Positions 1 through 56,433 of a DNA stretch of 56,433 nucleotides are shown piece after piece (positions within the stretch are counted from its first letter, which is position 1; every line of letters begins with the position of its first letter). The notes beneath the pieces were generated by a model. That model saw only the letters and a list, made by a program, of their open reading frames with translations. It did not search any database and had not been told where the DNA came from. The position numbers and the translations under genes are program-made. The stretch spans positions 1-56,433 of the forward strand of contig JAMORY010000012.1 in the NCBI GenBank assembly GCA_027063305.1, written 5' to 3'. This stretch comes from Sulfurovum sp. Its GTDB lineage: Bacteria > Campylobacterota > Campylobacteria > Campylobacterales > Sulfurovaceae.

Positions 1-3
1 GTA

Positions 4-1194
4 ATGAGACTGAGTGAACTCAAAAACAAAACCCTTGTCGAAGCAGCTGCGCTTTTGGGTGTGGATGAAAAGGTTGTGGCACTCGAACGCTTCCTTGCTT
101 TGGGACTTCCGAGCAAAAAGAGTGAAGAGTACCGTTATTTTCACATTGAAAAGCTGCTTGAAGCAGACTACAATACCCTTACCTACATCCCTAAGCCCAT
201 CGAAGAGGCAGAGAAGATCATCATCGTTGATGGTGTCGTGACCCATGCACCGCACGGCATGCGTGTCTACTACGACCAGTGTCAGGCGATGGATATGGAG
301 CATTTTGACCCACTCTACTACCTAAGCCACCTGCTCAGCCCGCATGTGATCAAAATTGACCTTGACGGCGACACCGATGTGGAGATAGAGCACCACTACA
401 CACAGTCCAATGCACTCATCAACTACCGCATCGTCCTTTTCAATCAGGCAAACCGTCACGCGACAGTGTTCGAGACCTTCCATGAAGAGAAGATAGCCGA
501 CACACTGGTACTCTATGGGTATGATGTACTGGTCGCTCCCGATAGTACCCTGCGCATCTTAAAAAACCAGTATATGCAGAACAACCGCTATGCAATGATC
601 GCGTCACACAGACTCCACCTTGAGCAGCGTGCCAATGCCGTTATCAAGAGTTTTGACCTTGGCGGTGACATGGGACTGCAACTGATCAAAGCGGATCTTG
701 ACCGCTATGCCCACATCGATGCGGGACACCTGCTCTACCTCAATGCCGACTCGCAAAGAGGAACGGTGAGCAAGATCATCCACAAGGGTGAGCACTCTAC
801 CTCAGTGCAGGAGGCAAAGAACATCCTTGACGGTAACGCCAGAGGGATCTTCGATGCACTCATCAAGGTCGAGCATACCGCAAAGTGGACAAAAGCACAC
901 CAGAACTCCAAAGCGATACTGCTCGATGAAAAAGCCTACATGGCAAGTAAACCGCAGCTTGAAATCTACATAGACGAGCTCGAAGCAAGCCACGGTTCAA
1001 CCACCGGTCAGCTCGATGAAAAACAGCTCTTCTACCTGCGCTCACGCGGCATCAGCTACACAGAGGCTAGAAAGATGCTTGTTATCGCCTTTGCCAATAC
1101 GCTCATTGAGCAAGTGAAAGACCATAGACATCAGGATGTGATTAAAGAGGCGTTTGAGAAGGCGTTCTACGCTACTGCAGGAAGTAGGAAGTAG
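4..1194 (+). CDS. sufD: SufD-type Fe-S cluster assembly scaffold protein
   Basis: This 396-residue protein resembles SufD, the partner of SufB and SufC in the cytosolic SUF scaffold that assembles Fe-S clusters. The N-terminal part contains the helical segment LGLPSKKSEEYRY seen in SufB/SufD proteins, and the C-terminal half (about residues 230-380) has the beta-helix plus helical end with SHGSTTGQLDEKQLFYLRSRG, a family hallmark that includes the conserved His and the LRSRG motif. The genes that follow encode SufE and a SufT-like protein, which supports the assignment. The start is an ATG three bases into the window, so its ribosome binding site cannot be seen; sufB and sufC are presumably just outside. 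The last codons (GSRK and the TAG stop) are written by the heptamer repeat that begins here, so the original C-terminus may have been altered. Confidence 0.9.
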   Translation: MRLSELKNKTLVEAAALLGVDEKVVALERFLALGLPSKKSEEYRYFHIEKLLEADYNTLTYIPKPIEEAEKIIIVDGVVTHAPHGMRVYYDQCQAMDMEHFDPLYYLSHLLSPHVIKIDLDGDTDVEIEHHYTQSNALINYRIVLFNQANRHATVFETFHEEKIADTLVLYGYDVLVAPDSTLRILKNQYMQNNRYAMIASHRLHLEQRANAVIKSFDLGGDMGLQLIKADLDRYAHIDAGHLLYLNADSQRGTVSKIIHKGEHSTSVQEAKNILDGNARGIFDALIKVEHTAKWTKAHQNSKAILLDEKAYMASKPQLEIYIDELEASHGSTTGQLDEKQLFYLRSRGISYTEARKMLVIAFANTLIEQVKDHRHQDVIKEAFEKAFYATAGSRK

Positions 1195-1314
1195 GAAGTA
1201 GGAAGTAGGAAGTAGGAATGATAACTATTGTTACACTAAACCTTGCCTTCAATAAAAGCTTTTCAATAGAAAAGCATACCAACACTCCTCACTCCTACCT
1301 CCTACCTCCTCACT
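1177..1314. repeat. Heptamer-bounded palindromic repeat element, copy A
   Basis: A degenerate unit (GCAGGAA, from 1177) and five perfect GTAGGAA units (1184-1218) lead into a unique core, followed by an array of the inverted type (CTCCTAC-like units, about 1285-1314). The core carries the hairpin GCTTTTC-AATA-GAAAAGC (1258-1275). The core from 1219 to about 1290 matches copy B (1822 onward) with a single visible difference over about 70 bases. The element fills the space from the end of sufD to the sufE ribosome binding site. No open reading frame inside it looks real. It may be a non-autonomous mobile element or a repeat spread by another route; no transposase was seen in the window. Confidence 0.9.
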
Positions 1315-1331
1315 AAAATAAAAGGATCAAA

Positions 1332-1748
1332 ATGAATATTGAAGAGACTTTACAACAATACAAAGAGGACTTCGACCTCTTCATGACCCCCAACGAAAAG
1401 ATGGAGTATATCTTCGATCTTGGGAAGAAGCATACCACACTGCCTGAGGAAGCAAAGAATGACGACACTTTCATTGTCGGCTGTGCTTCACCTGCATGGC
1501 TTGTAGGCGAATGTAAGGATGGAAAGCTCATCCTCAGAGGAGAAGGGACATCAGAGATGGCAAAAGGGATGCTGACACTCCTTCTTGACATCTTCAGCAA
1601 CAAAGAGGTAGATGAAGTCTTAGCGTTCGATCCGCAAAGACTGAGTGAACTTGGCATCGTCGAACTCCTCTCCCCTGTGAGGCAGCAGAGCCTTGAAGCG
1701 TTCATTAAGAAAGTATATGAGTATGCACGGAAGTGTAAAGAGAAGTAG
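1332..1748 (+). CDS. sufE: SufE cysteine desulfuration accessory protein
   Basis: This 138-residue protein matches the SufE family, which accepts persulfide sulfur from the cysteine desulfurase SufS and hands it to the SufBCD scaffold. The active Cys lies in the motif VGCASPAW (about residues 49-56), equivalent to the GC(Q/A)S loop of SufE. The length is typical of the family. An AAAGGA ribosome binding site precedes the ATG. It sits between sufD and the sufT-like gene on the same strand and probably shares their transcript. The final lysine codon and the TAG stop merge into the heptamer array of repeat copy B. Confidence 0.93.
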   Translation: MNIEETLQQYKEDFDLFMTPNEKMEYIFDLGKKHTTLPEEAKNDDTFIVGCASPAWLVGECKDGKLILRGEGTSEMAKGMLTLLLDIFSNKEVDEVLAFDPQRLSELGIVELLSPVRQQSLEAFIKKVYEYARKCKEK

Positions 1749-1917
1749 GAAGTAGGAAGTAGGAAGTAGGAAGTAGGAAGTAGGAAGTAGGAAGTAGGAA
1801 GTAGGAAGTAGGAAGTAGGAATGATAACTATTGTTACACTAAACCTTGCCTTAAATAAAAGCTTTTCAATAGAAAAGCATACCAACACTCCTCGTTCCTC
1901 ACTCCTACCTCCTCACT
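1745..1917. repeat. Heptamer-bounded palindromic repeat element, copy B
   Basis: Eleven perfect GTAGGAA units run from 1745 to 1821, followed by a core nearly identical to copy A and an inverted-type array of CTCCTAC/CTCCTCA-like units (about 1885-1917). The core hairpin GCTTTTC-AATA-GAAAAGC is at 1861-1878. The left array starts inside the last codons of sufE and supplies its TAG stop. The right array ends just before the ribosome binding site of the next gene. Array length differs between copies (five versus eleven perfect units), which suggests expansion or contraction by slippage. Confidence 0.92.
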
Positions 1918-1938
1918 AATTAAAAAAGGATTTTTATT

Positions 1939-2430
1939 ATGAAAGACCCAAACGATATTCAATATGACGATATCCCCACTACCCCCGAAGAGATGGCAGC
2001 ATGGGAGGCGAAGTTCGGTAATCAGAACGACACACCTGTAGGTGGTGTTGAGAGCCGTTTTGAAACAGTAGAAGAGAAGACATTCAAACCTGAAGATGCC
2101 GAGCCCGATGAAGAGATGAAAGAGATGGTCATCGAGCAACTTAAAACCATCTATGACCCTGAACTGCCTGTAGACATCTACAACTTAGGGCTCATTTACG
2201 ATGTGGACTGCTGGAAAAACCCTGTAAGCAAACAAAGCGAGTGCAAAGTAACCATGACACTGACTTCTGCCACCTGTTCCATGAGTGAAGTGATCGTCGA
2301 CCTTGTACGTTCCATCCCTGCCCGTATGGGTGGAAAGCTGGCTTCTGTCGATGTAGAACTGGTATTCGATCCACCATGGGATCAGAGTAAGATGAGTGAT
2401 GAAGCCAAGTTGGCGATGGGGATGCTATGA
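1939..2430 (+). CDS. sufT: SufT-like MIP18/DUF59 Fe-S maturation protein
   Basis: This 163-residue protein has an acidic N-terminal extension (about residues 1-55) and a C-terminal MIP18/DUF59 domain (about 56-163) with the typical motifs TIYDPELPVDIYNLGLIYDV and TLTSATCSMSEVIVDLV; the Cys in the second motif is the conserved family cysteine. Such proteins (SufT, and PaaD in a different pathway) help deliver Fe-S clusters to target proteins. An AAAAAAGGA ribosome binding site lies upstream of the ATG. The position after sufD and sufE supports a role in Fe-S assembly. Its stop codon overlaps the stop codon of the convergent kpsS gene by six bases, leaving no room for a separate terminator. Confidence 0.85.
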   Translation: MKDPNDIQYDDIPTTPEEMAAWEAKFGNQNDTPVGGVESRFETVEEKTFKPEDAEPDEEMKEMVIEQLKTIYDPELPVDIYNLGLIYDVDCWKNPVSKQSECKVTMTLTSATCSMSEVIVDLVRSIPARMGGKLASVDVELVFDPPWDQSKMSDEAKLAMGML

Positions 2431-3639
2431 TGTAGAGGAGTAGGTTTCATCCTGCTCCAACTCTACAGGGAACATCCCATAGAAACTCCCATTAAGTTGC
2501 GTATTCTCGATCAGGTACTGTCTAAACTTCTGATACAATTGAAGATCAGGTTTTTTATGGTTACGCCAGAACTTACGTAAAGAGATACCTTTATTCGTAA
2601 GCCCTTTCATATCATAGATAGCATCACCTAATGTAATGGTCGGAATGCCGTATGAGACAGACGTCAACCCAACCGTACTGTTGATCGTTACTGTCCCTAT
2701 CGCATGCTTTAAACATGAGGGGAGGAAAACATCATGTACAACAAGAACCCGTTTATCGATACCAAGCAGTATTGCTTGTTCAAGTATGAAATTCCGGTAG
2801 TTCTTTCGTCCTCTATCTACGGGATGGTGTTTGAAAAGTAAATATCTATCATCCGGTGCATGCCGTGCAAAAGACTCCAGTACTTCAATAATGAACTTTT
2901 CTATAGAGCGATAATGGGAGTGTTGCAGGATCTGAAAATCATTATGGGTCTGCAAAGGAACAAAGTAATATCTCTTCGACAATTCACCGGTAATAAGAGG
3001 AAGGTACTTTCGCTCCGTCAGTGCGTACAATCCTTTTCTAAAGACTCCTCTGATCCCATGAAAAAGCTCCTTGATCGCAGAGAACTCCCTGTGGTGTTCA
3101 TAGTGAGGATATTTAAACTGAAAAATATTGGAGAGTCCATAGTAGAGTGCGGCACTCATGACCATTTTATACTTACTTTGCTTAGCATGCTTGGGTTCAG
3201 GCGTAGGAACTTCCTGAAGTTCATTGTAAAAAGATGCTTCTCTAGGAAGCGTACTAAAGCCGTTCACACCGAACTTTTCCAAGGTTACATAGTGAGGTCG
3301 TAAGTAGCCCTCTTCAAAAACAAAAACATCTATCCCCTTTTCAAAAGCGATCTTACGTGCAATTCTCTGATAGTATCTACAATCCCCAAAAAGGAATATC
3401 TTATCTATCTGCTTCTCTTCAAGAAAATCCGCAATATACTTCGGCCAATTCCGAGGTGTATCTCTATAAGGAATCGTATTGTCACGATAAGAAAAGAACT
3501 GATCCCCCATATTAAAACAGATCTTAAAAGTATATGCTCCACGAAGGCGAAAACGTTTATCGAGGCGTTTAAAAAAGCTTCCCATAGGACCTTGCAGCAG
3601 TAGTATGTTCTTGCCCTTGATTTCGCCTATGCTATTCAC
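2425..3639 (-). CDS. kpsS: KpsS capsule lipid-anchor Kdo transferase
   Basis: This 404-residue protein resembles KpsS, the cytoplasmic enzyme that puts the first beta-Kdo on the phosphatidylglycerol anchor of ABC-exported (group 2) capsules. Visible marks are the N-terminal LLLQGPMGSFF, the segment FVFEEGYLRPHYVTLEKFGVN (about residues 126-146, the EEGY-RP motif), the KHHPVDRG motif near residue 270, and TINSTVGLTSVSYGIPTITLG near 320-340. The length fits the family. It is the last gene of the capsule operon and its start overlaps the end of the KpsC C-terminal-half gene by eight bases, so the two are probably translated in a coupled way. Its stop overlaps sufT-like on the opposite strand. 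Confidence 0.9.
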   Translation of the reverse strand: MNSIGEIKGKNILLLQGPMGSFFKRLDKRFRLRGAYTFKICFNMGDQFFSYRDNTIPYRDTPRNWPKYIADFLEEKQIDKIFLFGDCRYYQRIARKIAFEKGIDVFVFEEGYLRPHYVTLEKFGVNGFSTLPREASFYNELQEVPTPEPKHAKQSKYKMVMSAALYYGLSNIFQFKYPHYEHHREFSAIKELFHGIRGVFRKGLYALTERKYLPLITGELSKRYYFVPLQTHNDFQILQHSHYRSIEKFIIEVLESFARHAPDDRYLLFKHHPVDRGRKNYRNFILEQAILLGIDKRVLVVHDVFLPSCLKHAIGTVTINSTVGLTSVSYGIPTITLGDAIYDMKGLTNKGISLRKFWRNHKKPDLQLYQKFRQYLIENTQLNGSFYGMFPVELEQDETYSSTS

Positions 3640-4735
3640 CGAGGAGTACCTTTATAAGCTGTTGAATTTTCCGTGATATAAAATTACGAATATCAATGCT
3701 TGTTTTATAAAAAATATCGGTATTATAACGTGTTTTCATTAGCTCAATGTTAGCAAGCGTAACTTCTACTTCACATTCTTTATTACTTAATGGATCAATA
3801 TACCTAGGATATAATATTAAAGTTGCCGCAACAAGCTCATCCAATGTACGATCTTTTACTCTTCGTTTACAAACTTTTACATCATTTGTTAATCCCCATC
3901 CAGCGTAGAAAGGCATTCCATAAGTAAATACAATCTTTCCACGTAAAAGTGATTCAAAACCTACCAAAGAAGTCATAGTGTGCACTTCATCTCCATGTTC
4001 AAGAACAGAGTCCAAACTTACATCCGTTATAACATTATCGGCAAAAGATAAAGCTTGTTCTAAAGGGATATTACCTTTTCTATTTCCCACAAGAACATCG
4101 GGGTGAGGTTTATAAATAATATAACTATCAGGTCTTTTTTTCCTTACTGCTTGAAGGAGTTCCATGTTGGTCATTCCTCCGGCACCATAAATAATAGATG
4201 CATCATCTTCAACCTGTCCGGGGACGATAATAACCTTCTGCCCTTTTTTTAGACCTTCTAAGTAAATTTTGTTATCAGGGTTTATATTGTATTTAGAAAG
4301 TTTCTTCTCAACTAAATACATTCGAAGTTTCTTAGCACGGCTACGTAGGTCATCATCAAATGAATATGTATTGAGTAGATATTCAAGATCACTCTCCTGT
4401 ATCGGGTCAAAGTATATCCCTCGACGATCAAAGACCAAAGAGTATGGTTTTGTCAGATCCGATCCCAGAGAGAGTGAACGGATAAATCCATCTTCTACAC
4501 GGTAAAGTGAAATATGGTGTGCCCTGGCATATACTTCAACTTCAGAAAATGGTTTTTTACCCCAGATATAGATCTTGCTTTCATGATCAAGTCCGTTAGA
4601 CTTTGCTTGCTCAAGTGACTGAGAAAAATAACATTTTCCCTCTTTTTCAAAAAAAGGTTTGATATATATTCTTTTCCAGAAAGAAAAGCCAAAAAGAAAT
4701 AATTTCAATTGATTTTTTTGCACGATATAACCCAT
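3632..4735 (-). CDS. kpsC: KpsC C-terminal-half Kdo transferase (separate gene)
   Basis: KpsC normally is one protein of about 670-700 residues with two glycosyltransferase domains that alternate in building the beta-Kdo linker of group 2 capsules. This 367-residue protein corresponds to the second domain: it has VEDGFIRSLSLGSDL (about residues 80-94), YSLVFDRRGIYFDP, a KPHPDVLVGNRKGN motif and the FYAGWGLT motif near the end. The first domain is encoded by the adjacent upstream gene; the two overlap as TAATG at 4733-4737. The split is clean, with each half carrying its own conserved motifs, so this looks like a gene fission, not a degraded kpsC. The start is the ATG in the overlap. Confidence 0.85.
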   Translation of the reverse strand: MGYIVQKNQLKLFLFGFSFWKRIYIKPFFEKEGKCYFSQSLEQAKSNGLDHESKIYIWGKKPFSEVEVYARAHHISLYRVEDGFIRSLSLGSDLTKPYSLVFDRRGIYFDPIQESDLEYLLNTYSFDDDLRSRAKKLRMYLVEKKLSKYNINPDNKIYLEGLKKGQKVIIVPGQVEDDASIIYGAGGMTNMELLQAVRKKRPDSYIIYKPHPDVLVGNRKGNIPLEQALSFADNVITDVSLDSVLEHGDEVHTMTSLVGFESLLRGKIVFTYGMPFYAGWGLTNDVKVCKRRVKDRTLDELVAATLILYPRYIDPLSNKECEVEVTLANIELMKTRYNTDIFYKTSIDIRNFISRKIQQLIKVLLGE

Positions 4736-5709
4736 TATATTATTTTAGGGTATTCTACCCTTCGTTGCTTTATTATCTCCATGATCGTATCGATAATATC
4801 CGAATCTCTCATTTTGTATGGATTATAATAACGTGTATAGAGAATGTATGCTCCTGCAAACAGCTCTTCTACACTCAAGTTCCGATCTCTTCTTTTTAAA
4901 ATCTTCTCTATCTCTTCACTCTTAACGTTTAACGCTACATTTCCAAGACTCCATCCTGCATAAAATGGTAGACCATACAGCTTTACCCCTTTCCCCAATA
5001 ATAAAGCTTCAAAACCCATCTGCGATGTTTGTGTATAGACCACATCAAACACTTCGAGCAGGACTATTGGATTGATGTTCTCCGTAATGACCTTGCAGTG
5101 TGCTTTAGCGTAGTCTACATCTACATTGGACTCTTTTTTCCCTGCCAGTACATCGGGGTGAACCTTCACATAGACTTCAGCATCAGGATACTCCACTATT
5201 GCATCGCGTATCATCGCTTGTGGATCTTGAGATGCCAGTCCATACCGGAGCGATGCATCACCTGCCGTCTGGGCGACGATAAGTACTTTTTTCGTACTGC
5301 TTTTCAAATATGCCGGCAGTTCAAGCGGTGCGTTGTTGTATTTGGAGATCTTATGCTCTTTGATAAGCGCTATGGCTCTATCTGCCTGCTGCATCAGTGC
5401 ACTGTCTGTTGCAAAATCGTAGGTATTTAAGATGTTTTCAAGCTTTGAAGGGGTGGTGGCGTCATAGTATATGCCCATATCATCTTCAACCAAAGAAAAA
5501 GAGGGACTCCCCTCTACACCCAAACCGATAGAGCGGATAAAACCATCTTCAAGAAGAATAAAATTACTATGGTATTTTTTTGCTAATGCTATAGCCTTTT
5601 GTCCAGACTTTTTACGTCCCCAGCCATAAAAACATATAGGTTCTTTACTTTGAAAAAAAGGAAGGAAACACTTCTTAATCTCTACAAAATTCTTACTACT
5701 TTCGATCAA
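4735..5709 (-). CDS. kpsC: KpsC N-terminal-half Kdo transferase (separate gene)
   Basis: This 324-residue protein corresponds to the first transferase domain of KpsC. It has CFYGWGRKKSGQKA, LLEDGFIRSIGLGVEGSPS, a VKVHPDVLAGKKESN motif and FYAGWS near the end, which are the expected KpsC landmarks. The first recognisable start is a TTG at 5709, preceded by AAGAAAG. The frame stays open further upstream, and a much stronger ribosome binding site (GAAGGAGA, 5741-5748) sits seven to eight bases before an in-frame GTA codon (5731-5733), so the true start may lie there or may have decayed. It is coupled to the C-terminal-half gene by a TAATG overlap, which would keep the two halves in balance. Confidence 0.83.
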   Translation of the reverse strand: MIESSKNFVEIKKCFLPFFQSKEPICFYGWGRKKSGQKAIALAKKYHSNFILLEDGFIRSIGLGVEGSPSFSLVEDDMGIYYDATTPSKLENILNTYDFATDSALMQQADRAIALIKEHKISKYNNAPLELPAYLKSSTKKVLIVAQTAGDASLRYGLASQDPQAMIRDAIVEYPDAEVYVKVHPDVLAGKKESNVDVDYAKAHCKVITENINPIVLLEVFDVVYTQTSQMGFEALLLGKGVKLYGLPFYAGWSLGNVALNVKSEEIEKILKRRDRNLSVEELFAGAYILYTRYYNPYKMRDSDIIDTIMEIIKQRRVEYPKII

Positions 5710-5770
5710 CTTTCTTGAAATAGTATAGTTTACGATAGTATCTCCTTCACCTTCTCTACTTTATTCAGAA

Positions 5771-6877
5771 TCAACGACACACACGTTCTGATAACCATGT
5801 TATACGTTCTTTATAGTCCATATTCTCGAACAAGGTATCTTCATAAGCAATATAATAGGCTTTTACCTCTTTTAAGATACCATTCGTTAGAAGAGATGAA
5901 ATATCTTGAATCAAAGCATTATTGACTGCTACATTACGATAGTATTCATCTAATAGAGGTGAAGAAGGAAGGGCTATTGGTCTATCTTTAAAAAAAACAT
6001 GTGTAGGAATCTCTCTGTCCAATAACTGCGTTTCCATTGCCGATATATCACAAAAAGCTTCCTTAATTGGAATAGTATCATCTTGCGATATATACATCTT
6101 ATTAGACTTAAAATAATAGTGAAGAGGTTTTCCTATGAATTTTAGATTTACCTCTCTTACACGTACCGTAATGCCTTCATCAATAGCATACCGTATGGAC
6201 TGATAAAGATAATAGAGATACCGTGGATCCCTATGCCCTAAGTTTGGATGTATTTGTATAACGAGATCATCTAAGTTATTCTCTTTCATATATGAAATCA
6301 AAACAAAAAAGTTTTTCCCATCTCTTGAAATACTTGTGTAGTTTTCAACTTCTAACCCACCTTCCCATGTTGGTGCATACAGAATACTTTTTGTATTACT
6401 GCTGTAGATATATTTGGCATTTCCAATAAAGGTATTTCCCATTTGAATTAGTTTCCCGTTCTCTATATCACAATTTGAGAATATACCACTTTCCAATAAC
6501 CTATCTACACCAGCCTTCCCTGCAACGATCACATAATCATAAATTCTCAATATAGGTTTGACTGAAGGCAGTTTATTACTCTCTCCATGTGTAACAAAAA
6601 TATGTTTCGCCTCCCGATGGGCCACTACTCTACAATTAGACTGAGCATTAAAAAGGTAGAAAACGATACTTTTCTCTAATTTGGGAAAATTACTATAATT
6701 TGAAAAGGTTATATAATTTATGTGATATTTACGAAGATCAGCTAGAAAAGTTTTATTTTCTCTATATAGCTTAAAAATAACGGTACAATCAGGGGTAAAA
6801 ACACCACTCTTATAATAAGAGATCAGCTGAGTGATCGCTCCTTTTATTTTCGTATCTATATAAATGTATTTTTTCAT
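5771..6877 (-). CDS. CDP-glycerol/ribitol phosphotransferase family protein
   Basis: This 368-residue protein resembles the TagB/TagF/TarL group, cytoplasmic enzymes that transfer polyol phosphate from CDP-glycerol or CDP-ribitol to a growing polymer. The key sites are present: FVTHGESNK (the HG-x-x-x-K motif) about residue 94, LYAPTWEGG about 167-175, VIQIHPNLGHRD (HP motif) about 207-218, and CDISAMETQLLDREIP near 278-293. It is shorter than Gram-positive polymerases, closer to primase-like or capsule-type members. It lies in the capsule operon with a CDP-ribitol synthase gene, so ribitol-phosphate transfer is the likely role; the exact acceptor cannot be read from sequence. Confidence 0.75.
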   Translation of the reverse strand: MKKYIYIDTKIKGAITQLISYYKSGVFTPDCTVIFKLYRENKTFLADLRKYHINYITFSNYSNFPKLEKSIVFYLFNAQSNCRVVAHREAKHIFVTHGESNKLPSVKPILRIYDYVIVAGKAGVDRLLESGIFSNCDIENGKLIQMGNTFIGNAKYIYSSNTKSILYAPTWEGGLEVENYTSISRDGKNFFVLISYMKENNLDDLVIQIHPNLGHRDPRYLYYLYQSIRYAIDEGITVRVREVNLKFIGKPLHYYFKSNKMYISQDDTIPIKEAFCDISAMETQLLDREIPTHVFFKDRPIALPSSPLLDEYYRNVAVNNALIQDISSLLTNGILKEVKAYYIAYEDTLFENMDYKERITWLSERVCR

Positions 6878-7698
6878 TTAATTTCCAATATTTTATAGAT
6901 TCTTTTAATATTTTTACCATCTTTTCCACTCATTACAGTAGTATAAAGTTTATCTCCTCTAAATGTCAAACCTTCTAGCTCCCATTTTTTTCCCTCTCTT
7001 TTAGCTAAAGATTTTCCAGTATACAGTTGGAATTTTTTTATTAAACTTCCATAAAAATCATAGATAACCAAATATTTTGGAGTTTTGATCTTTTTATCTC
7101 CAGATAATGCATATATATATCCATCTTTTACTGCTAATCCTTGAAATGCTTGTTCTTTTTGCTGTTGAACAGAAGAGAGCAAAAAAGTGTATATTGGATA
7201 AGGGTACTCCTCTGATAAAACATCTTCCGTTTTATAAATACGTATCATATTATAGTTCTTAACAACAATATATAAACCATTCTCTGAAACCGAAGGCGTA
7301 TTAAATCCAGAACTAAGCCAAACATCTCTTGTTAAGACCACTCTGCCATTATCAATCTTAAAAAATGCAACACCGTGATTATTTTTTGATGTTGTTATCA
7401 AATAATCACTATATTTTCCTTTTAAAATACTCAAGTCTTGTCCATGAGAAGAATAATTAATAATCAATTGTTTTTCTTTCTCTCCTTTCTTATTTAAAAA
7501 AGAGAGAATAATCTCTTTATCATTATTCGTTTGAGAGATAATCCAACTATTATAATAGGACGTGATTCCCTGTACTACATGCCCTGATTTATATGTGTTA
7601 TGTAACTTTACTTTTGCATATAACTTATTTTTTTGTATAAAATCAATAGCCTTAATCTCAGTTAAGCCCATAAGTATGATAATAATAATTTTATACAT
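6874..7698 (-). CDS. Secreted TagC-like beta-propeller protein
   Basis: This 274-residue protein begins with a hydrophobic signal-like segment (IIIIILMGL, cleavage perhaps after about residue 17). The rest looks like blades of a beta-propeller: VVQGITSYYNSWIISQT, FFKIDNGR, AFQGLAVKDGYIYALSGD, YLVIYDFYGSLIKKF and WELEGLTFRGDKLYTTVMSG. The QG-x-A-x-x-x-x-Y-x-Y and Y-D-x-x-G signatures recall the TagC/DinC proteins of teichoic acid loci and the related phage P68 receptor-binding propeller. It overlaps the next gene by four bases. A periplasmic or surface role with a polyol-phosphate polymer fits the neighbours, but TagC itself has no established reaction, so no function is assigned. The base composition is strongly AT-rich. 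Confidence 0.6.
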   Translation of the reverse strand: MYKIIIIILMGLTEIKAIDFIQKNKLYAKVKLHNTYKSGHVVQGITSYYNSWIISQTNNDKEIILSFLNKKGEKEKQLIINYSSHGQDLSILKGKYSDYLITTSKNNHGVAFFKIDNGRVVLTRDVWLSSGFNTPSVSENGLYIVVKNYNMIRIYKTEDVLSEEYPYPIYTFLLSSVQQQKEQAFQGLAVKDGYIYALSGDKKIKTPKYLVIYDFYGSLIKKFQLYTGKSLAKREGKKWELEGLTFRGDKLYTTVMSGKDGKNIKRIYKILEIK

Positions 7699-7699
7699 T

Positions 7700-8743
7700 C
7701 TATAACTGTTCTACCGTTTTAATTAAATTTTTCTTAAATTCATCATGTATAGATAACGCTTTATCAAACAGTATATTTACTATATATTCTCTACTTTCTT
7801 TTAGTGGATCCTGCAAATGTAGCAATTGCAATAAATCAATAAGTTCTTGATACTCAGTCCAATAATAGAGAGAGTCCTGAATTATATCAGGGATAAGAGA
7901 ATGTCGTTCTTCTTCATCTTCAATATATACCAATACAGGCGTACCATAAGTTAAAAGATATGGTATGAAATTTTTATTATCCGTTATAATCAATGAAACT
8001 TTAAAGGCAAACTCATCAACTATCTTTTTTGTAGTAACAGGAATAATTTTATTACCTATACCCGAGATAGTTGTGATACTCTCTAAATTTTGATATATAT
8101 CTTTTTTTTCCTCTGGAAGATATATATAACTCTTAAGATTTTGTTCTACATTCGCAAAATATATTTTTTCTAAAATTGCGTTTTTAGGCTCTACTAATAC
8201 AAGAGAAGTATTTTGTTCTTTTGCTGTATATAAAATATTCTCTTTTATCTGAGGTTTCCCAATAGACTTAAGTTTTAAATGCCCAATATTTTTAATAGAT
8301 TCTTTAAATCGTGTTATTGCATACTCCCCTCCAGCCCAAAACTCATCATATGCTCTATATGATTTATTGTAATTACTTAACCAATCAGAATTTTTTGTAC
8401 CAATAAAAATATGTTTTAAATGATTAAATCTAAGAAGATGAATATTTCTTGCTAAGTTTGAGGTATATAGCACTACTTTCAAATCTGGCTGAGCATTGAC
8501 TACAGTTTCAACATCAACAGGTGTTTTTGCATAACATATTTGCAGTTTTGGAAACTGTTTTGTAAGTTGGGTAAAACTTTTTTCATCTCTTACCAAAATA
8601 GAAAAGTCAATACCGCTTTTTACGATTTCACTCAACCAGAAATTGACATGATTGACTGTTAGTTTTGGATCGGCAGTATGTAACATAACCCTATTATTAC
8701 TATTTTTCTTCAATCTTCTGATATCAACATCTGCCATCTTCAA
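7700..8743 (-). CDS. Degenerate CDP-polyol phosphotransferase paralogue
   Basis: This 347-residue protein is clearly related to the protein encoded immediately upstream (8724-9950). Shared stretches include MLHTADPKL against LLHTGENAS, LLRFNHLKHIFIG against LLKFNEIKHIFIG, and AYDEFWAGGEYAITRF against VYDENWVAGEAHIDRF. The catalytic motifs of the family are missing: HIFIGHGDSDK has become HIFIGTKNSDW (His lost), the STWEG segment has become VEPKNA, and the HP motif and the CDIS motif are gone (SLIITDNKNF instead). It therefore looks like a pseudoenzyme, perhaps a partner or regulator of the active paralogue. The frame is intact, so it is not simply a dead gene. Its start overlaps the upstream gene by 20 bases. 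Confidence 0.7.
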   Translation of the reverse strand: MKMADVDIRRLKKNSNNRVMLHTADPKLTVNHVNFWLSEIVKSGIDFSILVRDEKSFTQLTKQFPKLQICYAKTPVDVETVVNAQPDLKVVLYTSNLARNIHLLRFNHLKHIFIGTKNSDWLSNYNKSYRAYDEFWAGGEYAITRFKESIKNIGHLKLKSIGKPQIKENILYTAKEQNTSLVLVEPKNAILEKIYFANVEQNLKSYIYLPEEKKDIYQNLESITTISGIGNKIIPVTTKKIVDEFAFKVSLIITDNKNFIPYLLTYGTPVLVYIEDEEERHSLIPDIIQDSLYYWTEYQELIDLLQLLHLQDPLKESREYIVNILFDKALSIHDEFKKNLIKTVEQL

Positions 8744-9950
8744 TCCTCTTCAATTGTTCTATAAACTCATCATTTAATGTTTCATCTCTTCCCAATATAT
8801 ACTCCATAGCCTCTTCTCTTTTTTCAGCCAAGTAGTCATTGCCATTTACAATCACTTCTTCAATTTTATCCATAAGCTCTTCAATAGACGAAAAGACATA
8901 GGTATAATCTTCATAACTCATACTACTCTGAGAAAGTTTGATATCTTTCTCTTTTGGCATATATACAAAAATAGGCGTATTGGCTGCCAAAGACTCCGAA
9001 ATTACCGCCGAAATATCACAAATGAAAACATTGGATATTTTAATTATCTCTTCTACTGGCATAGTTTTATCGTACAAATTATAGTCTACGCCTGAATTGG
9101 ATAAAAGAGCATTCAGTTTTGCATTTGTTTTTAATAGTTTTGTATCTCTTCTTCCTACCCATGGATGAAGTTTAATACCGATTGTGTCAAAAATATTTTT
9201 ATCTTTTATCTCTTCAAAAAACTTATCTATCAAATAGACTGATGTATAGTCTTGTTCTTCATATACCCCTTCCCATGTAGACAAATAAAGGAGATTTAAA
9301 TTACCGTTAAATCTCTCTTGCCAAGGAGTTTGAGAGATTAGAAGTGTTTCTTTCAGGTTTGGCCTTCCGACTTTTACCTGTTTTAACCCACTAAAATCAA
9401 ATCCTGCATTCCTGAAACGATCGATATGTGCTTCTCCGGCTACCCAGTTTTCATCATAGACCCTAAAGTATTTATGGGCACTGGCTGTTTTGTCACTGTC
9501 TCCATGTCCTATAAATATATGCTTTATTTCATTAAACTTTAAAAGGTGAAGATTGTTTCCAGTATTTGAAGGGTAAAAACATGCTTTTAAAAAAAGCATC
9601 TTCTCAATGTATCTTTCAACCTCTTTATCCCCTTTGGCATAAAGAAGAGTAAGTTGAGGATACTTCTTTTTTACAAGTTCAAAAAGTTCATTGTTACGAA
9701 CCATCACAACAAACTTAATTTCAGCATTTATAAAATGTGGAATCCAAAGATCTAAATGGCTTAAACCTGAAGCATTTTCTCCAGTATGTAATAAATGTGT
9801 ATACTTAAAAAATGGATTAAACTGATAATTAGCAGTAGACTTCCCTTTAGTTGAAGTATTTGAAGACCTATCTACACTACCTAATCGTTTCTTCCACATA
9901 TCTTTAAAAAAAAGTACCGGATCCTTTTGAAGTTTAGACCATTTACTCAT
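8724..9950 (-). CDS. CDP-glycerol/ribitol phosphotransferase family protein
   Basis: This 408-residue protein belongs to the TagF/TarL-like polyol-phosphate transferases. Visible motifs are KHIFIGHGDSDK (HG-x-x-x-K, about residues 135-146), LLYLSTWEGVYEEQDY (about 220-235), IGIKLHPWVGRRD (HP motif, about 258-270) and FICDISAVISESLAANTPIFVY (about 310-331). All the sites lost in the neighbouring paralogue are kept here, so this is the likely active copy. The first 45 residues are a basic extension without recognisable domain. It lies four bases after the CDP-ribitol synthase gene, which suggests it consumes that product to build the capsule polymer. Confidence 0.75.
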   Translation of the reverse strand: MSKWSKLQKDPVLFFKDMWKKRLGSVDRSSNTSTKGKSTANYQFNPFFKYTHLLHTGENASGLSHLDLWIPHFINAEIKFVVMVRNNELFELVKKKYPQLTLLYAKGDKEVERYIEKMLFLKACFYPSNTGNNLHLLKFNEIKHIFIGHGDSDKTASAHKYFRVYDENWVAGEAHIDRFRNAGFDFSGLKQVKVGRPNLKETLLISQTPWQERFNGNLNLLYLSTWEGVYEEQDYTSVYLIDKFFEEIKDKNIFDTIGIKLHPWVGRRDTKLLKTNAKLNALLSNSGVDYNLYDKTMPVEEIIKISNVFICDISAVISESLAANTPIFVYMPKEKDIKLSQSSMSYEDYTYVFSSIEELMDKIEEVIVNGNDYLAEKREEAMEYILGRDETLNDEFIEQLKRIEDGRC

Positions 9951-9953
9951 CTA

Positions 9954-11333
9954 CTAAACCTTTTGTATCTTAACATCAATGATCTGCCCAGTTAAACGAC
10001 TCAATAAAGCATTTAATGATGCATATGCCACATCTTTCGCATCCAAGAGTGTAGAAGGATCCTCTTTCCCAAAATTACTTGTTCTCATAGGAGTTGCTGT
10101 ACGCTCAGGATTGATACAGTTAATCCTTACATCTTTACTTAACCACTCTTCCGCTAAAGCTTGCGTTAAATTCACGATTGCTGCTTTAGATGAACTATAG
10201 AGTGCATAGTTCCCTCTACCTCTTGTATATGAACTGGAAGTAAAGTTCAATAGTTGTCCTGATGTTTTTTCCAAATACTGAATTGATTCTTTTGCTACAT
10301 TGACAGCACCAAGATAATTAACGTTAATTATATCCAATACCTTCTCATATGAGATATTCTGTAAAGGCTCTTTAATCAAGATCGAAGCAGTATTAACAAC
10401 AAAATCGATCTTTCCTTCTTTATCATACACATATGCTAGATCACGCTTAATGTCAGATATAGAAGAGACATCCGTATTTGTTTCGCTTCTACTAAATGTA
10501 TAGACCTTTGCATTATTTGCTTGTGCAATCTCTGCAATCTCTTTACCAATACCATATGAACCACCAAAAACAACAAGTACTTTTTGGTAAAGTAACTTTG
10601 CATAATACTCAGAAGAGTATTTTTGTGTTAACTGGGTTGTTTTCAACTGAAAAAGTTTATCAGCCATAAAGATATCTTGTGCATGCGTAATCTTTATATT
10701 TTTCATACTTCCATCAACAACATATATCTCTTCATGTGGTAAATATTTCTTTACAACACCACAATCATCCGTCGGTTTAAAACTACTATCTTCACTTGCC
10801 AACGCATATGCTTTTTTGATCGTTTCGAGCCTAAAACATTGTGGGGTCTGTCCCTGCATCATTTTTGCTCTTTCCGGTATATTTTTAATAATCTTCTTAT
10901 CAACCTCGATAATCGTATCTGTTGCCGGGATTGCAACATCAACTGCATTATAATGCTGCAATGCCTCAACACATTTTTCTATAATACGCGTATCTACAAA
11001 AGGACGAACCGCATCGTGAAAAATCATATTGAGATTTTTTTCTTCTAAACTATAGGCTTCAATAGCACTGAGAGATGAATCTTTTCTCTCTTCACCCCCA
11101 GAAAGGATCTTTTTTACTTTAGCAAAATTATTATCATTTACGATCTCTTCGATCTTCCATATCCAATCTGGATGTATAACAATACATATCTCATCGATCA
11201 ATGCATGTTGTTCAAAAACTTCGATCGTATGCTCTATAATACTCTTTCCGGCTAGTTTGGCAAACTGTTTTGGAATCTCAAGACCGAACCTACTTCCTGT
11301 CCCACCTGCTAAAATAATACCTATATTTCTCAT
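9954..11333 (-). CDS. Bifunctional CDP-ribitol synthase (cytidylyltransferase-SDR fusion)
   Basis: This 459-residue protein joins two enzymes. Residues 1 to about 230 form an IspD/TarI-type cytidylyltransferase with ILAGGTGSRFGLEIPKQF and the substrate-site segment DAVRPFVD. Residues about 245-459 form a short-chain dehydrogenase with the nucleotide loop VVFGGSYGIGKE and the catalytic YSSSK. This is the layout of Haemophilus influenzae Bcs1/Acs1, which reduces ribulose 5-phosphate and makes CDP-ribitol; the length is nearly the same. A housekeeping IspD role is less likely, because Campylobacterota usually fuse IspD to IspF and because the gene sits in a capsule operon. It would supply the activated sugar alcohol for the two intact transferases next door. 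Confidence 0.82.
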   Translation of the reverse strand: MRNIGIILAGGTGSRFGLEIPKQFAKLAGKSIIEHTIEVFEQHALIDEICIVIHPDWIWKIEEIVNDNNFAKVKKILSGGEERKDSSLSAIEAYSLEEKNLNMIFHDAVRPFVDTRIIEKCVEALQHYNAVDVAIPATDTIIEVDKKIIKNIPERAKMMQGQTPQCFRLETIKKAYALASEDSSFKPTDDCGVVKKYLPHEEIYVVDGSMKNIKITHAQDIFMADKLFQLKTTQLTQKYSSEYYAKLLYQKVLVVFGGSYGIGKEIAEIAQANNAKVYTFSRSETNTDVSSISDIKRDLAYVYDKEGKIDFVVNTASILIKEPLQNISYEKVLDIINVNYLGAVNVAKESIQYLEKTSGQLLNFTSSSYTRGRGNYALYSSSKAAIVNLTQALAEEWLSKDVRINCINPERTATPMRTSNFGKEDPSTLLDAKDVAYASLNALLSRLTGQIIDVKIQKV

Positions 11334-11353
11334 ATTAAATTCGTCCTTTATAT

Positions 11354-12457
11354 TTAATCTTGATGATTATGGATAATACCGATGATCGTACTTACAATAC
11401 TATAGATAAATAACAATACAACCAATATGGTAAACACATCCCATAGTTTATTAGGATATGTATAATCGTCTGCTAACGTCGGTTTGGCGACTACAATAAG
11501 ATGCTTTGCTTTTTGTGCTACCTCTATCTTAACCTCTTCCTGGTTGATGAGGGTTTGGCGGTAGACCTCTTTGGCAAACTCCATGTCACTTTTAAGTAAT
11601 TGGAACTCAAAAACATTCGCATTAAGCTCTTTACCTTGCTTTGTCCCTGAAAGTTGTTTTTTTACCCTTGCAATGGAAGCACGGATGTTTCGGATGTTCT
11701 CTTTAAGCATCTTGACTTCACGACTGTTCGGATTGAAGGTTTTCAGCTTGGTAGCATACTCCACCTCACTCTTGACAAGCTCTGTTTCAAGTTCCGTTAG
11801 AATAGTGATCTTTCGTTCTACATCAAGTGACGGATCAATGGTATGATGGCTGTTTTGATAATCTATAAGCTTTTTGATAGCTTCTACAAAAAGCTTTCTC
11901 TTCTCTTGACGCTGCTTCTCAATAAAGCGTAATGCGATCTGTGCATTCTCTTTTGCAAATTGATTAATGATCTCTTCGGATCTTTTAATAATACTTTGCA
12001 GTATCGATTGCGCAATCTTAGGATCAGTATGTACAAATGTCAATTCCAATGTACCTGACGGGTCATCATAAACAACATGTAGATCTTGATTATATTTCTC
12101 TATAATATGCTGTTTATTGGCACGAAAATATGGGATATTTGAATCAGGATAAAGACGTTGTGCAAAATCAAGTTCATCTGATATATAGTGTTTTGTCAGA
12201 TCGAATCTACTATCAATATAGGAGAACATCTCATTTGATCTGATATAAAGCTCCAAAACTTTCGAATCCTGCATAGTACTACTACCCTGCCCTAAAAGCA
12301 TCTCACTTAAGTTAACAGTCTGCTTCTTAGAGAGATCTTTTAAAAGCGTAATACTCTTAGACTCATAACGCTCGGACTCTATTGTGACAATATATGTTAC
12401 TGCTAAAAGAAAAAGCGTAACGAAGAGTATACGCAGTAGCCATTTTACTTTTGTCAT
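11354..12457 (-). CDS. kpsE: KpsE-like capsule export inner-membrane protein
   Basis: This 367-residue protein has the KpsE/BexC/CtrB layout: an N-terminal membrane segment (about residues 5-27), a long periplasmic domain with predicted coiled coil (about 150-300, rich in E, K, Q and R), and a C-terminal membrane segment (LWDVFTILVVLLFIYSIVST). KpsE links the KpsMT transporter to the outer-membrane exporter. An earlier in-frame ATG at 12487 would add ten residues but overlaps kpsT and has no ribosome binding site; the ATG at 12457 follows AAGGGAAAATAAGAG and is preferred, five bases after the kpsT stop. Confidence 0.85.
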   Translation of the reverse strand: MTKVKWLLRILFVTLFLLAVTYIVTIESERYESKSITLLKDLSKKQTVNLSEMLLGQGSSTMQDSKVLELYIRSNEMFSYIDSRFDLTKHYISDELDFAQRLYPDSNIPYFRANKQHIIEKYNQDLHVVYDDPSGTLELTFVHTDPKIAQSILQSIIKRSEEIINQFAKENAQIALRFIEKQRQEKRKLFVEAIKKLIDYQNSHHTIDPSLDVERKITILTELETELVKSEVEYATKLKTFNPNSREVKMLKENIRNIRASIARVKKQLSGTKQGKELNANVFEFQLLKSDMEFAKEVYRQTLINQEEVKIEVAQKAKHLIVVAKPTLADDYTYPNKLWDVFTILVVLLFIYSIVSTIIGIIHNHQD

Positions 12458-12461
12458 TCTC

Positions 12462-13130
12462 TTATTTTCCCTTTTTATTGATGTCATTATAGCGGCTTAT
12501 CGCTTCATCAATGTTGTCATAATAGTAGAGTTGACCATCATGTATAAGCAAGCCCGTTTGACACATTTGTTGAAGTGTTTTCATCTCATGACTTACCAAA
12601 ATAACATGGCAATTCTCTATTTTTTTCAATAGCACATCTTTGGCTTTTTTCTTAAAACGCGCATCTCCGACCGAAAGCGTCTCATCGATGATCATGTAAT
12701 CAAAGTCAAATGCCAGACTCAGACCGAATCCAAGTCTTCCTTTCATTCCCGAAGAGTAGGTTTTGATAGGCATATCGAAGTAATCACCCAATTCTGAGAA
12801 CTCTTTAACGTAAGCGATCACCTCTCTTGTCTCATCTTTACTTAAACCATACAGATTACAGACGAACTTTACATTTTGCGCACCGGTCATATTACCTACA
12901 AATCCACCACCTAATCCAAGTGGCCATGAGAATGTATTATTGGAATGTATCGTACCTTGATTAGGAAATTCTATTTTTCCAAGCATACGCATTAGAGTGG
13001 ATTTCCCTGCACCGTTCCTTCCAAGAATGCCGATGTTTCCATCGGGAAGTGTCATTGTTACGTCTTTAAGAATATACTTCTTCCCTGCATTCGTTCGAAA
13101 ATACTTGGTTACATTTGTTAGTTCTATCAT
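12462..13130 (-). CDS. kpsT: KpsT capsule ABC transporter ATPase
   Basis: This 222-residue protein is an ABC ATPase of the KpsT/BexA/CtrD group. It has the Walker A loop GRNGAGKST (about residues 37-45), the signature YSSGMKGRLGFGLSLAFD, the Walker B MIIDETLSVGD and the switch His in HVILVSHEMK. It lacks the extra C-terminal carbohydrate-binding domain found in Wzt-type O-antigen exporters, which fits a group 2 capsule transporter. It overlaps kpsM by four bases (13127-13130), so ATPase and permease are made together at the inner membrane to export the finished lipid-linked polymer. Confidence 0.93.
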   Translation of the reverse strand: MIELTNVTKYFRTNAGKKYILKDVTMTLPDGNIGILGRNGAGKSTLMRMLGKIEFPNQGTIHSNNTFSWPLGLGGGFVGNMTGAQNVKFVCNLYGLSKDETREVIAYVKEFSELGDYFDMPIKTYSSGMKGRLGFGLSLAFDFDYMIIDETLSVGDARFKKKAKDVLLKKIENCHVILVSHEMKTLQQMCQTGLLIHDGQLYYYDNIDEAISRYNDINKKGK

Positions 13131-13921
13131 TGTGAGATAATCCTTTTTTCAAGACGACGATAGAGCCAAAGACCTATAAATAAAGGTATAACCGTCCACA
13201 TCAGTATATAACGATAATCTACAAAACGATCATCCAACCCTACAATATAGGCACCATGTATCATCTCCATAAAGTGCACTAAAGGATTATAAAGAAGAGC
13301 ATCCTGTGCTGCAGAAGGAAGTGAAATAAGGGGAAAAAAAACCGCTGAAAAAATAAGCAATGCAAAAGATATAATACCAATAAACTTTCCAACACTGACA
13401 AAAAACGTATTGCCCACAGCAACTACAAGTCCTACCCCTAAAGAGAAAAGAACAAGCCATATATATCCTGCAAATAACATAAGTGGATTCTCTGGAAGTA
13501 AGTTATCCTGTTCAGTAATAAAGCCGACGGCAAGAAAGATCACAATAATGATAGAGGAGAGGAACATCTCAACAAGTACACGTGAAAAGATCGTATCTAT
13601 CGGTTTTACCTGCTTATAGGCAAAAAGCCCCCTATTTGCTTGAAATGCACCTTTTGATGCATTCAATATATGTTTAAAAAGGTTGAAAGCAATAAACCCT
13701 GAAGCCATAAATACGGCCAAATTATAGTGTGTGGCCATTGATTTACCTGTATGGTTCATAATAGCAACACGTATTGCAACAAAGATAAATATTTGTAAGA
13801 AAGGTTCAAAAAAAGTCCAGAAAAGTCCCGATTTACCTACACTGATACGCATATCTAACTCACGAAGAAAAAGTGCTTTTATCACAGCAGTAAAAATATG
13901 TAGGGGCTTCCTTGCAACCAT
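13127..13921 (-). CDS. kpsM: KpsM capsule ABC transporter permease
   Basis: This 264-residue protein has the features of the ABC-2 polysaccharide permeases (KpsM, BexB, CtrC): a basic N-terminal stretch with FLRELDMRISVGKSGLFWTFFEPF, and about six hydrophobic segments that include IFIFVAIRVAIMN, FMASGFIAFNLF, IIIVIFLAVGFI and ISFALLIFSAVFFPLISLP, ending with a basic tail. It forms the membrane channel with KpsT. The gene follows the exporter lipoprotein gene at a spacing of eight bases. Confidence 0.92.
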   Translation of the reverse strand: MVARKPLHIFTAVIKALFLRELDMRISVGKSGLFWTFFEPFLQIFIFVAIRVAIMNHTGKSMATHYNLAVFMASGFIAFNLFKHILNASKGAFQANRGLFAYKQVKPIDTIFSRVLVEMFLSSIIIVIFLAVGFITEQDNLLPENPLMLFAGYIWLVLFSLGVGLVVAVGNTFFVSVGKFIGIISFALLIFSAVFFPLISLPSAAQDALLYNPLVHFMEMIHGAYIVGLDDRFVDYRYILMWTVIPLFIGLWLYRRLEKRIISQ

Positions 13922-13929
13922 ACGCTTTC

Positions 13930-14685
13930 TTACTCCGAAAGATATTTCAACGTTACGAAAGGAGAAGCGATCGCCGTAAATGTCTTAAATGGTGACGTAT
14001 AATTATCTGATTCAACTCTGAACTTTTTCCATTTATCAGGTTTAACATAAACGATATCGTTGGGCCTAAGCATAAGACTTGCATAGTTCATCGCATCAAA
14101 ATTTGTAAGATCCACTTTACGCATACGCATACCGTTCTCTTTGGGTGAGATTATCACAATGCTATTGCGAACAGCTGCATCTGTTAATCCGCCAGAAAAT
14201 GCTATTGCTTCAAACAATGTCATTTTCTCTTTATCGATCCTTATCACACCTTGTTTATAAACTTCCCCCAATACATAGATACGCTTATTCATGATCTCCA
14301 CATATACAGAAGGATTAGTTAACTCTTTTTTATAAAGTGCTTCTATCTTATCCGAAGCTTCCGTTTGTGTCAGTCCGGCAACTTTTACTTTACCTATAAG
14401 AGGAAGTTTAATATATCCTGCGGCATTTACTAAAATACCATCTGGATTAATATCTTCACCTAACTTTCCAGAACCGTTCTCTGCCGATATTTGCCCCGGA
14501 TCTTTATAAAGAATAACTTTAAGTCTATCTTGGGGAAGTATCTTATATTCAATACTAGCTGCTGTAACTTTTTGCTCTTCGATTGTATGATGGGTTTGCA
14601 CAAGTTCATAATTTGATCTATCTGTACATCCGCTTATCACTGCCACTACAATAAAAAAAAGTATCAATTTTAAATAATATATCAT
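13930..14685 (-). CDS. kpsD: Wza/KpsD-type polysaccharide export lipoprotein
   Basis: This 251-residue protein starts with a lipoprotein signal (VVAVISGC, Cys about residue 20). It then has a polysaccharide export domain (about 45-140, YKILPQDRLKVILYKDPG and YIKLPLIGKVKVAGLTQTEA) and one SLBB domain (about 145-210, IYVLGEVYKQG and FEAIAFSGGLTDAA). It is the outer-membrane part of the capsule export path. It is much shorter than E. coli KpsD (over 500 residues) and closer to a minimal Wza/BexD; the last 30 residues (FKTFTAIASPFVTLKYL) could be the amphipathic helix that lines an outer-membrane pore, by analogy with Wza. It is the first gene of the minus-strand capsule operon. Confidence 0.82.
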   Translation of the reverse strand: MIYYLKLILFFIVVAVISGCTDRSNYELVQTHHTIEEQKVTAASIEYKILPQDRLKVILYKDPGQISAENGSGKLGEDINPDGILVNAAGYIKLPLIGKVKVAGLTQTEASDKIEALYKKELTNPSVYVEIMNKRIYVLGEVYKQGVIRIDKEKMTLFEAIAFSGGLTDAAVRNSIVIISPKENGMRMRKVDLTNFDAMNYASLMLRPNDIVYVKPDKWKKFRVESDNYTSPFKTFTAIASPFVTLKYLSE

Positions 14686-14829
14686 ATGTGCTATCTATTC
14701 CAATCAGAATCTCTATTTAAGATTTTTGTATAGTAATAATTATAGCTAAAATTCATTATAGGTTTGTAAACAGTACACATAGAATTTAGGCTAAGTACCC
14801 TATAATAAACAAAAAAGGCTTTTTATCAC
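14686..14829. promoter_or_regulatory. Divergent promoter region between kpsD and ubiX
   Basis: This AT-rich gap separates the minus-strand capsule operon from plus-strand ubiX and must hold promoters for both. On the plus strand a TATAAT lies about 25 bases before the ubiX ATG, in CCCTATAATAAAC, without a clear -35. On the minus strand a TATAAT within GCTATAATTATTAC, upstream of kpsD, is a candidate -10. Missing -35 boxes are usual for the housekeeping sigma factor of Campylobacterota. No operator could be recognised. Confidence 0.45.
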
Positions 14830-15351
14830 ATGAAACTAGTAGTCGCCATTACCGGTGCGAGCGGGGTTGTTTTGGGTCAGAAGTTCGTTGACTATCTTCC
14901 CGAAGATGTTGAAGCGCATGTGGTCGTCTCCGATAATGCTTTGACCGTCGAGCACTTTGAGAATAAGCGGGTCACACTCCACAATGCACAGAATATCGCC
15001 GCTTCTATCTCCAGCGGATCGTTCAGGGTCGATGCGACTGCCATCATCCCCTGCTCTATGAACACGCTTGCAAAGATCGCCTGCGGTATCAGTGACAACC
15101 TCCCTACCCGTGTTGCCGCCGTAGCGCTCAAAGAGCAAAAAAAGCTCCTGCTCGCTCCAAGAGAGCTCCCTTTCTCCGCCATTGCGCTGGAGAATATGCA
15201 TAAACTCGCCTCCTTGGGTGTCATCATCGCCCCTCCTGTCATGGGCTACTATGCTAAGCATCAGTCTCTTGAGGAGATGGAGAGGTTCATCATCGGGAAG
15301 TGGTATGACGTGTTGGGTATTCCCAACGATCTGTATAATCGATGGAAATAA
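14830..15351 (+). CDS. ubiX: UbiX flavin prenyltransferase
   Basis: This 173-residue protein matches UbiX/Pad1, which adds a dimethylallyl group to FMN to make the prenylated flavin cofactor of UbiD-type decarboxylases. The N-terminal VVAITGASGVVLGQKFVDYL is the FMN-binding loop, IIPCSMNTLAKIACGISDNL carries the conserved PCSM-TLA motif, and LLLAPRELPFSAIALENM is the characteristic LAPRE-P motif. The length is slightly under the usual 185-200 residues. In Campylobacterota this cofactor would serve menaquinone or futalosine-route decarboxylases; the partner ubiD is not in the window. Its TAA stop is directly abutted by repeat copy C. Confidence 0.92.
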   Translation: MKLVVAITGASGVVLGQKFVDYLPEDVEAHVVVSDNALTVEHFENKRVTLHNAQNIAASISSGSFRVDATAIIPCSMNTLAKIACGISDNLPTRVAAVALKEQKKLLLAPRELPFSAIALENMHKLASLGVIIAPPVMGYYAKHQSLEEMERFIIGKWYDVLGIPNDLYNRWK

Positions 15352-15513
15352 ATGAATAATTAATAATGAATAATGAATAGTTTTGGTATGCTTTTCTATC
15401 GAAAAGCTTTTATTTGTTATGAGGGAACAATGACTATCTACACATCTAATAGAAGCATTGCACAGCAATGCCTACCGACATCATTCACCATTCATCATTC
15501 ATCATTCATCATT
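15350..15513. repeat. Heptamer-bounded palindromic repeat element, copy C (inverted, diverged)
   Basis: The left boundary array (about 15350-15380) consists of TAATGAA-type units, the right boundary array (about 15480-15513) of TTCATCA units. The core contains the reverse complement of the core in copies A and B: TTGGTATGCTTTTCTAT then GAAAAGCTTTTATT, with hairpin GCTTTTC-TATC-GAAAAGC at 15390-15407; further right, AACAATGACTATC weakly matches the rest. A second perfect hairpin, GCATTGC-ACA-GCAATGC, is at 15455-15471. The element occupies nearly the whole gap between ubiX and coaD. The heptamer sequence differs from copies A and B, but the unit length and the orientation rule are the same. 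Confidence 0.8.
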
Positions 15514-15547
15514 GCAGATCTCGCAGGAGCACACCTGTGAGATCTGC
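15514..15547 (+). promoter_or_regulatory. Hairpin enclosing the coaD ribosome binding site and start codon
   Basis: The left arm GCAGATCTCGCAGG (15514-15527) and right arm CCTGTGAGATCTGC (15534-15547) pair over 14 positions with one G-U pair, around a six-base loop. The AGGAG ribosome binding site lies at the end of the left arm and in the loop, and the GTG start codon (15537-15539) lies in the right arm. In the mRNA this fold should hide the start of coaD. Whether it is a real control switch or a by-product of the adjacent repeat insertion cannot be decided from sequence. Confidence 0.6.
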
Positions 15548-16013
15548 CATTTACCCCGGAACCTTCGACCCCATTACCAATGGTCACCTCGATATCATAA
15601 AACGTGCATGTAAGATGTTCGATCGTATTATTGTCGCTGTTGCGGCGTCGGAAGCGAAAAAACCGATGTTCACACTTGAACAGCGGATTCAGATGGTACA
15701 AGCGGCAACCACCGATCTGCCTAAAATAGAGGTGGTGGGATTCGATAAACTTCTCGTTGATCTTAGTGATGACCTGCAAGCCAATATTGTCGTTAGAGGA
15801 TTACGCGCGGTCAGTGATTTTGAGTATGAACTTCAAATGGGCTATGCCAATGCTTCATTGAAACCTGAGCTTGAGACCATCTACCTGATGCCAAACCTCA
15901 ATCATGCCTTTGTCAGCTCCTCGGTCGTACGGGCCATTTTAGCCTATGAGGGCAAGGTTGAACATCTGCTTCACCCTGAAGTCTATCGTATCGTTCGGGA
16001 GATCAGAGACTGA
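15537..16013 (+). CDS. coaD: Phosphopantetheine adenylyltransferase
   Basis: This 158-residue enzyme joins ATP and 4'-phosphopantetheine to dephospho-CoA in CoA synthesis. It has the nucleotidyltransferase motif YPGTFDPITNGHLDII (residues 5-20, containing the T/HxGH signature) and the second motif AFVSSSVVRAI near residue 120. The GTG at 15537 is chosen because it follows AGGAG at good spacing and gives the usual family length; an upstream ATG at 15468 would add 23 residues coded by the heptamer array, which is an artefact of the stop-free strand. The TGA overlaps the tmk start as TGATG. Confidence 0.93.
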   Translation: MRSAIYPGTFDPITNGHLDIIKRACKMFDRIIVAVAASEAKKPMFTLEQRIQMVQAATTDLPKIEVVGFDKLLVDLSDDLQANIVVRGLRAVSDFEYELQMGYANASLKPELETIYLMPNLNHAFVSSSVVRAILAYEGKVEHLLHPEVYRIVREIRD

Positions 16014-16588
16014 TGTATGTACTCTTTGAAGGAATAGACACGTGCGGGAAGAGTACACAGATCGCTCTACTACAAGAGAAATACCCCAACATCATTACGA
16101 CCAAAGAGCCCGGAGGCACACCCTTTGGTGTGAAAGCCAGAGAGATACTGCTTGAAGATTCACTCTACTCCAAACGTGCCGAGCTGCTGCTCTTTCTGGC
16201 TGACCGAGCCGAACACTACAAACGTGTGGTCGAACCCAACCAAGACAAAATGCTTATTTCCGATAGAGGGTTCATCTCCGGTATCGGATATGCCCTTGCC
16301 AACGGTGACTTTGACTTTGAAGAACTCGTTGCACTCAACCGTTTTGCTCTGTACGGACACTTCCCCGATAAGATCATTCTCTTCTTGACCAATATGAAAA
16401 CCCTCCAAGAGCGTACATCACAAAAGATGCTTGACGGTATAGAACTGCGTGGCTTAGAATATCTCTTAGAGGTTCAGGAGCATATGAAAGCCTCTATTCT
16501 CAAACTGAACATACCGCACCTCTTTATCGATGCGACACAAAGCATTGAAACGATACAAAAGCAGATCGTCCACGACTTGAACTTATAA
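16013..16588 (+). CDS. tmk: Thymidylate kinase
   Basis: This 191-residue protein phosphorylates dTMP to dTDP. It has the P-loop FEGIDTCGKSTQ (about residues 4-15), the thymidylate kinase motif TTKEPGGTPFG, the LLLFLADRAEHY segment and the DRG motif in LISDRGFISGIGYA. The length is typical. It is translationally coupled to coaD by a one-base TGATG overlap and ends near a hairpin shared with convergent clpB. Confidence 0.95.
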   Translation: MYVLFEGIDTCGKSTQIALLQEKYPNIITTKEPGGTPFGVKAREILLEDSLYSKRAELLLFLADRAEHYKRVVEPNQDKMLISDRGFISGIGYALANGDFDFEELVALNRFALYGHFPDKIILFLTNMKTLQERTSQKMLDGIELRGLEYLLEVQEHMKASILKLNIPHLFIDATQSIETIQKQIVHDLNL

Positions 16589-16651
16589 CATAATACGGCA
16601 ATAAAATAATCATAAATGAGTAGATTTTTTAGATTTTGTAGTGATAGAAAA

Positions 16652-16674
16652 GCCCCTGCCTTATAGGCAGAGGC
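16652..16674 (-). terminator. Rho-independent terminator after clpB
   Basis: Read on the minus strand, GCCTCTGCC-TATAA-GGCAGGGGC forms a nine-base stem with one mismatch, followed directly by TTTTCTATC. It lies just beyond the clpB stop and is the likely terminator of that gene. On the plus strand, after tmk, the same stem lacks a T tract, so it would act weakly there. Confidence 0.7.
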
Positions 16675-16686
16675 TTAGGGGAAAGA

Positions 16687-19260
16687 TCAGGAGATGTTAA
16701 CGATGATCTCACCGTTTTGGACATCGAACTCGACCTTGCTTCCTTCGACGACCTTGTCTTCAAGGATAAGCTCGGCAAGTCTGTCCTCGACCACTTCGTA
16801 AAGTGCTCTTTTAAGCGGTCTTGCACCGTAGACCGGGTCGAACCCTGCTTCGGCGATATAGGCTTTGGCAGCCGGTGTGAGTGTGATAGTAATATCACGC
16901 TCAGCCAATTTCTTCTGAATACCTCTAAAGAGGATATCGACAATGTTGGTGATCGCATCCAGATCGAGCGGATTAAAGATCACGATATCGTCAAGACGGT
17001 TGAGGAACTCCGGTTTGAAGTGGAGTTTCAACTCGTCGTTTACCGCTTTTCTTCTGTCTTCAGGGTCTTTGAACTCCATGATCTTATCTGACGCGATGTT
17101 AGACGTCATGATGATAATGGTGTTCTTAAAGTCTACCGTTACACCCTTGTTGTCAGTCAAACGCCCATCATCAAGCACTTGCAAGAGCGTGTTGAATACA
17201 TCAGGGTGTGCTTTTTCGATCTCATCGAAAAGGACAACTGAATACGGTTTACGTCTTACTGCTTCGGTAAGTTGTCCACCCTCTTCATATCCGACATATC
17301 CCGGAGGCGCACCGACAAGTCTACTTGCCGCGTGTTTCTCCATGTACTCACTCATATCGATACGAATGAGTGATTTCTCAGAGTCAAAGAGAAACTTCGC
17401 CAATGTTTTGGCAACCTGTGTCTTACCGACACCTGTAGGTCCAAGGAACATAAAGCTTCCGATCGGTCTGTTGGTATCGCTAAGCCCTGCTTTGTTACGT
17501 TTGATCGCACGTGCAACGGCTTTAAGCGCTTCTTCCTGACCGACAACCTCTTCTTTGAGCACATCCTCGATATGAAGGATCTTCTCTTTTTCACTCTGAA
17601 GCATTTTGTTCACAGGAATACCTGTCCAACGGCTGATAATACTTGCGATCATCTCTTCATCGACCGAGTTCTTCAGTAGTGTTCCCTCTTTCATCATCGC
17701 AGCCCACTTCTCTTCGAGTGCTTTGAGCTCCGCTTGTTTTGCAGGGATCTGACCATACTCGATCTCAGCGGCTTTGTTGAAGTCACCTTCACGTTTGACC
17801 ATTTCAGCCTGATGCTTGAGCGACTCTATCTCAGATTTGATCTTCGCGATCTCTGAGAATACCGCCTTCTCATTCTCAAACTGGTTCTGTAATCTGACAC
17901 GGCGCTCTTCAAGGTCTGCAAGCTCTTTTTCGATCTCTTGCAATCTTGCCGCATTCTTCTCGCTCTCTTCCATCTTGAGTGCTTCTTTCTCTACCTGTAG
18001 TGTAGAGATCTCACGTTTGACACGTGCAAGCTCGGTCGGCTCACTCTCGATCTGCATTTTCAATTCCGCAGCAGCTTCATCGATAAGGTCGATCGCCTTA
18101 TCCGGCAAGAATCTATCCGTAATGTAACGGTCTGAGAGTTTCGCTGCCGCTACCAATGCACCGTCTGTAATGACCACGTTATGGTGTGTCTCAAGACGCT
18201 CTTTGATCCCTCTGAGGATCTGCAACGCTTCGTTAATGCTAGGTTCATCGACCTTGACCGGCTGGAAACGTCTTTGTAGTGCAGCATCTTTCTCGAAGTA
18301 CTTTCTGTACTCTTTAAGTGTTGTCGCACCAATGGTATGCAACTCACCTCTTGCGAGTGCCGGCTTAAGGATATTCGCCGCATCCATACTTCCTTCACTT
18401 GCACCCGCACCGACAATGGTATGGATCTCATCGATAAAGAGGATGATGTTGCTTGCCTCTTTTACTTCATCGACAACCGCTTTGAGTCTATCCTCGAACT
18501 CTCCACGATACTTCGCACCTGCGATCAGACGGCTCATATCAAGAGAGATGACTCTCATATGTTGAAGACTCAACGGTACCTCTTTATTGACGATACGCTG
18601 TGCAAGACCTTCAACGATAGCTGTCTTACCGGTTCCCGGCTCACCAATGAGGATCGGGTTGTTCTTGGTCTTACGGATAAGGATCTGCATTACACGCTGT
18701 ACCTCTTCGTCACGACCGATGACCGGATCGAGCTCACCGTCAAGTGCTTTTTGTGTAAGGTCTACACCATACTGTGCCAATGCTTCAAGCGTCTCATCCG
18801 CACTTTGAGAGTCGATGGTCTTACCACCTCTGATACTCTCAAGTGTCTTTTTGAATTCGGTAATATCGACATATTTACCGATGACATCCTTAATGAACGG
18901 CTCATTGATGTTCGCAACAAGCCATGTATCTACCGCTAGGTACTGGTCACCGTTGGCGGTCATCACACCTTCGGCATTCTGTAGTGAACGTACAAGGTTC
19001 TGACCGAGTTTAATATTCTCTTTGGTGACCGTAGAGACTGACGGCAGTTTATTCGCGACACTCTTGGCTTCCAACTCGATGGCGGCCTTGTCGACATTCA
19101 TCTTGTTCAGGGCTTGGTGTAAAATAGAGTTACTGTTTGTCAATAGTGCCCAGATAAGATGGATAGGTTCTACTTCCTGGTTTTTATTATGCAGTGCAAG
19201 GGAGATCCCCGATTCGATCGTCTCTTGCATCTGGTTGGTTAATTTTTCTAAGATACTCAT
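16687..19260 (-). CDS. clpB: ClpB protein disaggregase
   Basis: This 857-residue AAA+ protein works with DnaK to pull proteins out of aggregates. It has the N-terminal repeat domain (about 1-145), a first ATPase domain with GEPGTGKT (about residue 205), the long ClpB-specific coiled-coil middle domain (about 395-525, rich in E, K and L), a second ATPase domain with GPTGVGKT (about residue 605), and the C-terminal small domain with [24 protein letters not shown]. An upstream in-frame ATG at 19308 would add 16 residues, but it lies inside the promoter; the ATG at 19260 follows GAAGGAAACCACT and is preferred. A sigma-70 type promoter and a terminator frame it as a single-gene unit. Confidence 0.96.
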
Positions 19261-19288
19261 AGTGGTTTCCTTCTTTTGGATTTGGCGT

Positions 19289-19318
19289 ATTATACCAAGT
19301 TTAGTCACTTCTTGTCAA
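19289..19318 (-). promoter_or_regulatory. clpB: Consensus sigma-70 promoter of clpB
   Basis: On the minus strand a perfect TTGACA (19318-19313) is followed after 18 bases by a perfect TATAAT (19294-19289), about 30 bases ahead of the clpB start. Such a full consensus is unusual among Campylobacterota promoters. The -35 box sits in CTTGACAAG, an imperfect palindrome; the heat-shock operators CTTGAGT-N7-ACTCAAG (HspR) and the CIRCE element were looked for and not found. Confidence 0.75.
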
Positions 19319-19475
19319 GTTTATTTAGTAAATTTATTTAAATTTCTTAAAAAAACCTGAAAACCCTATTTTTACAGCTATTTTTATTATATCACAGATC
19401 AAAATGGAGAGGTGTAGGGAATTTCTGAAGAGAAGTAGGTAAAAGTTAAAATGGTGAATATAGGGTTTGGGGGTA

Positions 19476-19495
19476 TACCTCTGAGATCAGAGGTA
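19476..19495 (-). terminator. Hairpin over the stop codon of the CopD-like gene
   Basis: TACCTCTG-AGAT-CAGAGGTA is an eight-base perfect stem with a four-base loop. On the minus strand its first arm contains the last two codons and the TGA stop of the CopD-like gene. No T tract follows, so it may be a weak terminator or an mRNA 3' end stabiliser. Nothing else was recognised between it and the clpB promoter. Confidence 0.45.
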
Positions 19496-19903
19496 CATGA
19501 ATTGCGAAAGGAAGATGATCGTAATGACAAAGGCAAATGGTAGAACGTGGCTTTTAAAGACGAAAGGTTGGATCTTGAAATAGACTTGCAATCCGCCGCG
19601 AAGTCCGAGCCAAATACCAAGAAAGGCTTTGATCCCAAGCAGTGTCTGGAACCATGTCAGACCATCGGGACCTATCGGACCGTAGACTTGTGAAATGAGG
19701 TAGAGTCCCGTTACCACGGCTACAATAAGGCTTGGCGGTACCACCTTGCGTACATACTTCATGAACGACTCACGGATCTTCGCATGCTCCTCTTCACTGA
19801 ACGAGCGTTTGATCTTGGTTAAAAAGAGGTTGTCGGTAATGAGAAAACCGCCGTAGATAAAAGCGGCAAAGAGGTGAATGGTCTTTACAATGATAAATGT
19901 CAT
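19487..19903 (-). CDS. CopD-like four-helix membrane protein
   Basis: This 138-residue protein has about four hydrophobic segments: near residues 3-22 (IIVKTIHLFAAFIYGGFLI), 52-72 (VVPPSLIVAVVTGLYLISQV), 85-102 (TLLGIKAFLGIWLGL) and 115-135 (VLPFAFVITIIFLSQFMYL). A His in the first segment and the layout recall small CopD-like or cytochrome-b-like integral membrane proteins, but no family signature is certain. A basic loop (KIKRSFSEEEHAKIRESF) follows the first helix. It is a single gene between clpB and the dusB operon. A heme or copper role would be inference only. Confidence 0.5.
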   Translation of the reverse strand: MTFIIVKTIHLFAAFIYGGFLITDNLFLTKIKRSFSEEEHAKIRESFMKYVRKVVPPSLIVAVVTGLYLISQVYGPIGPDGLTWFQTLLGIKAFLGIWLGLRGGLQVYFKIQPFVFKSHVLPFAFVITIIFLSQFMYL

Positions 19904-20005
19904 CTATCGTATCCTTTGAACTGTTTTTTGGTGGGATTATAATGTAAGCAAAGCAAGAAGTATTTGATATGACTCAAGAAAAGGTACTTTAAACAAGAAA
20001 AGTCT

Positions 20006-20965
20006 CTACACCTCTTCGTGTAGAAACTTCTGAGAGAAGAATCTCTCGATCACCTCTCTCATCTCTTTGGGATCTTCCATGCGATTGATGGTATCTCGGA
20101 ACGCCGATGCTCCTTGATAGCCCGCTTTTGAGTAGGAGTGCAGGTTCTTTCTGAACATGATCGCACCATACTTGTCATAGTAAGCGACCATCTGATCGAA
20201 ATGCTCAAGTACCACCTCTTTGACAAGCTGGGAACTTACTTCATTCATCCCCTCTTTGATCTGACGGAATATCCAAGGCTTACCTACCGCTGCACGTCCT
20301 ATCATGATGCCGTCGGCACCTGTGTACTCCAGTACCCATTTTGCCTTTTGCGGCGAGTCGATATCACCATTGGCGATAACGGGGATGGAGACACTCTCTT
20401 TGATCTGTTTGATCGCATCGTAATCGACGGGAGCTTTATAGCGCCCTGCCCGAGTACGTCCATGTACGGCAATGAAGTCGGCACCGGCTGCCTCAGCAAC
20501 CTTGGCGATCTCGATATGGTTCTTCTCGTTAAAGCCTAAACGCATCTTGACACTGGTATACTCTTTAGCAGAGTATTTTTTAATGGTCTCGATGACCTTT
20601 CCCATCTGAGGAAGGTCTGTCAGAAGTGAGGAGCCTTGTAGGTTATTGACCACTTTGGGAGCGGGACATCCGCAGTTAAGATCGATGCAGCTAACCCCCT
20701 CTTTAGCATTGATGATCTCTACAGCTTGGCGTATCACCTCCAAATCACTACCCGCGATCTGGATACTGTAAGGGTCTTCACTTTTGGCTTTCTCCAGCAT
20801 GCGATGGGTCTTTTTACTCTTATGCACCAAGGCATTGGAGCTGATCATCTCTGAGACGGTCAGGTCAACCCCGAACTTCTTGACAACGGAACGAAAAGGG
20901 AGATCCGTATAGCCCGCAAGAGGGGCTAACGCATAAAGGGGGGTTGAAAAATCTATCTTCGACAT
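20006..20965 (-). CDS. dusB: tRNA-dihydrouridine synthase DusB-like
   Basis: This 319-residue FMN enzyme reduces uridine to dihydrouridine in tRNA D loops. It has the N-terminal LAPLAGYTDLPFR, the catalytic Cys motif DLNCGCPAPKVVNNLQGSSLL (about residues 95-115), VHGRTRAGRY, IPVIANGDI, and the FMN phosphate loop GADGIMIGRAAVGKPWIF. The length fits the DusB family. It is the last gene of a minus-strand operon with the membrane protein gene, the DksA-like gene and rlmH, three bases after the preceding gene. Confidence 0.93.
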   Translation of the reverse strand: MSKIDFSTPLYALAPLAGYTDLPFRSVVKKFGVDLTVSEMISSNALVHKSKKTHRMLEKAKSEDPYSIQIAGSDLEVIRQAVEIINAKEGVSCIDLNCGCPAPKVVNNLQGSSLLTDLPQMGKVIETIKKYSAKEYTSVKMRLGFNEKNHIEIAKVAEAAGADFIAVHGRTRAGRYKAPVDYDAIKQIKESVSIPVIANGDIDSPQKAKWVLEYTGADGIMIGRAAVGKPWIFRQIKEGMNEVSSQLVKEVVLEHFDQMVAYYDKYGAIMFRKNLHSYSKAGYQGASAFRDTINRMEDPKEMREVIERFFSQKFLHEEV

Positions 20966-20968
20966 ACT

Positions 20969-22009
20969 TTAGATGTTCTTACAGATCGACTCAGCATCGA
21001 TCAAGTCTTCCAGTTTGAAACCTTTGTTCTGCTTTTTCAACTCGAACAACGCTCTATATTTCATGAACTCATGCTCTTCCTGCTCATCAAGATAGTTCGC
21101 GATCTCATCAAGAAGCTCATATTCAAAAAGAAGATAGAGATAGGCATTTTGTGCCTTAGGGTTCTCTTTTTGGTAACGTTTAAAGAGTGCAAGGTTCTGA
21201 TCCGGTGAGAATATCTTTTTTGAGATCTTCGCTACTTTCACAAAATCCGCACACTTTAACTTCAGAGCACTGATGAACTCATCGAGTATCTCGGCGGTCA
21301 ATCCCATGTGGTCTTCATCTTCGGCAGCTCGCTTCAACATAACAAAGAAGTTCTTCACATCAAAGACCTTCGCGTATTTACGTGCTTTAATGAAGTTCTC
21401 TCTTTGTGCAAAGATAGAAAGTGCCTGCTCTCTTACCATCTCTGAGTAGTCCGATGAGGATTTCATGACCTCTTCGACAAAATCACTGTCATGGTTTAGA
21501 CGGTTCAAACGGTTTTGGATCAAGTGAGGGTTCCCCTCATTGAAGACCTTAAGAAGCTTATGCTCTTTCAGATCGACATACTCACCGTTCTTGATCTTGT
21601 TGAGGATATTGACGATCTTTGTCAGACGGTCGCTCAACCCTTCCACACCATCCACTACAGTCAGGTTCGACTTGCTTAGGATCACGGCGGAACTCTTGAT
21701 CTTCTCTACCATGTACTTCTGCTCTTTTGGCTCATTGACAAGTGACCAGTAGAGCGCATCTTCCAATGTATCGGCATCTTTATACCACTTCTTGCTCTTG
21801 AAGTAGTTCTTCATACCATAATAAAAGATATGGATCGAAGAGAAGATAAATAGAAGGAACATCGGCAGCACTACCCAGACTGCTACAGGAAAATCCAAGT
21901 TAACCCCCATGACCTCTATCATAAAGTTATTGGGGTTTACCATATGCGTGACCGCACCTATGATCCCCATCAGTGTTAATGCCGCAAAAATATACAAACC
22001 GAGTTTCAT
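20969..22009 (-). CDS. Conserved two-TM protein of unknown function
   Basis: This 346-residue protein has two membrane segments at the N-terminus (about residues 4-22 and 40-66, with a short periplasmic loop NPNNFMIEVMGVNLDFP) followed by about 280 soluble residues that look almost all helical (repeating charged and Leu residues, for example LEDALYWSLVNEPKEQKYMVEKIKSS). No enzyme motif is visible. The helical part could be a tandem-helix or TPR-like scaffold facing the cytoplasm. It sits between a DksA-like gene and dusB, in what looks like a conserved Campylobacterota operon. I do not recognise a named family. Confidence 0.7.
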   Translation of the reverse strand: MKLGLYIFAALTLMGIIGAVTHMVNPNNFMIEVMGVNLDFPVAVWVVLPMFLLFIFSSIHIFYYGMKNYFKSKKWYKDADTLEDALYWSLVNEPKEQKYMVEKIKSSAVILSKSNLTVVDGVEGLSDRLTKIVNILNKIKNGEYVDLKEHKLLKVFNEGNPHLIQNRLNRLNHDSDFVEEVMKSSSDYSEMVREQALSIFAQRENFIKARKYAKVFDVKNFFVMLKRAAEDEDHMGLTAEILDEFISALKLKCADFVKVAKISKKIFSPDQNLALFKRYQKENPKAQNAYLYLLFEYELLDEIANYLDEQEEHEFMKYRALFELKKQNKGFKLEDLIDAESICKNI

Positions 22010-22041
22010 CGACTTCCTCCTTTTAGATATAGAGCAATCCG

Positions 22042-22395
22042 CTACTGCTCTTTTTCATTGATCTCCCTACAGGTAATACAGAAACGTGCGAAGTTCTTGA
22101 CCTCAAGCCTCGCTTTACCGATAGGCTCTTCACACATTTCGCATATCCCGTAAGTACCGTTCTTTATTTTATCTAAAGCTAGGTCAATTTCTGCTAATTC
22201 TTTACGTTGTTGCTCCAAAATCGCACTGTCTACCATGCTTCCAGCCGATGCGGCAGCATAATCACCCTCGTCGTTCAGCTCCAACGAGCGCATCCCCTCC
22301 AACTCTGATGTCGTTCCGCTCAAGTTCTTTTCGATGCGGGCACGTCTTTCTAAAAGTTTTACTTTGAATTCTTCCATTTCCTCTTTTGTCAACAT
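22042..22395 (-). CDS. DksA/TraR-type zinc finger protein
   Basis: This 117-residue protein has an N-terminal coiled coil (about 1-75, LTKEEMEEFKVKLLERRARIEKNL and EQQRKELAEIDLALDKI) and a C-terminal four-Cys zinc finger CEMCEEPIGKARLEVKNFARFCITC (about 85-109). This is the DksA/TraR layout; such proteins enter the secondary channel of RNA polymerase and assist (p)ppGpp. The canonical DksA acidic pair at the coiled-coil tip (DxxDxA) is not obvious; NDEGDYAAASAG lies there instead. It is downstream of rlmH in the same operon. Confidence 0.88.
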   Translation of the reverse strand: MLTKEEMEEFKVKLLERRARIEKNLSGTTSELEGMRSLELNDEGDYAAASAGSMVDSAILEQQRKELAEIDLALDKIKNGTYGICEMCEEPIGKARLEVKNFARFCITCREINEKEQ

Positions 22396-22408
22396 TCGTT
22401 CTATCCTA

Positions 22409-22870
22409 CTATTTATGATATGGGTGGTTGTGATTGATCGTCAACCCTCTAAAGATCTGCTCAAGCGCAACCACTTTCACTAACTTATGTGAAAGCGTTA
22501 TTTTACCAAATGATATGGCTTTATTACATTTAGTTAAAAATTCCTTGCTAAAGCCGTATGCACCGCCTATATAGAGGTTGACCGTCATATTATCCTTAAG
22601 CAATTTCGCGAACTCGAAGCTATCGACCTCTTTGGAAGAGGGATCGAGCGCGATATTGTAACCGCTGGAGAGATGCTTCTCCATCGCTTTGGTGTAGGCA
22701 TCTTGTGCCGCTTGAGGTGAGATATCCTGTGCTTTGGCGATCTCTTTATCGAAAAGCTCGATCACTTCCACTTTTGCAAAGGGTTTGGCGATCTTTCGAT
22801 AGTGCTCTACCAGTGGGGCATAGAGCTGATCCTTCCCCTTTTTATCGATAATGATTAGATTGATCTTCAT
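22409..22870 (-). CDS. rlmH: 23S rRNA pseudouridine-1915 N3-methyltransferase
   Basis: This 153-residue SPOUT enzyme methylates pseudouridine 1915 of 23S rRNA. The C-terminal knot is clear: NLYIGGAYGFSKEF (SAM-binding GGxxG), ISFGKITLSHKLVKVVALEQIFRG, and the final NHNHPYHK. The start at 22870 follows AAAAGGGGTGAT; a longer reading from 22951 would add 27 residues that cover the promoter of the divergent gene. It is the first gene of the rlmH, dksA-like, membrane protein, dusB operon. Confidence 0.93.
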   Translation of the reverse strand: MKINLIIIDKKGKDQLYAPLVEHYRKIAKPFAKVEVIELFDKEIAKAQDISPQAAQDAYTKAMEKHLSSGYNIALDPSSKEVDSFEFAKLLKDNMTVNLYIGGAYGFSKEFLTKCNKAISFGKITLSHKLVKVVALEQIFRGLTINHNHPYHK

Positions 22871-22895
22871 ATCACCCCTTTTTTCAATTTCGGTA

Positions 22896-22926
22896 TTGTA
22901 CCAAGAAAGCATTTTAAAGTTATAAT
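22896..22926 (+). promoter_or_regulatory. Probable promoter of the L/F-transferase-like gene
   Basis: TATAAT (22921-22926) lies 23 bases before the ATG of the plus-strand gene, and TTGTAC (22896-22901) lies 19 bases further upstream. It fits a sigma-70 type promoter with a slightly long spacer, within the short divergent gap after rlmH. Confidence 0.5.
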
Positions 22927-22949
22927 AGTACAAAAAGTAAGCAGGGAAC

Positions 22950-23651
22950 ATGAGCGAAGAGACACATGTGGGTATCTATCCGTTGCCTTATGAGGTCGTA
23001 AAGGACAGGGCGTTTCTCGAGGAACATATCTACCCGAATATGCAAAGGAACTACTACTGGAGCGATGACTTCTCCCCACACTATTACATCGCACAGGCAC
23101 AGGCGGGGTTCATTGCGATCACTGACACCTTTGACGATCAGGAGCTGTTGCTTCCGGAGATCCAGTTCTCCTATGCGCTCTTGGACTTCAACGACCTGCA
23201 TATCAGCCGTCATGTCAAGCGGCTCTTACGAAAAAGAGAAGTGCAACTGCACATTAGTTCCGACATCGTTCCCGTAGCCAAAGCGATACAACGCTACCAC
23301 AAACGATGCTGGCTGAGCGACCGATACTTACAGACGCTCTTGGCAACACAGGCGTTTGATGAGAACTTCCAGCTTATCGCACCTTCCATACGGGATAACG
23401 GCAAAGAGGTCGCCGGTGAGATCGGCTACATCATCGGGAATACCTATACCAGTTTAAGCGGTTTCAGCAGTCGGGATCGATACTATCGTAACTACGGAAC
23501 GGCCCAGCTGGTACTTTTGGGAGAGTACCTTCATGCAAACGGTTTTACATTTTGGAATCTTGGACAAAGCTATATGCCCTACAAGTTCGATTTGGGAGCT
23601 AAACAGTACGACAGAAGTCACTTTTTGAAACTTTGGTATGATAACATCTAA
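22950..23651 (+). CDS. Divergent leucyl/phenylalanyl-tRNA-protein transferase-like protein
   Basis: This 233-residue protein recalls Aat, which adds Leu or Phe from tRNA to N-terminal Arg or Lys of proteins and marks them for ClpAP. The similarity is in the C-terminal GNAT-like half: EVAGEIGYIIGNTYTSLSGFSSR compares with the VGGLYGV-GESMFS region, and GTAQLVLLGEYLHANGFTFWNLGQ with the ALxxLxxxLxxxGxxLIDxQ region. KAIQRYHKRCWLSDRYLQTLLATQ fits the segment before it. Substitutions at usually conserved places (for example SMFSR and DCQ) make it a distant homologue with possibly different substrates. It is a lone gene with its own promoter. Confidence is moderate for the fold and low for the exact reaction. 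Confidence 0.6.
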   Translation: MSEETHVGIYPLPYEVVKDRAFLEEHIYPNMQRNYYWSDDFSPHYYIAQAQAGFIAITDTFDDQELLLPEIQFSYALLDFNDLHISRHVKRLLRKREVQLHISSDIVPVAKAIQRYHKRCWLSDRYLQTLLATQAFDENFQLIAPSIRDNGKEVAGEIGYIIGNTYTSLSGFSSRDRYYRNYGTAQLVLLGEYLHANGFTFWNLGQSYMPYKFDLGAKQYDRSHFLKLWYDNI

Positions 23652-23738
23652 TATATTGATGTTTTTTATCACTATTGGTATATATATCAAAAAGATTATG
23701 ATAGCGTCAGATAATTCTATGAGGAAGAGAGAGTACCC

Positions 23739-24843
23739 GTGAAACCGAAGTTAAAAGAGCTGCTTTTTGTATCGTTTACTATTGAGCACTACCACCCGTT
23801 CGCTACACAAAAGCTTATTTTGAACGCACTCTTATTCATCATTGCACTTATTGCATTGATATTGATCCCTATGAACTATTTTTTAACCCATACCCCTTCT
23901 CTCATATTTGTAGATATCATCCTCTTTACTCTCTCACTCTATGCACTCTATCAATTACGTCAAAAGGGGAACTATCATCTTGCTGCATGGATAGGAAGTA
24001 CAATGCTCTTTGGTGTCTTTATGATACTGATCCATCTCTATCAGGGAAAGGACTTCTCACTTGTGTAGACCTATTTCTTTGTTCCTTTTGCAATCATTAC
24101 CCTTGGTGCATTTCAGGGATTTATTCTCTCTCTGATCTATCTTTTTGTCATTTTTATCGAAAGCTATCTTGGGATCGGTATATGGCTTGAGGGAGGCTGG
24201 AACATGATCAGCTTCGTACGCTTCTCCTTGGCGCATATCGCAATGCTCTATGTTATGTACACTATCGTCGTGAGTAACGAAAAGGCCAATGAGAAGATCG
24301 AGATACTCAGAGCTCAGGAGAGAGCACAGATGAAACTACTTGAAGAGTTAAGTATTATAGACCCGCTAACCTTGCTCTATAACCGCCGATTTCTTGAAAA
24401 AGTTTTTCCAAAAGAGTTGGAAAGAGCCAAAGCCTTAGGTGCGAACCTTGCCTATATCCTACTCGATATAGACCACTTCAAACCTTTTAACGATACCTAT
24501 GGACACCATCAGGGAGACTTGGCGCTTAAAAAGATAGCCAGCCTTCTTAAAGCGACATTCCCTTATAGTTTTCGCATCGGTGGGGGATGAATTTGCCGCT
24601 TTGTCACTGATAACGGATGAGTATGATACGTTAGATCAGAAACTAGAAACGTTACGGCGATCCGTGGCCGCCCTTAAATTGAAAAAAGAGGATGGTACGT
24701 CCATAGCCTCCTGTCTTAGCTGTTCTATCGGCGTGCATATCGTCAATGAGAGCGATATAAGCCTTGAAACGGTCTATCAGCTTACCGATCAGGCACTCTA
24801 CAGCGCAAAGACACAAGGAAGGAACACGATCGTTTATCTATAA
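23739..24843 (+). pseudogene. Broken membrane-bound GGDEF diguanylate cyclase
   Basis: Three pieces make up one former gene. Piece one (from a GTG at 23739) has several hydrophobic segments and ends at TAG 24066-24068, between SLV and TYFFVPFAIITLGAFQG; the frame continues unchanged after it, so this looks like a TGG-to-TAG nonsense change. Piece two continues through more membrane segments, a helix and the start of a GGDEF domain (SIIDPLTLLYNRRFLEKVF, LLDIDHFKPFNDTYGHHQGD). At 24580-24586 a G run holds one base too many: GGTGGGGGATGAA reads GGG-stop where GGDEF is expected. Piece three begins GDEFAAL and runs to the normal C-terminal end at 24843. Restored, it would be about 367 residues and make cyclic di-GMP. 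Two independent lesions favour a true pseudogene; a sequencing error in the G run is possible. Confidence 0.85.
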
Positions 24844-24895
24844 GCTAAGAGAGACTATATTATAATCCGTATTAATTTTTAAAGTGAGTCGAACT

Positions 24896-25351
24896 ATGAA
24901 ACAGATCCTCTTTGTCTGCCTTGGAAATATTTGTAGAAGCCCGCTTGCCGAAGGTATTGCAAAGCGTATTGCACAAGAGAAAGTACTCCCGCTAAGGGTT
25001 GAGTCCGCTGGGACGAGCAGTTGGCATGAGGGGGAGCCTCCCTGCAAGAACTCCATCGAGATTGCAGCGAAGAAAGGCGTGGATATCAGTACACAACGCT
25101 CCCGCCCCGTTTCACAGCACGATAAACATACGTTTGACTATATTGTTGCCATGGATACGCAGAACAAGAACGACCTTGAATCCAAAGGCTTTCAGAATGT
25201 CTATCTGTTAGGTGATTTCGGAGGCTTTGAAGGAAGCGATGTCCCCGACCCCTACTACTTCAGAGGAATCGAAGGTTTTGAAAAGGTCTATACCATGATA
25301 GAGACCGCGTTATATGATCTATTGGAAAAGGTAGAGAACGATACGATCTGA
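24896..25351 (+). CDS. Low-molecular-weight protein tyrosine phosphatase
   Basis: This 151-residue protein has the N-terminal phosphate loop VCLGNICRSPLAE (Cys-x5-Arg, about residues 8-20) and the general acid motif VPDPYYF (Asp, about 119), both defining this phosphatase family. The ATG at 24896 places the loop at the usual distance from the N-terminus; a GTG at 24884 is possible. Relatives act on tyrosine kinases of polysaccharide export or on arginine phosphate, but no such kinase is in the window, so the substrate is open. Confidence 0.9.
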   Translation: MKQILFVCLGNICRSPLAEGIAKRIAQEKVLPLRVESAGTSSWHEGEPPCKNSIEIAAKKGVDISTQRSRPVSQHDKHTFDYIVAMDTQNKNDLESKGFQNVYLLGDFGGFEGSDVPDPYYFRGIEGFEKVYTMIETALYDLLEKVENDTI

Positions 25352-25359
25352 GTATATCT

Positions 25360-26352
25360 TTATTGACTACATACTTCAGGGGCATTCTGACAGAGAATAT
25401 TTAAGTTATCTTTTGCATCACCTACTCCCTCAGATCGTGCTTCATTCCATAAACGGTAGCTCTGAGAGAGATTCTGATCCACCCCTTCACCATAGTAGTA
25501 CAGAACTCCTAAGTTCAATTTTGCAAGCGCTACACCATCTTTGACTGCCTCTTGAAAATATTGTGCGGCTTTTTGACTATCTTTCTCTACACCGTTCCCA
25601 TTCATATAGATGACACCCAGCTCATATTGTGCAGGAGCATAACCTTTCTTGGCGGACTTTTCAAAAAATGCCAACGCTTTATCGATATTTTTCTCAACTC
25701 CTATACCGTTACCATACATGATCCCTAAATTATACGATGCTTCCGTAATTCCAGACGCAGCAGCATCCTGAAAAAAAGTAAAAGCTTTATGTGTATCTTT
25801 TTTGACACCTATACCATTGAGATACATTGATCCTAGATTATTCTTAGCAAGTGCATTCCCGTTTTTCGCAGCTTTCTTCCATAGTGTGAACGCTGTTTGA
25901 TAATCATGTTTTTGATATGCAGTTTGGGCTTCATTCATTCCTTGAGCATTTTTCCGATAGTTGATATAGAACAGTAATGCTCCTATAAGTAACAGTGCAC
26001 CGATAACGCTACTGATGACCCTCGTTACTTTACTTTGTTTTTCAACACTATCTTTAGATGGTGCTACCAATAGATAGATCATCATCACCGGAGTAAATGC
26101 AAGCCACAAGAACATAACAAGCAATGTACTAGACGCTGTCTCTCTTGCACGTTTTATTGCCGTGATAAACATCATATAGAGCCCTAGCATCAAAAATACT
26201 GCAAAAATAATATTGGCAACCGATAGATCCAAGTGTAATGTTTTTCCTAGAACAACCCCTATGATAACCAGTACGATGGGTATGATGACACCATATAAAA
26301 AGTACTCTTTACGGGAGAGTACACCTTTCCATGAAAATAGTTTTTCAAACAT
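25360..26352 (-). CDS. DUF805 membrane domain with Sel1 repeats
   Basis: This 330-residue protein starts with a DUF805-like membrane domain (about 1-125: FSWKGVLSRKEYFLYGVIIP and AIKRARE are typical, with about four hydrophobic segments), then one more membrane helix (VISSVIGALLLIGALLFYINY) and five to six Sel1/TPR-like repeats (about 165-330), each around 36 residues, for example AKNNLGSMYLNGIGVKKD and ASYNLGIMYGNGIGVEKN. Sel1 repeats bind other proteins; a periplasmic or envelope scaffold role is inferred. The start at 26352 follows AAAGGAGTTTAAG; a start 23 residues upstream lacks a ribosome binding site. It is divergent from a Crp/Fnr regulator gene. Confidence 0.85.
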   Translation of the reverse strand: MFEKLFSWKGVLSRKEYFLYGVIIPIVLVIIGVVLGKTLHLDLSVANIIFAVFLMLGLYMMFITAIKRARETASSTLLVMFLWLAFTPVMMIYLLVAPSKDSVEKQSKVTRVISSVIGALLLIGALLFYINYRKNAQGMNEAQTAYQKHDYQTAFTLWKKAAKNGNALAKNNLGSMYLNGIGVKKDTHKAFTFFQDAAASGITEASYNLGIMYGNGIGVEKNIDKALAFFEKSAKKGYAPAQYELGVIYMNGNGVEKDSQKAAQYFQEAVKDGVALAKLNLGVLYYYGEGVDQNLSQSYRLWNEARSEGVGDAKDNLNILCQNAPEVCSQ

Positions 26353-26438
26353 CTTAAACTCCTTTAGTAACGTTTTCAAAAGCGTAATCATAGAGTAAAT
26401 CTTATATGATGTCATTATCAAATGTTAATAGGTGAAAG

Positions 26439-27074
26439 ATGCAATCATTTCAGCACTTTATCAATACACATTTTGGCCTTACGCACAATGAATGGAGCCT
26501 GCTTGAAGATCATCTTTCTTATCGTACATATAAAGCAGGTGATGAAATAACCTTCCCCGATCAGATATGGACTGAGATCATGTTCATTAACAGTGGAATC
26601 GTACGCTCATATATCATTAATGACCAAGGAAAGGATTTTACGCGGCAGTTCTATTTCAATACCAATGAATCGATGGTCGCGAACCTTTTTCTTCTCGACC
26701 TGACAAGTATGACAACCCAACTTCCCTCACGAAGAGGATTTGAAGTACTTCAAGCGTGTGAGGTAACCGTTTTTAGTAGAAAAGCACTCTATAGTCTTTA
26801 TGAAAATTATAAAAAGTGGGAGTTCATTGGAAGAAGAATGGCAGAGCTTGCTTATATTGACATGGAGAGTTTCTATTATGACCTTTTAACAAAAACCCCT
26901 AAAGAACGTTACGTGAAACTACAAACACATATGTCAAAGCTTTTATGCCAAGTACCACAATACCATATCGCATCTTATTTAGGTGTGACACCCGTAACTC
27001 TCTCACGTATACGCCGTGATCTAAAAAATGAAGGACGTCTTAGAGTAGATTGTAGTGAAGCACCTTTACTATAG
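26439..27074 (+). CDS. Crp/Fnr family transcription regulator
   Basis: This 211-residue protein has a cyclic-nucleotide-binding-like beta-barrel (about 20-110, YKAGDEITFPDQIWTEIMFINSGIVRSYI), a dimer helix (about 115-145) and a C-terminal winged helix with the recognition motif HIASYLGVTPVTLSRIRRDL (about 175-194). No N-terminal Cys cluster for an Fe-S centre is visible, so it is not a classical Fnr. The pattern resembles the Crp-like regulators common in Bacteroidetes. It lies head to head with the DUF805-Sel1 gene, which it may control. Confidence 0.85.
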   Translation: MQSFQHFINTHFGLTHNEWSLLEDHLSYRTYKAGDEITFPDQIWTEIMFINSGIVRSYIINDQGKDFTRQFYFNTNESMVANLFLLDLTSMTTQLPSRRGFEVLQACEVTVFSRKALYSLYENYKKWEFIGRRMAELAYIDMESFYYDLLTKTPKERYVKLQTHMSKLLCQVPQYHIASYLGVTPVTLSRIRRDLKNEGRLRVDCSEAPLL

Positions 27075-27096
27075 GACTTCACTCTCTTTTAACTCT

Positions 27097-28557
27097 CTAT
27101 ACAAATGATGGCGCATCATTTGCAAACAAAATAAGATCCCCTGCCCTCGTCTGCTCCACAAGCATCTCCTCCATCTGCGCCTTGCTCTCCAGCTTCACCA
27201 ACTTGGCAGGGTCGACGAACTGCTTGAAGATGGTATAGTTAAGATCACCCGTAACCACCACGACATCAAAGACTTCATCAGCACGTTTGGCTACCTGCTC
27301 ATTGAGCGTATCATCTACCTCGACAAGTCCCGGAGTGATGACCACTTTACGCCCTTTATAGGTAGAAGCCAAGTCAAACGCCGCCATCATACCGTCGATG
27401 TTTCCGTTAAAGGAGTCGTCAAGTATCACCTTGCCGCCCGCATCGATTCGTTGTAAGCGGTGGTCGACCGGTTTGAGGGTGGATAGTTGCTTGTTAATTA
27501 CCTCATCGCTCAGTCCCATCTGCTTGGCAACCAGTACTGCTGCTGCAAGGTTCATGGCATTGAACGCCCCAAGGATGGAAGCTTTGTAGCGTACACCGTT
27601 AAGTGTAAAGCTTGTGCCATCAAGTGTCGCCTCTACATCACTGATGACAAATTCGGGTGCTGGAAGTTCAGGGTTTTCCTTAGCTACCTCCCCCGTACCG
27701 AACACATGGACATTGTCCGTTTCAGGCTTGACCATAGCGCTTTCATGAATGAACGCCTCTTTAGGCCTCTTGGTCTGCATGATCTCCATTTTGGTATTGC
27801 GGATGTTCTCCATGCTTTTAAAGTACTCGATGTGCGCAGGGCCTATTTTGCCCACGACCACGTAGTGGGGGTTGACGAAAGTAGCTATCTCGGCAATATC
27901 CCCTTCTCCTCTGGCACCCATCTCGACTACATAGACTTCGGTCTCTTTTGGCAGGTCATCATTAATATCTTTCATCACGCCGCCAAGGGTGTTGACCGAG
28001 CGAGGTGTTGCGTAGGTGTTGTACTTGGCTGAAAGCAGGTGTGCCACAAAGTTCTTGATGCTTGTTTTTCCGTAACTTGCGGTGATCCCTACCACATTGA
28101 GGTGATCCATCGCTTCTATCTTTGCCTGTGCCTTCTTCTTGAAACCGTTAAAGAGCATCTTTTCGATAAAAAGCGAGATAAAGTAAGCAAGGAAGATCGG
28201 GATGATGACCGTAAAGTGGTGGAATGTCAGGGCAATGAAGAGCGCAAAGAGCATCATTACCGCATAGAATCGCTTGACTCTCCCAGTCCAGACCAAGGGT
28301 TTGTCCAGCCCTCTATACCACTGGAACAATAGCCCCAAGTAGGCAATGACAACGACAAAACCATACTGCGGCGCAGCATAGTCGACAAGCATATAGACCC
28401 CGTACGGGATCAGAAAATAGGCAAAGTGCCACCACCCTTTGGTATGGTGAAAGATGACACGCTCAAGCTTGTAGCTGTACCACTGAAGGTTGGTGATAGC
28501 GTAGTATCCCATCCCCATTAGAAAGAGGATATAGAAGATAAGATTGACGATCTGCAT
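27097..28557 (-). CDS. murF: MurF-type peptidoglycan Mur ligase with N-terminal membrane helices
   Basis: This 486-residue protein combines an N-terminal part with several hydrophobic segments (about residues 1-140: LIFYILFLMGMGYYAI, FAYFLIPYGVYMLV, FVVVIAYLGLLF, MMLFALFIALTF) with a Mur ligase body. The ATP loop is GITASYGKTSIKNF (about 165-178), followed by VVEMGARGEGDIAEIATFVNP, GPAHIEYFKSMENI and DHRLQRIDAGGKVILDDSFNGN, which match MurF (D-Ala-D-Ala adding enzyme). The membrane domain is known in Campylobacterota MurF. It is coupled to the hydrolase gene by an overlapping TAATG at 28557. Confidence 0.87.
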   Translation of the reverse strand: MQIVNLIFYILFLMGMGYYAITNLQWYSYKLERVIFHHTKGWWHFAYFLIPYGVYMLVDYAAPQYGFVVVIAYLGLLFQWYRGLDKPLVWTGRVKRFYAVMMLFALFIALTFHHFTVIIPIFLAYFISLFIEKMLFNGFKKKAQAKIEAMDHLNVVGITASYGKTSIKNFVAHLLSAKYNTYATPRSVNTLGGVMKDINDDLPKETEVYVVEMGARGEGDIAEIATFVNPHYVVVGKIGPAHIEYFKSMENIRNTKMEIMQTKRPKEAFIHESAMVKPETDNVHVFGTGEVAKENPELPAPEFVISDVEATLDGTSFTLNGVRYKASILGAFNAMNLAAAVLVAKQMGLSDEVINKQLSTLKPVDHRLQRIDAGGKVILDDSFNGNIDGMMAAFDLASTYKGRKVVITPGLVEVDDTLNEQVAKRADEVFDVVVVTGDLNYTIFKQFVDPAKLVKLESKAQMEEMLVEQTRAGDLILFANDAPSFV

Positions 28558-29285
28558 TAATGTGTTTCCTTACATTGGTCTGATATGGTCTGTGCGATGA
28601 ACGCAGCATGGTGTAAAAAGAAGTAGTGATCCCCATCGAGGGGATAGAACTGCGCACCCTCAATGAGCGATGCGATCTTCTCTCCGGTATAGAGCGGGGT
28701 TGCGGTATCTTCCCTGCCCCAAAAGAGCAGCGCTTTGCTTTGGCTTTGGGCAAAACGCGCTTCAAAATCCTCATCAACGACGTTTTTAAAGGTCTCGTAC
28801 ATCTCGTGACTCATTCCTTCGACATCTTTGCTTTTAAAGAGGTCTCGTATAAAGCTCATGCCAAGAGGTTTGAGGAACTTCACTGTAGCGATCTTCAGTT
28901 TGATCGACCACGGTTTTTCGGTAATGACACCGGCACTGGAGAGCAGTACCAGACACGGTGTACCAAGCAGTGTTGCCACCTTGCCGCCAAAGGAGTGTCC
29001 CATCGCGATCTGCGGTGTATCACCTAGAACCTCTAAAAAGCGTTTGACGATATGGGCGTAATCCTCAGTGGTCAAAATGGTTTCGTTACTGCTCTTTCCA
29101 AAACCGGGCATATCGAGGTAGATATGTCTGTATTGGGGCAGAAGTTTTCCAAATGCCTGCTTCATCACCTCTTTGTTGCTCCCCCAGCCATGCAGTACCA
29201 ATATGCTCTTCTCTTGCGAAGGGTTGACCAGCTCATAGGAGAGATTAAATCTGTTTGTGTTGTACTCTATCTCTTTGGATGCCAT
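28557..29285 (-). CDS. Alpha/beta hydrolase
   Basis: This 242-residue protein has a classic alpha/beta-hydrolase core: SILVLHGWGSNKEV (oxyanion HGWG), MPGFGKS, the nucleophile elbow AMGHSFGGKVA (Ser, about residue 96), the acid strand ALLFWGREDTATP (Asp) and a late His in DGDHYFFLHH. The substrate cannot be told. It sits in a minus-strand operon with murF and two small genes, as in other Campylobacterota, where a role in wall or membrane upkeep is possible but not shown. Confidence 0.88.
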   Translation of the reverse strand: MASKEIEYNTNRFNLSYELVNPSQEKSILVLHGWGSNKEVMKQAFGKLLPQYRHIYLDMPGFGKSSNETILTTEDYAHIVKRFLEVLGDTPQIAMGHSFGGKVATLLGTPCLVLLSSAGVITEKPWSIKLKIATVKFLKPLGMSFIRDLFKSKDVEGMSHEMYETFKNVVDEDFEARFAQSQSKALLFWGREDTATPLYTGEKIASLIEGAQFYPLDGDHYFFLHHAAFIAQTISDQCKETH

Positions 29286-29294
29286 TGTACTCTC

Positions 29295-29516
29295 TTAGTC
29301 AATATATTTATCATCACGCATCGATTTCTCTTCGATGTATTCACGGTAAAGCATCGCCAGACCGAACGTTACGACAATGATCACCGCAGCTGTGACCGTC
29401 AGCTTCATAAAGACAGTCCATGACATTGCTTCAGACCACACCTGCACCAAAAGCAGGATAGCATAAACCGCAAAGACCAGACCGCTGATAATACTTGCTA
29501 CCTTCATCACTTTCAT
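29295..29516 (-). CDS. Small two-helix membrane protein
   Basis: This 73-residue protein has two hydrophobic segments (about residues 5-25, VASIISGLVFAVYAILLLVQV, and 33-54, VFMKLTVTAAVIIVVTFGLAML) and a charged tail (YREYIEEKSMRDDKYID). No family was recognised. It overlaps the preceding DUF4177-like gene by four bases (ATGA) and precedes the hydrolase gene by nine bases, so it is probably a translated operon member. Confidence 0.75.
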   Translation of the reverse strand: MKVMKVASIISGLVFAVYAILLLVQVWSEAMSWTVFMKLTVTAAVIIVVTFGLAMLYREYIEEKSMRDDKYID

Positions 29517-29728
29517 GCTCTTTTTCTCCTCATGATCACCACATATCCTTCACGGCTAAAGAAAAGAAGCATCCTACGGACATCTTTCTCCATCGTTGTA
29601 ACCTCCCACCCCTCTTTGGCATTGGCATTGAGAAACTCCGAAAAACGGACAGGATTGACCTTTGACTGTCCCAACAACAAAGAGCCAAGCATTCCCTCTT
29701 GGTAAATAACTACTTTATATTCATACAT
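29513..29728 (-). CDS. DUF4177-like small protein
   Basis: This 71-residue protein has the pattern of DUF4177: YEYKVVIYQEG at the start, FSEFLNANAKEGWEVTTM in the middle and a final beta strand (EGYVVIMRRK). Its function is unknown. In the leader, CTTCC and GGAAG could pair around nine bases, with the second arm overlapping the GGAAGGAAG ribosome binding site region. It is the first gene of the operon leading to murF. Confidence 0.75.
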   Translation of the reverse strand: MYEYKVVIYQEGMLGSLLLGQSKVNPVRFSEFLNANAKEGWEVTTMEKDVRRMLLFFSREGYVVIMRRKRA

Positions 29729-29825
29729 ATAAAACTTCTTCCTTCCAACTTTATTGGAAGATATTTTACCATAAAAGAATTAGTCTGGTATTTGGAAAAT
29801 AAAGGGCTCATCTAAAGGGATATAC

Positions 29826-29874
29826 CCAAGCCTATATTATGGCTTGGATAGTAAGAAAGTACCTAATGGTACTT
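29826..29874. other. Two tandem perfect hairpins between corA-like and DUF4177 genes
   Basis: CCAAGCC-TATATTAT-GGCTTGG (29826-29847) and AAGTACC-TAAT-GGTACTT (29857-29874) are each seven-base perfect stems nine bases apart. They lie in a 203-base gap, downstream of the corA-like gene and upstream of the DUF4177-like gene on the minus strand. Neither has a clear T tract. They could end the corA transcript, or mark a small RNA or leader; the rest of the gap shows only AT-rich sequence. Confidence 0.5.
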
Positions 29875-29931
29875 AAGGCGATTCTTATCTTATTATATTT
29901 ATAAATATTCAATAATAAAAAGCATCACAAT

Positions 29932-30735
29932 TTAACGATGATAACGCTTGATCTTCTTCATATTTTGCAATATGAAAGGCAAGAAAAAGAGTATCTCCAA
30001 GATGAAGGATATACCGACGACCTTCCATGTTCCCATCGGATCATCAGTCAAAGGAAGCCCTCCCGTGTTCATACCGAAAAATCCTGTCAGGAGTGTCAGC
30101 GGCAGGAATATTCCCGAAAGCAGTGTAAGATAGTAAACGTTCTTGTTCATCTTCTCATCTACTTTGGCACGGTAGAAGTCATAGAGGTTATCAAGTTTAT
30201 CCATTGCCGCTTTTGCCAACTCTCTAATGCGTACCATATGCTCGTGCAGATCTGCATAGGCAAGTTCATCAAAGGTTGATGTCTGTTCTCTTTTATGGTG
30301 TGTAATAAAAAGCTCGAAAGAGAGTGCAGCATGGAACATAAGTCGATGCACCAATGAAACATCCTTTTTATACGTTAGCCAGCGTTGCATGAAGTCTTGT
30401 GAGAGATGCCCCTCATAAAGTGTCTCTTCAAGCTGTTCTATCTCAAAATGGTACTGCTTGATATCTTTGATCAGTGTTTCGATCTTCTCGTCAAGAAGCC
30501 GGTTCATCTCTACAAGAGACCCAAGCTTTTCCAAGCTCTCTGTTTCTCTATTATAAAGAAAGCACTCACTCCCCTCGATCACAAATGCATAGGAGACGAC
30601 CTTTACCTCTTTATGCTGGAGCTCAGGAAGACGCAGTATCAGTATATCATATCCTTCTCTTATAACGAAATCGGACGGGTGATCGGGACTTTGGATATCC
30701 TCAAGCAAGAACGTATCAAGTGTCTGTATGGTCAT
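29932..30735 (-). CDS. CorA-family divalent cation transporter
   Basis: This 267-residue protein has a soluble, helix-rich N-terminal part (about 1-200) and two C-terminal membrane helices. The pore signature GMN is present in LTGFFGMNTGGLPL (about residue 226), as in CorA-type Mg2+ or Co2+ channels. It is shorter than E. coli CorA (316), mainly in the N-terminal domain. The start at 30735 follows AAAGG; a start at 30765 lacks one. It appears to be a lone gene. Confidence 0.88.
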   Translation of the reverse strand: MTIQTLDTFLLEDIQSPDHPSDFVIREGYDILILRLPELQHKEVKVVSYAFVIEGSECFLYNRETESLEKLGSLVEMNRLLDEKIETLIKDIKQYHFEIEQLEETLYEGHLSQDFMQRWLTYKKDVSLVHRLMFHAALSFELFITHHKREQTSTFDELAYADLHEHMVRIRELAKAAMDKLDNLYDFYRAKVDEKMNKNVYYLTLLSGIFLPLTLLTGFFGMNTGGLPLTDDPMGTWKVVGISFILEILFFLPFILQNMKKIKRYHR

Positions 30736-30801
30736 AAAAGTACCTTTATCTATTTTTATGCGCATTATAATAGGTATCTACTTAGGGGATACGTAATACG
30801 A

Positions 30802-31701
30802 CTACTCTTCCGCTTCCAAGATCACATACTTCCCATTCCTCACCTCAATCAAAGGCGGTCTCTCTTCTGCTTCAAAATAGTCATACCCCTCTTTGAGCTC
30901 CATCCAGAAATCATACCATCTGCTCTCACTGTAGGCATCCATCATCTCATCATCCATATGGAACGGGAAGATATGTACAGGTACATACGCTTGCCCATGA
31001 TCAAGAGCTGCTTCGACCAATGCGTAGATCTCTTTGATTCGTCTGTTGGTCATGGCGTAACATCCGATCGACCGGCAATCTCCGTGTACCATAAGATAAG
31101 AGCCTGTACGGTGGTGGGCTCTATCGTAGGCATTGGGATAACCAAGGTTAAAGGAGAGGTAAAAACGGCTATGCGGATTGAGTTGTCGTTTGTAGACACG
31201 GTAGAAGCCTTCGGGTGCTTGCCTGTCCCCCTCTTTGAGCTTGGGTCCAAGATGTCCGGAGTAGGCACAGATAGCATAGTCCTTCACATGTACATATGCG
31301 CCATCAGCTCCTCTCATCCATACTTCCAGCAGCGCCTCTTTCTTAAAGATACGAATATAGAGCGGATCACCTTTATGCAGATGCAGTGATCGAAGCCGAT
31401 CATCCAAAGATACCTCTTGATAGTTCATCGCTTCAAGATACTCCTGCATAGCAACCTCCTGAGATAGGGCAATAAGTGATTCGAGCGTAATGCTATCGTT
31501 CGACTCTTGCAATGTGGCGTTCGTTTCATTCTTCTCTACTACAGATATAGAACAAAAAGATGCTTGAGGCTGTATGGGTTGTTCAAGAGTGGAAGATAGA
31601 TGATGCTTGATTGAAGAAGAAGAGAAAATATAGAGGCTTAATGCCCCTAAAAGCAGTAGGATAATGAGGGTATCAGCTAAGATAAGCCATGCCCTCTTCA
31701 T
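30802..31701 (-). CDS. YkuD-type L,D-transpeptidase-like protein (Csd6/Pgp2-like)
   Basis: This 299-residue protein has an N-terminal membrane anchor (AWLILADTLIILLLLGALSLYIF) and a YkuD domain (about 105-245) with the catalytic motif MVHGDCRSIGCYAMTN (His-x12-Cys type). Helicobacter Csd6 and Campylobacter Pgp2, which trim wall peptides as L,D-carboxypeptidases, have a closely similar HG-SIGC-AMT motif, so such trimming in the periplasm is the likely activity. The C-terminal 50 residues are acidic. It lies 13 bases after a second YkuD gene, and the pair probably forms one unit for peptidoglycan remodelling. Confidence 0.82.
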   Translation of the reverse strand: MKRAWLILADTLIILLLLGALSLYIFSSSSIKHHLSSTLEQPIQPQASFCSISVVEKNETNATLQESNDSITLESLIALSQEVAMQEYLEAMNYQEVSLDDRLRSLHLHKGDPLYIRIFKKEALLEVWMRGADGAYVHVKDYAICAYSGHLGPKLKEGDRQAPEGFYRVYKRQLNPHSRFYLSFNLGYPNAYDRAHHRTGSYLMVHGDCRSIGCYAMTNRRIKEIYALVEAALDHGQAYVPVHIFPFHMDDEMMDAYSESRWYDFWMELKEGYDYFEAEERPPLIEVRNGKYVILEAEE

Positions 31702-31714
31702 CCTTCCACCTCAA

Positions 31715-32962
31715 CTAGAACTTTAACTTTTGAATCTTGTCATATCCGTAGATATCTTTAAAGACCTGTAGTTTTCCATCATCGTCGATATAGGTCGTCA
31801 GGTATGCCGTATGTACCGGCAATCTTTTCGTAATAGTGATGTAGTGTGTTTTATAACTATCATACATCTCTTTGGCTTTTTCCCATGTAATGTTGGTATA
31901 GTGTGTAACGATATACTTCAACATCTTGTTCGGTTTTTCCAAACGCACACATCCGTGGCTATACATACGCACTTTACGCTTGAAGAGATACTTCGACTGT
32001 GTATCGTGCATATAGACCGAATGGTGGTTAGGAAAGAGGAATTTCACACGTCCAAGACCGTTACGTTTTGACGGCGGTTCGATAAACTTGAACGGTACAT
32101 ACCCCTTTCCACCCTTATACTTCTCAAGATCGACACTGCTCAGATCGACCGATGGAGAGTCGAGGTTATAGTCACGTTTGACGACAAGACGATGGGACTT
32201 TAAGTAGTTCGGGTTCTTCATTAGTTTCGGGATCATCTCATTTCTTGCGATCGAATCAGGTACGTTCCACTGCGGGTTGACGACGATATATTTCAGATCT
32301 TCTCCAAAGACCGGTGTTTGCATATGGTACTTTCCTACTACCACTTTCATACTGATCGCAGTATGTCCATCCTCGATAATACGTACTTTGAACTCCGGAA
32401 TGTTAATAAGTGCATAGTTTTTGCTCTTCTCAGGTTTCATGAGTTTGACACGCTCGATATTAAGCCTTAATTTACGAAGCAATGTTCTATCAACCCCGGC
32501 TTCTTTCTGAAGAAGCTTATATCGCTTCAACAAACGGTCGAACTCTCTGTATGTCGGGATATAAGGCTTAAGAATACTCTCGATACTCACACCCGCTTCA
32601 AGCTGTTGACGGATCCTTGCTCTGTTCACCTTTTGAGGATAGATACCGTAGAAGGTCTTGAACTTGTCGGATTTTCTTGCTTTCTGCTCTCGTTCGAACG
32701 CTTTAAGGTCGATACAGCTATTCGCAAGGTTATCGACGTAAGAGACAAGCAGTTTACTCATCAGTCGCGAGTTCCTCTCCTCTTTCACTTCTTGATAAAG
32801 TGCCTGTTTATCACATAGTGAAGCATATTTATCACTTTCGAGGATCTCCAAGAACTCTTTTTTCTGACTATAATGCCATCCTTCGCTGTCGGGCGTATCG
32901 ACACAACCGCTTAAAAGCAGTGCTGATGCCAATGCCGCCCCCCAAGCCATTGTACGTTTCAT
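31715..32962 (-). CDS. Lipoprotein L,D-transpeptidase (YcbB-like)
   Basis: This 415-residue protein starts with a lipoprotein signal (ASALLLSGC, Cys about residue 20). A helical region (about 40-190) precedes the YkuD catalytic domain (about 200-370), with NPQWNVPDSIARNEMIPK and the active-site motif MYSHGCVRLEKP. The combination of scaffold, substrate loop and WNVP segment is typical of YcbB/LdtD-type enzymes, which make 3-3 cross-links in peptidoglycan. It is unusual in carrying a lipid anchor. Transcribed with the following YkuD gene. Confidence 0.87.
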   Translation of the reverse strand: MKRTMAWGAALASALLLSGCVDTPDSEGWHYSQKKEFLEILESDKYASLCDKQALYQEVKEERNSRLMSKLLVSYVDNLANSCIDLKAFEREQKARKSDKFKTFYGIYPQKVNRARIRQQLEAGVSIESILKPYIPTYREFDRLLKRYKLLQKEAGVDRTLLRKLRLNIERVKLMKPEKSKNYALINIPEFKVRIIEDGHTAISMKVVVGKYHMQTPVFGEDLKYIVVNPQWNVPDSIARNEMIPKLMKNPNYLKSHRLVVKRDYNLDSPSVDLSSVDLEKYKGGKGYVPFKFIEPPSKRNGLGRVKFLFPNHHSVYMHDTQSKYLFKRKVRMYSHGCVRLEKPNKMLKYIVTHYTNITWEKAKEMYDSYKTHYITITKRLPVHTAYLTTYIDDDGKLQVFKDIYGYDKIQKLKF

Positions 32963-33110
32963 CTTACTTCCTTGTGCTTTTTAGCCATCGCTTTATGCAA
33001 AAATCCTAATCTCTGTAAAGCCGGCCTGTTTTTCCTTGTTTTCAAGGCAGATTGTAACACAAATGCCTTTAGAAAGCAGGGCTCTTTTTGTAAAAAGTGA
33101 TATTACACTC

Positions 33111-34259
33111 TCACCTTCGAAGCTGCTTTTCGATCGCTCTGGCACAAACGACGGCACTCGAAAAGGCCCATTGGAAATTATAACCGCCCAGCCGTCCTGT
33201 CACATCCAATACCTCTCCGATAAAATAGAGCCCTTTTTGGTGGCAACTCTCCATCGTATCGATCTCTATCTCGTCCGTATCGATACCTCCTTTGGTCACC
33301 TCCGCACGGGTGTAGCCGAACGTTCCTGCCGGTGCGAAACGATATCGCTTCAATCCTAAAAGTCGAGACAACGCCTCTTTACTCAAACTTTTAAAAGGTC
33401 TATCCTCTATTCCAAGTTCATCCAAGAACGCTTTACTCACACGCTTTGGCATCGGAAGCAAGGTACTGACCTTCTTCGCACTTTTTATCATCTGGCTTGG
33501 CTCAAAGTTCGGTAGAAAGTCTATTTCCATATATCCTTTATTCCAATATAGCGAAGCATCAAGTACCGCAGGGCCACTGATCCCTTTATGTGCAAAGAGC
33601 AAAGCCCCCTCACACTTATGTCCCTCGACATCAATGCAGACAGGGGTGGAAGTACCACTTAAAGCTTTGAAGAAGAACTGCTCTTTTTGTACAGTAAACC
33701 CGACAAGTGCCGGAGTGGTCTTCGTGATATGATGTCCGAATGAGGCTGCGATTTCATAACCTATACCGCTTGCACCCAGTTTGGGAAAGCTTAATCCCCC
33801 AGATGCGACCACGACATAGCGTCCGGTTAAAGTATGTCTGTTCGTTCTGACATAGAAGTATTCTCCCCGCTTCTCAACACTCATGACACGCTCTTTCAGA
33901 TGAAGTCGTTGCTTCCGGCTCTCTTTGAGCAGGATATCTAAAAGTTCCGTAGCACTTTGAGGGCAGAAGTATTGACTTCCCTTACGCAATACAGGCTCAA
34001 GCCCCCGCTTCTTCAGCCATTTTAAGAGTGCCTTCTGATCGAACTGTTTCAATACCTCTTCTATCAGGTGTTGTTGACCAAGATAGTGTTCACTCCCCAT
34101 ATCAACATTGGTGATATTACACTTGCCCCCGCCTGAGATACGTATCTTCTCTCCAGCTTTGGGATTGACATCGATAAGCACAGCGGTACGGTCGGGAAGG
34201 GAAGAGGCAAGCATCAATGCGCTCGCACCGGCCCCTATAATGATGATTTCATGATCCAT
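33111..34259 (-). CDS. HI0933/YhiN-type flavoprotein
   Basis: This 382-residue protein has an N-terminal FAD loop IIIIGAGASALMLAS and the YhiN/HI0933 signatures GEKIRISGGGKCNITN, YFCPQSATELLDILL, VVASGGLSFPKLGASGIGYEIA and a C-terminal FIGEVLDVTGRLGGYNFQWAFSSG-like stretch. These proteins bind FAD and NAD(P) but their reaction is not established. The length fits. It is divergent from the NlpC/P60 gene; the 148 bases between its stop and the lipoprotein Ldt gene show nothing recognisable. Confidence 0.93.
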   Translation of the reverse strand: MDHEIIIIGAGASALMLASSLPDRTAVLIDVNPKAGEKIRISGGGKCNITNVDMGSEHYLGQQHLIEEVLKQFDQKALLKWLKKRGLEPVLRKGSQYFCPQSATELLDILLKESRKQRLHLKERVMSVEKRGEYFYVRTNRHTLTGRYVVVASGGLSFPKLGASGIGYEIAASFGHHITKTTPALVGFTVQKEQFFFKALSGTSTPVCIDVEGHKCEGALLFAHKGISGPAVLDASLYWNKGYMEIDFLPNFEPSQMIKSAKKVSTLLPMPKRVSKAFLDELGIEDRPFKSLSKEALSRLLGLKRYRFAPAGTFGYTRAEVTKGGIDTDEIEIDTMESCHQKGLYFIGEVLDVTGRLGGYNFQWAFSSAVVCARAIEKQLRR

Positions 34260-34309
34260 GGGTGGATTATATCACAATCTGTTGATCTTTTTATGCTAGA
34301 ATCCCACCT

Positions 34310-34987
34310 ATGCGAACCATCTTGACCTTACTTCTCATTCCTGCCGGTATCTATGCTGCAAACCTCTTTGTCATTACAGACAAAAAGGGCAATGTACTTA
34401 CCCAAAAAGAGCTGCACCAGACCCATAATGCCGCACTGAGCCAAGATGCCAAGGAGTTCTCGTTACAGGCGATGTACGATGCCCTGCATAAAGAGGAGAA
34501 CCTCGCCCGTGCGGCACAGGCGGCAAAAGAGGCTGCCCAGCGTGTTGCGGCTGCAAAGAAGGCTGCGCAGGCACGTGGTGAGAACTACCACCTCTCAAAG
34601 CAGGATACCGAAGCTTTGATGCGTTATGCCAAATATTTCAAAGGGGGAAGATATGTCTGGGGCGGTACTTCTCCCGAAGGTTTCGACTGCTCCGGATATG
34701 TACAGTACCTCTATAAACAGCAGGGTATCAACCTGCCTCGTACGGCATGGGCACAATCTAAAATAGGTACGCCCGTCGATCTGGCACATCTGCAAAAAGG
34801 AGATCTGCTCTTCTTTCTTACCGACAAGAAACGCGGTATTCCTGTAACCCATGTAGGCATCTACCTTGGAAACGGAGAGTTCATTCATGCCGCCTCCAAA
34901 AAACAAGGCATCATCATCTCCCCTATTACCCACGGAAAATACCGCAAGTGCTTTGTCAAAGCTAAGCGTGTGTTAAAAGATGCATAG
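34310..34987 (+). CDS. Secreted NlpC/P60 peptidoglycan endopeptidase
   Basis: This 225-residue protein has a signal peptide (TILTLLLIPAGIYA), an Ala/Lys-rich helical segment (about 40-95) and a C-terminal NlpC/P60 domain. The catalytic Cys is in PEGFDCSGYVQYLY (about residue 127), the His in VTHVGIYLGNGEFIHAASKKQG and the third polar residue (His) further on. Such enzymes cut stem-peptide bonds of peptidoglycan in the periplasm. It is a lone plus-strand gene converging on an outer-membrane protein gene with only six bases between stops. Confidence 0.9.
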   Translation: MRTILTLLLIPAGIYAANLFVITDKKGNVLTQKELHQTHNAALSQDAKEFSLQAMYDALHKEENLARAAQAAKEAAQRVAAAKKAAQARGENYHLSKQDTEALMRYAKYFKGGRYVWGGTSPEGFDCSGYVQYLYKQQGINLPRTAWAQSKIGTPVDLAHLQKGDLLFFLTDKKRGIPVTHVGIYLGNGEFIHAASKKQGIIISPITHGKYRKCFVKAKRVLKDA

Positions 34988-34993
34988 CCAAAT

Positions 34994-35833
34994 TTAAAAA
35001 CGATACCTTAGCTGCAACACAAGATTGTCCACTTTGACATCATCATTATGGACAGGAACTTCCGTTGCTTTCTGGTAAACATACCGCAGTGTCACATCCG
35101 TAGCACCGAAATGTCTGCCTATTCCTGCCATATATGTCTGCTCAAACTCCATTGCATGGTGCTGTACTTTGAAACCGTTTTGCATCACGCCAAAGATACG
35201 TTTGCCAAAAAATGCACCCGCACCCATATGATACGCCCCGTAATGTGCATGCAGTTTCACACCCGGAGTAAAGTAGTTCTCTTTTGCATTTTGACTAAAT
35301 GGGTTGCTCTTTCTGTCTTGCAGGTGGATATATTTTCCTATCAGTGTCGTAGCGGTTTTCCAAGCTCCAAACGTTTTTTTGTATGTATATTTCAAATCGG
35401 TCTGATAGACATTAAAGTGTTTGTAATCACTAAGATACTGCGTTAGATCCCAGCTGCCGTAACAATACCCCGCACCAAAAATATGACCACCGTCAGTCTC
35501 TTTCATCAGGTTGTCATCGATCGTGGCATAACTGATATGCCATGCCTGTTTTTCATCTAATGCATAGGTGTATTTGAGGTAATATTTATTGACATGCAAA
35601 TTCTGTTTCAACGGCGGCTTGAATGTCTGGGTATCTGTCTTTTCATAGGCTGCTTGAAATAGATGCCTGTCATACTGATGATCTATTTGAATTCCAAAAC
35701 GATCCCCCTTGTCTTTTTTGACCGAACCGTCAAAATCAAGGTGTTCGTAGCTGAATCTAAGTGTGGTATTTTCCTGCGCATGACAAAGCAGTGCCGATGC
35801 AGCAACTGCTGCTGCAATAACTGTTTTTTTCAT
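34994..35833 (-). CDS. Outer-membrane beta-barrel protein
   Basis: This 279-residue protein has a signal peptide (VIAAAVAASALLCHAQ) and a series of amphipathic strands with alternating aromatic residues, ending in LVLQLRYRF, the terminal aromatic motif of outer-membrane barrels. About 12 to 14 strands would fit the length. No substrate can be assigned. It follows a small His/Cys-rich secreted protein on the same strand, so metal uptake or sensing is a guess worth testing. Confidence 0.82.
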   Translation of the reverse strand: MKKTVIAAAVAASALLCHAQENTTLRFSYEHLDFDGSVKKDKGDRFGIQIDHQYDRHLFQAAYEKTDTQTFKPPLKQNLHVNKYYLKYTYALDEKQAWHISYATIDDNLMKETDGGHIFGAGYCYGSWDLTQYLSDYKHFNVYQTDLKYTYKKTFGAWKTATTLIGKYIHLQDRKSNPFSQNAKENYFTPGVKLHAHYGAYHMGAGAFFGKRIFGVMQNGFKVQHHAMEFEQTYMAGIGRHFGATDVTLRYVYQKATEVPVHNDDVKVDNLVLQLRYRF

Positions 35834-35892
35834 AGTACTCTCCTACTGAGTATAAATTTATGGTTATTTATCTTGGTGTTTTGAAGTAGATA

Positions 35893-36216
35893 TCAAACAG
35901 AAGGAGGTGCGGTAGAGAAGTAACCTTTATCAGGTGTGGCCCAAACTGCCAAATAGAGCGCATTGGCATATTTAAGATGGGTTGAAAATTGTGTGATCTC
36001 AAACGGTGATGAGGGGATATCTGCACTTTTAAAGGTCTTGGCGACCACACAGACCTTACAGTTCTCGCCGTGTGTTTCATGGCTGCTGTGAATATGCACG
36101 GCATGCAGGTAGCTTGACAAAAGGTAAAAGAACAATAGACTTTTGACAATAAACCGTTTGATCGTACTATCCTTGCTGTAAAGTTCGGGTGATATAATAG
36201 CGAAAAACCATCCCAA
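35893..36216 (-). CDS. Small secreted His/Cys-rich protein (possible metal binder)
   Basis: The product of up to 107 residues has a hydrophobic signal-like segment (VKSLLFFYLLSSYLHA) followed by the dense motif HIHSSHETHGENCKVCVVAK, which contains four His and a CxxC. This resembles DUF2946-like metal-related proteins found beside outer-membrane transporters. The start is uncertain: the longest frame opens with TTG at 36216, next to the start of the divergent DUF89 gene, and no good ribosome binding site was seen. It precedes the barrel protein gene by about 60 bases. Confidence 0.6.
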   Translation of the reverse strand: MGWFFAIISPELYSKDSTIKRFIVKSLLFFYLLSSYLHAVHIHSSHETHGENCKVCVVAKTFKSADIPSSPFEITQFSTHLKYANALYLAVWATPDKGYFSTAPPSV

Positions 36217-36227
36217 GGTACAAGTTT

Positions 36228-37055
36228 ATGCACATCAAACCCGATTGTATCACCTGCATTATGAACCAGACGCTCAAGGTCTCCAAACTGCTGGAGGTCG
36301 ATGATGCCACAGCCAAAAAGCTGCTTGACTCCACCGCCGAGATACTCATACGCCACAACCTCAACCGTACCCCACCGCAGATCGCCAAAGAGACTTACCA
36401 GAAGATCGCTGAGATCACAGGTATTGCCGACCCCGTTGCCAAAGCCAAAGAACTTGCCACACAGATGGCGCTCAAGGTCGATACTTCCGTCGTAAAGAAC
36501 CTGCATGATGCCGTCAAGTTCGCCGTTATTGGCAATGTCATCGACTTTGGCGCGCAACAACAGCTTGACCTCAACGAAACCATCGCTTCACACTTGCACA
36601 GGTCATTTGGCATTGACGATTTCGACGCTTTTGAAAAAGAGCTGCAAACGGCAGGAACGCTCGTTTACATCGGGGACAATACCGGAGAGCATATCTTTGA
36701 CAAGAAGCTTATCGAGGTGATCAAAGAGAGATATGACATTGAGGTCTATTATTTTGTTAGAGGAGAACCCATTATCAACGATGTGACTGTCAAAGAGGCA
36801 GCCATACTTGAAGATGTCGCCACCATCATCGACACCGGCGTACCCACCCCCGGCTTTGACCTGGGCTATGCCAACGAAACCTCCAAAAGACTCTTTGAAG
36901 AAGCCGATATCGTCCTTGCTAAAGGGATGGGTAATTACGAAAGTCTCTACGATGTCTGCGACCGTACACTCTACTACCTCTTTATCATCAAATGCAGTGT
37001 TGTCTCAGAAGATATCGGACAGAGTGTCGGAGAACTGATCTTTAGTCGGCATTAA
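36228..37055 (+). CDS. DUF89/ARMT1-like metal-dependent phosphatase
   Basis: This 275-residue protein has the DUF89 layout: an N-terminal helical part with the CxxC motif CITCIMNQ (about residues 8-15), then [19 protein letters not shown] (catalytic GDN-GE motif, about 145-163), [17 protein letters not shown], and a late [10 protein letters not shown] segment. DUF89 proteins are Mn- or Ni-dependent phosphatases acting on damaged sugar phosphates; the archaeal and bacterial type with the CxxC is less well studied. Its stop overlaps the ruvA stop by four bases. Confidence 0.88.
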
Positions 37056-37612
37056 AGCCGCTGCAGCTTCTTCAACCCCTCTTTGACCATGGTAGCCGTA
37101 TCGCCGCTGACCCCAGCAAGGGCTTTTTGGATCGCCTCTTTCTTAAAACCGAGGCTCTCCAGTGCCATGACCGCTTCACCCATCGCACCGTTACTGCTAC
37201 CGCTTTCATTACTACTATCGACAATGAAGTCCGCCAACTCCACCAAAATACGGCTTGCCGCTTTTGGACCAATGCCCGGTACCCGTTTGAGCATGCTGAC
37301 ATCTTTGCTGCTTACGACCCTTGCAAAGGTTTCGGGCGTAAAGGTCGAGCAGACCGCCAGACCCACTTTAGGACCTACACCGTTGATCTTGATGAGCGTA
37401 TCGAACATCTTCTTCTCATTTTGCTCCATAAAGCCATACAGCGCATTGGTATCTTCCCTGATAATCTGCGTAACATAGAGCTTGACTCGTTTATCTTGAA
37501 TAGCATTGGAGGTGTTGATGGAGACATGCACCTCATAGATGAGTCCGTTAACATTGATGTGTACATATGTCGGATCTTTTCGCTCTACCGTTCCTTCGAT
37601 TCCTACGATCAC
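37052..37612 (-). CDS. ruvA: Holliday junction helicase subunit RuvA
   Basis: This 186-residue protein has the three RuvA parts: an N-terminal OB fold ([23 protein letters not shown]), a double helix-hairpin-helix middle ([20 protein letters not shown] and [19 protein letters not shown]) and a short C-terminal domain ([21 protein letters not shown]) that contacts RuvB. The length is normal. It is the RuvB partner for branch migration; ruvB is not nearby. It is a single gene on the minus strand. Confidence 0.95.
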
Positions 37613-37727
37613 AATAACACTCCCATTTCTAAATTTTATCGGAGTATAACAAGTATTGGACGGATATTGTAAAAATATGTCATATTGTCATATTATTATC
37701 TTGCAAACCATACGGAGCAATAAGCCT

Positions 37728-38243
37728 CTACCGAGCGGCAGACGCATCGCCGATAATCTCGATATCCCCGCCGTAGAGTTCAAGCGTTTTTGTTTTTTTC
37801 GCAAAAGAGACAACCGCCTCGTCATTGATGAACCCTTCTCCGCCGTCTGTGAGCACATAGCCAAAAGGCGGCAGTGTAAATGTCACGGTTTTGTTCTTAA
37901 AGGCAATATCTTGAAGATCGATGGCAGTATTTTCAGGCGGGTGCATGATCATCCGTTTGTTCAGGTAGTACCGAAGCAGCTTTTTCTGTTCGATATCGTA
38001 AAGCCCGCGGATCATGTAACCCTCATACCCTTTGGGGGTCTTTTTAATGAAAAATTTCGCCGCCATGACGATCTTGTGCTTTTTGGGGCTTTTGTCTTCA
38101 AAATACATATGCAGCGGTTTGGAGTAGACAAACACCCCTTTGGCAACTACTTTTTCCCCGGTTTTGAGCGTTTCATACGCTTTGATCGTCTGCGCATAAG
38201 TTCCCACGACTGCTACGAGTATGATCATGATCGCCTTAAGCAT
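37728..38243 (-). CDS. Secreted protein of unknown function
   Basis: This 171-residue protein has a signal peptide (AIMIILVAVVGTYA, cleavage about residue 17). The mature part alternates beta strands and charged loops (VVAKGVFVYSKPLHMYF, TVTFTLPPFGYVLTDGG). No family was recognised. It overlaps the preceding gene by eight bases and is the last gene of the oxidoreductase operon, so it may be an accessory factor in the periplasm; that is inference from position. Confidence 0.7.
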   Translation of the reverse strand: MLKAIMIILVAVVGTYAQTIKAYETLKTGEKVVAKGVFVYSKPLHMYFEDKSPKKHKIVMAAKFFIKKTPKGYEGYMIRGLYDIEQKKLLRYYLNKRMIMHPPENTAIDLQDIAFKNKTVTFTLPPFGYVLTDGGEGFINDEAVVSFAKKTKTLELYGGDIEIIGDASAAR

Positions 38244-38592
38244 CCAAAACCCCCGCAGCCTTTTTCAATGCCCCGATACGCAACAAAAGAACCTCATGCG
38301 CCTTTTGGCACTGCTGCTTGTAGCCGTTGATCGTCAGTGCCTCCTGCCGTATTTGTGCAGCAAGTGCGACGTCGCCTACTTTCTCCTCGATCCAGTCGCA
38401 CATAAGAGGCAGATCGACAGAGGCGATCGCATTGGATGCAGGACGAAGGAGAAGCTCAAGGTCATCAAGCGTCTTAACAGAACGTTTCTGGATCAGTTTG
38501 GGCGGCATCATCAATGCTGCATACAGCCACGCATCATACGGAAGCATCCTCAAAAACTCTCTTGCCTGTTGTCTGGTCGGTTGTTGCATCAT
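38236..38592 (-). CDS. Helical cytoplasmic protein of unknown function
   Basis: This 118-residue protein looks all helical (TRQQAREFLRMLPYDAWLYAALM, ALAAQIRQEALTINGYKQQCQKAHEVLLL) with no signal peptide or known motif. The start at 38592 follows AGGATAGTACA and comes five bases after the AOR stop; an earlier start at 38616 would overlap the AOR gene. Its place right after the large subunit suggests a dedicated chaperone or cofactor-insertion helper, of the kind that accompanies molybdo-enzymes, but the sequence itself does not prove this. Confidence 0.65.
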   Translation of the reverse strand: MMQQPTRQQAREFLRMLPYDAWLYAALMMPPKLIQKRSVKTLDDLELLLRPASNAIASVDLPLMCDWIEEKVGDVALAAQIRQEALTINGYKQQCQKAHEVLLLRIGALKKAAGVLDA

Positions 38593-38596
38593 TGTA

Positions 38597-40702
38597 CTAT
38601 CCTGCAAGTTTGTCATATTCTTGAAGCTCTTCGATCACAAAATCAAGTCCGTACTTCAACGCCGTCTGCTTTGTCAGCCATCCTGTCTGTTCATCCAGTC
38701 CTTCTGCTTTGTAGAAACGGGTCTTGAAATCCTCAAACTTCTCTTTGTCTATCTTTCTATGGCGGATGTCGCTGTAGCTCCAGATCCCGTTCTCGTCACG
38801 GCACGGCCACATAAAAAACGGCAGCTCCGTCTCAACGATCTCTTTTTCGTAAATGTAGTCGGCAAAGTGCACCATATCGCGGTGGCGTCCCTGAAGCGCC
38901 CAGATAGCATTTTGAAGCAGATAGATACGGTGCCCTTTCTCAAGCCCTTGGGTAAATTCGATCCCCTCTCCTGTGACGGCATTCCAGAAAACCTGTTCGC
39001 CCACTTCGCTGTCAGCGGTCGCTCCGACATTGTCTTTGGCATTGGTATCGAAAAGATCCGCCCAGCGCAGATCGCAATAGAGTGCGGAGTTCTTCCAGAA
39101 ACGGTTGTAATGTATGTACCAGCGCAGCAGCTGCATTACATCATCAGAGTAGATGTTGCCATCAGAGTAGTCCATACACTCCGGACCCTTGACATAGGGC
39201 TTAAGCTTGTCCGCAACAATCTGCGCCACCTCTTTTGCATCGATACGGTAAGGCACGCCGTTAAGTGTCGCAAGTGTCGCAGCCCAGAAGATGGCGTTGA
39301 AATCGTGTGAATTGATATCGCGGTCGGTCAAAATAGAGGCGTATCCCCACTCCACTTCCGCTCTGGAGTCATACCCGTGTTCGGCAAGTCCCCAGTAGGG
39401 GTGGTTAAGCAGTCCATTTTTATAATCCTCTTCAAGCCCCGCCTTGATCGCACCTTGTACAAATCCGTCGGCAAACAGTTCTCCGATATCTTTTTTATAC
39501 GCCAATGCATCAAGGAACGCAAAACCGAACTCTTCGGAACCAAGCTTGGAAAAGTCAAGATCGGTATGGATCTGTTTGCCTTTGCCAAGCAGCCCGCGGT
39601 GATACAACCCCTCCAGCCAGCGTACACTAGAAGAGAACGCATAGGTATTGATCCCTATATCATTGCAGTAATCCGCCATTTTAAGCGCAAGTTCGCCGAT
39701 CTTCTTCTCGTCTCCTTTGTAGTAGTGCGCTGCGGGAGCGGCATACCATGCGGTCGCCTGACATTTGGTCTCGTTGCCATACCCGACATCGTATCGGACA
39801 CGACACCCCATAATGCATCCCACACACGCCTGAAGTCTTGAGTTCTTGCTTACGCTTCCGGCAAAGTTGATGGGCGCTGCACGTCCAAGCATCCCCCACT
39901 GGAACAGATCGGGATTCTCCGGATCGGGCGCATAACGCTCTTTGAGACGAAACCGTGCCTCCACATGGGCCATCGGGTCGGCAAGTTCAATGTAGCCCGT
40001 GCCGAAAAAGGAGACCGCTTTGAGGTTCTTCGCGCCAAAAACAGCGGCAAATCCGCCCTGTGCGGACGTATTGCCCGCATCATGTACCAATGCCGCATGG
40101 GCGACCTGATTCTCCCCGGCAGGTCCTATCGCCATCACGGCAGGTTTTTGGGTACTATAGGCTACAGACTCCTTTTTACCCGGAAGCGGCTGCCAGCCCC
40201 AGCCGTTGTTCTTGTCATCAAGTTGGGTAAGGATAGTAAGCTGGGTATCCCGTGCTTTTTTGCCCCACAGTAATGACGCGTCATGAAAACGGACATGCCC
40301 GTTGGTCACCTCTATCCATACTGGGCGGGATGCTTTTCCGCTGATGACAAGCGCATCAAACCCCGAATATTTCATCATTGACGAGAAACGACCGCCTATG
40401 TTGGATCGGGTAAACCAGCTTATGGGGTAGTGTCCGAAACCGACCCCTACGATCTCGCATCGACCGCCGGCAGAAGGCGTCGCCGTACCACATAGCGGAG
40501 AGGTTGCAACCACAACGACATTCTTCTCATCTCTGCCGTCTTTAATGGTTTTGTCTTTGCAGAAATCCCAAAAAAGCTTCGTTCCCAAGCCGTTTCCGCC
40601 ACCCCATTGGACGTAACTGTCCGTAGGGATCTTCTCGGCTTTGAGTGCGCTCAAATCCACATGCAAGATCTCCCCTGCATACCCCATCGATCGTACACCC
40701 AT
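38597..40702 (-). CDS. Aldehyde ferredoxin oxidoreductase family large subunit (YdhV-like)
   Basis: This protein of 701 residues belongs to the tungsten or molybdenum AOR family. It has the N-terminal GYAGEILHVDL start, the GGNGLGTKLFWD segment, the pterin-site stretch FTRSNIGGRFSSMMKYSGFDALVISG, and the Fe-S motif ACVGCIMGCRV (CxxCxxxC, about residues 293-300) with a later Cys in YCDLRWADLFD. The partners (four-cluster Fe-S protein with Tat signal, and cytochrome b) match the E. coli YdhV group, not the soluble archaeal AOR. Substrate is unknown; aldehyde oxidation or acid reduction linked to the quinone pool is inferred. The ATG at 40702 is preferred over a GTG one codon earlier. Confidence 0.85.
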   Translation of the reverse strand: MGVRSMGYAGEILHVDLSALKAEKIPTDSYVQWGGGNGLGTKLFWDFCKDKTIKDGRDEKNVVVVATSPLCGTATPSAGGRCEIVGVGFGHYPISWFTRSNIGGRFSSMMKYSGFDALVISGKASRPVWIEVTNGHVRFHDASLLWGKKARDTQLTILTQLDDKNNGWGWQPLPGKKESVAYSTQKPAVMAIGPAGENQVAHAALVHDAGNTSAQGGFAAVFGAKNLKAVSFFGTGYIELADPMAHVEARFRLKERYAPDPENPDLFQWGMLGRAAPINFAGSVSKNSRLQACVGCIMGCRVRYDVGYGNETKCQATAWYAAPAAHYYKGDEKKIGELALKMADYCNDIGINTYAFSSSVRWLEGLYHRGLLGKGKQIHTDLDFSKLGSEEFGFAFLDALAYKKDIGELFADGFVQGAIKAGLEEDYKNGLLNHPYWGLAEHGYDSRAEVEWGYASILTDRDINSHDFNAIFWAATLATLNGVPYRIDAKEVAQIVADKLKPYVKGPECMDYSDGNIYSDDVMQLLRWYIHYNRFWKNSALYCDLRWADLFDTNAKDNVGATADSEVGEQVFWNAVTGEGIEFTQGLEKGHRIYLLQNAIWALQGRHRDMVHFADYIYEKEIVETELPFFMWPCRDENGIWSYSDIRHRKIDKEKFEDFKTRFYKAEGLDEQTGWLTKQTALKYGLDFVIEELQEYDKLAG

Positions 40703-40704
40703 CA

Positions 40705-41400
40705 CTACCCCTCTCTTTTCATATCTTCAGTCGTCATCCCAAGCAGCGACCACCCCTCGCCGCGCAGATTGACATTGTAGCTTGTCGTATCATCCTGATC
40801 GGGCATCTTGTCTACATAAGCAATGGCTCCGGTTGGACACACCTTCACACACGACTGTACACCTCCGGGTCCACCCTTCTCTTTGAGGTAGGGGGTGTTG
40901 GCACACAGGTCGCACTTTTGTACCTTTTTGCTCTCAGGATCGAACTGCAGCCGCTTGGGAAGCCACGGACAGGCATCGATACACTGCGTACAGCCGATAC
41001 ACTTGTCCGGATCGATCGTACGTACATTGCCAAAGAGCACATCGACATGATCGGCTTCGACCGGACAGGCGTTCACACACGGCGCATCTTCGCACTGGTG
41101 GCATACCGCCATGTGTATATCCGCCGGAAAGTTCTGAAAAGAGTTCTGCTGGATCTGAATACGCGAAAGCGAAAGAGACGATCTGCCGTGATGAACCGTC
41201 GAACATGTCATCATACAGCTGACACACCCCATGCATTTTGCCATATCAACAACAAGGTATCCTTTGGAGTTAGGCATGACCATCAGGTTCGTACCCGGAA
41301 GCATGAACGCCGCTCCCGCCGTTGCGGTCACCCCTGCTGCGGCAAGTGTTCTTAAAAATGTTCTGCGGTCCATTCCGCCGTATTTTTTCTCATCGCTCAT
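40705..41400 (-). CDS. Tat-exported four-cluster 4Fe-4S electron transfer subunit
   Basis: This 231-residue protein has a twin-arginine signal (DRRTFLRTLAAAG, about residues 11-23) followed by four Cys groups: C56-C59-C62-C66, C100-C103-C108-C112, C134-C137-C140-C144, and C163-C166 with C184-C188, the pattern of HybA/NrfC/YdhX-type ferredoxins with four [4Fe-4S] clusters. It should pass electrons between the AOR subunit and the membrane cytochrome. Because the AOR subunit lacks a signal, it may cross the membrane folded together with this one. Its start overlaps the cytochrome stop as TGATG; a start 17 codons upstream would lie inside the cytochrome gene. Confidence 0.9.
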   Translation of the reverse strand: MSDEKKYGGMDRRTFLRTLAAAGVTATAGAAFMLPGTNLMVMPNSKGYLVVDMAKCMGCVSCMMTCSTVHHGRSSLSLSRIQIQQNSFQNFPADIHMAVCHQCEDAPCVNACPVEADHVDVLFGNVRTIDPDKCIGCTQCIDACPWLPKRLQFDPESKKVQKCDLCANTPYLKEKGGPGGVQSCVKVCPTGAIAYVDKMPDQDDTTSYNVNLRGEGWSLLGMTTEDMKREG

Positions 41401-42194
41401 CACGCATCCTCCCTGGGGCACAGCCCTTTGTCCTGAAGCTCTTTGTACCACTTCTTATGGTTTTTCTTCACCTCTTCGACAGGAACATTGCCCGTGATCA
41501 TCGAGATGAACATCGGCCATGCCCAAGGCACGACAGCGGCAAGCAGAATGTGGAATACAAGCAAGAACGCCAGTACGACCGAACTAAGATCGTGTATCAG
41601 ATGTACCGCATGCATCAGCCACCCCGGAAGATTGACCGCATGCGCCAGCACTTTGACAAGCCCTGTAAGGGCAATGATGATCGCCAGAAGCGTCAGCGGC
41701 ACGAACGCAAGGCGTTCGCTCGCCTCATATTTTCCCGTCGGAGCCCCTTCGCTTTTGACAAGCCCCGCAAGATGGAGGTAGTGCCATATCGCATCTTTGA
41801 GAGAGCCTTTGTAGGGCGCATGTTCTTCAAGCCGTTTAGGGTCAAGGAACATATTGCCAAGCCACAGTGACGCACCCAGCAGGAAAGTCACCGCCCCAAT
41901 GAAGTGCAGGTTGAACATCTGTTGTGCCCCTGAGGTAAAATAGACCTTCCTTTCGGCAAACAAAAATCCAAGCTGATATCCGCTGTAAAGCAGCAGCAAA
42001 ATACCGAATGCATTCAGCCAGTGCCCGATCCGCGCATAGATATCGTGCCGCTGGATCATGCCGTTCTTGCAGGGAAGCTCCTTTCTGTAAATAAAACTGC
42101 TTGCGATAAAAGCAAAAAAGACCGCCAAAAACGGCACAAACCACAAATGGTCAAAAAAGAAATAGAGATGATGCCCTGCGCTTCCCTGTTGCAT
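41400..42194 (-). CDS. Membrane cytochrome b subunit
   Basis: This 264-residue protein has four to five membrane helices with His residues in heme-ligand positions: ARIGHWLNAFGILLLLYSGY, FNLHFIGAVTFLLGA, and HDLSSVVLAFLLVFHILLA. This is the cytochrome b561/FdnI/YdhU-like pattern. It would exchange electrons with quinone and anchor the Fe-S and AOR subunits. It is the first gene of the operon and follows GGGGGAAG. An AT-rich leader of 262 bases lies upstream. Confidence 0.85.
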   Translation of the reverse strand: MQQGSAGHHLYFFFDHLWFVPFLAVFFAFIASSFIYRKELPCKNGMIQRHDIYARIGHWLNAFGILLLLYSGYQLGFLFAERKVYFTSGAQQMFNLHFIGAVTFLLGASLWLGNMFLDPKRLEEHAPYKGSLKDAIWHYLHLAGLVKSEGAPTGKYEASERLAFVPLTLLAIIIALTGLVKVLAHAVNLPGWLMHAVHLIHDLSSVVLAFLLVFHILLAAVVPWAWPMFISMITGNVPVEEVKKNHKKWYKELQDKGLCPREDA

Positions 42195-42456
42195 AATATT
42201 CTTCCCCCATAGATCAAGCTATTGAATATTCTATAGTAATTTTATTTAAAAAAATAAATTCAAATATTTTATATTCATAACCGCTCGATCATGAAAAAAC
42301 AAAAAACACTAACGCGAATATCAGCACTTCAAAAGCGAACTTGTTGGATTTTCTGTTAGATATATAGATCAAACAAATATTGATAAGAAATTCTTCTAAA
42401 TAAGTACCAAAAACACATAAATTTCATACCGCTACAAGAGCGGCACGATAAGCATG
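42195..42456. other. AT-rich gap with promoter for the AOR operon
   Basis: This 262-base gap holds no gene. On the minus strand it must contain the promoter of the oxidoreductase operon and the 3' end of the preceding low-complexity gene. A short hairpin CCGCT-ACAAG-AGCGG lies near 42427, close after that gene's stop, and may be a weak terminator. An Fnr-type site (TTGAT-N4-ATCAA) was looked for; only TTGAT with a wrong spacing was seen. Confidence 0.4.
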
Positions 42457-43203
42457 TTATTTCTTGATCTTAATAACTTTGTAACCTACATCATCACCTT
42501 CATAAACCGGTTCGAAAAGCACACCTTCACACTCTTTATAAAATTTGCCGTCAATATTGACATCCCGACAATCATCATCAGGAATAGTCGATACGATCGC
42601 ACCTACGACAATGGCACTACCCCAGAACCATGGCCAGTAACCGCCCCAACCCGGATAGTAGTGCGGCGGATGATGCCAATGCGGATGATGCCCATGATGG
42701 GGTGGACGATGATGCGGAGGATGCCCTCCATGTGGTGGTTTTCCATGTGGCGGCTTAGCATGCGGTGGACGGTTTCCATTCCCCGGTCTAATAGGCTTGA
42801 CCGGTTTTCCTGCACCCGGTTTTCCTGGTCTGTTCACCGGACGTGTGGTTGGTCGCTTAGCCGGTCTACTTGCAGGTCTGCTCGATATCGGACGGCTCGA
42901 TGTTGGACGACTGACTGCTGGACGTGTACTTCTATGGAAGTTCCCGCCTTGGTAACGGCTTCGGCTCGGTGCACGCATACGGCTGCTACTGAAGCCTCCG
43001 CGGCTTCGACTAAATCCACCGCTTCTCATACCGCCCGCACGCATGCCTCCGCCTCCGCGTCTGGCTTCTGCTTGCTGTAAGATGTTATACTCCACCTCAT
43101 ACGTTGCATCAGAGAGGTTCATTGAGACATGGACAGAAGGAGAGAAGAGCCCAAGTGCAATAAACGCCACTGCATATTTAACTACATTGATCGTTCTTTT
43201 CAT
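42457..43203 (-). CDS. Secreted low-complexity His/Pro/Arg-rich protein
   Basis: This 248-residue protein has a signal peptide (VVKYAVAFIALGLFSPSVHV). The mature part is built from low-complexity blocks: a Gly/Arg/Ser block (about 48-85), an Arg/Pro/Ser block with RP steps (about 90-135), and a Lys/Pro/His/Gly block (about 140-190, PPHGKPPHGGHPPHH). A membrane-like segment WFWGSAIVVGAIVSTI and an ordered tail DVNIDGKFYKECEGVLFEPVY follow, the tail recalling DUF6515-type ends. His clusters could bind metals. The start at 43203 follows GGGAGGCACAGTA; it overlaps the upstream DUF2092-like gene as TAATG, so both are one unit. Confidence 0.75.
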   Translation of the reverse strand: MKRTINVVKYAVAFIALGLFSPSVHVSMNLSDATYEVEYNILQQAEARRGGGGMRAGGMRSGGFSRSRGGFSSSRMRAPSRSRYQGGNFHRSTRPAVSRPTSSRPISSRPASRPAKRPTTRPVNRPGKPGAGKPVKPIRPGNGNRPPHAKPPHGKPPHGGHPPHHRPPHHGHHPHWHHPPHYYPGWGGYWPWFWGSAIVVGAIVSTIPDDDCRDVNIDGKFYKECEGVLFEPVYEGDDVGYKVIKIKK

Positions 43204-43973
43204 TACTGTGCCTCCCACTCATTTGCCGGTTCAATATCGATCTGAACCGCACCTTTTGGCTTCTCAAAGATAAAATCATTTGCTTTGAGGTATGGTTTGA
43301 GATCCCATTTCAAGACCGTTGAACTTCTCGGACGGAAGATCTCCGTCTTGTCGATCACGGTAAAACGTCTGATAACCGGATACTTTCCTACTGCGATCCA
43401 CACTTGAAACTCCTGTGTCGGTGTAGAGAAACCGATATGGTGACACGGCGTATCTTTGACATCGGAGATACCGAAGTAGTACCCCTTGCTCTTAGGCGGG
43501 ATACGCTTATCCAGATCGGTATAGAGGATATTTGCCAAAGAGGTCTTGATGTCGAACTTTTCAAAGAGATAATCCAGCGCATCGTCGATCTTCTTAGGCA
43601 CTTCCAGCGTACCGTAGTAGTTCATATCTTTATCGTAAACGGTAAAGTGACCGTTGTTGATGTAGTAACTTCTGTTCTTCAGATCCCCGTCCATTTCGAT
43701 GTGCAGTTGATTGGGACGCATCACATCCATGTGGATGTAATGGGTATAGGTTACCAGCATCTTGTCACTGTACATATCTTCATTGGTCGTGATCGCATCG
43801 ATGGAGAAACGTTTGAGCTTTCCCATAAAACGATACGAGTTCATCAAGATCCCCGACGGTACCGGAGTTGCCTGTGCCATAAGCCTAGGTGTTCGCACAT
43901 CCGACGATGCCGAAAGTGCCGACCCGCTCAGCACAAGAGCAGCGGCGATACATGTGTGTTTGATCCACTTCAT
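43203..43973 (-). CDS. Secreted DUF2092-like (LolA-fold) protein
   Basis: This 256-residue protein has a signal peptide (HTCIAAALVLSGSALSASS) and a mature part with long beta strands typical of LolA-like folds: FMGKLKRFSIDAITTNEDMY, RPNQLHIEMDGDLKNRSYYINNGHFTVYDKDMNYY and GKYPVIRRFTVIDKT. This matches DUF2092, whose function is unknown; LolA-like pockets bind lipids. Conserved partnership with the His/Pro/Arg-rich gene downstream suggests a shared envelope task. Confidence 0.78.
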   Translation of the reverse strand: MKWIKHTCIAAALVLSGSALSASSDVRTPRLMAQATPVPSGILMNSYRFMGKLKRFSIDAITTNEDMYSDKMLVTYTHYIHMDVMRPNQLHIEMDGDLKNRSYYINNGHFTVYDKDMNYYGTLEVPKKIDDALDYLFEKFDIKTSLANILYTDLDKRIPPKSKGYYFGISDVKDTPCHHIGFSTPTQEFQVWIAVGKYPVIRRFTVIDKTEIFRPRSSTVLKWDLKPYLKANDFIFEKPKGAVQIDIEPANEWEAQ

Positions 43974-44120
43974 TGATCCTCCTCAAGATTTTTAAGTATG
44001 ATGGGATTATTCTATCGGTTTTCCCCTTAAATATGTTTCATATCTTAAAATGAGAACTTTGCTAAGGCTTTTTTGTATATAATAGAATATCTTATGAAAA
44101 TATACGAAGAAAGGTAACTT

Positions 44121-44546
44121 ATGGCTTTAGCTATCGACCCTCGAACACTCGATTATGTTGCACTTGGTATCTTTGTGACGGTATCGATCTTTTTGATCTA
44201 TCTGATCATCTTTATCCACGATATCCCTTACGAGATAGCCAAAAAACGTGAACATCCGCACAGAGACGCCATACATGTCGCCGGCTGGGTGAGCCTCTTT
44301 CTGCTTCATACCATCTGGCCGTTCCTCTGGATATGGGCGTACCTCTACAAACCCGGTCAGGGCTGGGGTGCAGAGACGGTACAGGTAGAGCCCTCCGAAG
44401 AGCTCAAAGGGCAGCTCAGACTCATTGACAAACTCAATGAGAAAGTCGAGAGACTTGAGAAGAAGCTCGCAGCCGCAGAGCAGAACCTCGATACCTACGA
44501 CAAAGAGGTACAGGGGATGACACAGAGCAAAGGAGGTAACACCTAA
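44121..44546 (+). CDS. DUF3302 (YiaW-like) membrane protein
   Basis: This 141-residue protein has two hydrophobic helices (about residues 11-33, YVALGIFVTVSIFLIYLIIFI, and 53-75, VAGWVSLFLLHTIWPFLWIW) and a C-terminal coiled coil (about 95-130, LIDKLNEKVERLEKKLAAAE). This is the DUF3302 pattern, as in E. coli YiaW, which is next to the HlyD-type gene yiaV; the same pairing occurs here. AAAGG precedes the ATG, and an upstream TATAAT near 44076 is a likely -10. It overlaps the next gene by one base. Confidence 0.87.
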   Translation: MALAIDPRTLDYVALGIFVTVSIFLIYLIIFIHDIPYEIAKKREHPHRDAIHVAGWVSLFLLHTIWPFLWIWAYLYKPGQGWGAETVQVEPSEELKGQLRLIDKLNEKVERLEKKLAAAEQNLDTYDKEVQGMTQSKGGNT

Positions 44547-45502
44547 TGGAAACCTTAATGCTCCTGACCTACATCACCTTCTGTTGGATCATCTTCAAGG
44601 TCTTTAAAATAGAAGTTAACAAATGGTCGCTAACAACCGCTATTTTAGGCGGGGTGGTACTTATTGGTTCAATGTTGATGGGAATGGCATACTTCCATCC
44701 CGGTTCCCGTACGGCACGTACCTACTTCGTTACCACCGGTATCGTCTCAAATGTCAAAGGCAAGGTCATCGAAGTCGATGCCAAAGCGAACGAGCCTCTG
44801 CACAAAGGGGATGTGCTCTTCAAGATCGACCCTACACCCTACCAAGCGGCATACGACGCTGCCAGAGCACAACTAGAATTCGCACAACAGCGTCTTGAGG
44901 ACAGCATCCGTCTTCAAAAGACCGCAGGCGGTTCCAAGTTCGAAGTCTATCGCTGGGAGAAAGAGGTCGCTACGGCAAAAGCCCAGCTCGACAAAGCAAA
45001 GTTCGACCTTGAAAGCTGTACCATCAAAGCACCGGCTGACGGTTTCGTGACACATGTACGTGTGCGTCCGGGACAGATGGCGGTCAACATCCCTGCCCTG
45101 CCTGCAATGACCTTTGTCGATGCAAGTTCCGAAACCCTCATCGCAGGCTTCGGTCCCGAACCGTTGGAGAATATCGATCCGGGTGACCCTGCGGAGGTGA
45201 TCTTTCCGAGTATTCCAGGGCGTACCTTCCAAGGTAAAGTGGTACGTGTACTCCCAGCATTGGCAGAAGGAGAGTTGACGACCAACAGAAATATGTACTC
45301 GCTTACCACCAGACTCCCCGAAGGGCAGATCCCCGTGGTCATCAAACTCGATACACCACTCAATGAAATCGGCCTTCCGATGGGGGTTGACGCCATCGCT
45401 GCGGTCTACGGTGTGCAAGAGGGGTTCTGGTCGCATGTGGCGATCATTAGAAAGATCCTGCTCCGTATGATGAGCTGGCAATACTTCCTACGCTTCCATT
45501 AA
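44546..45502 (+). CDS. HlyD-family membrane fusion protein (YiaV/YibH-like)
   Basis: This 318-residue protein has two N-terminal membrane segments (LLTYITFCWIIFKVFKI, LTTAILGGVVLIGSMLMGMAYF), a lipoyl/hairpin region (VSNVKGKVIEVDAKANEPLHKGDVLFKIDPTPYQAAYDAARAQL, about 65-110, in parts) with a coiled-coil hairpin, and beta-barrel segments after it. It should bridge an inner-membrane protein and the outer-membrane factor encoded next. No RND or ABC pump gene is nearby, which is the normal situation for the YiaV/YibH group. Confidence 0.87.
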   Translation: METLMLLTYITFCWIIFKVFKIEVNKWSLTTAILGGVVLIGSMLMGMAYFHPGSRTARTYFVTTGIVSNVKGKVIEVDAKANEPLHKGDVLFKIDPTPYQAAYDAARAQLEFAQQRLEDSIRLQKTAGGSKFEVYRWEKEVATAKAQLDKAKFDLESCTIKAPADGFVTHVRVRPGQMAVNIPALPAMTFVDASSETLIAGFGPEPLENIDPGDPAEVIFPSIPGRTFQGKVVRVLPALAEGELTTNRNMYSLTTRLPEGQIPVVIKLDTPLNEIGLPMGVDAIAAVYGVQEGFWSHVAIIRKILLRMMSWQYFLRFH

Positions 45503-45513
45503 GGAGAAGATAG

Positions 45514-46893
45514 ATGATACGTAAGATCCTACTTTCCGCTACAGCCGCCGTACTGCTTGGCGGTTGTACCCAATACAATGTCACCCCTGCAAAAGAGGTA
45601 CACCAAGCAACCCATCAGAACATCGCTCAAGCCCCCGAACATTTTCAAAGCAGCTTTGTCGGAGGTAAAGTGCAGGACGGATGGCTGCGAAACTTCCGTG
45701 ACCCGATCCTCAACAGACTGGTCAAAGAGGGGCAACAGCACAACCCCGACCTTCTGCTTGCGGCAACACGCATCGAAAAATCCGCTTCCATACTGGCACT
45801 CACCCATTCGGGTATGATGCCTCAACTCAATCTGGTCGGCGGGTACACCTATGCGAACAAAGAACTGTTCGGACACCATGACAGCGGGAGTATCGCCCTT
45901 TCATTGGGGTGGGAGCCCGACCTCTGGGGGCGTGTTGCCAATGCCGTCGCTTCCGATGCCGAAATGACCATAGCGACCATGGCAGACTTCGAGTGGGCAA
46001 GACAATCCCTCTCCGCACAGACAGCCAGAGCATGGTTCCTGCTTGGCTCGGATAAGATGATCTATGACTTCCAAAAACAGGTACTCTATATCCAAAAAAA
46101 AGCGGCGAAGGTCTTGGCAGAACGTGCCAACATCGGTGCAAGCAATATGCGAGACGTACATATGATGCGCGGTATGGTCGCCGAAGCGCAGGACAATGTG
46201 CTTGCTGCACGCATGATGATGGAGCAGGATACACGTGCACTCGAAACACTGATCGGACGCTACCCTGCCAATGCCATCAAAGCCAAACGCCTGCGTGCCG
46301 TTACGGGCAATGTACCAAGCGGTATTCCGCTCGATCTGCTCAATCGCCGTGCCGATATCGTTGCCGCACAGTTTCGTGTGGCATCGGCATTCCACAAGAC
46401 AGAGAGTATGGCACTCTTGAAACTGCCGCGTATCACCCTTGAGGGACAGCTTGGTGCCGATGTGATCCAAGATACTATCGCACGTTTTATCGGCGGTATC
46501 TTCATGCCGGTATTTGATGCAGGGCGTGTCGATGCGCTTATCGCCTCAGCCAGTGCCGACCAAAAAGCGGCACTGGCCAACTACCAAAGCGTCGTTCTCA
46601 ACGCTTACCGCGAAGTGGAGAATTCCCTTGCCAACGACCGTCACTTGATGCATCGAGAGCGCTACCTCAATACCATGGTACACGAGTTCAAAACCGCATA
46701 CGATATGACCAACGAGAATTACAAGATCGGTCAGGGCACCATTCTTGACGTGCTCAATGCACAAAGCAAGTGGATCAATGCGCGCATTCTTCAGACACAG
46801 GTACGCAAAGAGCGCCTTGTCAACCGTGTGAACCTCCACTTGGCACTTGGCGGTAGTTTCGACCACTGCGCTCCCAAAAAGAAGGCGAAATAG
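45514..46893 (+). CDS. TolC/OprM-type outer-membrane factor lipoprotein
   Basis: This 459-residue protein has a lipoprotein signal (AAVLLGGC, Cys about residue 18) and the two tandem OEP repeats of the NodT/OprM family: NPDLLLAATRIEKSASILALTHSGMMPQLNL, LSLGWEPDLWGRV, GIPLDLLNRRADIVAAQFRVA and MPVFDAGRVDALIASASADQKAALANYQ. It forms the outer-membrane exit duct for the HlyD partner. It lies 11 bases after the HlyD gene and directly abuts the antiporter gene. Confidence 0.92.
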   Translation: MIRKILLSATAAVLLGGCTQYNVTPAKEVHQATHQNIAQAPEHFQSSFVGGKVQDGWLRNFRDPILNRLVKEGQQHNPDLLLAATRIEKSASILALTHSGMMPQLNLVGGYTYANKELFGHHDSGSIALSLGWEPDLWGRVANAVASDAEMTIATMADFEWARQSLSAQTARAWFLLGSDKMIYDFQKQVLYIQKKAAKVLAERANIGASNMRDVHMMRGMVAEAQDNVLAARMMMEQDTRALETLIGRYPANAIKAKRLRAVTGNVPSGIPLDLLNRRADIVAAQFRVASAFHKTESMALLKLPRITLEGQLGADVIQDTIARFIGGIFMPVFDAGRVDALIASASADQKAALANYQSVVLNAYREVENSLANDRHLMHRERYLNTMVHEFKTAYDMTNENYKIGQGTILDVLNAQSKWINARILQTQVRKERLVNRVNLHLALGGSFDHCAPKKKAK

Positions 46894-48105
46894 ATGCATG
46901 AACATCTCGTCTTTCTTGGGATCAGCCTCGTTATCCTTGGATACGGGCTCTTCTCCAAACTCTTGGGGAAATACAATATCTCCGGTCCCATGGTCTTTAC
47001 GGGTGTGGGGATGATCCTCTCTCCGCTTGTTCTTGGCGGAGAGCCCATCAGGGTCAATGCCGAAGCGGTACAGATCGTAGCGGAGATCACCCTGATCGTC
47101 GTCCTCTTCTCTGATGCGGCGGCGCTTAACCTTAATCAACTCAAAGCCCACTGGCGGCTTCCGACACGACTGCTCTTTATCGCACTCCCCATTACCATCA
47201 TATTGGCAACATTAACCGCAATGTGGTTCTTTCCACAAGAAAATACACTCTATGTGCTTCTTCTAGCACTCATTCTTGCACCTACCGATGCGGCATTGGG
47301 CAAGATCGTTGTAAGCGATACTCGTATCCCCGTAACAGTAAGAAACACCATCAATGTCGAGAGTGGTCTTAATGACGGCATTGTCTTTCCAGTACTTTTG
47401 ACCGTACTTACCATGATAAGCTCAGGAGCCGACACCGCACAAAGCGGCTGGATGGGATACATCGCACAGCAGATCGTCATCGGTGCGATCGCCGGTGCAT
47501 TTGTAGGCTGGAGCGGAGCGCACCTTATGGTAAAAGCCTTGAAAAAGGGGTGGATGGAGTATCAATACAGTAACCTCGCCCCTATCGCCCTTGCAATCTT
47601 CTCGTTCTACTTTGCCGAGCATTTCCAAGGCAACGGCTACATCGCCGCCTTTTTCGCAGGTCTCTTCTTAGGCAACACAAGCGAACTGCTCAGAGAGCAT
47701 GTGGAGAACTTTGCCGAAAGCGAGGGGGAGTTCCTTATTATGATAAGCTTCCTTATCTTTGGTCTTGTCTTCATCCCAGCCACCATCACCTACTGGGACG
47801 GCAAAGCGCTTCTTTTTGCTATCTTGAGTCTGACGGTACTACGTATGTTGCCTGTGGTCTTGAGCTTCGGTTTCTTTAAAGTCGACCTTGCTACCCGCCT
47901 TTTTTACGGCTGGTTCGGTCCAAGAGGGATCGCCTCGATCCTCTACATTCTGGTAGCCGTCGGTCAACTAGGAGATATCAAAGGGCATGAAGAGATCTTT
48001 GCCGTAGCTTCACTAAGCATTTTGCTAAGTATCATTCTGCATGGACTCAGTGCACAGCCTTTGGCAGTATGGTATGCCAAAAGCCATCAGACTAATAAAG
48101 CGTGA
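46894..48105 (+). CDS. CPA1-type cation/proton antiporter
   Basis: This 403-residue protein has 11 to 12 hydrophobic segments and the NhaP/CPA1 core sites: LLLALILAPTDAALGKIV (with the TDAALG unwound segment) and NVESGLNDGIVFPVLL (the NES-ND motif with the ion-binding Asp), plus WFGPRGIASILYILVA. It would exchange Na+ or K+ for protons. It starts at the base after the stop of the outer-membrane factor gene, so it is in the same operon as the efflux parts; whether it works with them or only shares their control is open. Confidence 0.88.
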   Translation: MHEHLVFLGISLVILGYGLFSKLLGKYNISGPMVFTGVGMILSPLVLGGEPIRVNAEAVQIVAEITLIVVLFSDAAALNLNQLKAHWRLPTRLLFIALPITIILATLTAMWFFPQENTLYVLLLALILAPTDAALGKIVVSDTRIPVTVRNTINVESGLNDGIVFPVLLTVLTMISSGADTAQSGWMGYIAQQIVIGAIAGAFVGWSGAHLMVKALKKGWMEYQYSNLAPIALAIFSFYFAEHFQGNGYIAAFFAGLFLGNTSELLREHVENFAESEGEFLIMISFLIFGLVFIPATITYWDGKALLFAILSLTVLRMLPVVLSFGFFKVDLATRLFYGWFGPRGIASILYILVAVGQLGDIKGHEEIFAVASLSILLSIILHGLSAQPLAVWYAKSHQTNKA

Positions 48106-48115
48106 TCTATCTGTA

Positions 48116-48253
48116 ATGGCGCTCATGCATGACAATCCAAAGTTCATCGAGGGTATGAAAGCGGCAAAAGAAGAACTTGCCAACGCACCCGCACCGAATG
48201 CGAAGATGTGTGAAAAAGAAACGGAGATACTCTCAAGGTTTCCGCTCTTTTAA
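48116..48253 (+). CDS. Possible small protein downstream of the antiporter
   Basis: This 45-residue frame reads MALMHDNPKFIEGMKAAKEEL at its start and ends in LSRFPLF. The composition (amphipathic helix, then an Ala/Pro linker and a Cys) looks like a real peptide, and it lies ten bases after the antiporter stop. No strong ribosome binding site is seen. Its stop overlaps the stop of the convergent synthetase-domain gene by four bases. It is reported with low confidence. Confidence 0.4.
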   Translation: MALMHDNPKFIEGMKAAKEELANAPAPNAKMCEKETEILSRFPLF

Positions 48254-50349
48254 GATATATGTTCACTGAAGTGATCCATTTTAAACTCTGTTTTGGTCAA
48301 CTGTTCAAAACGGAACTTTGCACGTAGAAAGGTAAAGCGCGGTTCGTTCTTGTATATTTTAAAGAGTTGTCTTATCATGTTTTGTTGATGGAACGCCTCA
48401 AGGTGGCGGCGACTAAGTGGCGACATGCTTCGCTTTGAGGGCTCTTTGGTACAGTCTTCCAGCCGTTCACACCCCTCTACCACCAAAAATTTGTATGCAG
48501 CCAACTCATAGAAGAAAAGGTCGCTTGTTTTGATCTTGTCGTATGCGGAGTAGCGGATGATCTGTTTGAGCGCATTGATAGGGAGAATAAAGCCGTGCCA
48601 AAGCAGTGTCGTATAGAACTTGACAATATATCCAACATTCTTGATCTTGTTGTGCGCAAGCAGGGTTTGAAAGTGTGTAAGAAGTTCGGGTGTGATATAC
48701 CGTTCTCTAAATCGTGCTACTTCATTGCCGATACGGGCATGTTCCTGCGGTGACTCATTAATAAGCAATTCCCATTCACGCGCAAGTACATCGGTACGAT
48801 GCACGATCTTCAGGAACGCCGCATCGTCACTCTTGATCTCATGCAGCTCTTCAGGGGTCAGTTCGTTAAGCTGTGTCAGTACATCTTTAAACAGACGCAG
48901 ATTGGTCTCATAGCTGACCAACTGCCTCTCTCTCTCACTCATCACCCCCTCTCCTGTGTGAATAAGCCCCAATCCATACTGCTGTGCCAACTGCTGGTAG
49001 CGCAGTATCACGATGATCGTCAGAAGATTGCTTTTATAGATGGTCTCATCAGCTTTGAGCTTATCGTAGATTGCGAGGTATTTCTTCAGTGCTGTAGCGA
49101 CGAAATGGTAGATATCTACACTGTTGAAATAGCTTCGGTGGTTTGCCAGTCCATAGCGCACAAAAGCGCTCTGCATCAAAAAGAGTATTTCCAACGTCGG
49201 GTGTTTCTGCATGGCGGCAACCCCTTCAAGCTCGCTAGCCAAAGCTTCGATACGCTGTACGTAATCACGTCTGGATATCTCATGGCTCTTAAGAAGCTCC
49301 TCTAGCTCCTCACTGCGTTGAGTGTAGGAGAGGTAGGTTCGGTACGCCTCCTCATCCAGCCGTTCAAGCACACTCTTGACAAAGGTGTACCCATGCCGAT
49401 ATCCCACTTCGAACTGTGCTTGTTCTGTATCGACCTGAAGCCGTTCGAACTGCATCTCAAGGTTCTTCATCGTATCGGAGAGCAGACTCCATTGTGCGGC
49501 GATCTTCTCACTGCGTCCCACCCCTTTTGCCTGAATGTTGTAACTGTTTCGGTGCTCCATGCTCGACCACATATTCTCGAACTGTGTATGGAGTTGCAGC
49601 TCCACATTGAAAAGATGGCGGAAGGATCGAAGCAGGGTCGTATCGTCCATTGACAGTGCATAGGCATCTGCCTCCAATGGCTCGGCATTTTCGAACGATG
49701 CGTCAAAACGCGGATTAAAACAGCTATGGTCACAGTGAAGCCCCTGATAGCCGCTCTTTCGCTTAACCGTATAAAAACCGTAGATCAAATGGTCGTCGGT
49801 ACGGTGGTCGTAAGAGAAGAAGCTGTAAAGCGCACGCGCCACCCATTCGCGCTCATAAGGACTGGCATAGATAAACTGCATCCCAATGAGATCATGCAAT
49901 ACACCCCCTTTGAAGAAGATCTTTTCAGGCGCTTCGAGTATCGACGGGTTCTTCAACCCAAGTTTGATGAGTTTCTTGATGACACTATCGGTATATTTGT
50001 AACGTATCTTCACACTTGTTACGCCAGAGTGGCGCAGTACCGTCATCTCTTTGTGGTAAGGGCGCTGCACAGCACACTGCTGCAAGTAGCCGATAAGACT
50101 CTGCGTAAAACGCGGAAGCAGACCGTTCGGTGGGATGTCGCTTCCTCTAAGAGGATCGATACCGACGAGTTCATAGTAGTAGGAGATAGACGCCATCACC
50201 CTCTCTTCAAAGTCAGCAAGCCCCCTCTCTCCCAGCTTCTTGGGCGCATCTTGATCCTGCATGCTCTGTGCTACGAAAGGGCGTAACATCTCCAGAGGGC
50301 GGAAGGTGGCATCGGGTGTAAAGTTCAATATCTCAATATAGGAGTGCAT
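48250..50349 (-). CDS. Large protein with RelA/SpoT-type synthetase domain
   Basis: This 699-residue protein holds a pyrophosphokinase-like domain in residues about 100-275. Motifs seen are VKIRYKYTDSVIKKL (the basic ATP-contact block, about 113-127), HDLIGMQF (Asp153; the usual Arg two places later is Gln), VKRKSGYQGLH (the GYQSLH loop, about 195-205), and VELQLHTQFENMWSSMEH (catalytic Glu250). There is no HD hydrolase domain, TGS or ACT domain. The remaining 420 residues look helical with no family recognised. The housekeeping RelA/SpoT protein would normally be elsewhere. It may make (p)ppGpp or a related nucleotide, or modify another target. GAGG precedes the ATG. Confidence 0.72.
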   Translation of the reverse strand: MHSYIEILNFTPDATFRPLEMLRPFVAQSMQDQDAPKKLGERGLADFEERVMASISYYYELVGIDPLRGSDIPPNGLLPRFTQSLIGYLQQCAVQRPYHKEMTVLRHSGVTSVKIRYKYTDSVIKKLIKLGLKNPSILEAPEKIFFKGGVLHDLIGMQFIYASPYEREWVARALYSFFSYDHRTDDHLIYGFYTVKRKSGYQGLHCDHSCFNPRFDASFENAEPLEADAYALSMDDTTLLRSFRHLFNVELQLHTQFENMWSSMEHRNSYNIQAKGVGRSEKIAAQWSLLSDTMKNLEMQFERLQVDTEQAQFEVGYRHGYTFVKSVLERLDEEAYRTYLSYTQRSEELEELLKSHEISRRDYVQRIEALASELEGVAAMQKHPTLEILFLMQSAFVRYGLANHRSYFNSVDIYHFVATALKKYLAIYDKLKADETIYKSNLLTIIVILRYQQLAQQYGLGLIHTGEGVMSERERQLVSYETNLRLFKDVLTQLNELTPEELHEIKSDDAAFLKIVHRTDVLAREWELLINESPQEHARIGNEVARFRERYITPELLTHFQTLLAHNKIKNVGYIVKFYTTLLWHGFILPINALKQIIRYSAYDKIKTSDLFFYELAAYKFLVVEGCERLEDCTKEPSKRSMSPLSRRHLEAFHQQNMIRQLFKIYKNEPRFTFLRAKFRFEQLTKTEFKMDHFSEHIS

Positions 50350-50441
50350 CTCTATCCTCGCTCAAATAAGTATCCTGCCATTATACTTTTGATTTCCATA
50401 ATTTTTATGTTAGAATCTTCCTAACCTATCAAAAAGTAGTC

Positions 50442-52538
50442 ATGATGGAACATAAGAGTATCTATATCGCATCCTCTCAACCGCGTTCAGGCTCACTACT
50501 TGTCGCCATCGGCATCATGGAGATGCTCAAGGGACACTACGGGCGTGTCGCATTTTTCAGGCCGGTCATCGAGAACCCTGACATAGAAGATGAGAACATC
50601 CGATCTATGATCGAACACTTCCGACTCAATATCGACTACGCATCGTGTGTGGGGTTTAGTGCACAAAGCTATGTGCAGGCCTACACCCAAGGAACACTCG
50701 ACGGACAGATCGAAATGCTCATAGAGAAATATAAAGCCTTGGAGTCCGCGTACGACTTCGTTCTTATCGAAGGCTTTCCCAGAAGCTACTTCAGCCCCTA
50801 TTTCGACTTCGATCTGAACGTGCTCATCGCACAGAACCTCTCAAGTGCCTACATTGCCGTCATACAAGCCCAAAATAAAAGCTGTCAGCTACTCCAAAGG
50901 GAGATCCAAACCCTTCATAACCGTCTAGAAAAAGAGGCGTGCCATCACATTGCGACATTCCTCAACCGTGTTTCACACGATCAGATCCAAGCGTGCCAGA
51001 AGCTACAACTTTCAAGTGGTACGACACCTCCGTATTTTTTCATTCCCAATGCACCGGAGCTTGACCGACCGACTCTTTTGGAAGTAATCGAACACCTTGG
51101 TGCGACACGCATCAACGGCAGTGACGATGCCATGCAACAGTGGGTGAAGCACAAACAGATTGCGGCAATGGATATAGAGAGCTATGCATCGAGCCTCAAA
51201 GAGGGATCACTTGTCATCGTACCCGCAGATAGAAGTGAGATCATCCTCTTCTCTTTGCTTGCATATCAAAGCCACACCGCTACGCATATCTGCGCTCTTC
51301 TTCTAAATGGTCCCAACACACTCTCAACAACGATCGAACCGATCGTGCAAGACTTAAAGATAGCACTCCCCATCATTACTACACACCACACATGCTACGA
51401 TCTTCCCCTTATACTCGAAGAGATCAAACCCTCCATCAGCCACCTGACCACCAAAAAGATCACCTTTGCCAAAGCGCTCTTCGATGCGCATGTCGACAAG
51501 GAGGTGCTTGTATCCCACTGCCATGCCAAACATACCGACATTCTTACCCCCATGATGTTCCAGTACCGCATCTTAGAACAAGCCCGTCGTAAAAAAGAGC
51601 GCATTTTACTTCCGGAGACACAGGATGCGCGTATTTTACATGCTGCAGAGACCCTACTTCGGCGTAATATCGTACAGGTCATGCTTCTTGGGAATAAACG
51701 GAGCATCGAAGAGAGAGCGAAGCGGCTGGGAATCTCTCTTGGGAGTGCAACCTATGTTGATGCGGACGATACAACGCTTAAGACACGTTTTGCAAAACGC
51801 TACTACACTTTACGCAAACACAAAGGTATCACCCCTCAGCAAGCTGAAGAGATCATGGAGAGCCCTACCTATTTCGCCACGATGATGGTAGCAGAGGGCT
51901 ATGCCGACGGAATGGTGTGCGGGGCGACACATACTACCGCAGACACCCTGCGCCCAGCACTTCAAATCATCAAGACAGATCCGCAAACCCCACTGGTCTC
52001 TTCAATCTTCTTTCTTTGTCTCAAACAGCGTGTGCTTGTCTACGGCGATTGCGCCTTGAACCTCGATCCCGATGCCGAAGCTTTGGCGAACATCGCACTC
52101 TCCTCCGCACAAACGGCACGGCAGTTCGGCATCGATCCCAAAGTAGCGATGCTCTCTTATTCCACAGGAGACTCAGGCAAAGGCCCTGATGTCGAGAAGG
52201 TTCGACAAGCAACCGATATCGTTCGTAAACGCGATCCAAAACTCCCTGTTGAAGGTCCCATCCAGTACGATGCCGCTATCGATCCCGAGGTCGCCCGTCA
52301 AAAACTACCCAAAAGTCAGGTTGCAGGGAAGGCAACCGTGTTCATCTTCCCTGACCTCAATACGGGGAACAACACATACAAAGCCGTTCAACGTGCCACG
52401 GGTGCCATTGCGATCGGTCCTGTACTGCAAGGGCTTAGATTACCGGTCAACGACCTAAGCCGTGGATGCAGCGTAGAAGATATTGTCAATACCGTAGCTA
52501 TTACCGCTATTCAAGCACACTATCTAAAGGAGAAGTGA
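50442..52538 (+). CDS. pta: Phosphate acetyltransferase, long form
   Basis: This 698-residue enzyme converts acetyl-CoA and phosphate to acetyl phosphate and CoA. The N-terminal half has a degenerate P-loop-like domain (YIASSQPRSGSLLVAIGI) and a DRTGG-like domain (about 220-340); the C-terminal half (about 370-690) is the catalytic PTA domain with RILLPETQDARILHAAETL, MVCGATHTTADTLRPALQII, MLSYSTGDSGKGPDVEKV and PDLNTGNNTYKAVQR. This is the E. coli-type long form. It overlaps ackA as TGATG and is the first gene of the pta-ackA unit, read divergently from the synthetase-domain gene. Confidence 0.96.
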   Translation: MMEHKSIYIASSQPRSGSLLVAIGIMEMLKGHYGRVAFFRPVIENPDIEDENIRSMIEHFRLNIDYASCVGFSAQSYVQAYTQGTLDGQIEMLIEKYKALESAYDFVLIEGFPRSYFSPYFDFDLNVLIAQNLSSAYIAVIQAQNKSCQLLQREIQTLHNRLEKEACHHIATFLNRVSHDQIQACQKLQLSSGTTPPYFFIPNAPELDRPTLLEVIEHLGATRINGSDDAMQQWVKHKQIAAMDIESYASSLKEGSLVIVPADRSEIILFSLLAYQSHTATHICALLLNGPNTLSTTIEPIVQDLKIALPIITTHHTCYDLPLILEEIKPSISHLTTKKITFAKALFDAHVDKEVLVSHCHAKHTDILTPMMFQYRILEQARRKKERILLPETQDARILHAAETLLRRNIVQVMLLGNKRSIEERAKRLGISLGSATYVDADDTTLKTRFAKRYYTLRKHKGITPQQAEEIMESPTYFATMMVAEGYADGMVCGATHTTADTLRPALQIIKTDPQTPLVSSIFFLCLKQRVLVYGDCALNLDPDAEALANIALSSAQTARQFGIDPKVAMLSYSTGDSGKGPDVEKVRQATDIVRKRDPKLPVEGPIQYDAAIDPEVARQKLPKSQVAGKATVFIFPDLNTGNNTYKAVQRATGAIAIGPVLQGLRLPVNDLSRGCSVEDIVNTVAITAIQAHYLKEK

Positions 52539-53719
52539 TGAATATACTCGTTATCAATGCAGGAAGCTCATCCCTCAAATGTGCATATTTCAGTGACCAT
52601 ACTGCAATTGTAACCGTACATATAGAGCGTATTGCTGAGGAGAGAAGCCGGATCTCGTTTCACTCTTCTGTATGCAACATCGAAAGAACATCCTCCATCA
52701 AAGACCACCAAGCAGCCCTTGAGGCGATGCAAAGCCTCTTCGATGAAGCTGGAGAACACCACCTGCTTGATGCACTTGATGCCGTTGGACACCGCGTGGT
52801 ACATGGCGGTGACAAGTTTTGCACCCCTACACGCATCACACCCGAGAGTGTTCTACATATCCGTGCCCTCTCACAACTCGCCCCACTCCATAACCCTGCC
52901 AACTTAGAGGGTATCAAAGTGCTCCACCGTGCCTATGCGAACATTCCGCATATTGCCGTGTTCGATACCGCGTTCCACACAACCATCCCATCTTACGCAC
53001 GTACCTATGCCATTGATACTGCCATTGCCAAACGCTATCATATACACCGCTACGGCTTCCACGGCACATCGCACAGCTTCGTAGCCAAAGAGGCGGCAAA
53101 AAGGCTGGATAAACCGCTGGAGAGCCTCAACCTTATTACCCTCCACCTTGGCAACGGTGCAAGCGCCTGTGCCATACAAGAGGGCAGAAGCATCGACACA
53201 TCCATGGGCTTTACACCGCTTGAAGGACTTGTCATGGGTACTAGAAGCGGTGATATCGACCCTGCCATCCTCCCCTACCTTGAGCAAAACGGCTACGATA
53301 CAAAAAGCATCGACAACTTGCTGAACAAAGAGAGCGGACTGCTTGGAATCTGCGGCACCAACGACATGCGCGAGGTCATTTCCCTAGCAGAGCAAGGCAA
53401 CCCGGATGCCACACTCGCACTGGAGATATTCTGCTACCGCATCCGTAAATACATCGGTGCTTACGCCATAGCATTGGGGAGTCTTGATGCCATTGTCTTT
53501 ACAGGGGGCATCGGAGAGCATGCGATCAAGGTACGGCAGATGGTTTGTGAAGGCTTAGGTATACTGGGTGCCAAATATGATGATGCCAAAAATAAAGCTA
53601 TTTGTACTGAGGGTGGGAGTTTTCATCATCATGAGAGTAGTGTTTTGCTTTTGGTCGTACCGACCGATGAGGAGTTGGAGATCGCATTACAGTGTGAAGA
53701 GGCTTTGACTTCTTTATAG
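52538..53719 (+). CDS. ackA: Acetate kinase
   Basis: This 393-residue enzyme makes ATP and acetate from acetyl phosphate. It has the N-terminal VINAGSSSLK, GHRVVHGGDKF, the signature YGFHGTSHSFVAKEAA, LHLGNGASACAI, MGFTPLEGLVMGTRSGDIDP and the C-terminal FTGGIGEHAIKVR. The ATG at 52538 follows AAAGGAGAAG and overlaps the pta stop by one base; a start further upstream at 52466 lies inside pta in another frame. With pta it interconverts acetyl-CoA and acetate. Confidence 0.97.
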   Translation: MNILVINAGSSSLKCAYFSDHTAIVTVHIERIAEERSRISFHSSVCNIERTSSIKDHQAALEAMQSLFDEAGEHHLLDALDAVGHRVVHGGDKFCTPTRITPESVLHIRALSQLAPLHNPANLEGIKVLHRAYANIPHIAVFDTAFHTTIPSYARTYAIDTAIAKRYHIHRYGFHGTSHSFVAKEAAKRLDKPLESLNLITLHLGNGASACAIQEGRSIDTSMGFTPLEGLVMGTRSGDIDPAILPYLEQNGYDTKSIDNLLNKESGLLGICGTNDMREVISLAEQGNPDATLALEIFCYRIRKYIGAYAIALGSLDAIVFTGGIGEHAIKVRQMVCEGLGILGAKYDDAKNKAICTEGGSFHHHESSVLLLVVPTDEELEIALQCEEALTSL

Positions 53720-53723
53720 TGAC

Positions 53724-53747
53724 GGGGAAACCACAAAGGGTTGCCCC
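53724..53747. repeat. Short inverted repeat of a dispersed intergenic type
   Basis: GGGGAAACC (53724-53732) pairs with GGTTGCCCC (53739-53747) with one mismatch. The reverse complement of the wider stretch begins GTAGGGGCAACCC and continues TTTGTGGTTTCCCC, a pattern I associate with short dispersed repeats in many environmental genomes. Only one copy was seen in this window, five bases after the ackA stop codon. Confidence 0.45.
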
Positions 53748-53795
53748 TACGGTTATCTTGATCTCAACCTGCAAGGATGATCCTTATAAAAAGAG

Positions 53796-53822
53796 AAAGA
53801 TCAGATATGCCCTCTGATCTTT
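53796..53822. terminator. Bidirectional terminator between ackA and pqiC
   Basis: AAAGATCAGA (53796-53805) and TCTGATCTTT (53813-53822) form a perfect ten-base stem around a seven-base loop. On the plus strand two more T residues follow (ending ackA); on the minus strand the stem is followed by CTCTTTTT (ending the pqi operon). The pqiC stop codon lies inside the stem. Confidence 0.8.
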
Positions 53823-54376
53823 TTGGCGATCTCTTGGCTGAGGCGGTCTATCATTTTGCTTTGGGTGGTGACGATGCCTTCAAGCGTATTACTGCCGTGT
53901 GCAACATAGTGCACCTTTTCACCGACAACCAAACGGTTCTCTTCTCTATCTGTGAGGCTCCATCGTCCGTTCAGTGTGACCGTACCGTTGACATCTCCGT
54001 CAAAACGGTCGATCTTCACATAGATGCGGTAGCGGTCATCGATAGGCTCTTCCCATGGACTTGCAAGGAAAGTGTGATGTGGCAATAGCTTTGAAAGATC
54101 ATGCGTTAACATCGACTGGATGTTCTTATCGAGCGCACCGACCCATCGCTCCTCCTCATGTAGTTGCAGGTGCCCTTTTGAGAGGCGTGTGACGATCTGC
54201 GGTTTATCTATGTAGTCCGCCACTTCCACCTCTGCAACACCTACGATACTACCGCGAAGATGTACTGTTTGCGCAGCACTGTGTTGCATTTGCGGATGGA
54301 GCTGATAGAAGTTCGACTTGGAGCTACACCCTGCCATCACTGCTGCCGCAACGATACCTAAAACCAACTGTTTCAT
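53801..54376 (-). CDS. pqiC: PqiC-like ABC-type transport auxiliary lipoprotein
   Basis: This 191-residue protein has a lipoprotein signal (VAAAVMAGC, Cys about residue 17) and the PqiC/DUF330 (ABC_trans_aux) domain: FYQLHPQ, VGVAEVEVADYIDKPQIVTR, ERWVGALDKNIQSMLTHDL and the late IVTTQSKMIDRLSQEIA. PqiC sits at the outer membrane and binds the end of the PqiB needle that carries lipids between the membranes. Its gene begins one base before the pqiB stop, in the same operon. Confidence 0.88.
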   Translation of the reverse strand: MKQLVLGIVAAAVMAGCSSKSNFYQLHPQMQHSAAQTVHLRGSIVGVAEVEVADYIDKPQIVTRLSKGHLQLHEEERWVGALDKNIQSMLTHDLSKLLPHHTFLASPWEEPIDDRYRIYVKIDRFDGDVNGTVTLNGRWSLTDREENRLVVGEKVHYVAHGSNTLEGIVTTQSKMIDRLSQEIAKKIRGHI

Positions 54377-55951
54377 CTATTTTCCTTTGATCAACGACTC
54401 AGGATGTCGTTCAAGATAGTCTGTCAAGTGTTTGATCGACTTGGTCGTTCGTGTCATCTCGTCGAGTAATTTTAACAGTTTACGATTAATCTCCGCCGTC
54501 GAGTCGACATAGTTCTTGCGTGCAGCATTCATCATTTTATTGGTATCATTAATAAGTTTGTCCACACTGTCAACCGCATCATCGACTTTTGGGATAGTAC
54601 TGGTACGCACCTCTTTCATCAGATCACGCATCTCAATACCGATCTCATCGAACGGAATATCGGCAATACGCTGCATGATCTTCTGCGCATTGCTCTTAAA
54701 CGATGCGATCTCGGTCGGAACAGTCGGTATCACATAAAGCCCGTACTCTTTTTTCGGTTCAACATAAGGTATATCTTTATAGAAATCAAAGTCAATATAG
54801 AGTTCACCCGTCAACAAGTTCCCGCTTTTAAGCTGTGCTCTGAAACCTTTTTTCAAGAGTCTAAAAAAGACCGCAACATTCACGTCATTTCCTACCTGTT
54901 TGGCATGACCTTGCATGTTGAATCGCTCAGGTTCGATCTTAATGAGGATCGGTATCTTGAACTCTGCGGTATCGGCATTGCCTACAAGCGAATAACTGAC
55001 CACCTCACCGATCTTCACTCCACGATACTCTACCGGTGCCCCTTCGGAAAGTCCCCTGATCGATTCATTGAAGTATATCCAAAAGAAGATCTCCTTAGTA
55101 TAGTGAAGTTTTTTCGCCTCTTTGAAGTTATCGTAGAGAGTAAAGATATAGCCTTTTGGAACAGGTTTTCCTCTACCATGAGAGGGGAAGTTATCGAACG
55201 CCAATCCTCCCATCACCACAGAGACCAACGACTCAGTTTGAACCTCAATTCCATCAGCCGAGATGTTCGCCCAGATACCGCTTGCATTGTAAAAACGGGT
55301 TTTATCATTAATAAGCTGATCGAACGGTGATTTGATAAAGACCTCAATATCGATCTTCTTACCGTTCTTATCGAGTTTATAGGAAGCGACACTTCCGGCT
55401 TTGAACTTTTTATAGTAGATGGGAGAGCCGACATCCAAAGAGCCGATACTGTCTGCTTGCAGCATAAAGGTTCGCCCTTTCTCACCCGAAGTGACCACTG
55501 GAATGTGATCCAATCCTTTAAAGCGGGTAACGTACTGCTCACCCTGTCTGGGGTCCATCACAATATAGACTCCCGAAAGCAGGGTATCAAGCCCCTGTAT
55601 CTCCCCCATACCTACTTTTGCTTTGACCACCCAAAAGCGTGTCTTTTCAGAGAGGAAGGGCTTCATGTTCTTTTTTAACTCCGCACTCACCGTAACACTC
55701 TTAAGGTCAGGACTGAAAGTCACATCGGTCACCTTCCCCACTTCAACATCTTTATATTTGATCAGGGTCTTACCTGCCTGAATACCTGCAGCCGATTTAA
55801 AGTCGATCTTGATCTCCGGTCCTTTCTCACTCAAAGATTGGTAAAAGAGCATCGCACCGATTACCAGTGCCACGATAGGCACGATCCAGACAGTGGAGAT
55901 CCCTTTTTTCTTCTCATGCCATACGGCATCTTTGATCTGCGTTTCATGCAT
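54377..55951 (-). CDS. pqiB: PqiB-like triple-MCE lipid transport protein
   Basis: This 524-residue protein has one N-terminal membrane helix (TVWIVPIVALVIGAMLFYQSL) and three MCE/MlaD domains: about 45-140 (FKSAAGIQAGKTLIKYKDVEVG), 155-260 (ADSIGSLDVGSPIYYKKFKAG) and 285-400 (NESIRGLSEGAPVEYRGVKIG). A long helical tail (about 420-520) follows, as in PqiB, where it forms the needle across the periplasm. It would move lipids between inner and outer membranes with PqiA and PqiC. It overlaps the pqiA gene by eight bases. Confidence 0.92.
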   Translation of the reverse strand: MHETQIKDAVWHEKKKGISTVWIVPIVALVIGAMLFYQSLSEKGPEIKIDFKSAAGIQAGKTLIKYKDVEVGKVTDVTFSPDLKSVTVSAELKKNMKPFLSEKTRFWVVKAKVGMGEIQGLDTLLSGVYIVMDPRQGEQYVTRFKGLDHIPVVTSGEKGRTFMLQADSIGSLDVGSPIYYKKFKAGSVASYKLDKNGKKIDIEVFIKSPFDQLINDKTRFYNASGIWANISADGIEVQTESLVSVVMGGLAFDNFPSHGRGKPVPKGYIFTLYDNFKEAKKLHYTKEIFFWIYFNESIRGLSEGAPVEYRGVKIGEVVSYSLVGNADTAEFKIPILIKIEPERFNMQGHAKQVGNDVNVAVFFRLLKKGFRAQLKSGNLLTGELYIDFDFYKDIPYVEPKKEYGLYVIPTVPTEIASFKSNAQKIMQRIADIPFDEIGIEMRDLMKEVRTSTIPKVDDAVDSVDKLINDTNKMMNAARKNYVDSTAEINRKLLKLLDEMTRTTKSIKHLTDYLERHPESLIKGK

Positions 55952-56433
55952 GGTTGTTCGTTTCCTTTGTCATAAGATTGTTTTCTGAGGGAATATCCCA
56001 TATCAAGCGTGGATCGAAGCGCATTGCCGCAACCATCGTAACGATGACCACCAACAAAAAGTAGTTCGCCCCTGCACCCGCTTGAATCTCGCTCAAACCG
56101 CCAAAGTGTACCAGTGCGATCATAATGGCAACAACATAGACATCGACCATCGACCACTTTCCGATCAGCTCCGTCAACTCATACAGATGCAGTTTACTTT
56201 TGGGGTTCATCACCCGTTTCTTCCGTACGGTAATCAGCAGATAGATCAAGATCAGCAACTTCGTAATAGGCACGATAATACTGGCAATGAATATCACTGC
56301 TGCGATCAGGTAGCTTCCAGTCTCCAGAAAGTAGAGCACCCCGCTTAAGATGGTATCCGACTGCGTACCGGCGAAGGTATGCACATGCATCATCGGCAGT
56401 AGATTGGCAGGAATATAGAAGACGATACTTGCA
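55944..56433 (-). CDS. pqiA: PqiA-like membrane protein, partial (5' end outside window)
   Basis: The visible 163 residues are the C-terminal part of a PqiA protein; the reading frame is open to the window edge (ASIVFYIPANLLPMMHVHTF follows from the last bases). The PANLLPM motif is the PqiA signature, followed by LETGSYLIAAVIFIASIIVPITKLLILIYLL, in membrane segments, and KWSMVDVYVVAIMIALV, also typical. PqiA is the inner-membrane partner of PqiB. An internal ATG at 56393 is not a real start. Zinc-ribbon Cys motifs of the N-terminal half would be outside the window. Confidence 0.88.
   Translation of the reverse strand, partial: ASIVFYIPANLLPMMHVHTFAGTQSDTILSGVLYFLETGSYLIAAVIFIASIIVPITKLLILIYLLITVRKKRVMNPKSKLHLYELTELIGKWSMVDVYVVAIMIALVHFGGLSEIQAGAGANYFLLVVIVTMVAAMRFDPRLIWDIPSENNLMTKETNNHA

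Follow-up and report, generated by a model that had tools for sequence, protein, structure and literature searches.

The window, i.e. the whole stretch of DNA that was analysed, covers 56,433 nucleotides of a Sulfurovum genome (contig JAMORY010000012.1, assembly GCA_027063305.1). A sufD-like ORF (4-1194) is followed by sufE (1332-1748) and a further gene starting at 1939, and a ubiX-like ORF (14830-15351) is followed by coaD, which starts with GTG at 15537-15539. The minus-strand cluster at 2425-14685 resembles genes for the export and synthesis of a capsule or another polysaccharide, with ABC transporter, export lipoprotein and glycosyltransferase-like ORFs named by eye from their translations. 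In this window, the original prediction had placed three copies of a repeat with a hairpin core (GCTTTTC/GAAAAGC) bounded by arrays of heptamers, and all three, here called elements A, B and C, were located at the proposed positions. Their features are given below, where R1 designates a covariance model built on the hairpin and its flanks.

1179..1218, plus strand: stop-side array of element A, AGGAAGT x5.7 (GTAGGAA, 100% match; TRF)
1218..1316, plus strand: mini-ORF of element A, MITIVTLNLAFNKSFSIEKHTNTPHSYLLPPH followed by a stop, ending 15 nt short of the start of sufE (1332)
1258..1275, minus strand: hairpin of element A, GCTTTTCAATAGAAAAGC, arms GCTTTTC/GAAAAGC (R1 match 1251-1294, minus strand)
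1283..1314, minus strand: start-side array of element A, inward units AGTGAGG/AGGTAGG, imperfect (84%), open on the plus strand
1742..1821, plus strand: stop-side array of element B, 11.4 perfect heptamers (TRF)
1821..1919, plus strand: mini-ORF of element B, MITIVTLNLALNKSFSIEKHTNTPRSSLLPPH followed by a stop, ending 19 nt short of the next gene, which starts at 1939
1861..1878, minus strand: hairpin of element B (R1 match 1854-1897, minus strand)
1886..1917, minus strand: start-side array of element B, 68% match, open on the plus strand
15351..15379, plus strand: stop-side array of element C, AATGAAT/AATTAAT, directly after the stop of the ubiX-like ORF
15390..15407, plus strand: stop-side hairpin of element C, GCTTTTCTATCGAAAAGC (R1 match 15371-15414)
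15430..15540, plus strand: mini-ORF of element C, MTIYTSNRSIAQQCLPTSFTIHHSSFIIADLAGAHL followed by a stop, Shine-Dalgarno sequence GAGGG
15455..15471, minus strand: start-side hairpin of element C, GCATTGC/GCAATGC (R1 match 15448-15490, minus strand)
15479..15513, minus strand: start-side array of element C, inward GATGAAT; the mini-ORF reads through it
15514..15547, plus strand: inverted repeat at the coaD start, abutting the array of element C, GCAGATCTCGCAGG-agcaca-CCTGTGAGATCTGC

Elements A and B supply the stop codons of the genes in front of them: the TAG of the sufD-like ORF (1192-1194) lies in the array of element A and the TAG of sufE (1746-1748) in that of element B. The Shine-Dalgarno sequence of the element A mini-ORF is the AGGA of the array itself. 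At element C, the stop codon of the mini-ORF (TGA, 15538-15540) overlaps the GTG of coaD, and the inverted repeat at this position holds both the Shine-Dalgarno sequence and the start codon, with a predicted 14-bp RNA hairpin of -25.9 kcal/mol. The expected hairpin core was present in all three copies, but element C, which lies inverted, has the second hairpin GCATTGC/GCAATGC in addition and is thus an inverted pair of two half-elements. The cores of A and B, for which about one difference in 70 bases had been claimed, are identical at 68 of 69 bases. Since both elements are absent from all relatives seen, including one with a 94% identical SufE (L106), they look recent. Hairpin matches in the window numbered three as compared to a mean of 0.38 in shuffles, and no match to a known RNA family in Rfam was obtained in the window.

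In the 2.03 Mb Sulfurovum genome (G000), about 100 of the 114 R1 matches at E <= 1 are strong. The number of copies ranges from 0 to 90 across 24 other Sulfurovum genomes and from 4 to 74 in fourteen relatives chosen later; outside the genus, the sampled genomes of the order gave a single weak match. The repeat family is genus-restricted, patchy and interspersed. Simple ORF rules assigned a position relative to genes to 103 hairpins in G000, 46 of which point toward a gene start and 44 toward a gene end. Read inward, a half-element consists of a heptamer array of fixed phase, a last variant unit (AGTGTTG or similar), GTAT, a stem of the form GCNNNNN with a loop of 3-5 nt, and TTTTATT; the conserved flanks of the hairpin are TTGGTAT before and TTTTATT after the stem. 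The purine-rich strand of the arrays runs inward, which is a robust fact for the family. Close pairs are inverted, from array-hairpin to hairpin-array, in 20 of 21 cases, with the spacing of the two halves clustering at 0-7 and 26-39 nt. Five of seven stem pairs changed on both sides, in rows that were picked for pairing and are hence biased. Two further sequences, the first of them a repeat, occur nested in the elements or beside them: CCCCAAGGGCA(C/T)TTGTC...CTTCGTTCGGGC, or a CCCTTCGGTCGGGCGC-like variant, in or beside some arrays (G000:C27:118302, C3:14874, C8:15385, C27:44056), and GATGAAATC(C/T)CGCAGG(T/A)ACGAGGACAATA in several copies between array and hairpin (C34:8680, C23:43829, C2:72894).

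With short covarying hairpins, tens to about 100 intergenic copies and a predominance of inverted pairs, the family resembles the REP/BIME/REPIN repeats, for whose GTAG and CGTC families Sulfurovum NBC37-1 is listed (PMC3733652). The elements might therefore be plain REP/REPIN-type palindromes with heptamers grown by slippage, selfish and tolerated, in which mini-ORFs are accidental and blocking insertions have been purged. The inverted pairs, the covarying stems and the patchy copy number fit this explanation, which we regard as quite conceivable if somewhat short of probable. The foot of the Sulfurovum hairpin (TTGGTAT before, TTTTATT after the stem) is neither GTAG nor CGTC, heptamer arrays and a mini-ORF set the repeat apart, and its hairpin was not found flanking Y1/RAYT genes. 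The repeat is REPIN-like; membership in the REP/RAYT system fails on foot sequence and Y1 linkage.

Mobilisation by a RAYT was rejected, as the hairpin of the family flanks none of 32 Y1 loci apart from L290, where the strong R1 matches correspond to the coaD element. No Y1 match was obtained in two genomes with 36 (G020) and 48 (G063) copies, and no transposase for the family was found, with the Y1 search covering the 32 loci. The two Y1 (RAYT-like) genes of G000, C26:14556-14840 (L045) and C11:112783-113109 (L046), are each flanked by different hairpins of their own (GGAATCGGGACTTTAGTCCCG and GTAGGGGTAACCCTCGTGGTTACC, respectively). The family has presumably spread by transposition.

The arrays had been predicted to carry stop codons on the strand reading into the element and none on the strand reading out, and to be selected for this property. 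Among the 144 arrays with at least three units in G000, 116 contain inward stops in all three frames, 27 in two and 1 in one; inward stops in at least two frames are thus found in 143 of 144, and none of the 24 unit types has stops outward only. Outward stops as frequent as inward ones, which would have refuted the rule, were thus not observed. The outward strand is free of stops in 91 of the 144 arrays and carries them in the remainder. Permutation of the letters within the units yields the stop rule in 14.9 of the 24 unit types as compared to 16 observed. Thus, the inward stops follow from strand composition, and stop codons as the main selected property were rejected; a purine-rich strand running inward is enough.

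The outward strand behaves differently. Arrays are open outward in all three frames in 30 of 35 cases before gene starts versus 16 of 33 after gene ends (G000; p = 0.0016), and in the relatives in 28 of 30 versus 12 of 33 cases (p = 2e-6). In a separate count, 7 of 37 gene-start arrays contained outward stops, some of them preceding an RNA gene or promoter-like sequence. On the stop side, the upstream gene's stop codon lies within the array in 21 of 44 cases genome-wide. Composition accounts for part of the openness, as the selfish reading would have it, but in these counts not for all of it, since it differs between start and stop side; the excess on the start side speaks against that reading. 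The predicted arrest of entering translation and free passage of leaving translation is thus supported, both by the sufD and sufE stops in arrays A and B and by the more open start-side arrays, and the stopped-in, open-out pattern looks functional. What did not stand of the original prediction is selection for the stops, and it had missed the mini-ORF and its ending on the start codon, the second hairpin of element C, the inverted host copies at the borders and the precedent of MIRU (PMC12548453).

Mini-ORFs were assigned from the ATG with the best Shine-Dalgarno sequence, in any frame, in the 90 nt before a gene-start hairpin, and success was defined as a stop codon lying between -8 and +25 relative to the start of the downstream gene. 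In G000, 25 mini-ORFs cross the hairpin and 19 of them succeed, as compared to 2 and 1 in the other two frames. Five relatives, fetched afterwards, gave 17 successes among 20 crossing mini-ORFs, again with 2 and 1 in the other frames. As the thresholds and the simple gene and start calling were set after inspection of G000, the relatives, which had not been used to form the idea, are the cleaner test (17/20, p = 0.0013 against one half). Over both data sets, 36 of 45 crossing mini-ORFs stop on or beside the downstream start, with 6 matches in total in the other two frames; the frame of the Shine-Dalgarno-ATG thus holds 36 of 42 frame successes (p = 1.4e-6 against one half), a bias at odds with accidental mini-ORFs in a tolerated selfish palindrome. 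The stop lies mostly at +1 (ATGA/GTGA) or -2 (TGATG/TAATG) relative to the downstream start. Frame 0 is used in 22 and frame 1 in 23 cases, i.e. about equally, which argues that the peptide sequence is not what is kept, and a functional peptide was therefore rejected. No ATG with a Shine-Dalgarno sequence of at least 4 nt within 90 nt was present for 12 of the 46 gene-start matches in G000, some of which may use GTG or TTG, and 4 of the 46 are without a recognised start.

The same junctions were compared in related species. About 20 of 30 ubiX-coaD gaps examined contain the element, with differing heptamers and unit numbers. All 20 loci flagged as containing the element have a frame that stops at +1 relative to the start of coaD, and 19 of them a recognisable mini-ORF; counted by species, the overlap exists in 18-19 of about 20 element bearers, although related species sharing a copy at one locus do not provide independent cases. 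L159 has none of the usual mini-ORF sequence, and L141 carries extra sequence. The +1 stop alone is a weak test, given the frequency of ATGA starts and its occurrence at some loci without the element; the distinctive feature at coaD is an open frame whose start sits inside the element. This mini-ORF persists in L144 and L149 despite a decayed array or hairpin, and its outliving of the arrays again counts against a merely selfish repeat.

In element-free loci, the neighbouring genes are often overlapped: ubiX and coaD in L153, L158, L162 and L164, sufD and sufE as ATGA in L106, and fabG and the adjoining regulator gene as TAATG in L409, L416, L418 and L420 (L418 and L420, like L421, being scored by eye as without the element). 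The junction of sufE with the next gene in L106 is not overlapped, and neither are other element-free junctions. By-eye comparison of the sufD-sufE and fabG gaps with L106 and L416 places the insertion at the stop/start junction and revealed no clear target duplication besides the inverted host copies. A different repeat, TGAGAC(C/G)CGTTAAG(C/A)AAACGTGAACTGCTTCACGTTT, is located 3' of fabG in L405, L406, L412, L415 and L417.

At the borders of the arrays, stems of at least 7 bp were found in 54% of the start-side and 45% of the stop-side halves, as compared to about 2-3% in shuffled sequence and in windows farther inside the gene. The inner arm adjoins the array, and the outer arm is formed by the end or start of the gene itself; at coaD, in this genome and in L152, the arm agrees with the coding sequence of the respective species. 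At the fabG end, perfect stems of 8-16 bp occur in L403, L404, L407 and L410, all with an element at the gene end, and also in L413 and L421, which are without the hairpin; the stem at the other fabG loci is only 3-5 bp. The border stems, together with their differences between species at fabG, would suit a role in RNA end protection or processing, in which border hairpins and blocks of array plus hairpin would stabilise the 3' and 5' ends of individual cistrons of the operon transcript. This role appears unlikely to us, as it explains neither frame and ending of the mini-ORFs nor the outward-open arrays before starts.

The border inverted repeat may have arisen on insertion or by template switching, or may be a hairpin over the start site that is under selection. 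One rather improbable route is snap-back priming, in which a host 3' end at the gene boundary would copy itself, creating an inverted repeat whose inner arm abuts the array; it would then be extended by repeated addition of 7-base units templated from the terminal heptamer of the element and be joined to the hairpin. A single priming reaction would in that case have yielded the host repeat, the array and the hairpin one after another, and would represent a new mode of insertion. The inverted host copies may in any case shed light on how repeats of this kind arise.

Half-elements also occur inside genes. In two conserved genes, one for a flavoprotein (L423, C3:14440) and murD (L433, C27:180830), they keep the reading frame, are oriented in the open direction and add peptides such as HSSLLTPHSSL in loops of variable length among relatives, and a nucleotidyltransferase-like gene (C32:2487) apparently contains an in-frame, stop-free half-element. 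Rickettsia palindromic elements likewise insert in frame in protein genes; by description, the flavoprotein and murD cases are similar, whereas the Sulfurovum repeat is mainly intergenic.

A third alternative is a regulon acting in trans, in which the hairpins or purine heptamers would bind an RNA-binding protein that controls about 100 mini-ORFs and their downstream genes. The conserved hairpin with its TTGGTAT and TTTTATT flanks beside start sites and old, vertically kept sites such as coaD are compatible with it. A parallel proposal, binding by a regulator, has been made for the TAACTGA heptamers of Beggiatoaceae and other bacteria, which are intergenic tandem repeats near start codons, as are the Sulfurovum arrays, with stops in three forward frames and reverse repeats that can be translated (PMC4679880). 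There, one fixed unit is described without mini-ORF, and a hairpin core or inverted arrays are not known to accompany it. Presence at a given locus differs between Sulfurovum species, many genomes of the genus are without elements, and the neighbouring genes are of varied function (coaD, fabG, sufE, murD, tsaD), all of which makes such a regulon very unlikely in our view.

Overall, we consider it probable, from frame, ending and placement of the mini-ORFs, that the elements lodge between often formerly coupled genes and persist by restoring translational coupling. The upstream-facing half, with its inward array that often holds the stop of that gene, would end translation of the upstream gene. 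Shine-Dalgarno sequence and ATG inside the element would start a mini-ORF of 25-50 codons, which would cross hairpin and array and lead ribosomes to release on the downstream start codon. In many copies, this start site lies in a hairpin made by the inverted copy of the gene start; on terminating, the ribosome would either melt this hairpin or re-initiate at the site, so that genes pushed apart by the insert would stay co-translated. We infer both translation of the mini-ORFs and coupling. The mini-ORFs of elements A and B, which fall 15 and 19 nt short of the following start, count against coupling. Furthermore, purging of bad insertions could yield an identical pattern; this selfish reading and restored coupling differ mainly in whether coupling is maintained or merely survived.

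The coupling arrangement is known from the mycobacterial interspersed repetitive units, MIRU (Supply et al. 1997, summarised in PMC12548453), apparently mobile repeats at operon start codons in which an internal ORF and the gene downstream of it become coupled through a -4 nt overlap (ATGA/GTGA), proposed to minimise insertion damage. The stop of the Sulfurovum repeat ORF likewise overlaps or abuts the downstream start, as in the 36 of 45 crossing mini-ORFs and the coaD series. By description, and unlike MIRU, the Sulfurovum repeat is built from two hairpin halves in inverted orientation plus heptamer arrays, often provides a Shine-Dalgarno sequence for the mini-ORF from within the element, and shows host inverted repeats at its borders and half-elements inside genes. 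New here are the heptamer arrays and, adjoining them, inverted copies of the end or start of the neighbouring gene. ORF-11 of integron attI1 and the short ORFs of attC also have their own Shine-Dalgarno sequence in the recombination site and are coupled to the following gene, and translation of the integron short ORF prevents formation of an inhibitory stem-loop (PMC8876359). The Sulfurovum mini-ORF is similarly short, has its own Shine-Dalgarno sequence and is putatively coupled to the next gene, but belongs to an interspersed repeat and not to a site-specific integrase system.

If restored coupling is correct, the family would be the second instance of a repeat that persists in operons through rebuilt coupling, with another architecture and in a phylum far removed from the first. 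It would provide about 100 natural coupling cassettes per genome, with carrier and non-carrier species at the same junction, whose comparison would make coupling by stop-start overlap testable. A second such case would suggest that a general rule decides which insertions are retained between coupled genes.

What the first reader, a model, noticed from the sequence alone, without database searches (positions are those of the whole stretch)
5771..14685. Predicted polyribitol-phosphate (teichoic-acid-like) capsule on a Kps ABC export system
kpsD, kpsM, kpsT, kpsE, kpsC and kpsS give a full group 2 export and Kdo-anchor set. Between them lie a Bcs1-like CDP-ribitol synthase fusion and TagF/TarL-like transferases, with no ordinary sugar glycosyltransferase or nucleotide-sugar gene. 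By comparison with the Haemophilus influenzae type a and b capsule loci, the polymer should contain ribitol phosphate, possibly as the only repeating unit. A simple teichoic-type capsule from a marine Campylobacterota would be unusual.
Basis: partly seen in the sequence, partly recalled or inferred. Interest (0 to 1): 0.65.

Follow-up and report, generated by a model that had tools for sequence, protein, structure and literature searches.

The report
Ribitol-phosphate capsule genes with phage-like propeller
A bacterium carries a compact gene set that most likely coats its outer surface with a teichoic-acid-like chain of ribitol phosphate, together with a secreted protein resembling the part of staphylococcal viruses that grips such chains; the same set turns up in E. 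coli and several other Gram-negative bacteria.

Summary
The fusion is a Bcs1-type CDP-ribitol synthase, 50% identical over 456 aa to that in the kps locus of E. coli EC958 (listed as K100, a ribosyl-ribitol phosphate). Of three transferase-like proteins, two keep both TagF-type catalytic histidines (TfA 8724-9950, TfC 5771-6877); the third (TfB 7700-8743) is a conserved pseudoenzyme.

TfA homologues sit beside a Bcs1-type fusion in 36 of 38 loci from a scan of named genomes. DNA for TfA, fusion, TfC and propeller is in 49 of 5,426 E. coli genomes. K100 shares fusion and TfC but has a Bcs3 homologue instead of TfA, so I infer that TfA polymerises and TfC primes. The Chromobacterium locus inspected holds only these three genes plus kps genes, favouring a backbone without obligatory sugar. 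No chemistry was tested. A new variant of teichoic-type group 2 capsules; the propeller is the most surprising part.

The parts
2425..3639 (-). KpsS, beta-Kdo transferase that starts the lipid anchor
   Evidence: PF05159 262 bits; NCBIfam KpsS model 382 bits, below its cut-off of 600
3632..4735 (-). KpsC C-terminal module as a separate gene
   Evidence: PF05159 144 bits; matches the C-terminal half of full-length KpsC in E. coli L089
4735..5709 (-). KpsC N-terminal module as a separate gene
   Evidence: PF05159 133 bits; paralogue of the C module, 35% over 294 aligned
5771..6877 (-). TfC, TagF-like transferase, inferred priming (transition) transferase
   Evidence: H97 and H210 invariant in 9 of 9; homologous to TfA, E 2e-21 for the single comparison; 41% identical to the protein after the fusion in the E. 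coli EC958 (K100) locus; no Pfam hit of its own
6874..7698 (-). Secreted five-bladed propeller, inferred to bind or trim the capsule polymer
   Evidence: PF21311 25.4 bits, cut-off 23.7; phage RBPs best by profile and fold; signal-like N-terminus by eye
7700..8743 (-). TfB, pseudo-transferase paralogue of TfA
   Evidence: 36% over 152 aa with TfA; first catalytic His, TWEG and HP motifs absent in 6 of 6 and in two further members
8724..9950 (-). TfA, TagF-like transferase, inferred ribitol-phosphate polymerase
   Evidence: H149 and H262 invariant in 10 of 10; Foldseek ranks 1-17 are TagF, Bcs3 and TarL; PF04464 15.5 bits, below the cut-off
9954..11333 (-). Bcs1-type CDP-ribitol synthase: TarI-like cytidylyltransferase fused to an SDR reductase
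   Evidence: 50% over 456 aa to the EC958 (K100) fusion; catalytic motifs invariant in 15 sequences
11354..12487 (-). KpsE-like inner-membrane/periplasmic adaptor
   Evidence: 39% to the KpsE-like ORF of L051; 25% to annotated KpsE of E. coli L089
12462..13130 (-). KpsT, ABC transporter ATPase
   Evidence: teichoic-acid export ATPase models best, below cut-off; 48% to the E. coli L089 ATPase
13127..13921 (-). KpsM, ABC transporter permease
   Evidence: NCBIfam KpsM model 138 bits, below its cut-off of 300
13930..14685 (-). Short outer-membrane polysaccharide export (KpsD/Wza-type) lipoprotein
   Evidence: PF02563 62.6 bits and SLBB domains

Best explanation
The locus makes a group 2 (ABC-transporter) capsule whose backbone is ribitol phosphate, most likely a homopolymer like the poly(ribitol phosphate) of wall teichoic acid type I, built on a Kdo-lipid anchor. 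Inferred steps: the fusion reduces ribulose 5-phosphate and makes CDP-ribitol; KpsS and the two KpsC proteins build the poly-Kdo anchor from CMP-Kdo; TfC puts the first ribitol phosphate(s) on the Kdo; TfA extends the chain from CDP-ribitol with its two histidines; TfB, catalytically dead, is a structural or regulatory partner of TfA; KpsMTE and the OPX protein export the chain. The propeller, exported to the periplasm or surface, binds or trims the polyol-phosphate chain. Shown: gene content, homology, conserved catalytic residues, conserved linkage, Kdo genes. Inferred: every enzymatic activity, the polymer structure, and the roles of TfB and the propeller. My own split: ribitol phosphate in the backbone 0.8; homopolymer backbone 0.6; TfA polymerase and TfC primer 0.65; propeller acts on the polymer 0.5.
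For: Fusion 50% identical to that of EC958; EC958 is given as K100 (PMC8281228 Table 2) and its locus has a Bcs3 homologue, E 1e-142. The fusion is not the MEP-pathway IspD, since IspDF is elsewhere in the genome. 36 of 38 TfA-homologue loci hold a fusion; the two misses start at a contig edge. Fusion and TfC are shared with the K100 locus, TfA is not. TfA and TfC keep both catalytic histidines, and the TfA model matches TagF, Bcs3 and CDP-ribitol-bound TarL best. Streptomyces loci carry fusion plus TfA homologue, and two other Streptomyces species are reported to have ribitol-phosphate wall teichoic acid (PMC13274773, passages). Chromobacterium L053 has no further transferase genes. kdsA and kdsB are in the genome. 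The propeller resembles S. aureus phage RBPs, whose host has poly-ribitol phosphate wall teichoic acid (PMC4901313).
Against: No activity or polymer was measured. In the window TfA falls below the PF04464 cut-off and TfC has no Pfam hit. At the position where PMC10299916 reports Pro for glycerol-phosphate and Gly for ribitol-phosphate transferases, TfA and TfC carry Ser (HGDS/HGES), so this marker does not decide. The TfA model is weak around the first catalytic histidine (pLDDT under 50 at 148-179) and unrelated GT-B folds follow closely in VIA (17.3 against about 16). Related loci in E. coli AF16 and Alkanindiges carry further genes, one a GT2. The propeller also occurs in E. coli loci without the fusion and is absent from some cassette loci.
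Confidence: 0.6

Rival explanations
1. The polymer contains ribitol phosphate but is not a homopolymer: a sugar is added by TfC, by TfA, or by a glycosyltransferase elsewhere in the genome, as in type b / K100 (ribosyl-ribitol phosphate) or in glycosylated teichoic acids.
For: K100 and type b polymers alternate ribose and ribitol phosphate (PMC10299916 passages). E. coli AF16 adds a GT2 to the same three genes, and Alkanindiges L056 adds further genes.
Against: No such gene in the window locus or in Chromobacterium L053. TfA and TfC resemble polyol-phosphate transferases and lack a fused sugar-transferase domain.
Confidence: 0.22
2. The fusion makes another CDP-polyol (for example another pentitol), so the polymer is a polyol phosphate other than ribitol phosphate.
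For: C. jejuni HS:5 makes CDP-6-glucitol with a PF01128 cytidylyltransferase and a PF01370 reductase (PMC10918830 passages). The +3 Ser in TfA/TfC is neither the ribitol-type Gly nor the glycerol-type Pro.
Against: The reductase here is PF00106, fused as in Bcs1, and the fusion is 50% identical to that of the EC958 K100 locus over its whole length.
Confidence: 0.08
3. The propeller is unrelated to the capsule: a stray phage-derived or moonlighting gene carried along in the operon.
For: Its nearest solved relatives are phage proteins, and it is missing from several cassette loci.
Against: It overlaps or abuts its operon neighbours, looks secreted, lacks the phage stem and tower, and recurs beside polyol-phosphate genes: 3 of 9 Gram-negative loci and, in E. 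coli, locus L089 and the three other propeller loci inspected. PF21311 is otherwise absent from the 397 genomes sampled.
Confidence: 0.15

Closest known systems
E. coli kps locus of strain CFSAN061763 and the E. coli B lineage (L089)
   Same: kpsMT, TfA (41%), fusion (50%), TfC (44%), propeller (hhalign E 2.8e-38), kpsS, kpsC, kpsE.
   Different: No TfB; gene order TfA-fusion-TfC-propeller; one-piece kpsC and longer OPX. In listed E. coli B derivatives the fusion gene is annotated in two parts around an IS1 element. I found no published structure in my searches.
E. coli K100 locus (EC958) and the H. influenzae type b capsule
   Same: Bcs1-type fusion, TfC homologue in EC958, kps export and Kdo genes.
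   Different: K100 has a Bcs3-type polymerase that adds ribose; TfA and propeller were not found there. H. influenzae genes themselves were not held or compared.
A. pleuropneumoniae serotype 7 capsule with transition transferases CpsA and CpsC (PMC11666461)
   Same: Teichoic-type polymer on a Kdo glycolipid with separate priming and polymerising enzymes.
   Different: Glycerol phosphate plus galactose; LicD-type CpsC; multidomain CpsD. No LicD match at E<=0.001 in this genome.
Poly(ribitol phosphate) wall teichoic acid (TarIJL) of S. aureus
   Same: CDP-ribitol precursor and a TagF/TarL-like polymerase.
   Different: Reductase is SDR-type and fused; inferred Kdo-lipid anchor; Kps export; Gram-negative.
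Platform domain of S. aureus phage receptor-binding proteins (phi11, 80alpha, P68)
   Same: Five-bladed propeller by sequence profile and fold.
   Different: Here a single secreted domain of 274 aa, without stem or tower, inside a capsule operon.

Membership tests
Group 2 (Kps, ABC-transporter-dependent) capsule locus | KpsM, KpsT, KpsE and an OPX protein | tested here: met
   the OPX protein is a short form of 251 aa
Group 2 (Kps, ABC-transporter-dependent) capsule locus | KpsS and two-module KpsC Kdo transferases | tested here: met
   PF05159 in all three proteins; KpsC modules are encoded by two genes; the KpsS equivalog cut-off was not reached (382 against 600)
Group 2 (Kps, ABC-transporter-dependent) capsule locus | poly-Kdo lipid anchor on the polymer | not testable with these tools
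   needs chemistry; kdsA and kdsB are present
Bcs1-type CDP-ribitol synthase | cytidylyltransferase fused to an SDR with intact motifs | tested here: met
Bcs1-type CDP-ribitol synthase | makes CDP-ribitol | not testable with these tools
   no assay
TagF-like polyol-phosphate transferases (PF04464) | PF04464 curated cut-off reached by the window's own proteins | tested here: not met
   TfA 15.5 against 22.1, TfC none; orthologues reach 22.4 and 23.1. I therefore call them TagF-like at a distance and do not file them as PF04464 members
TagF-like polyol-phosphate transferases (PF04464) | two catalytic histidines | tested here: met
   TfA 10 of 10, TfC 9 of 9; lost in TfB 6 of 6
TagF-like polyol-phosphate transferases (PF04464) | TagF fold | tested here: met
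   TfA model only: Foldseek ranks 1-17, narrow lead in VIA, moderate model
TagF-like polyol-phosphate transferases (PF04464) | Gly (ribitol) or Pro (glycerol) three residues after the first histidine | tested here: inconclusive
   Ser in TfA and TfC; rule from PMC10299916
Phage_RBD_prop (PF21311) / phage receptor-binding protein | platform propeller domain | tested here: met
   25.4 against 23.7 bits
Phage_RBD_prop (PF21311) / phage receptor-binding protein | stem and tower domains of the phage protein | tested here: not met
   274 aa in all; only the platform (RBP residues about 143-424) aligns. Not filed as a phage RBP

The most novel reading that the evidence does not exclude
A three-gene module (CDP-ribitol synthase, priming transferase TfC, single-domain polymerase TfA) gives unrelated Gram-negative bacteria an outer-membrane-anchored copy of the Gram-positive poly(ribitol phosphate) teichoic acid. 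The accompanying secreted propeller is the cellular counterpart of the staphylococcal phage receptor-binding platform: it binds or trims the cell's own teichoic-type chain, and phages of ribitol-phosphate hosts may have taken their receptor platform from such genes.
Probability: 0.3. Interest if true: 0.75.

Novelty: new variant of a known kind. Interest (0 to 1): 0.55.

Why it matters
If right, it gives a minimal and widely dispersed route to a teichoic-type capsule without an ordinary sugar transferase. It would also give uncharacterised capsule loci, including one in the E. coli B lineage, a testable polymer structure. It assigns a candidate transition transferase (TfC) to the ribitol-phosphate capsules, a step that the Hib paper calls 'yet to be identified' (PMC10299916, passage). 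And it points to a secreted protein family that links capsule loci with the way staphylococcal phages recognise teichoic acid.

Tried and rejected
Fusion as the cell's MEP-pathway IspD: rejected, a separate IspDF passes its cut-off. LicD as the priming enzyme: none found at E<=0.001 in this genome. Direct PF04464 search of the genome: nothing at E<=0.001, which misses the divergent TfA/TfC. Sequence searches of TfA and TfC against the PDB found no relevant hit; the low-scoring rows were treated as noise. The +3 residue rule for donor choice did not decide (Ser). tRNA scan of 1-20000: none. Proteus mirabilis L090 and Parabacteroides L091 have the fusion, but no TfA, TfB, TfC or propeller hit was printed for them. 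The contig edge of L052 hides whether it has TfC. Only five loci had their other ORFs read by eye, each in the stretches listed. Of the 63 E. coli genomes that match without covering 80% of the query, three were inspected.

Not found in print: ten paper searches listed no paper whose title or abstract start describes a pure poly(ribitol phosphate) Gram-negative capsule or the capsule-locus propeller. The E. coli catalogue PMC13171606 (outline, passages, sections 8 and 9 read; figures not held) may draw this E. coli locus, so priority there cannot be excluded.
Full report
What is there. All capsule genes lie on the minus strand, 2425-14685. In transcription order: short OPX lipoprotein, KpsM, KpsT, KpsE, fusion, TfA, TfB, propeller, TfC, KpsC N-module, KpsC C-module, KpsS. 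Neighbouring genes abut or overlap closely. The stretch has 28-39% GC while nearby sequence is mostly 40-50%, as expected of an exchanged capsule locus. The flanking ORFs look like housekeeping genes (labels by eye). The names TfA, TfB and TfC are mine.

The precursor enzyme. The fusion carries PF01128 and PF00106 and passes NCBIfam's D-ribitol-5-phosphate cytidylyltransferase model (183.7 against 166), though it also just passes ispD. The genome has a proper IspDF elsewhere, 488.6 bits against 417. The fusion is 50% identical over 456 residues to that of E. coli EC958. EC958 is given as K100 in Table 2 of PMC8281228 (passage), and its 913-aa polymerase matches Bcs3 at E 1e-142. K100 appears as a ribosyl-ribitol phosphate in the title of a paper cited in PMC13171606. 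Across 15 fusions, including those of E. coli, Chromobacterium, Campylobacterota and two actinobacteria, the GxxxGIG, serine and YxxxK residues of the reductase and many cytidylyltransferase residues are invariant.

The transferases. TfA, TfB and TfC are paralogues. In the window none reaches the PF04464 cut-off. Of 10 TfA family members, 8 match PF04464 at E<=0.1. Distant relatives in actinobacteria and in G249 pass clearly (34.0-50.8 bits), and orthologues in Chromobacterium and E. coli just pass (22.4 and 23.1 against 22.1). The AlphaFold model of TfA (pLDDT 73.0, pTM 0.65, weak around residues 148-179) has TagF, Bcs3 and CDP-ribitol-bound TarL at Foldseek ranks 1-17. In VIA the lead over unrelated GT-B enzymes is small, 17.3 against about 16. 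TfA keeps H149 and H262 in 10 of 10, and TfC keeps H97 and H210 in 9 of 9. TfB has lost the first histidine, the TWEG and the HP motif in 6 of 6 and in two more, yet it is retained next to TfA in Campylobacterota and Microbulbifer. It is best read as a pseudoenzyme partner.

Distribution. Of 397 genomes of the phylum sample (own included), 7 have a TfA match at E<=0.001, but only G000, G160 and G166 reach 50% identity. In G160 and G166 the fusion is the neighbour as well. Of 150 genomes of relatives (own included), a full-length fusion was listed in four: G000, G040, G148 and G121; the last three have other neighbours. In the genus, 25 of 78 genomes have a KpsS match at E<=0.001, about 15 of them strong by my count; within the genus the full-length fusion was listed only in G000 and G040. 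The scan of 84,980 named species gave 38 loci. 36 hold a fusion ORF; L060 and L066 do not, and there the homologue starts at the contig edge. Nine of the 38 are Gram-negative (L050-L058): 8 of 9 have TfC (L052 ends early), 5 of 9 TfB, 3 of 9 the propeller, and 6 of 9 show kps genes, the other three being contigs under 9 kb. The scan used two short peptide patterns, so it does not measure true abundance.

E. coli. The Psittacicella fusion gene led to E. coli (51 of 5,426 genomes). The locus of CFSAN061763 reads kpsMT, TfA, fusion, TfC, propeller (annotated 'phage baseplate protein'), kpsS, kpsC, kdsB, OPX, kpsE, kpsF. 49 of 5,426 genomes hold at least 80% of that cassette by DNA; in 11 of the 18 full-length rows listed, mostly E. 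coli B derivatives, the fusion gene is annotated in two parts around an IS1 element. In EC958 the fusion and TfC (41% identical to the window's) stand with a Bcs3 homologue, and neither TfA nor the propeller is found. This exchange is the main reason for calling TfA the polymerase and TfC the transition transferase, by analogy with A. pleuropneumoniae (PMC11666461, sections 4 and 15 read). It is an inference.

Minimal loci. Chromobacterium haemolyticum L053 has kpsM, T, E, D, then TfA, fusion, TfC, then kpsC and kpsS. By inspection of its ORFs there is no other glycosyltransferase there. This favours a polymer that needs only CDP-ribitol. Against a universal homopolymer, E. coli AF16 adds a GT2 and Alkanindiges L056 adds further genes.

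The propeller. 6874-7698 begins with a signal-like stretch (by eye; also in the E. coli protein) and passes PF21311. A profile of four relatives finds phage RBPs: NF5 Gp17 (9.8e-8), 80alpha, phi11 and P68. Foldseek ranks 1-9 are these RBPs. VIA gives 80alpha Z 18.7 (rmsd 4.0, 244 aligned), phi11 17.4, P68 17.1, then glutaminyl cyclases at 16.1, with NF5 at 14.9; model pLDDT 74.4. phi11 adsorption requires GlcNAc on wall teichoic acid, which in S. aureus is typically poly-ribitol phosphate (PMC4901313, passages). A GlcNAc-sized cavity was modelled in the phi11 platform but soaking failed, so what that platform binds is itself not settled. In the phylum sample PF21311 occurs in 1 of 397 genomes, in this locus. 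In E. coli the propeller also occurs without the fusion: in LF82 and strain 631 beside a TagF-family protein, a GT29 and, where scanned in strain 631, a glycerol-3-phosphate-cytidylyltransferase-like protein (129 bits, cut-off 165), and in a plasmid fragment beside an IspD-like and a PF04464 protein. The association is thus with polyol-phosphate loci rather than with ribitol alone.

Verdict. A homopolymer is the better guess but not shown. The setting is broader than marine Campylobacterota, and the most surprising element is the propeller. Polyol-phosphate capsules are already known in Campylobacterota (C. jejuni HS:1 and HS:5; PMC11924219 and PMC10918830, passages), so I rate it a new variant of a known kind.

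Noticed in passing
L095 and L096 (E. coli LF82, strain 631), propeller at 9554-10537 and 9569-10537: A kps locus with the propeller, a PF04464 protein, a GT29 and a glycerol-3-phosphate-cytidylyltransferase-like protein annotated as pantoate ligase: probably another polyol-phosphate capsule type.
   Followed up: partly
L027 (G148), 5647-9867: A Bcs1-type fusion beside two large TagF/TarL-like proteins with HGIP (glycerol-type) and HGVG (ribitol-type) motifs, in a stretch that by eye also holds nonulosonate-type and flagellin genes.
   Followed up: no
L028 (G121), 9196-11844, and L026 (G040), 10459-14622: Fusions beside two CDP-alcohol-phosphatidyltransferase-like ORFs (L028) and beside two LicD-like ORFs (L026); labels by eye.
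   Followed up: no
window 3632-5709: kpsC is split into two genes here, and also in L051, whereas genus relatives L099, L100 and L102 carry a KpsC of 673-706 aa in one piece.
   Followed up: partly
E. coli B lineage, e.g. NC_012967.1 3020551-3026778: The same cassette is present in E. coli B and BL21 derivatives, with the fusion gene annotated in two parts around an IS1 element.
   Followed up: partly
window 1750-1888: A short repeat shows in an antisense reading frame (repeated PTSYFLL) between flanking genes.
   Followed up: no
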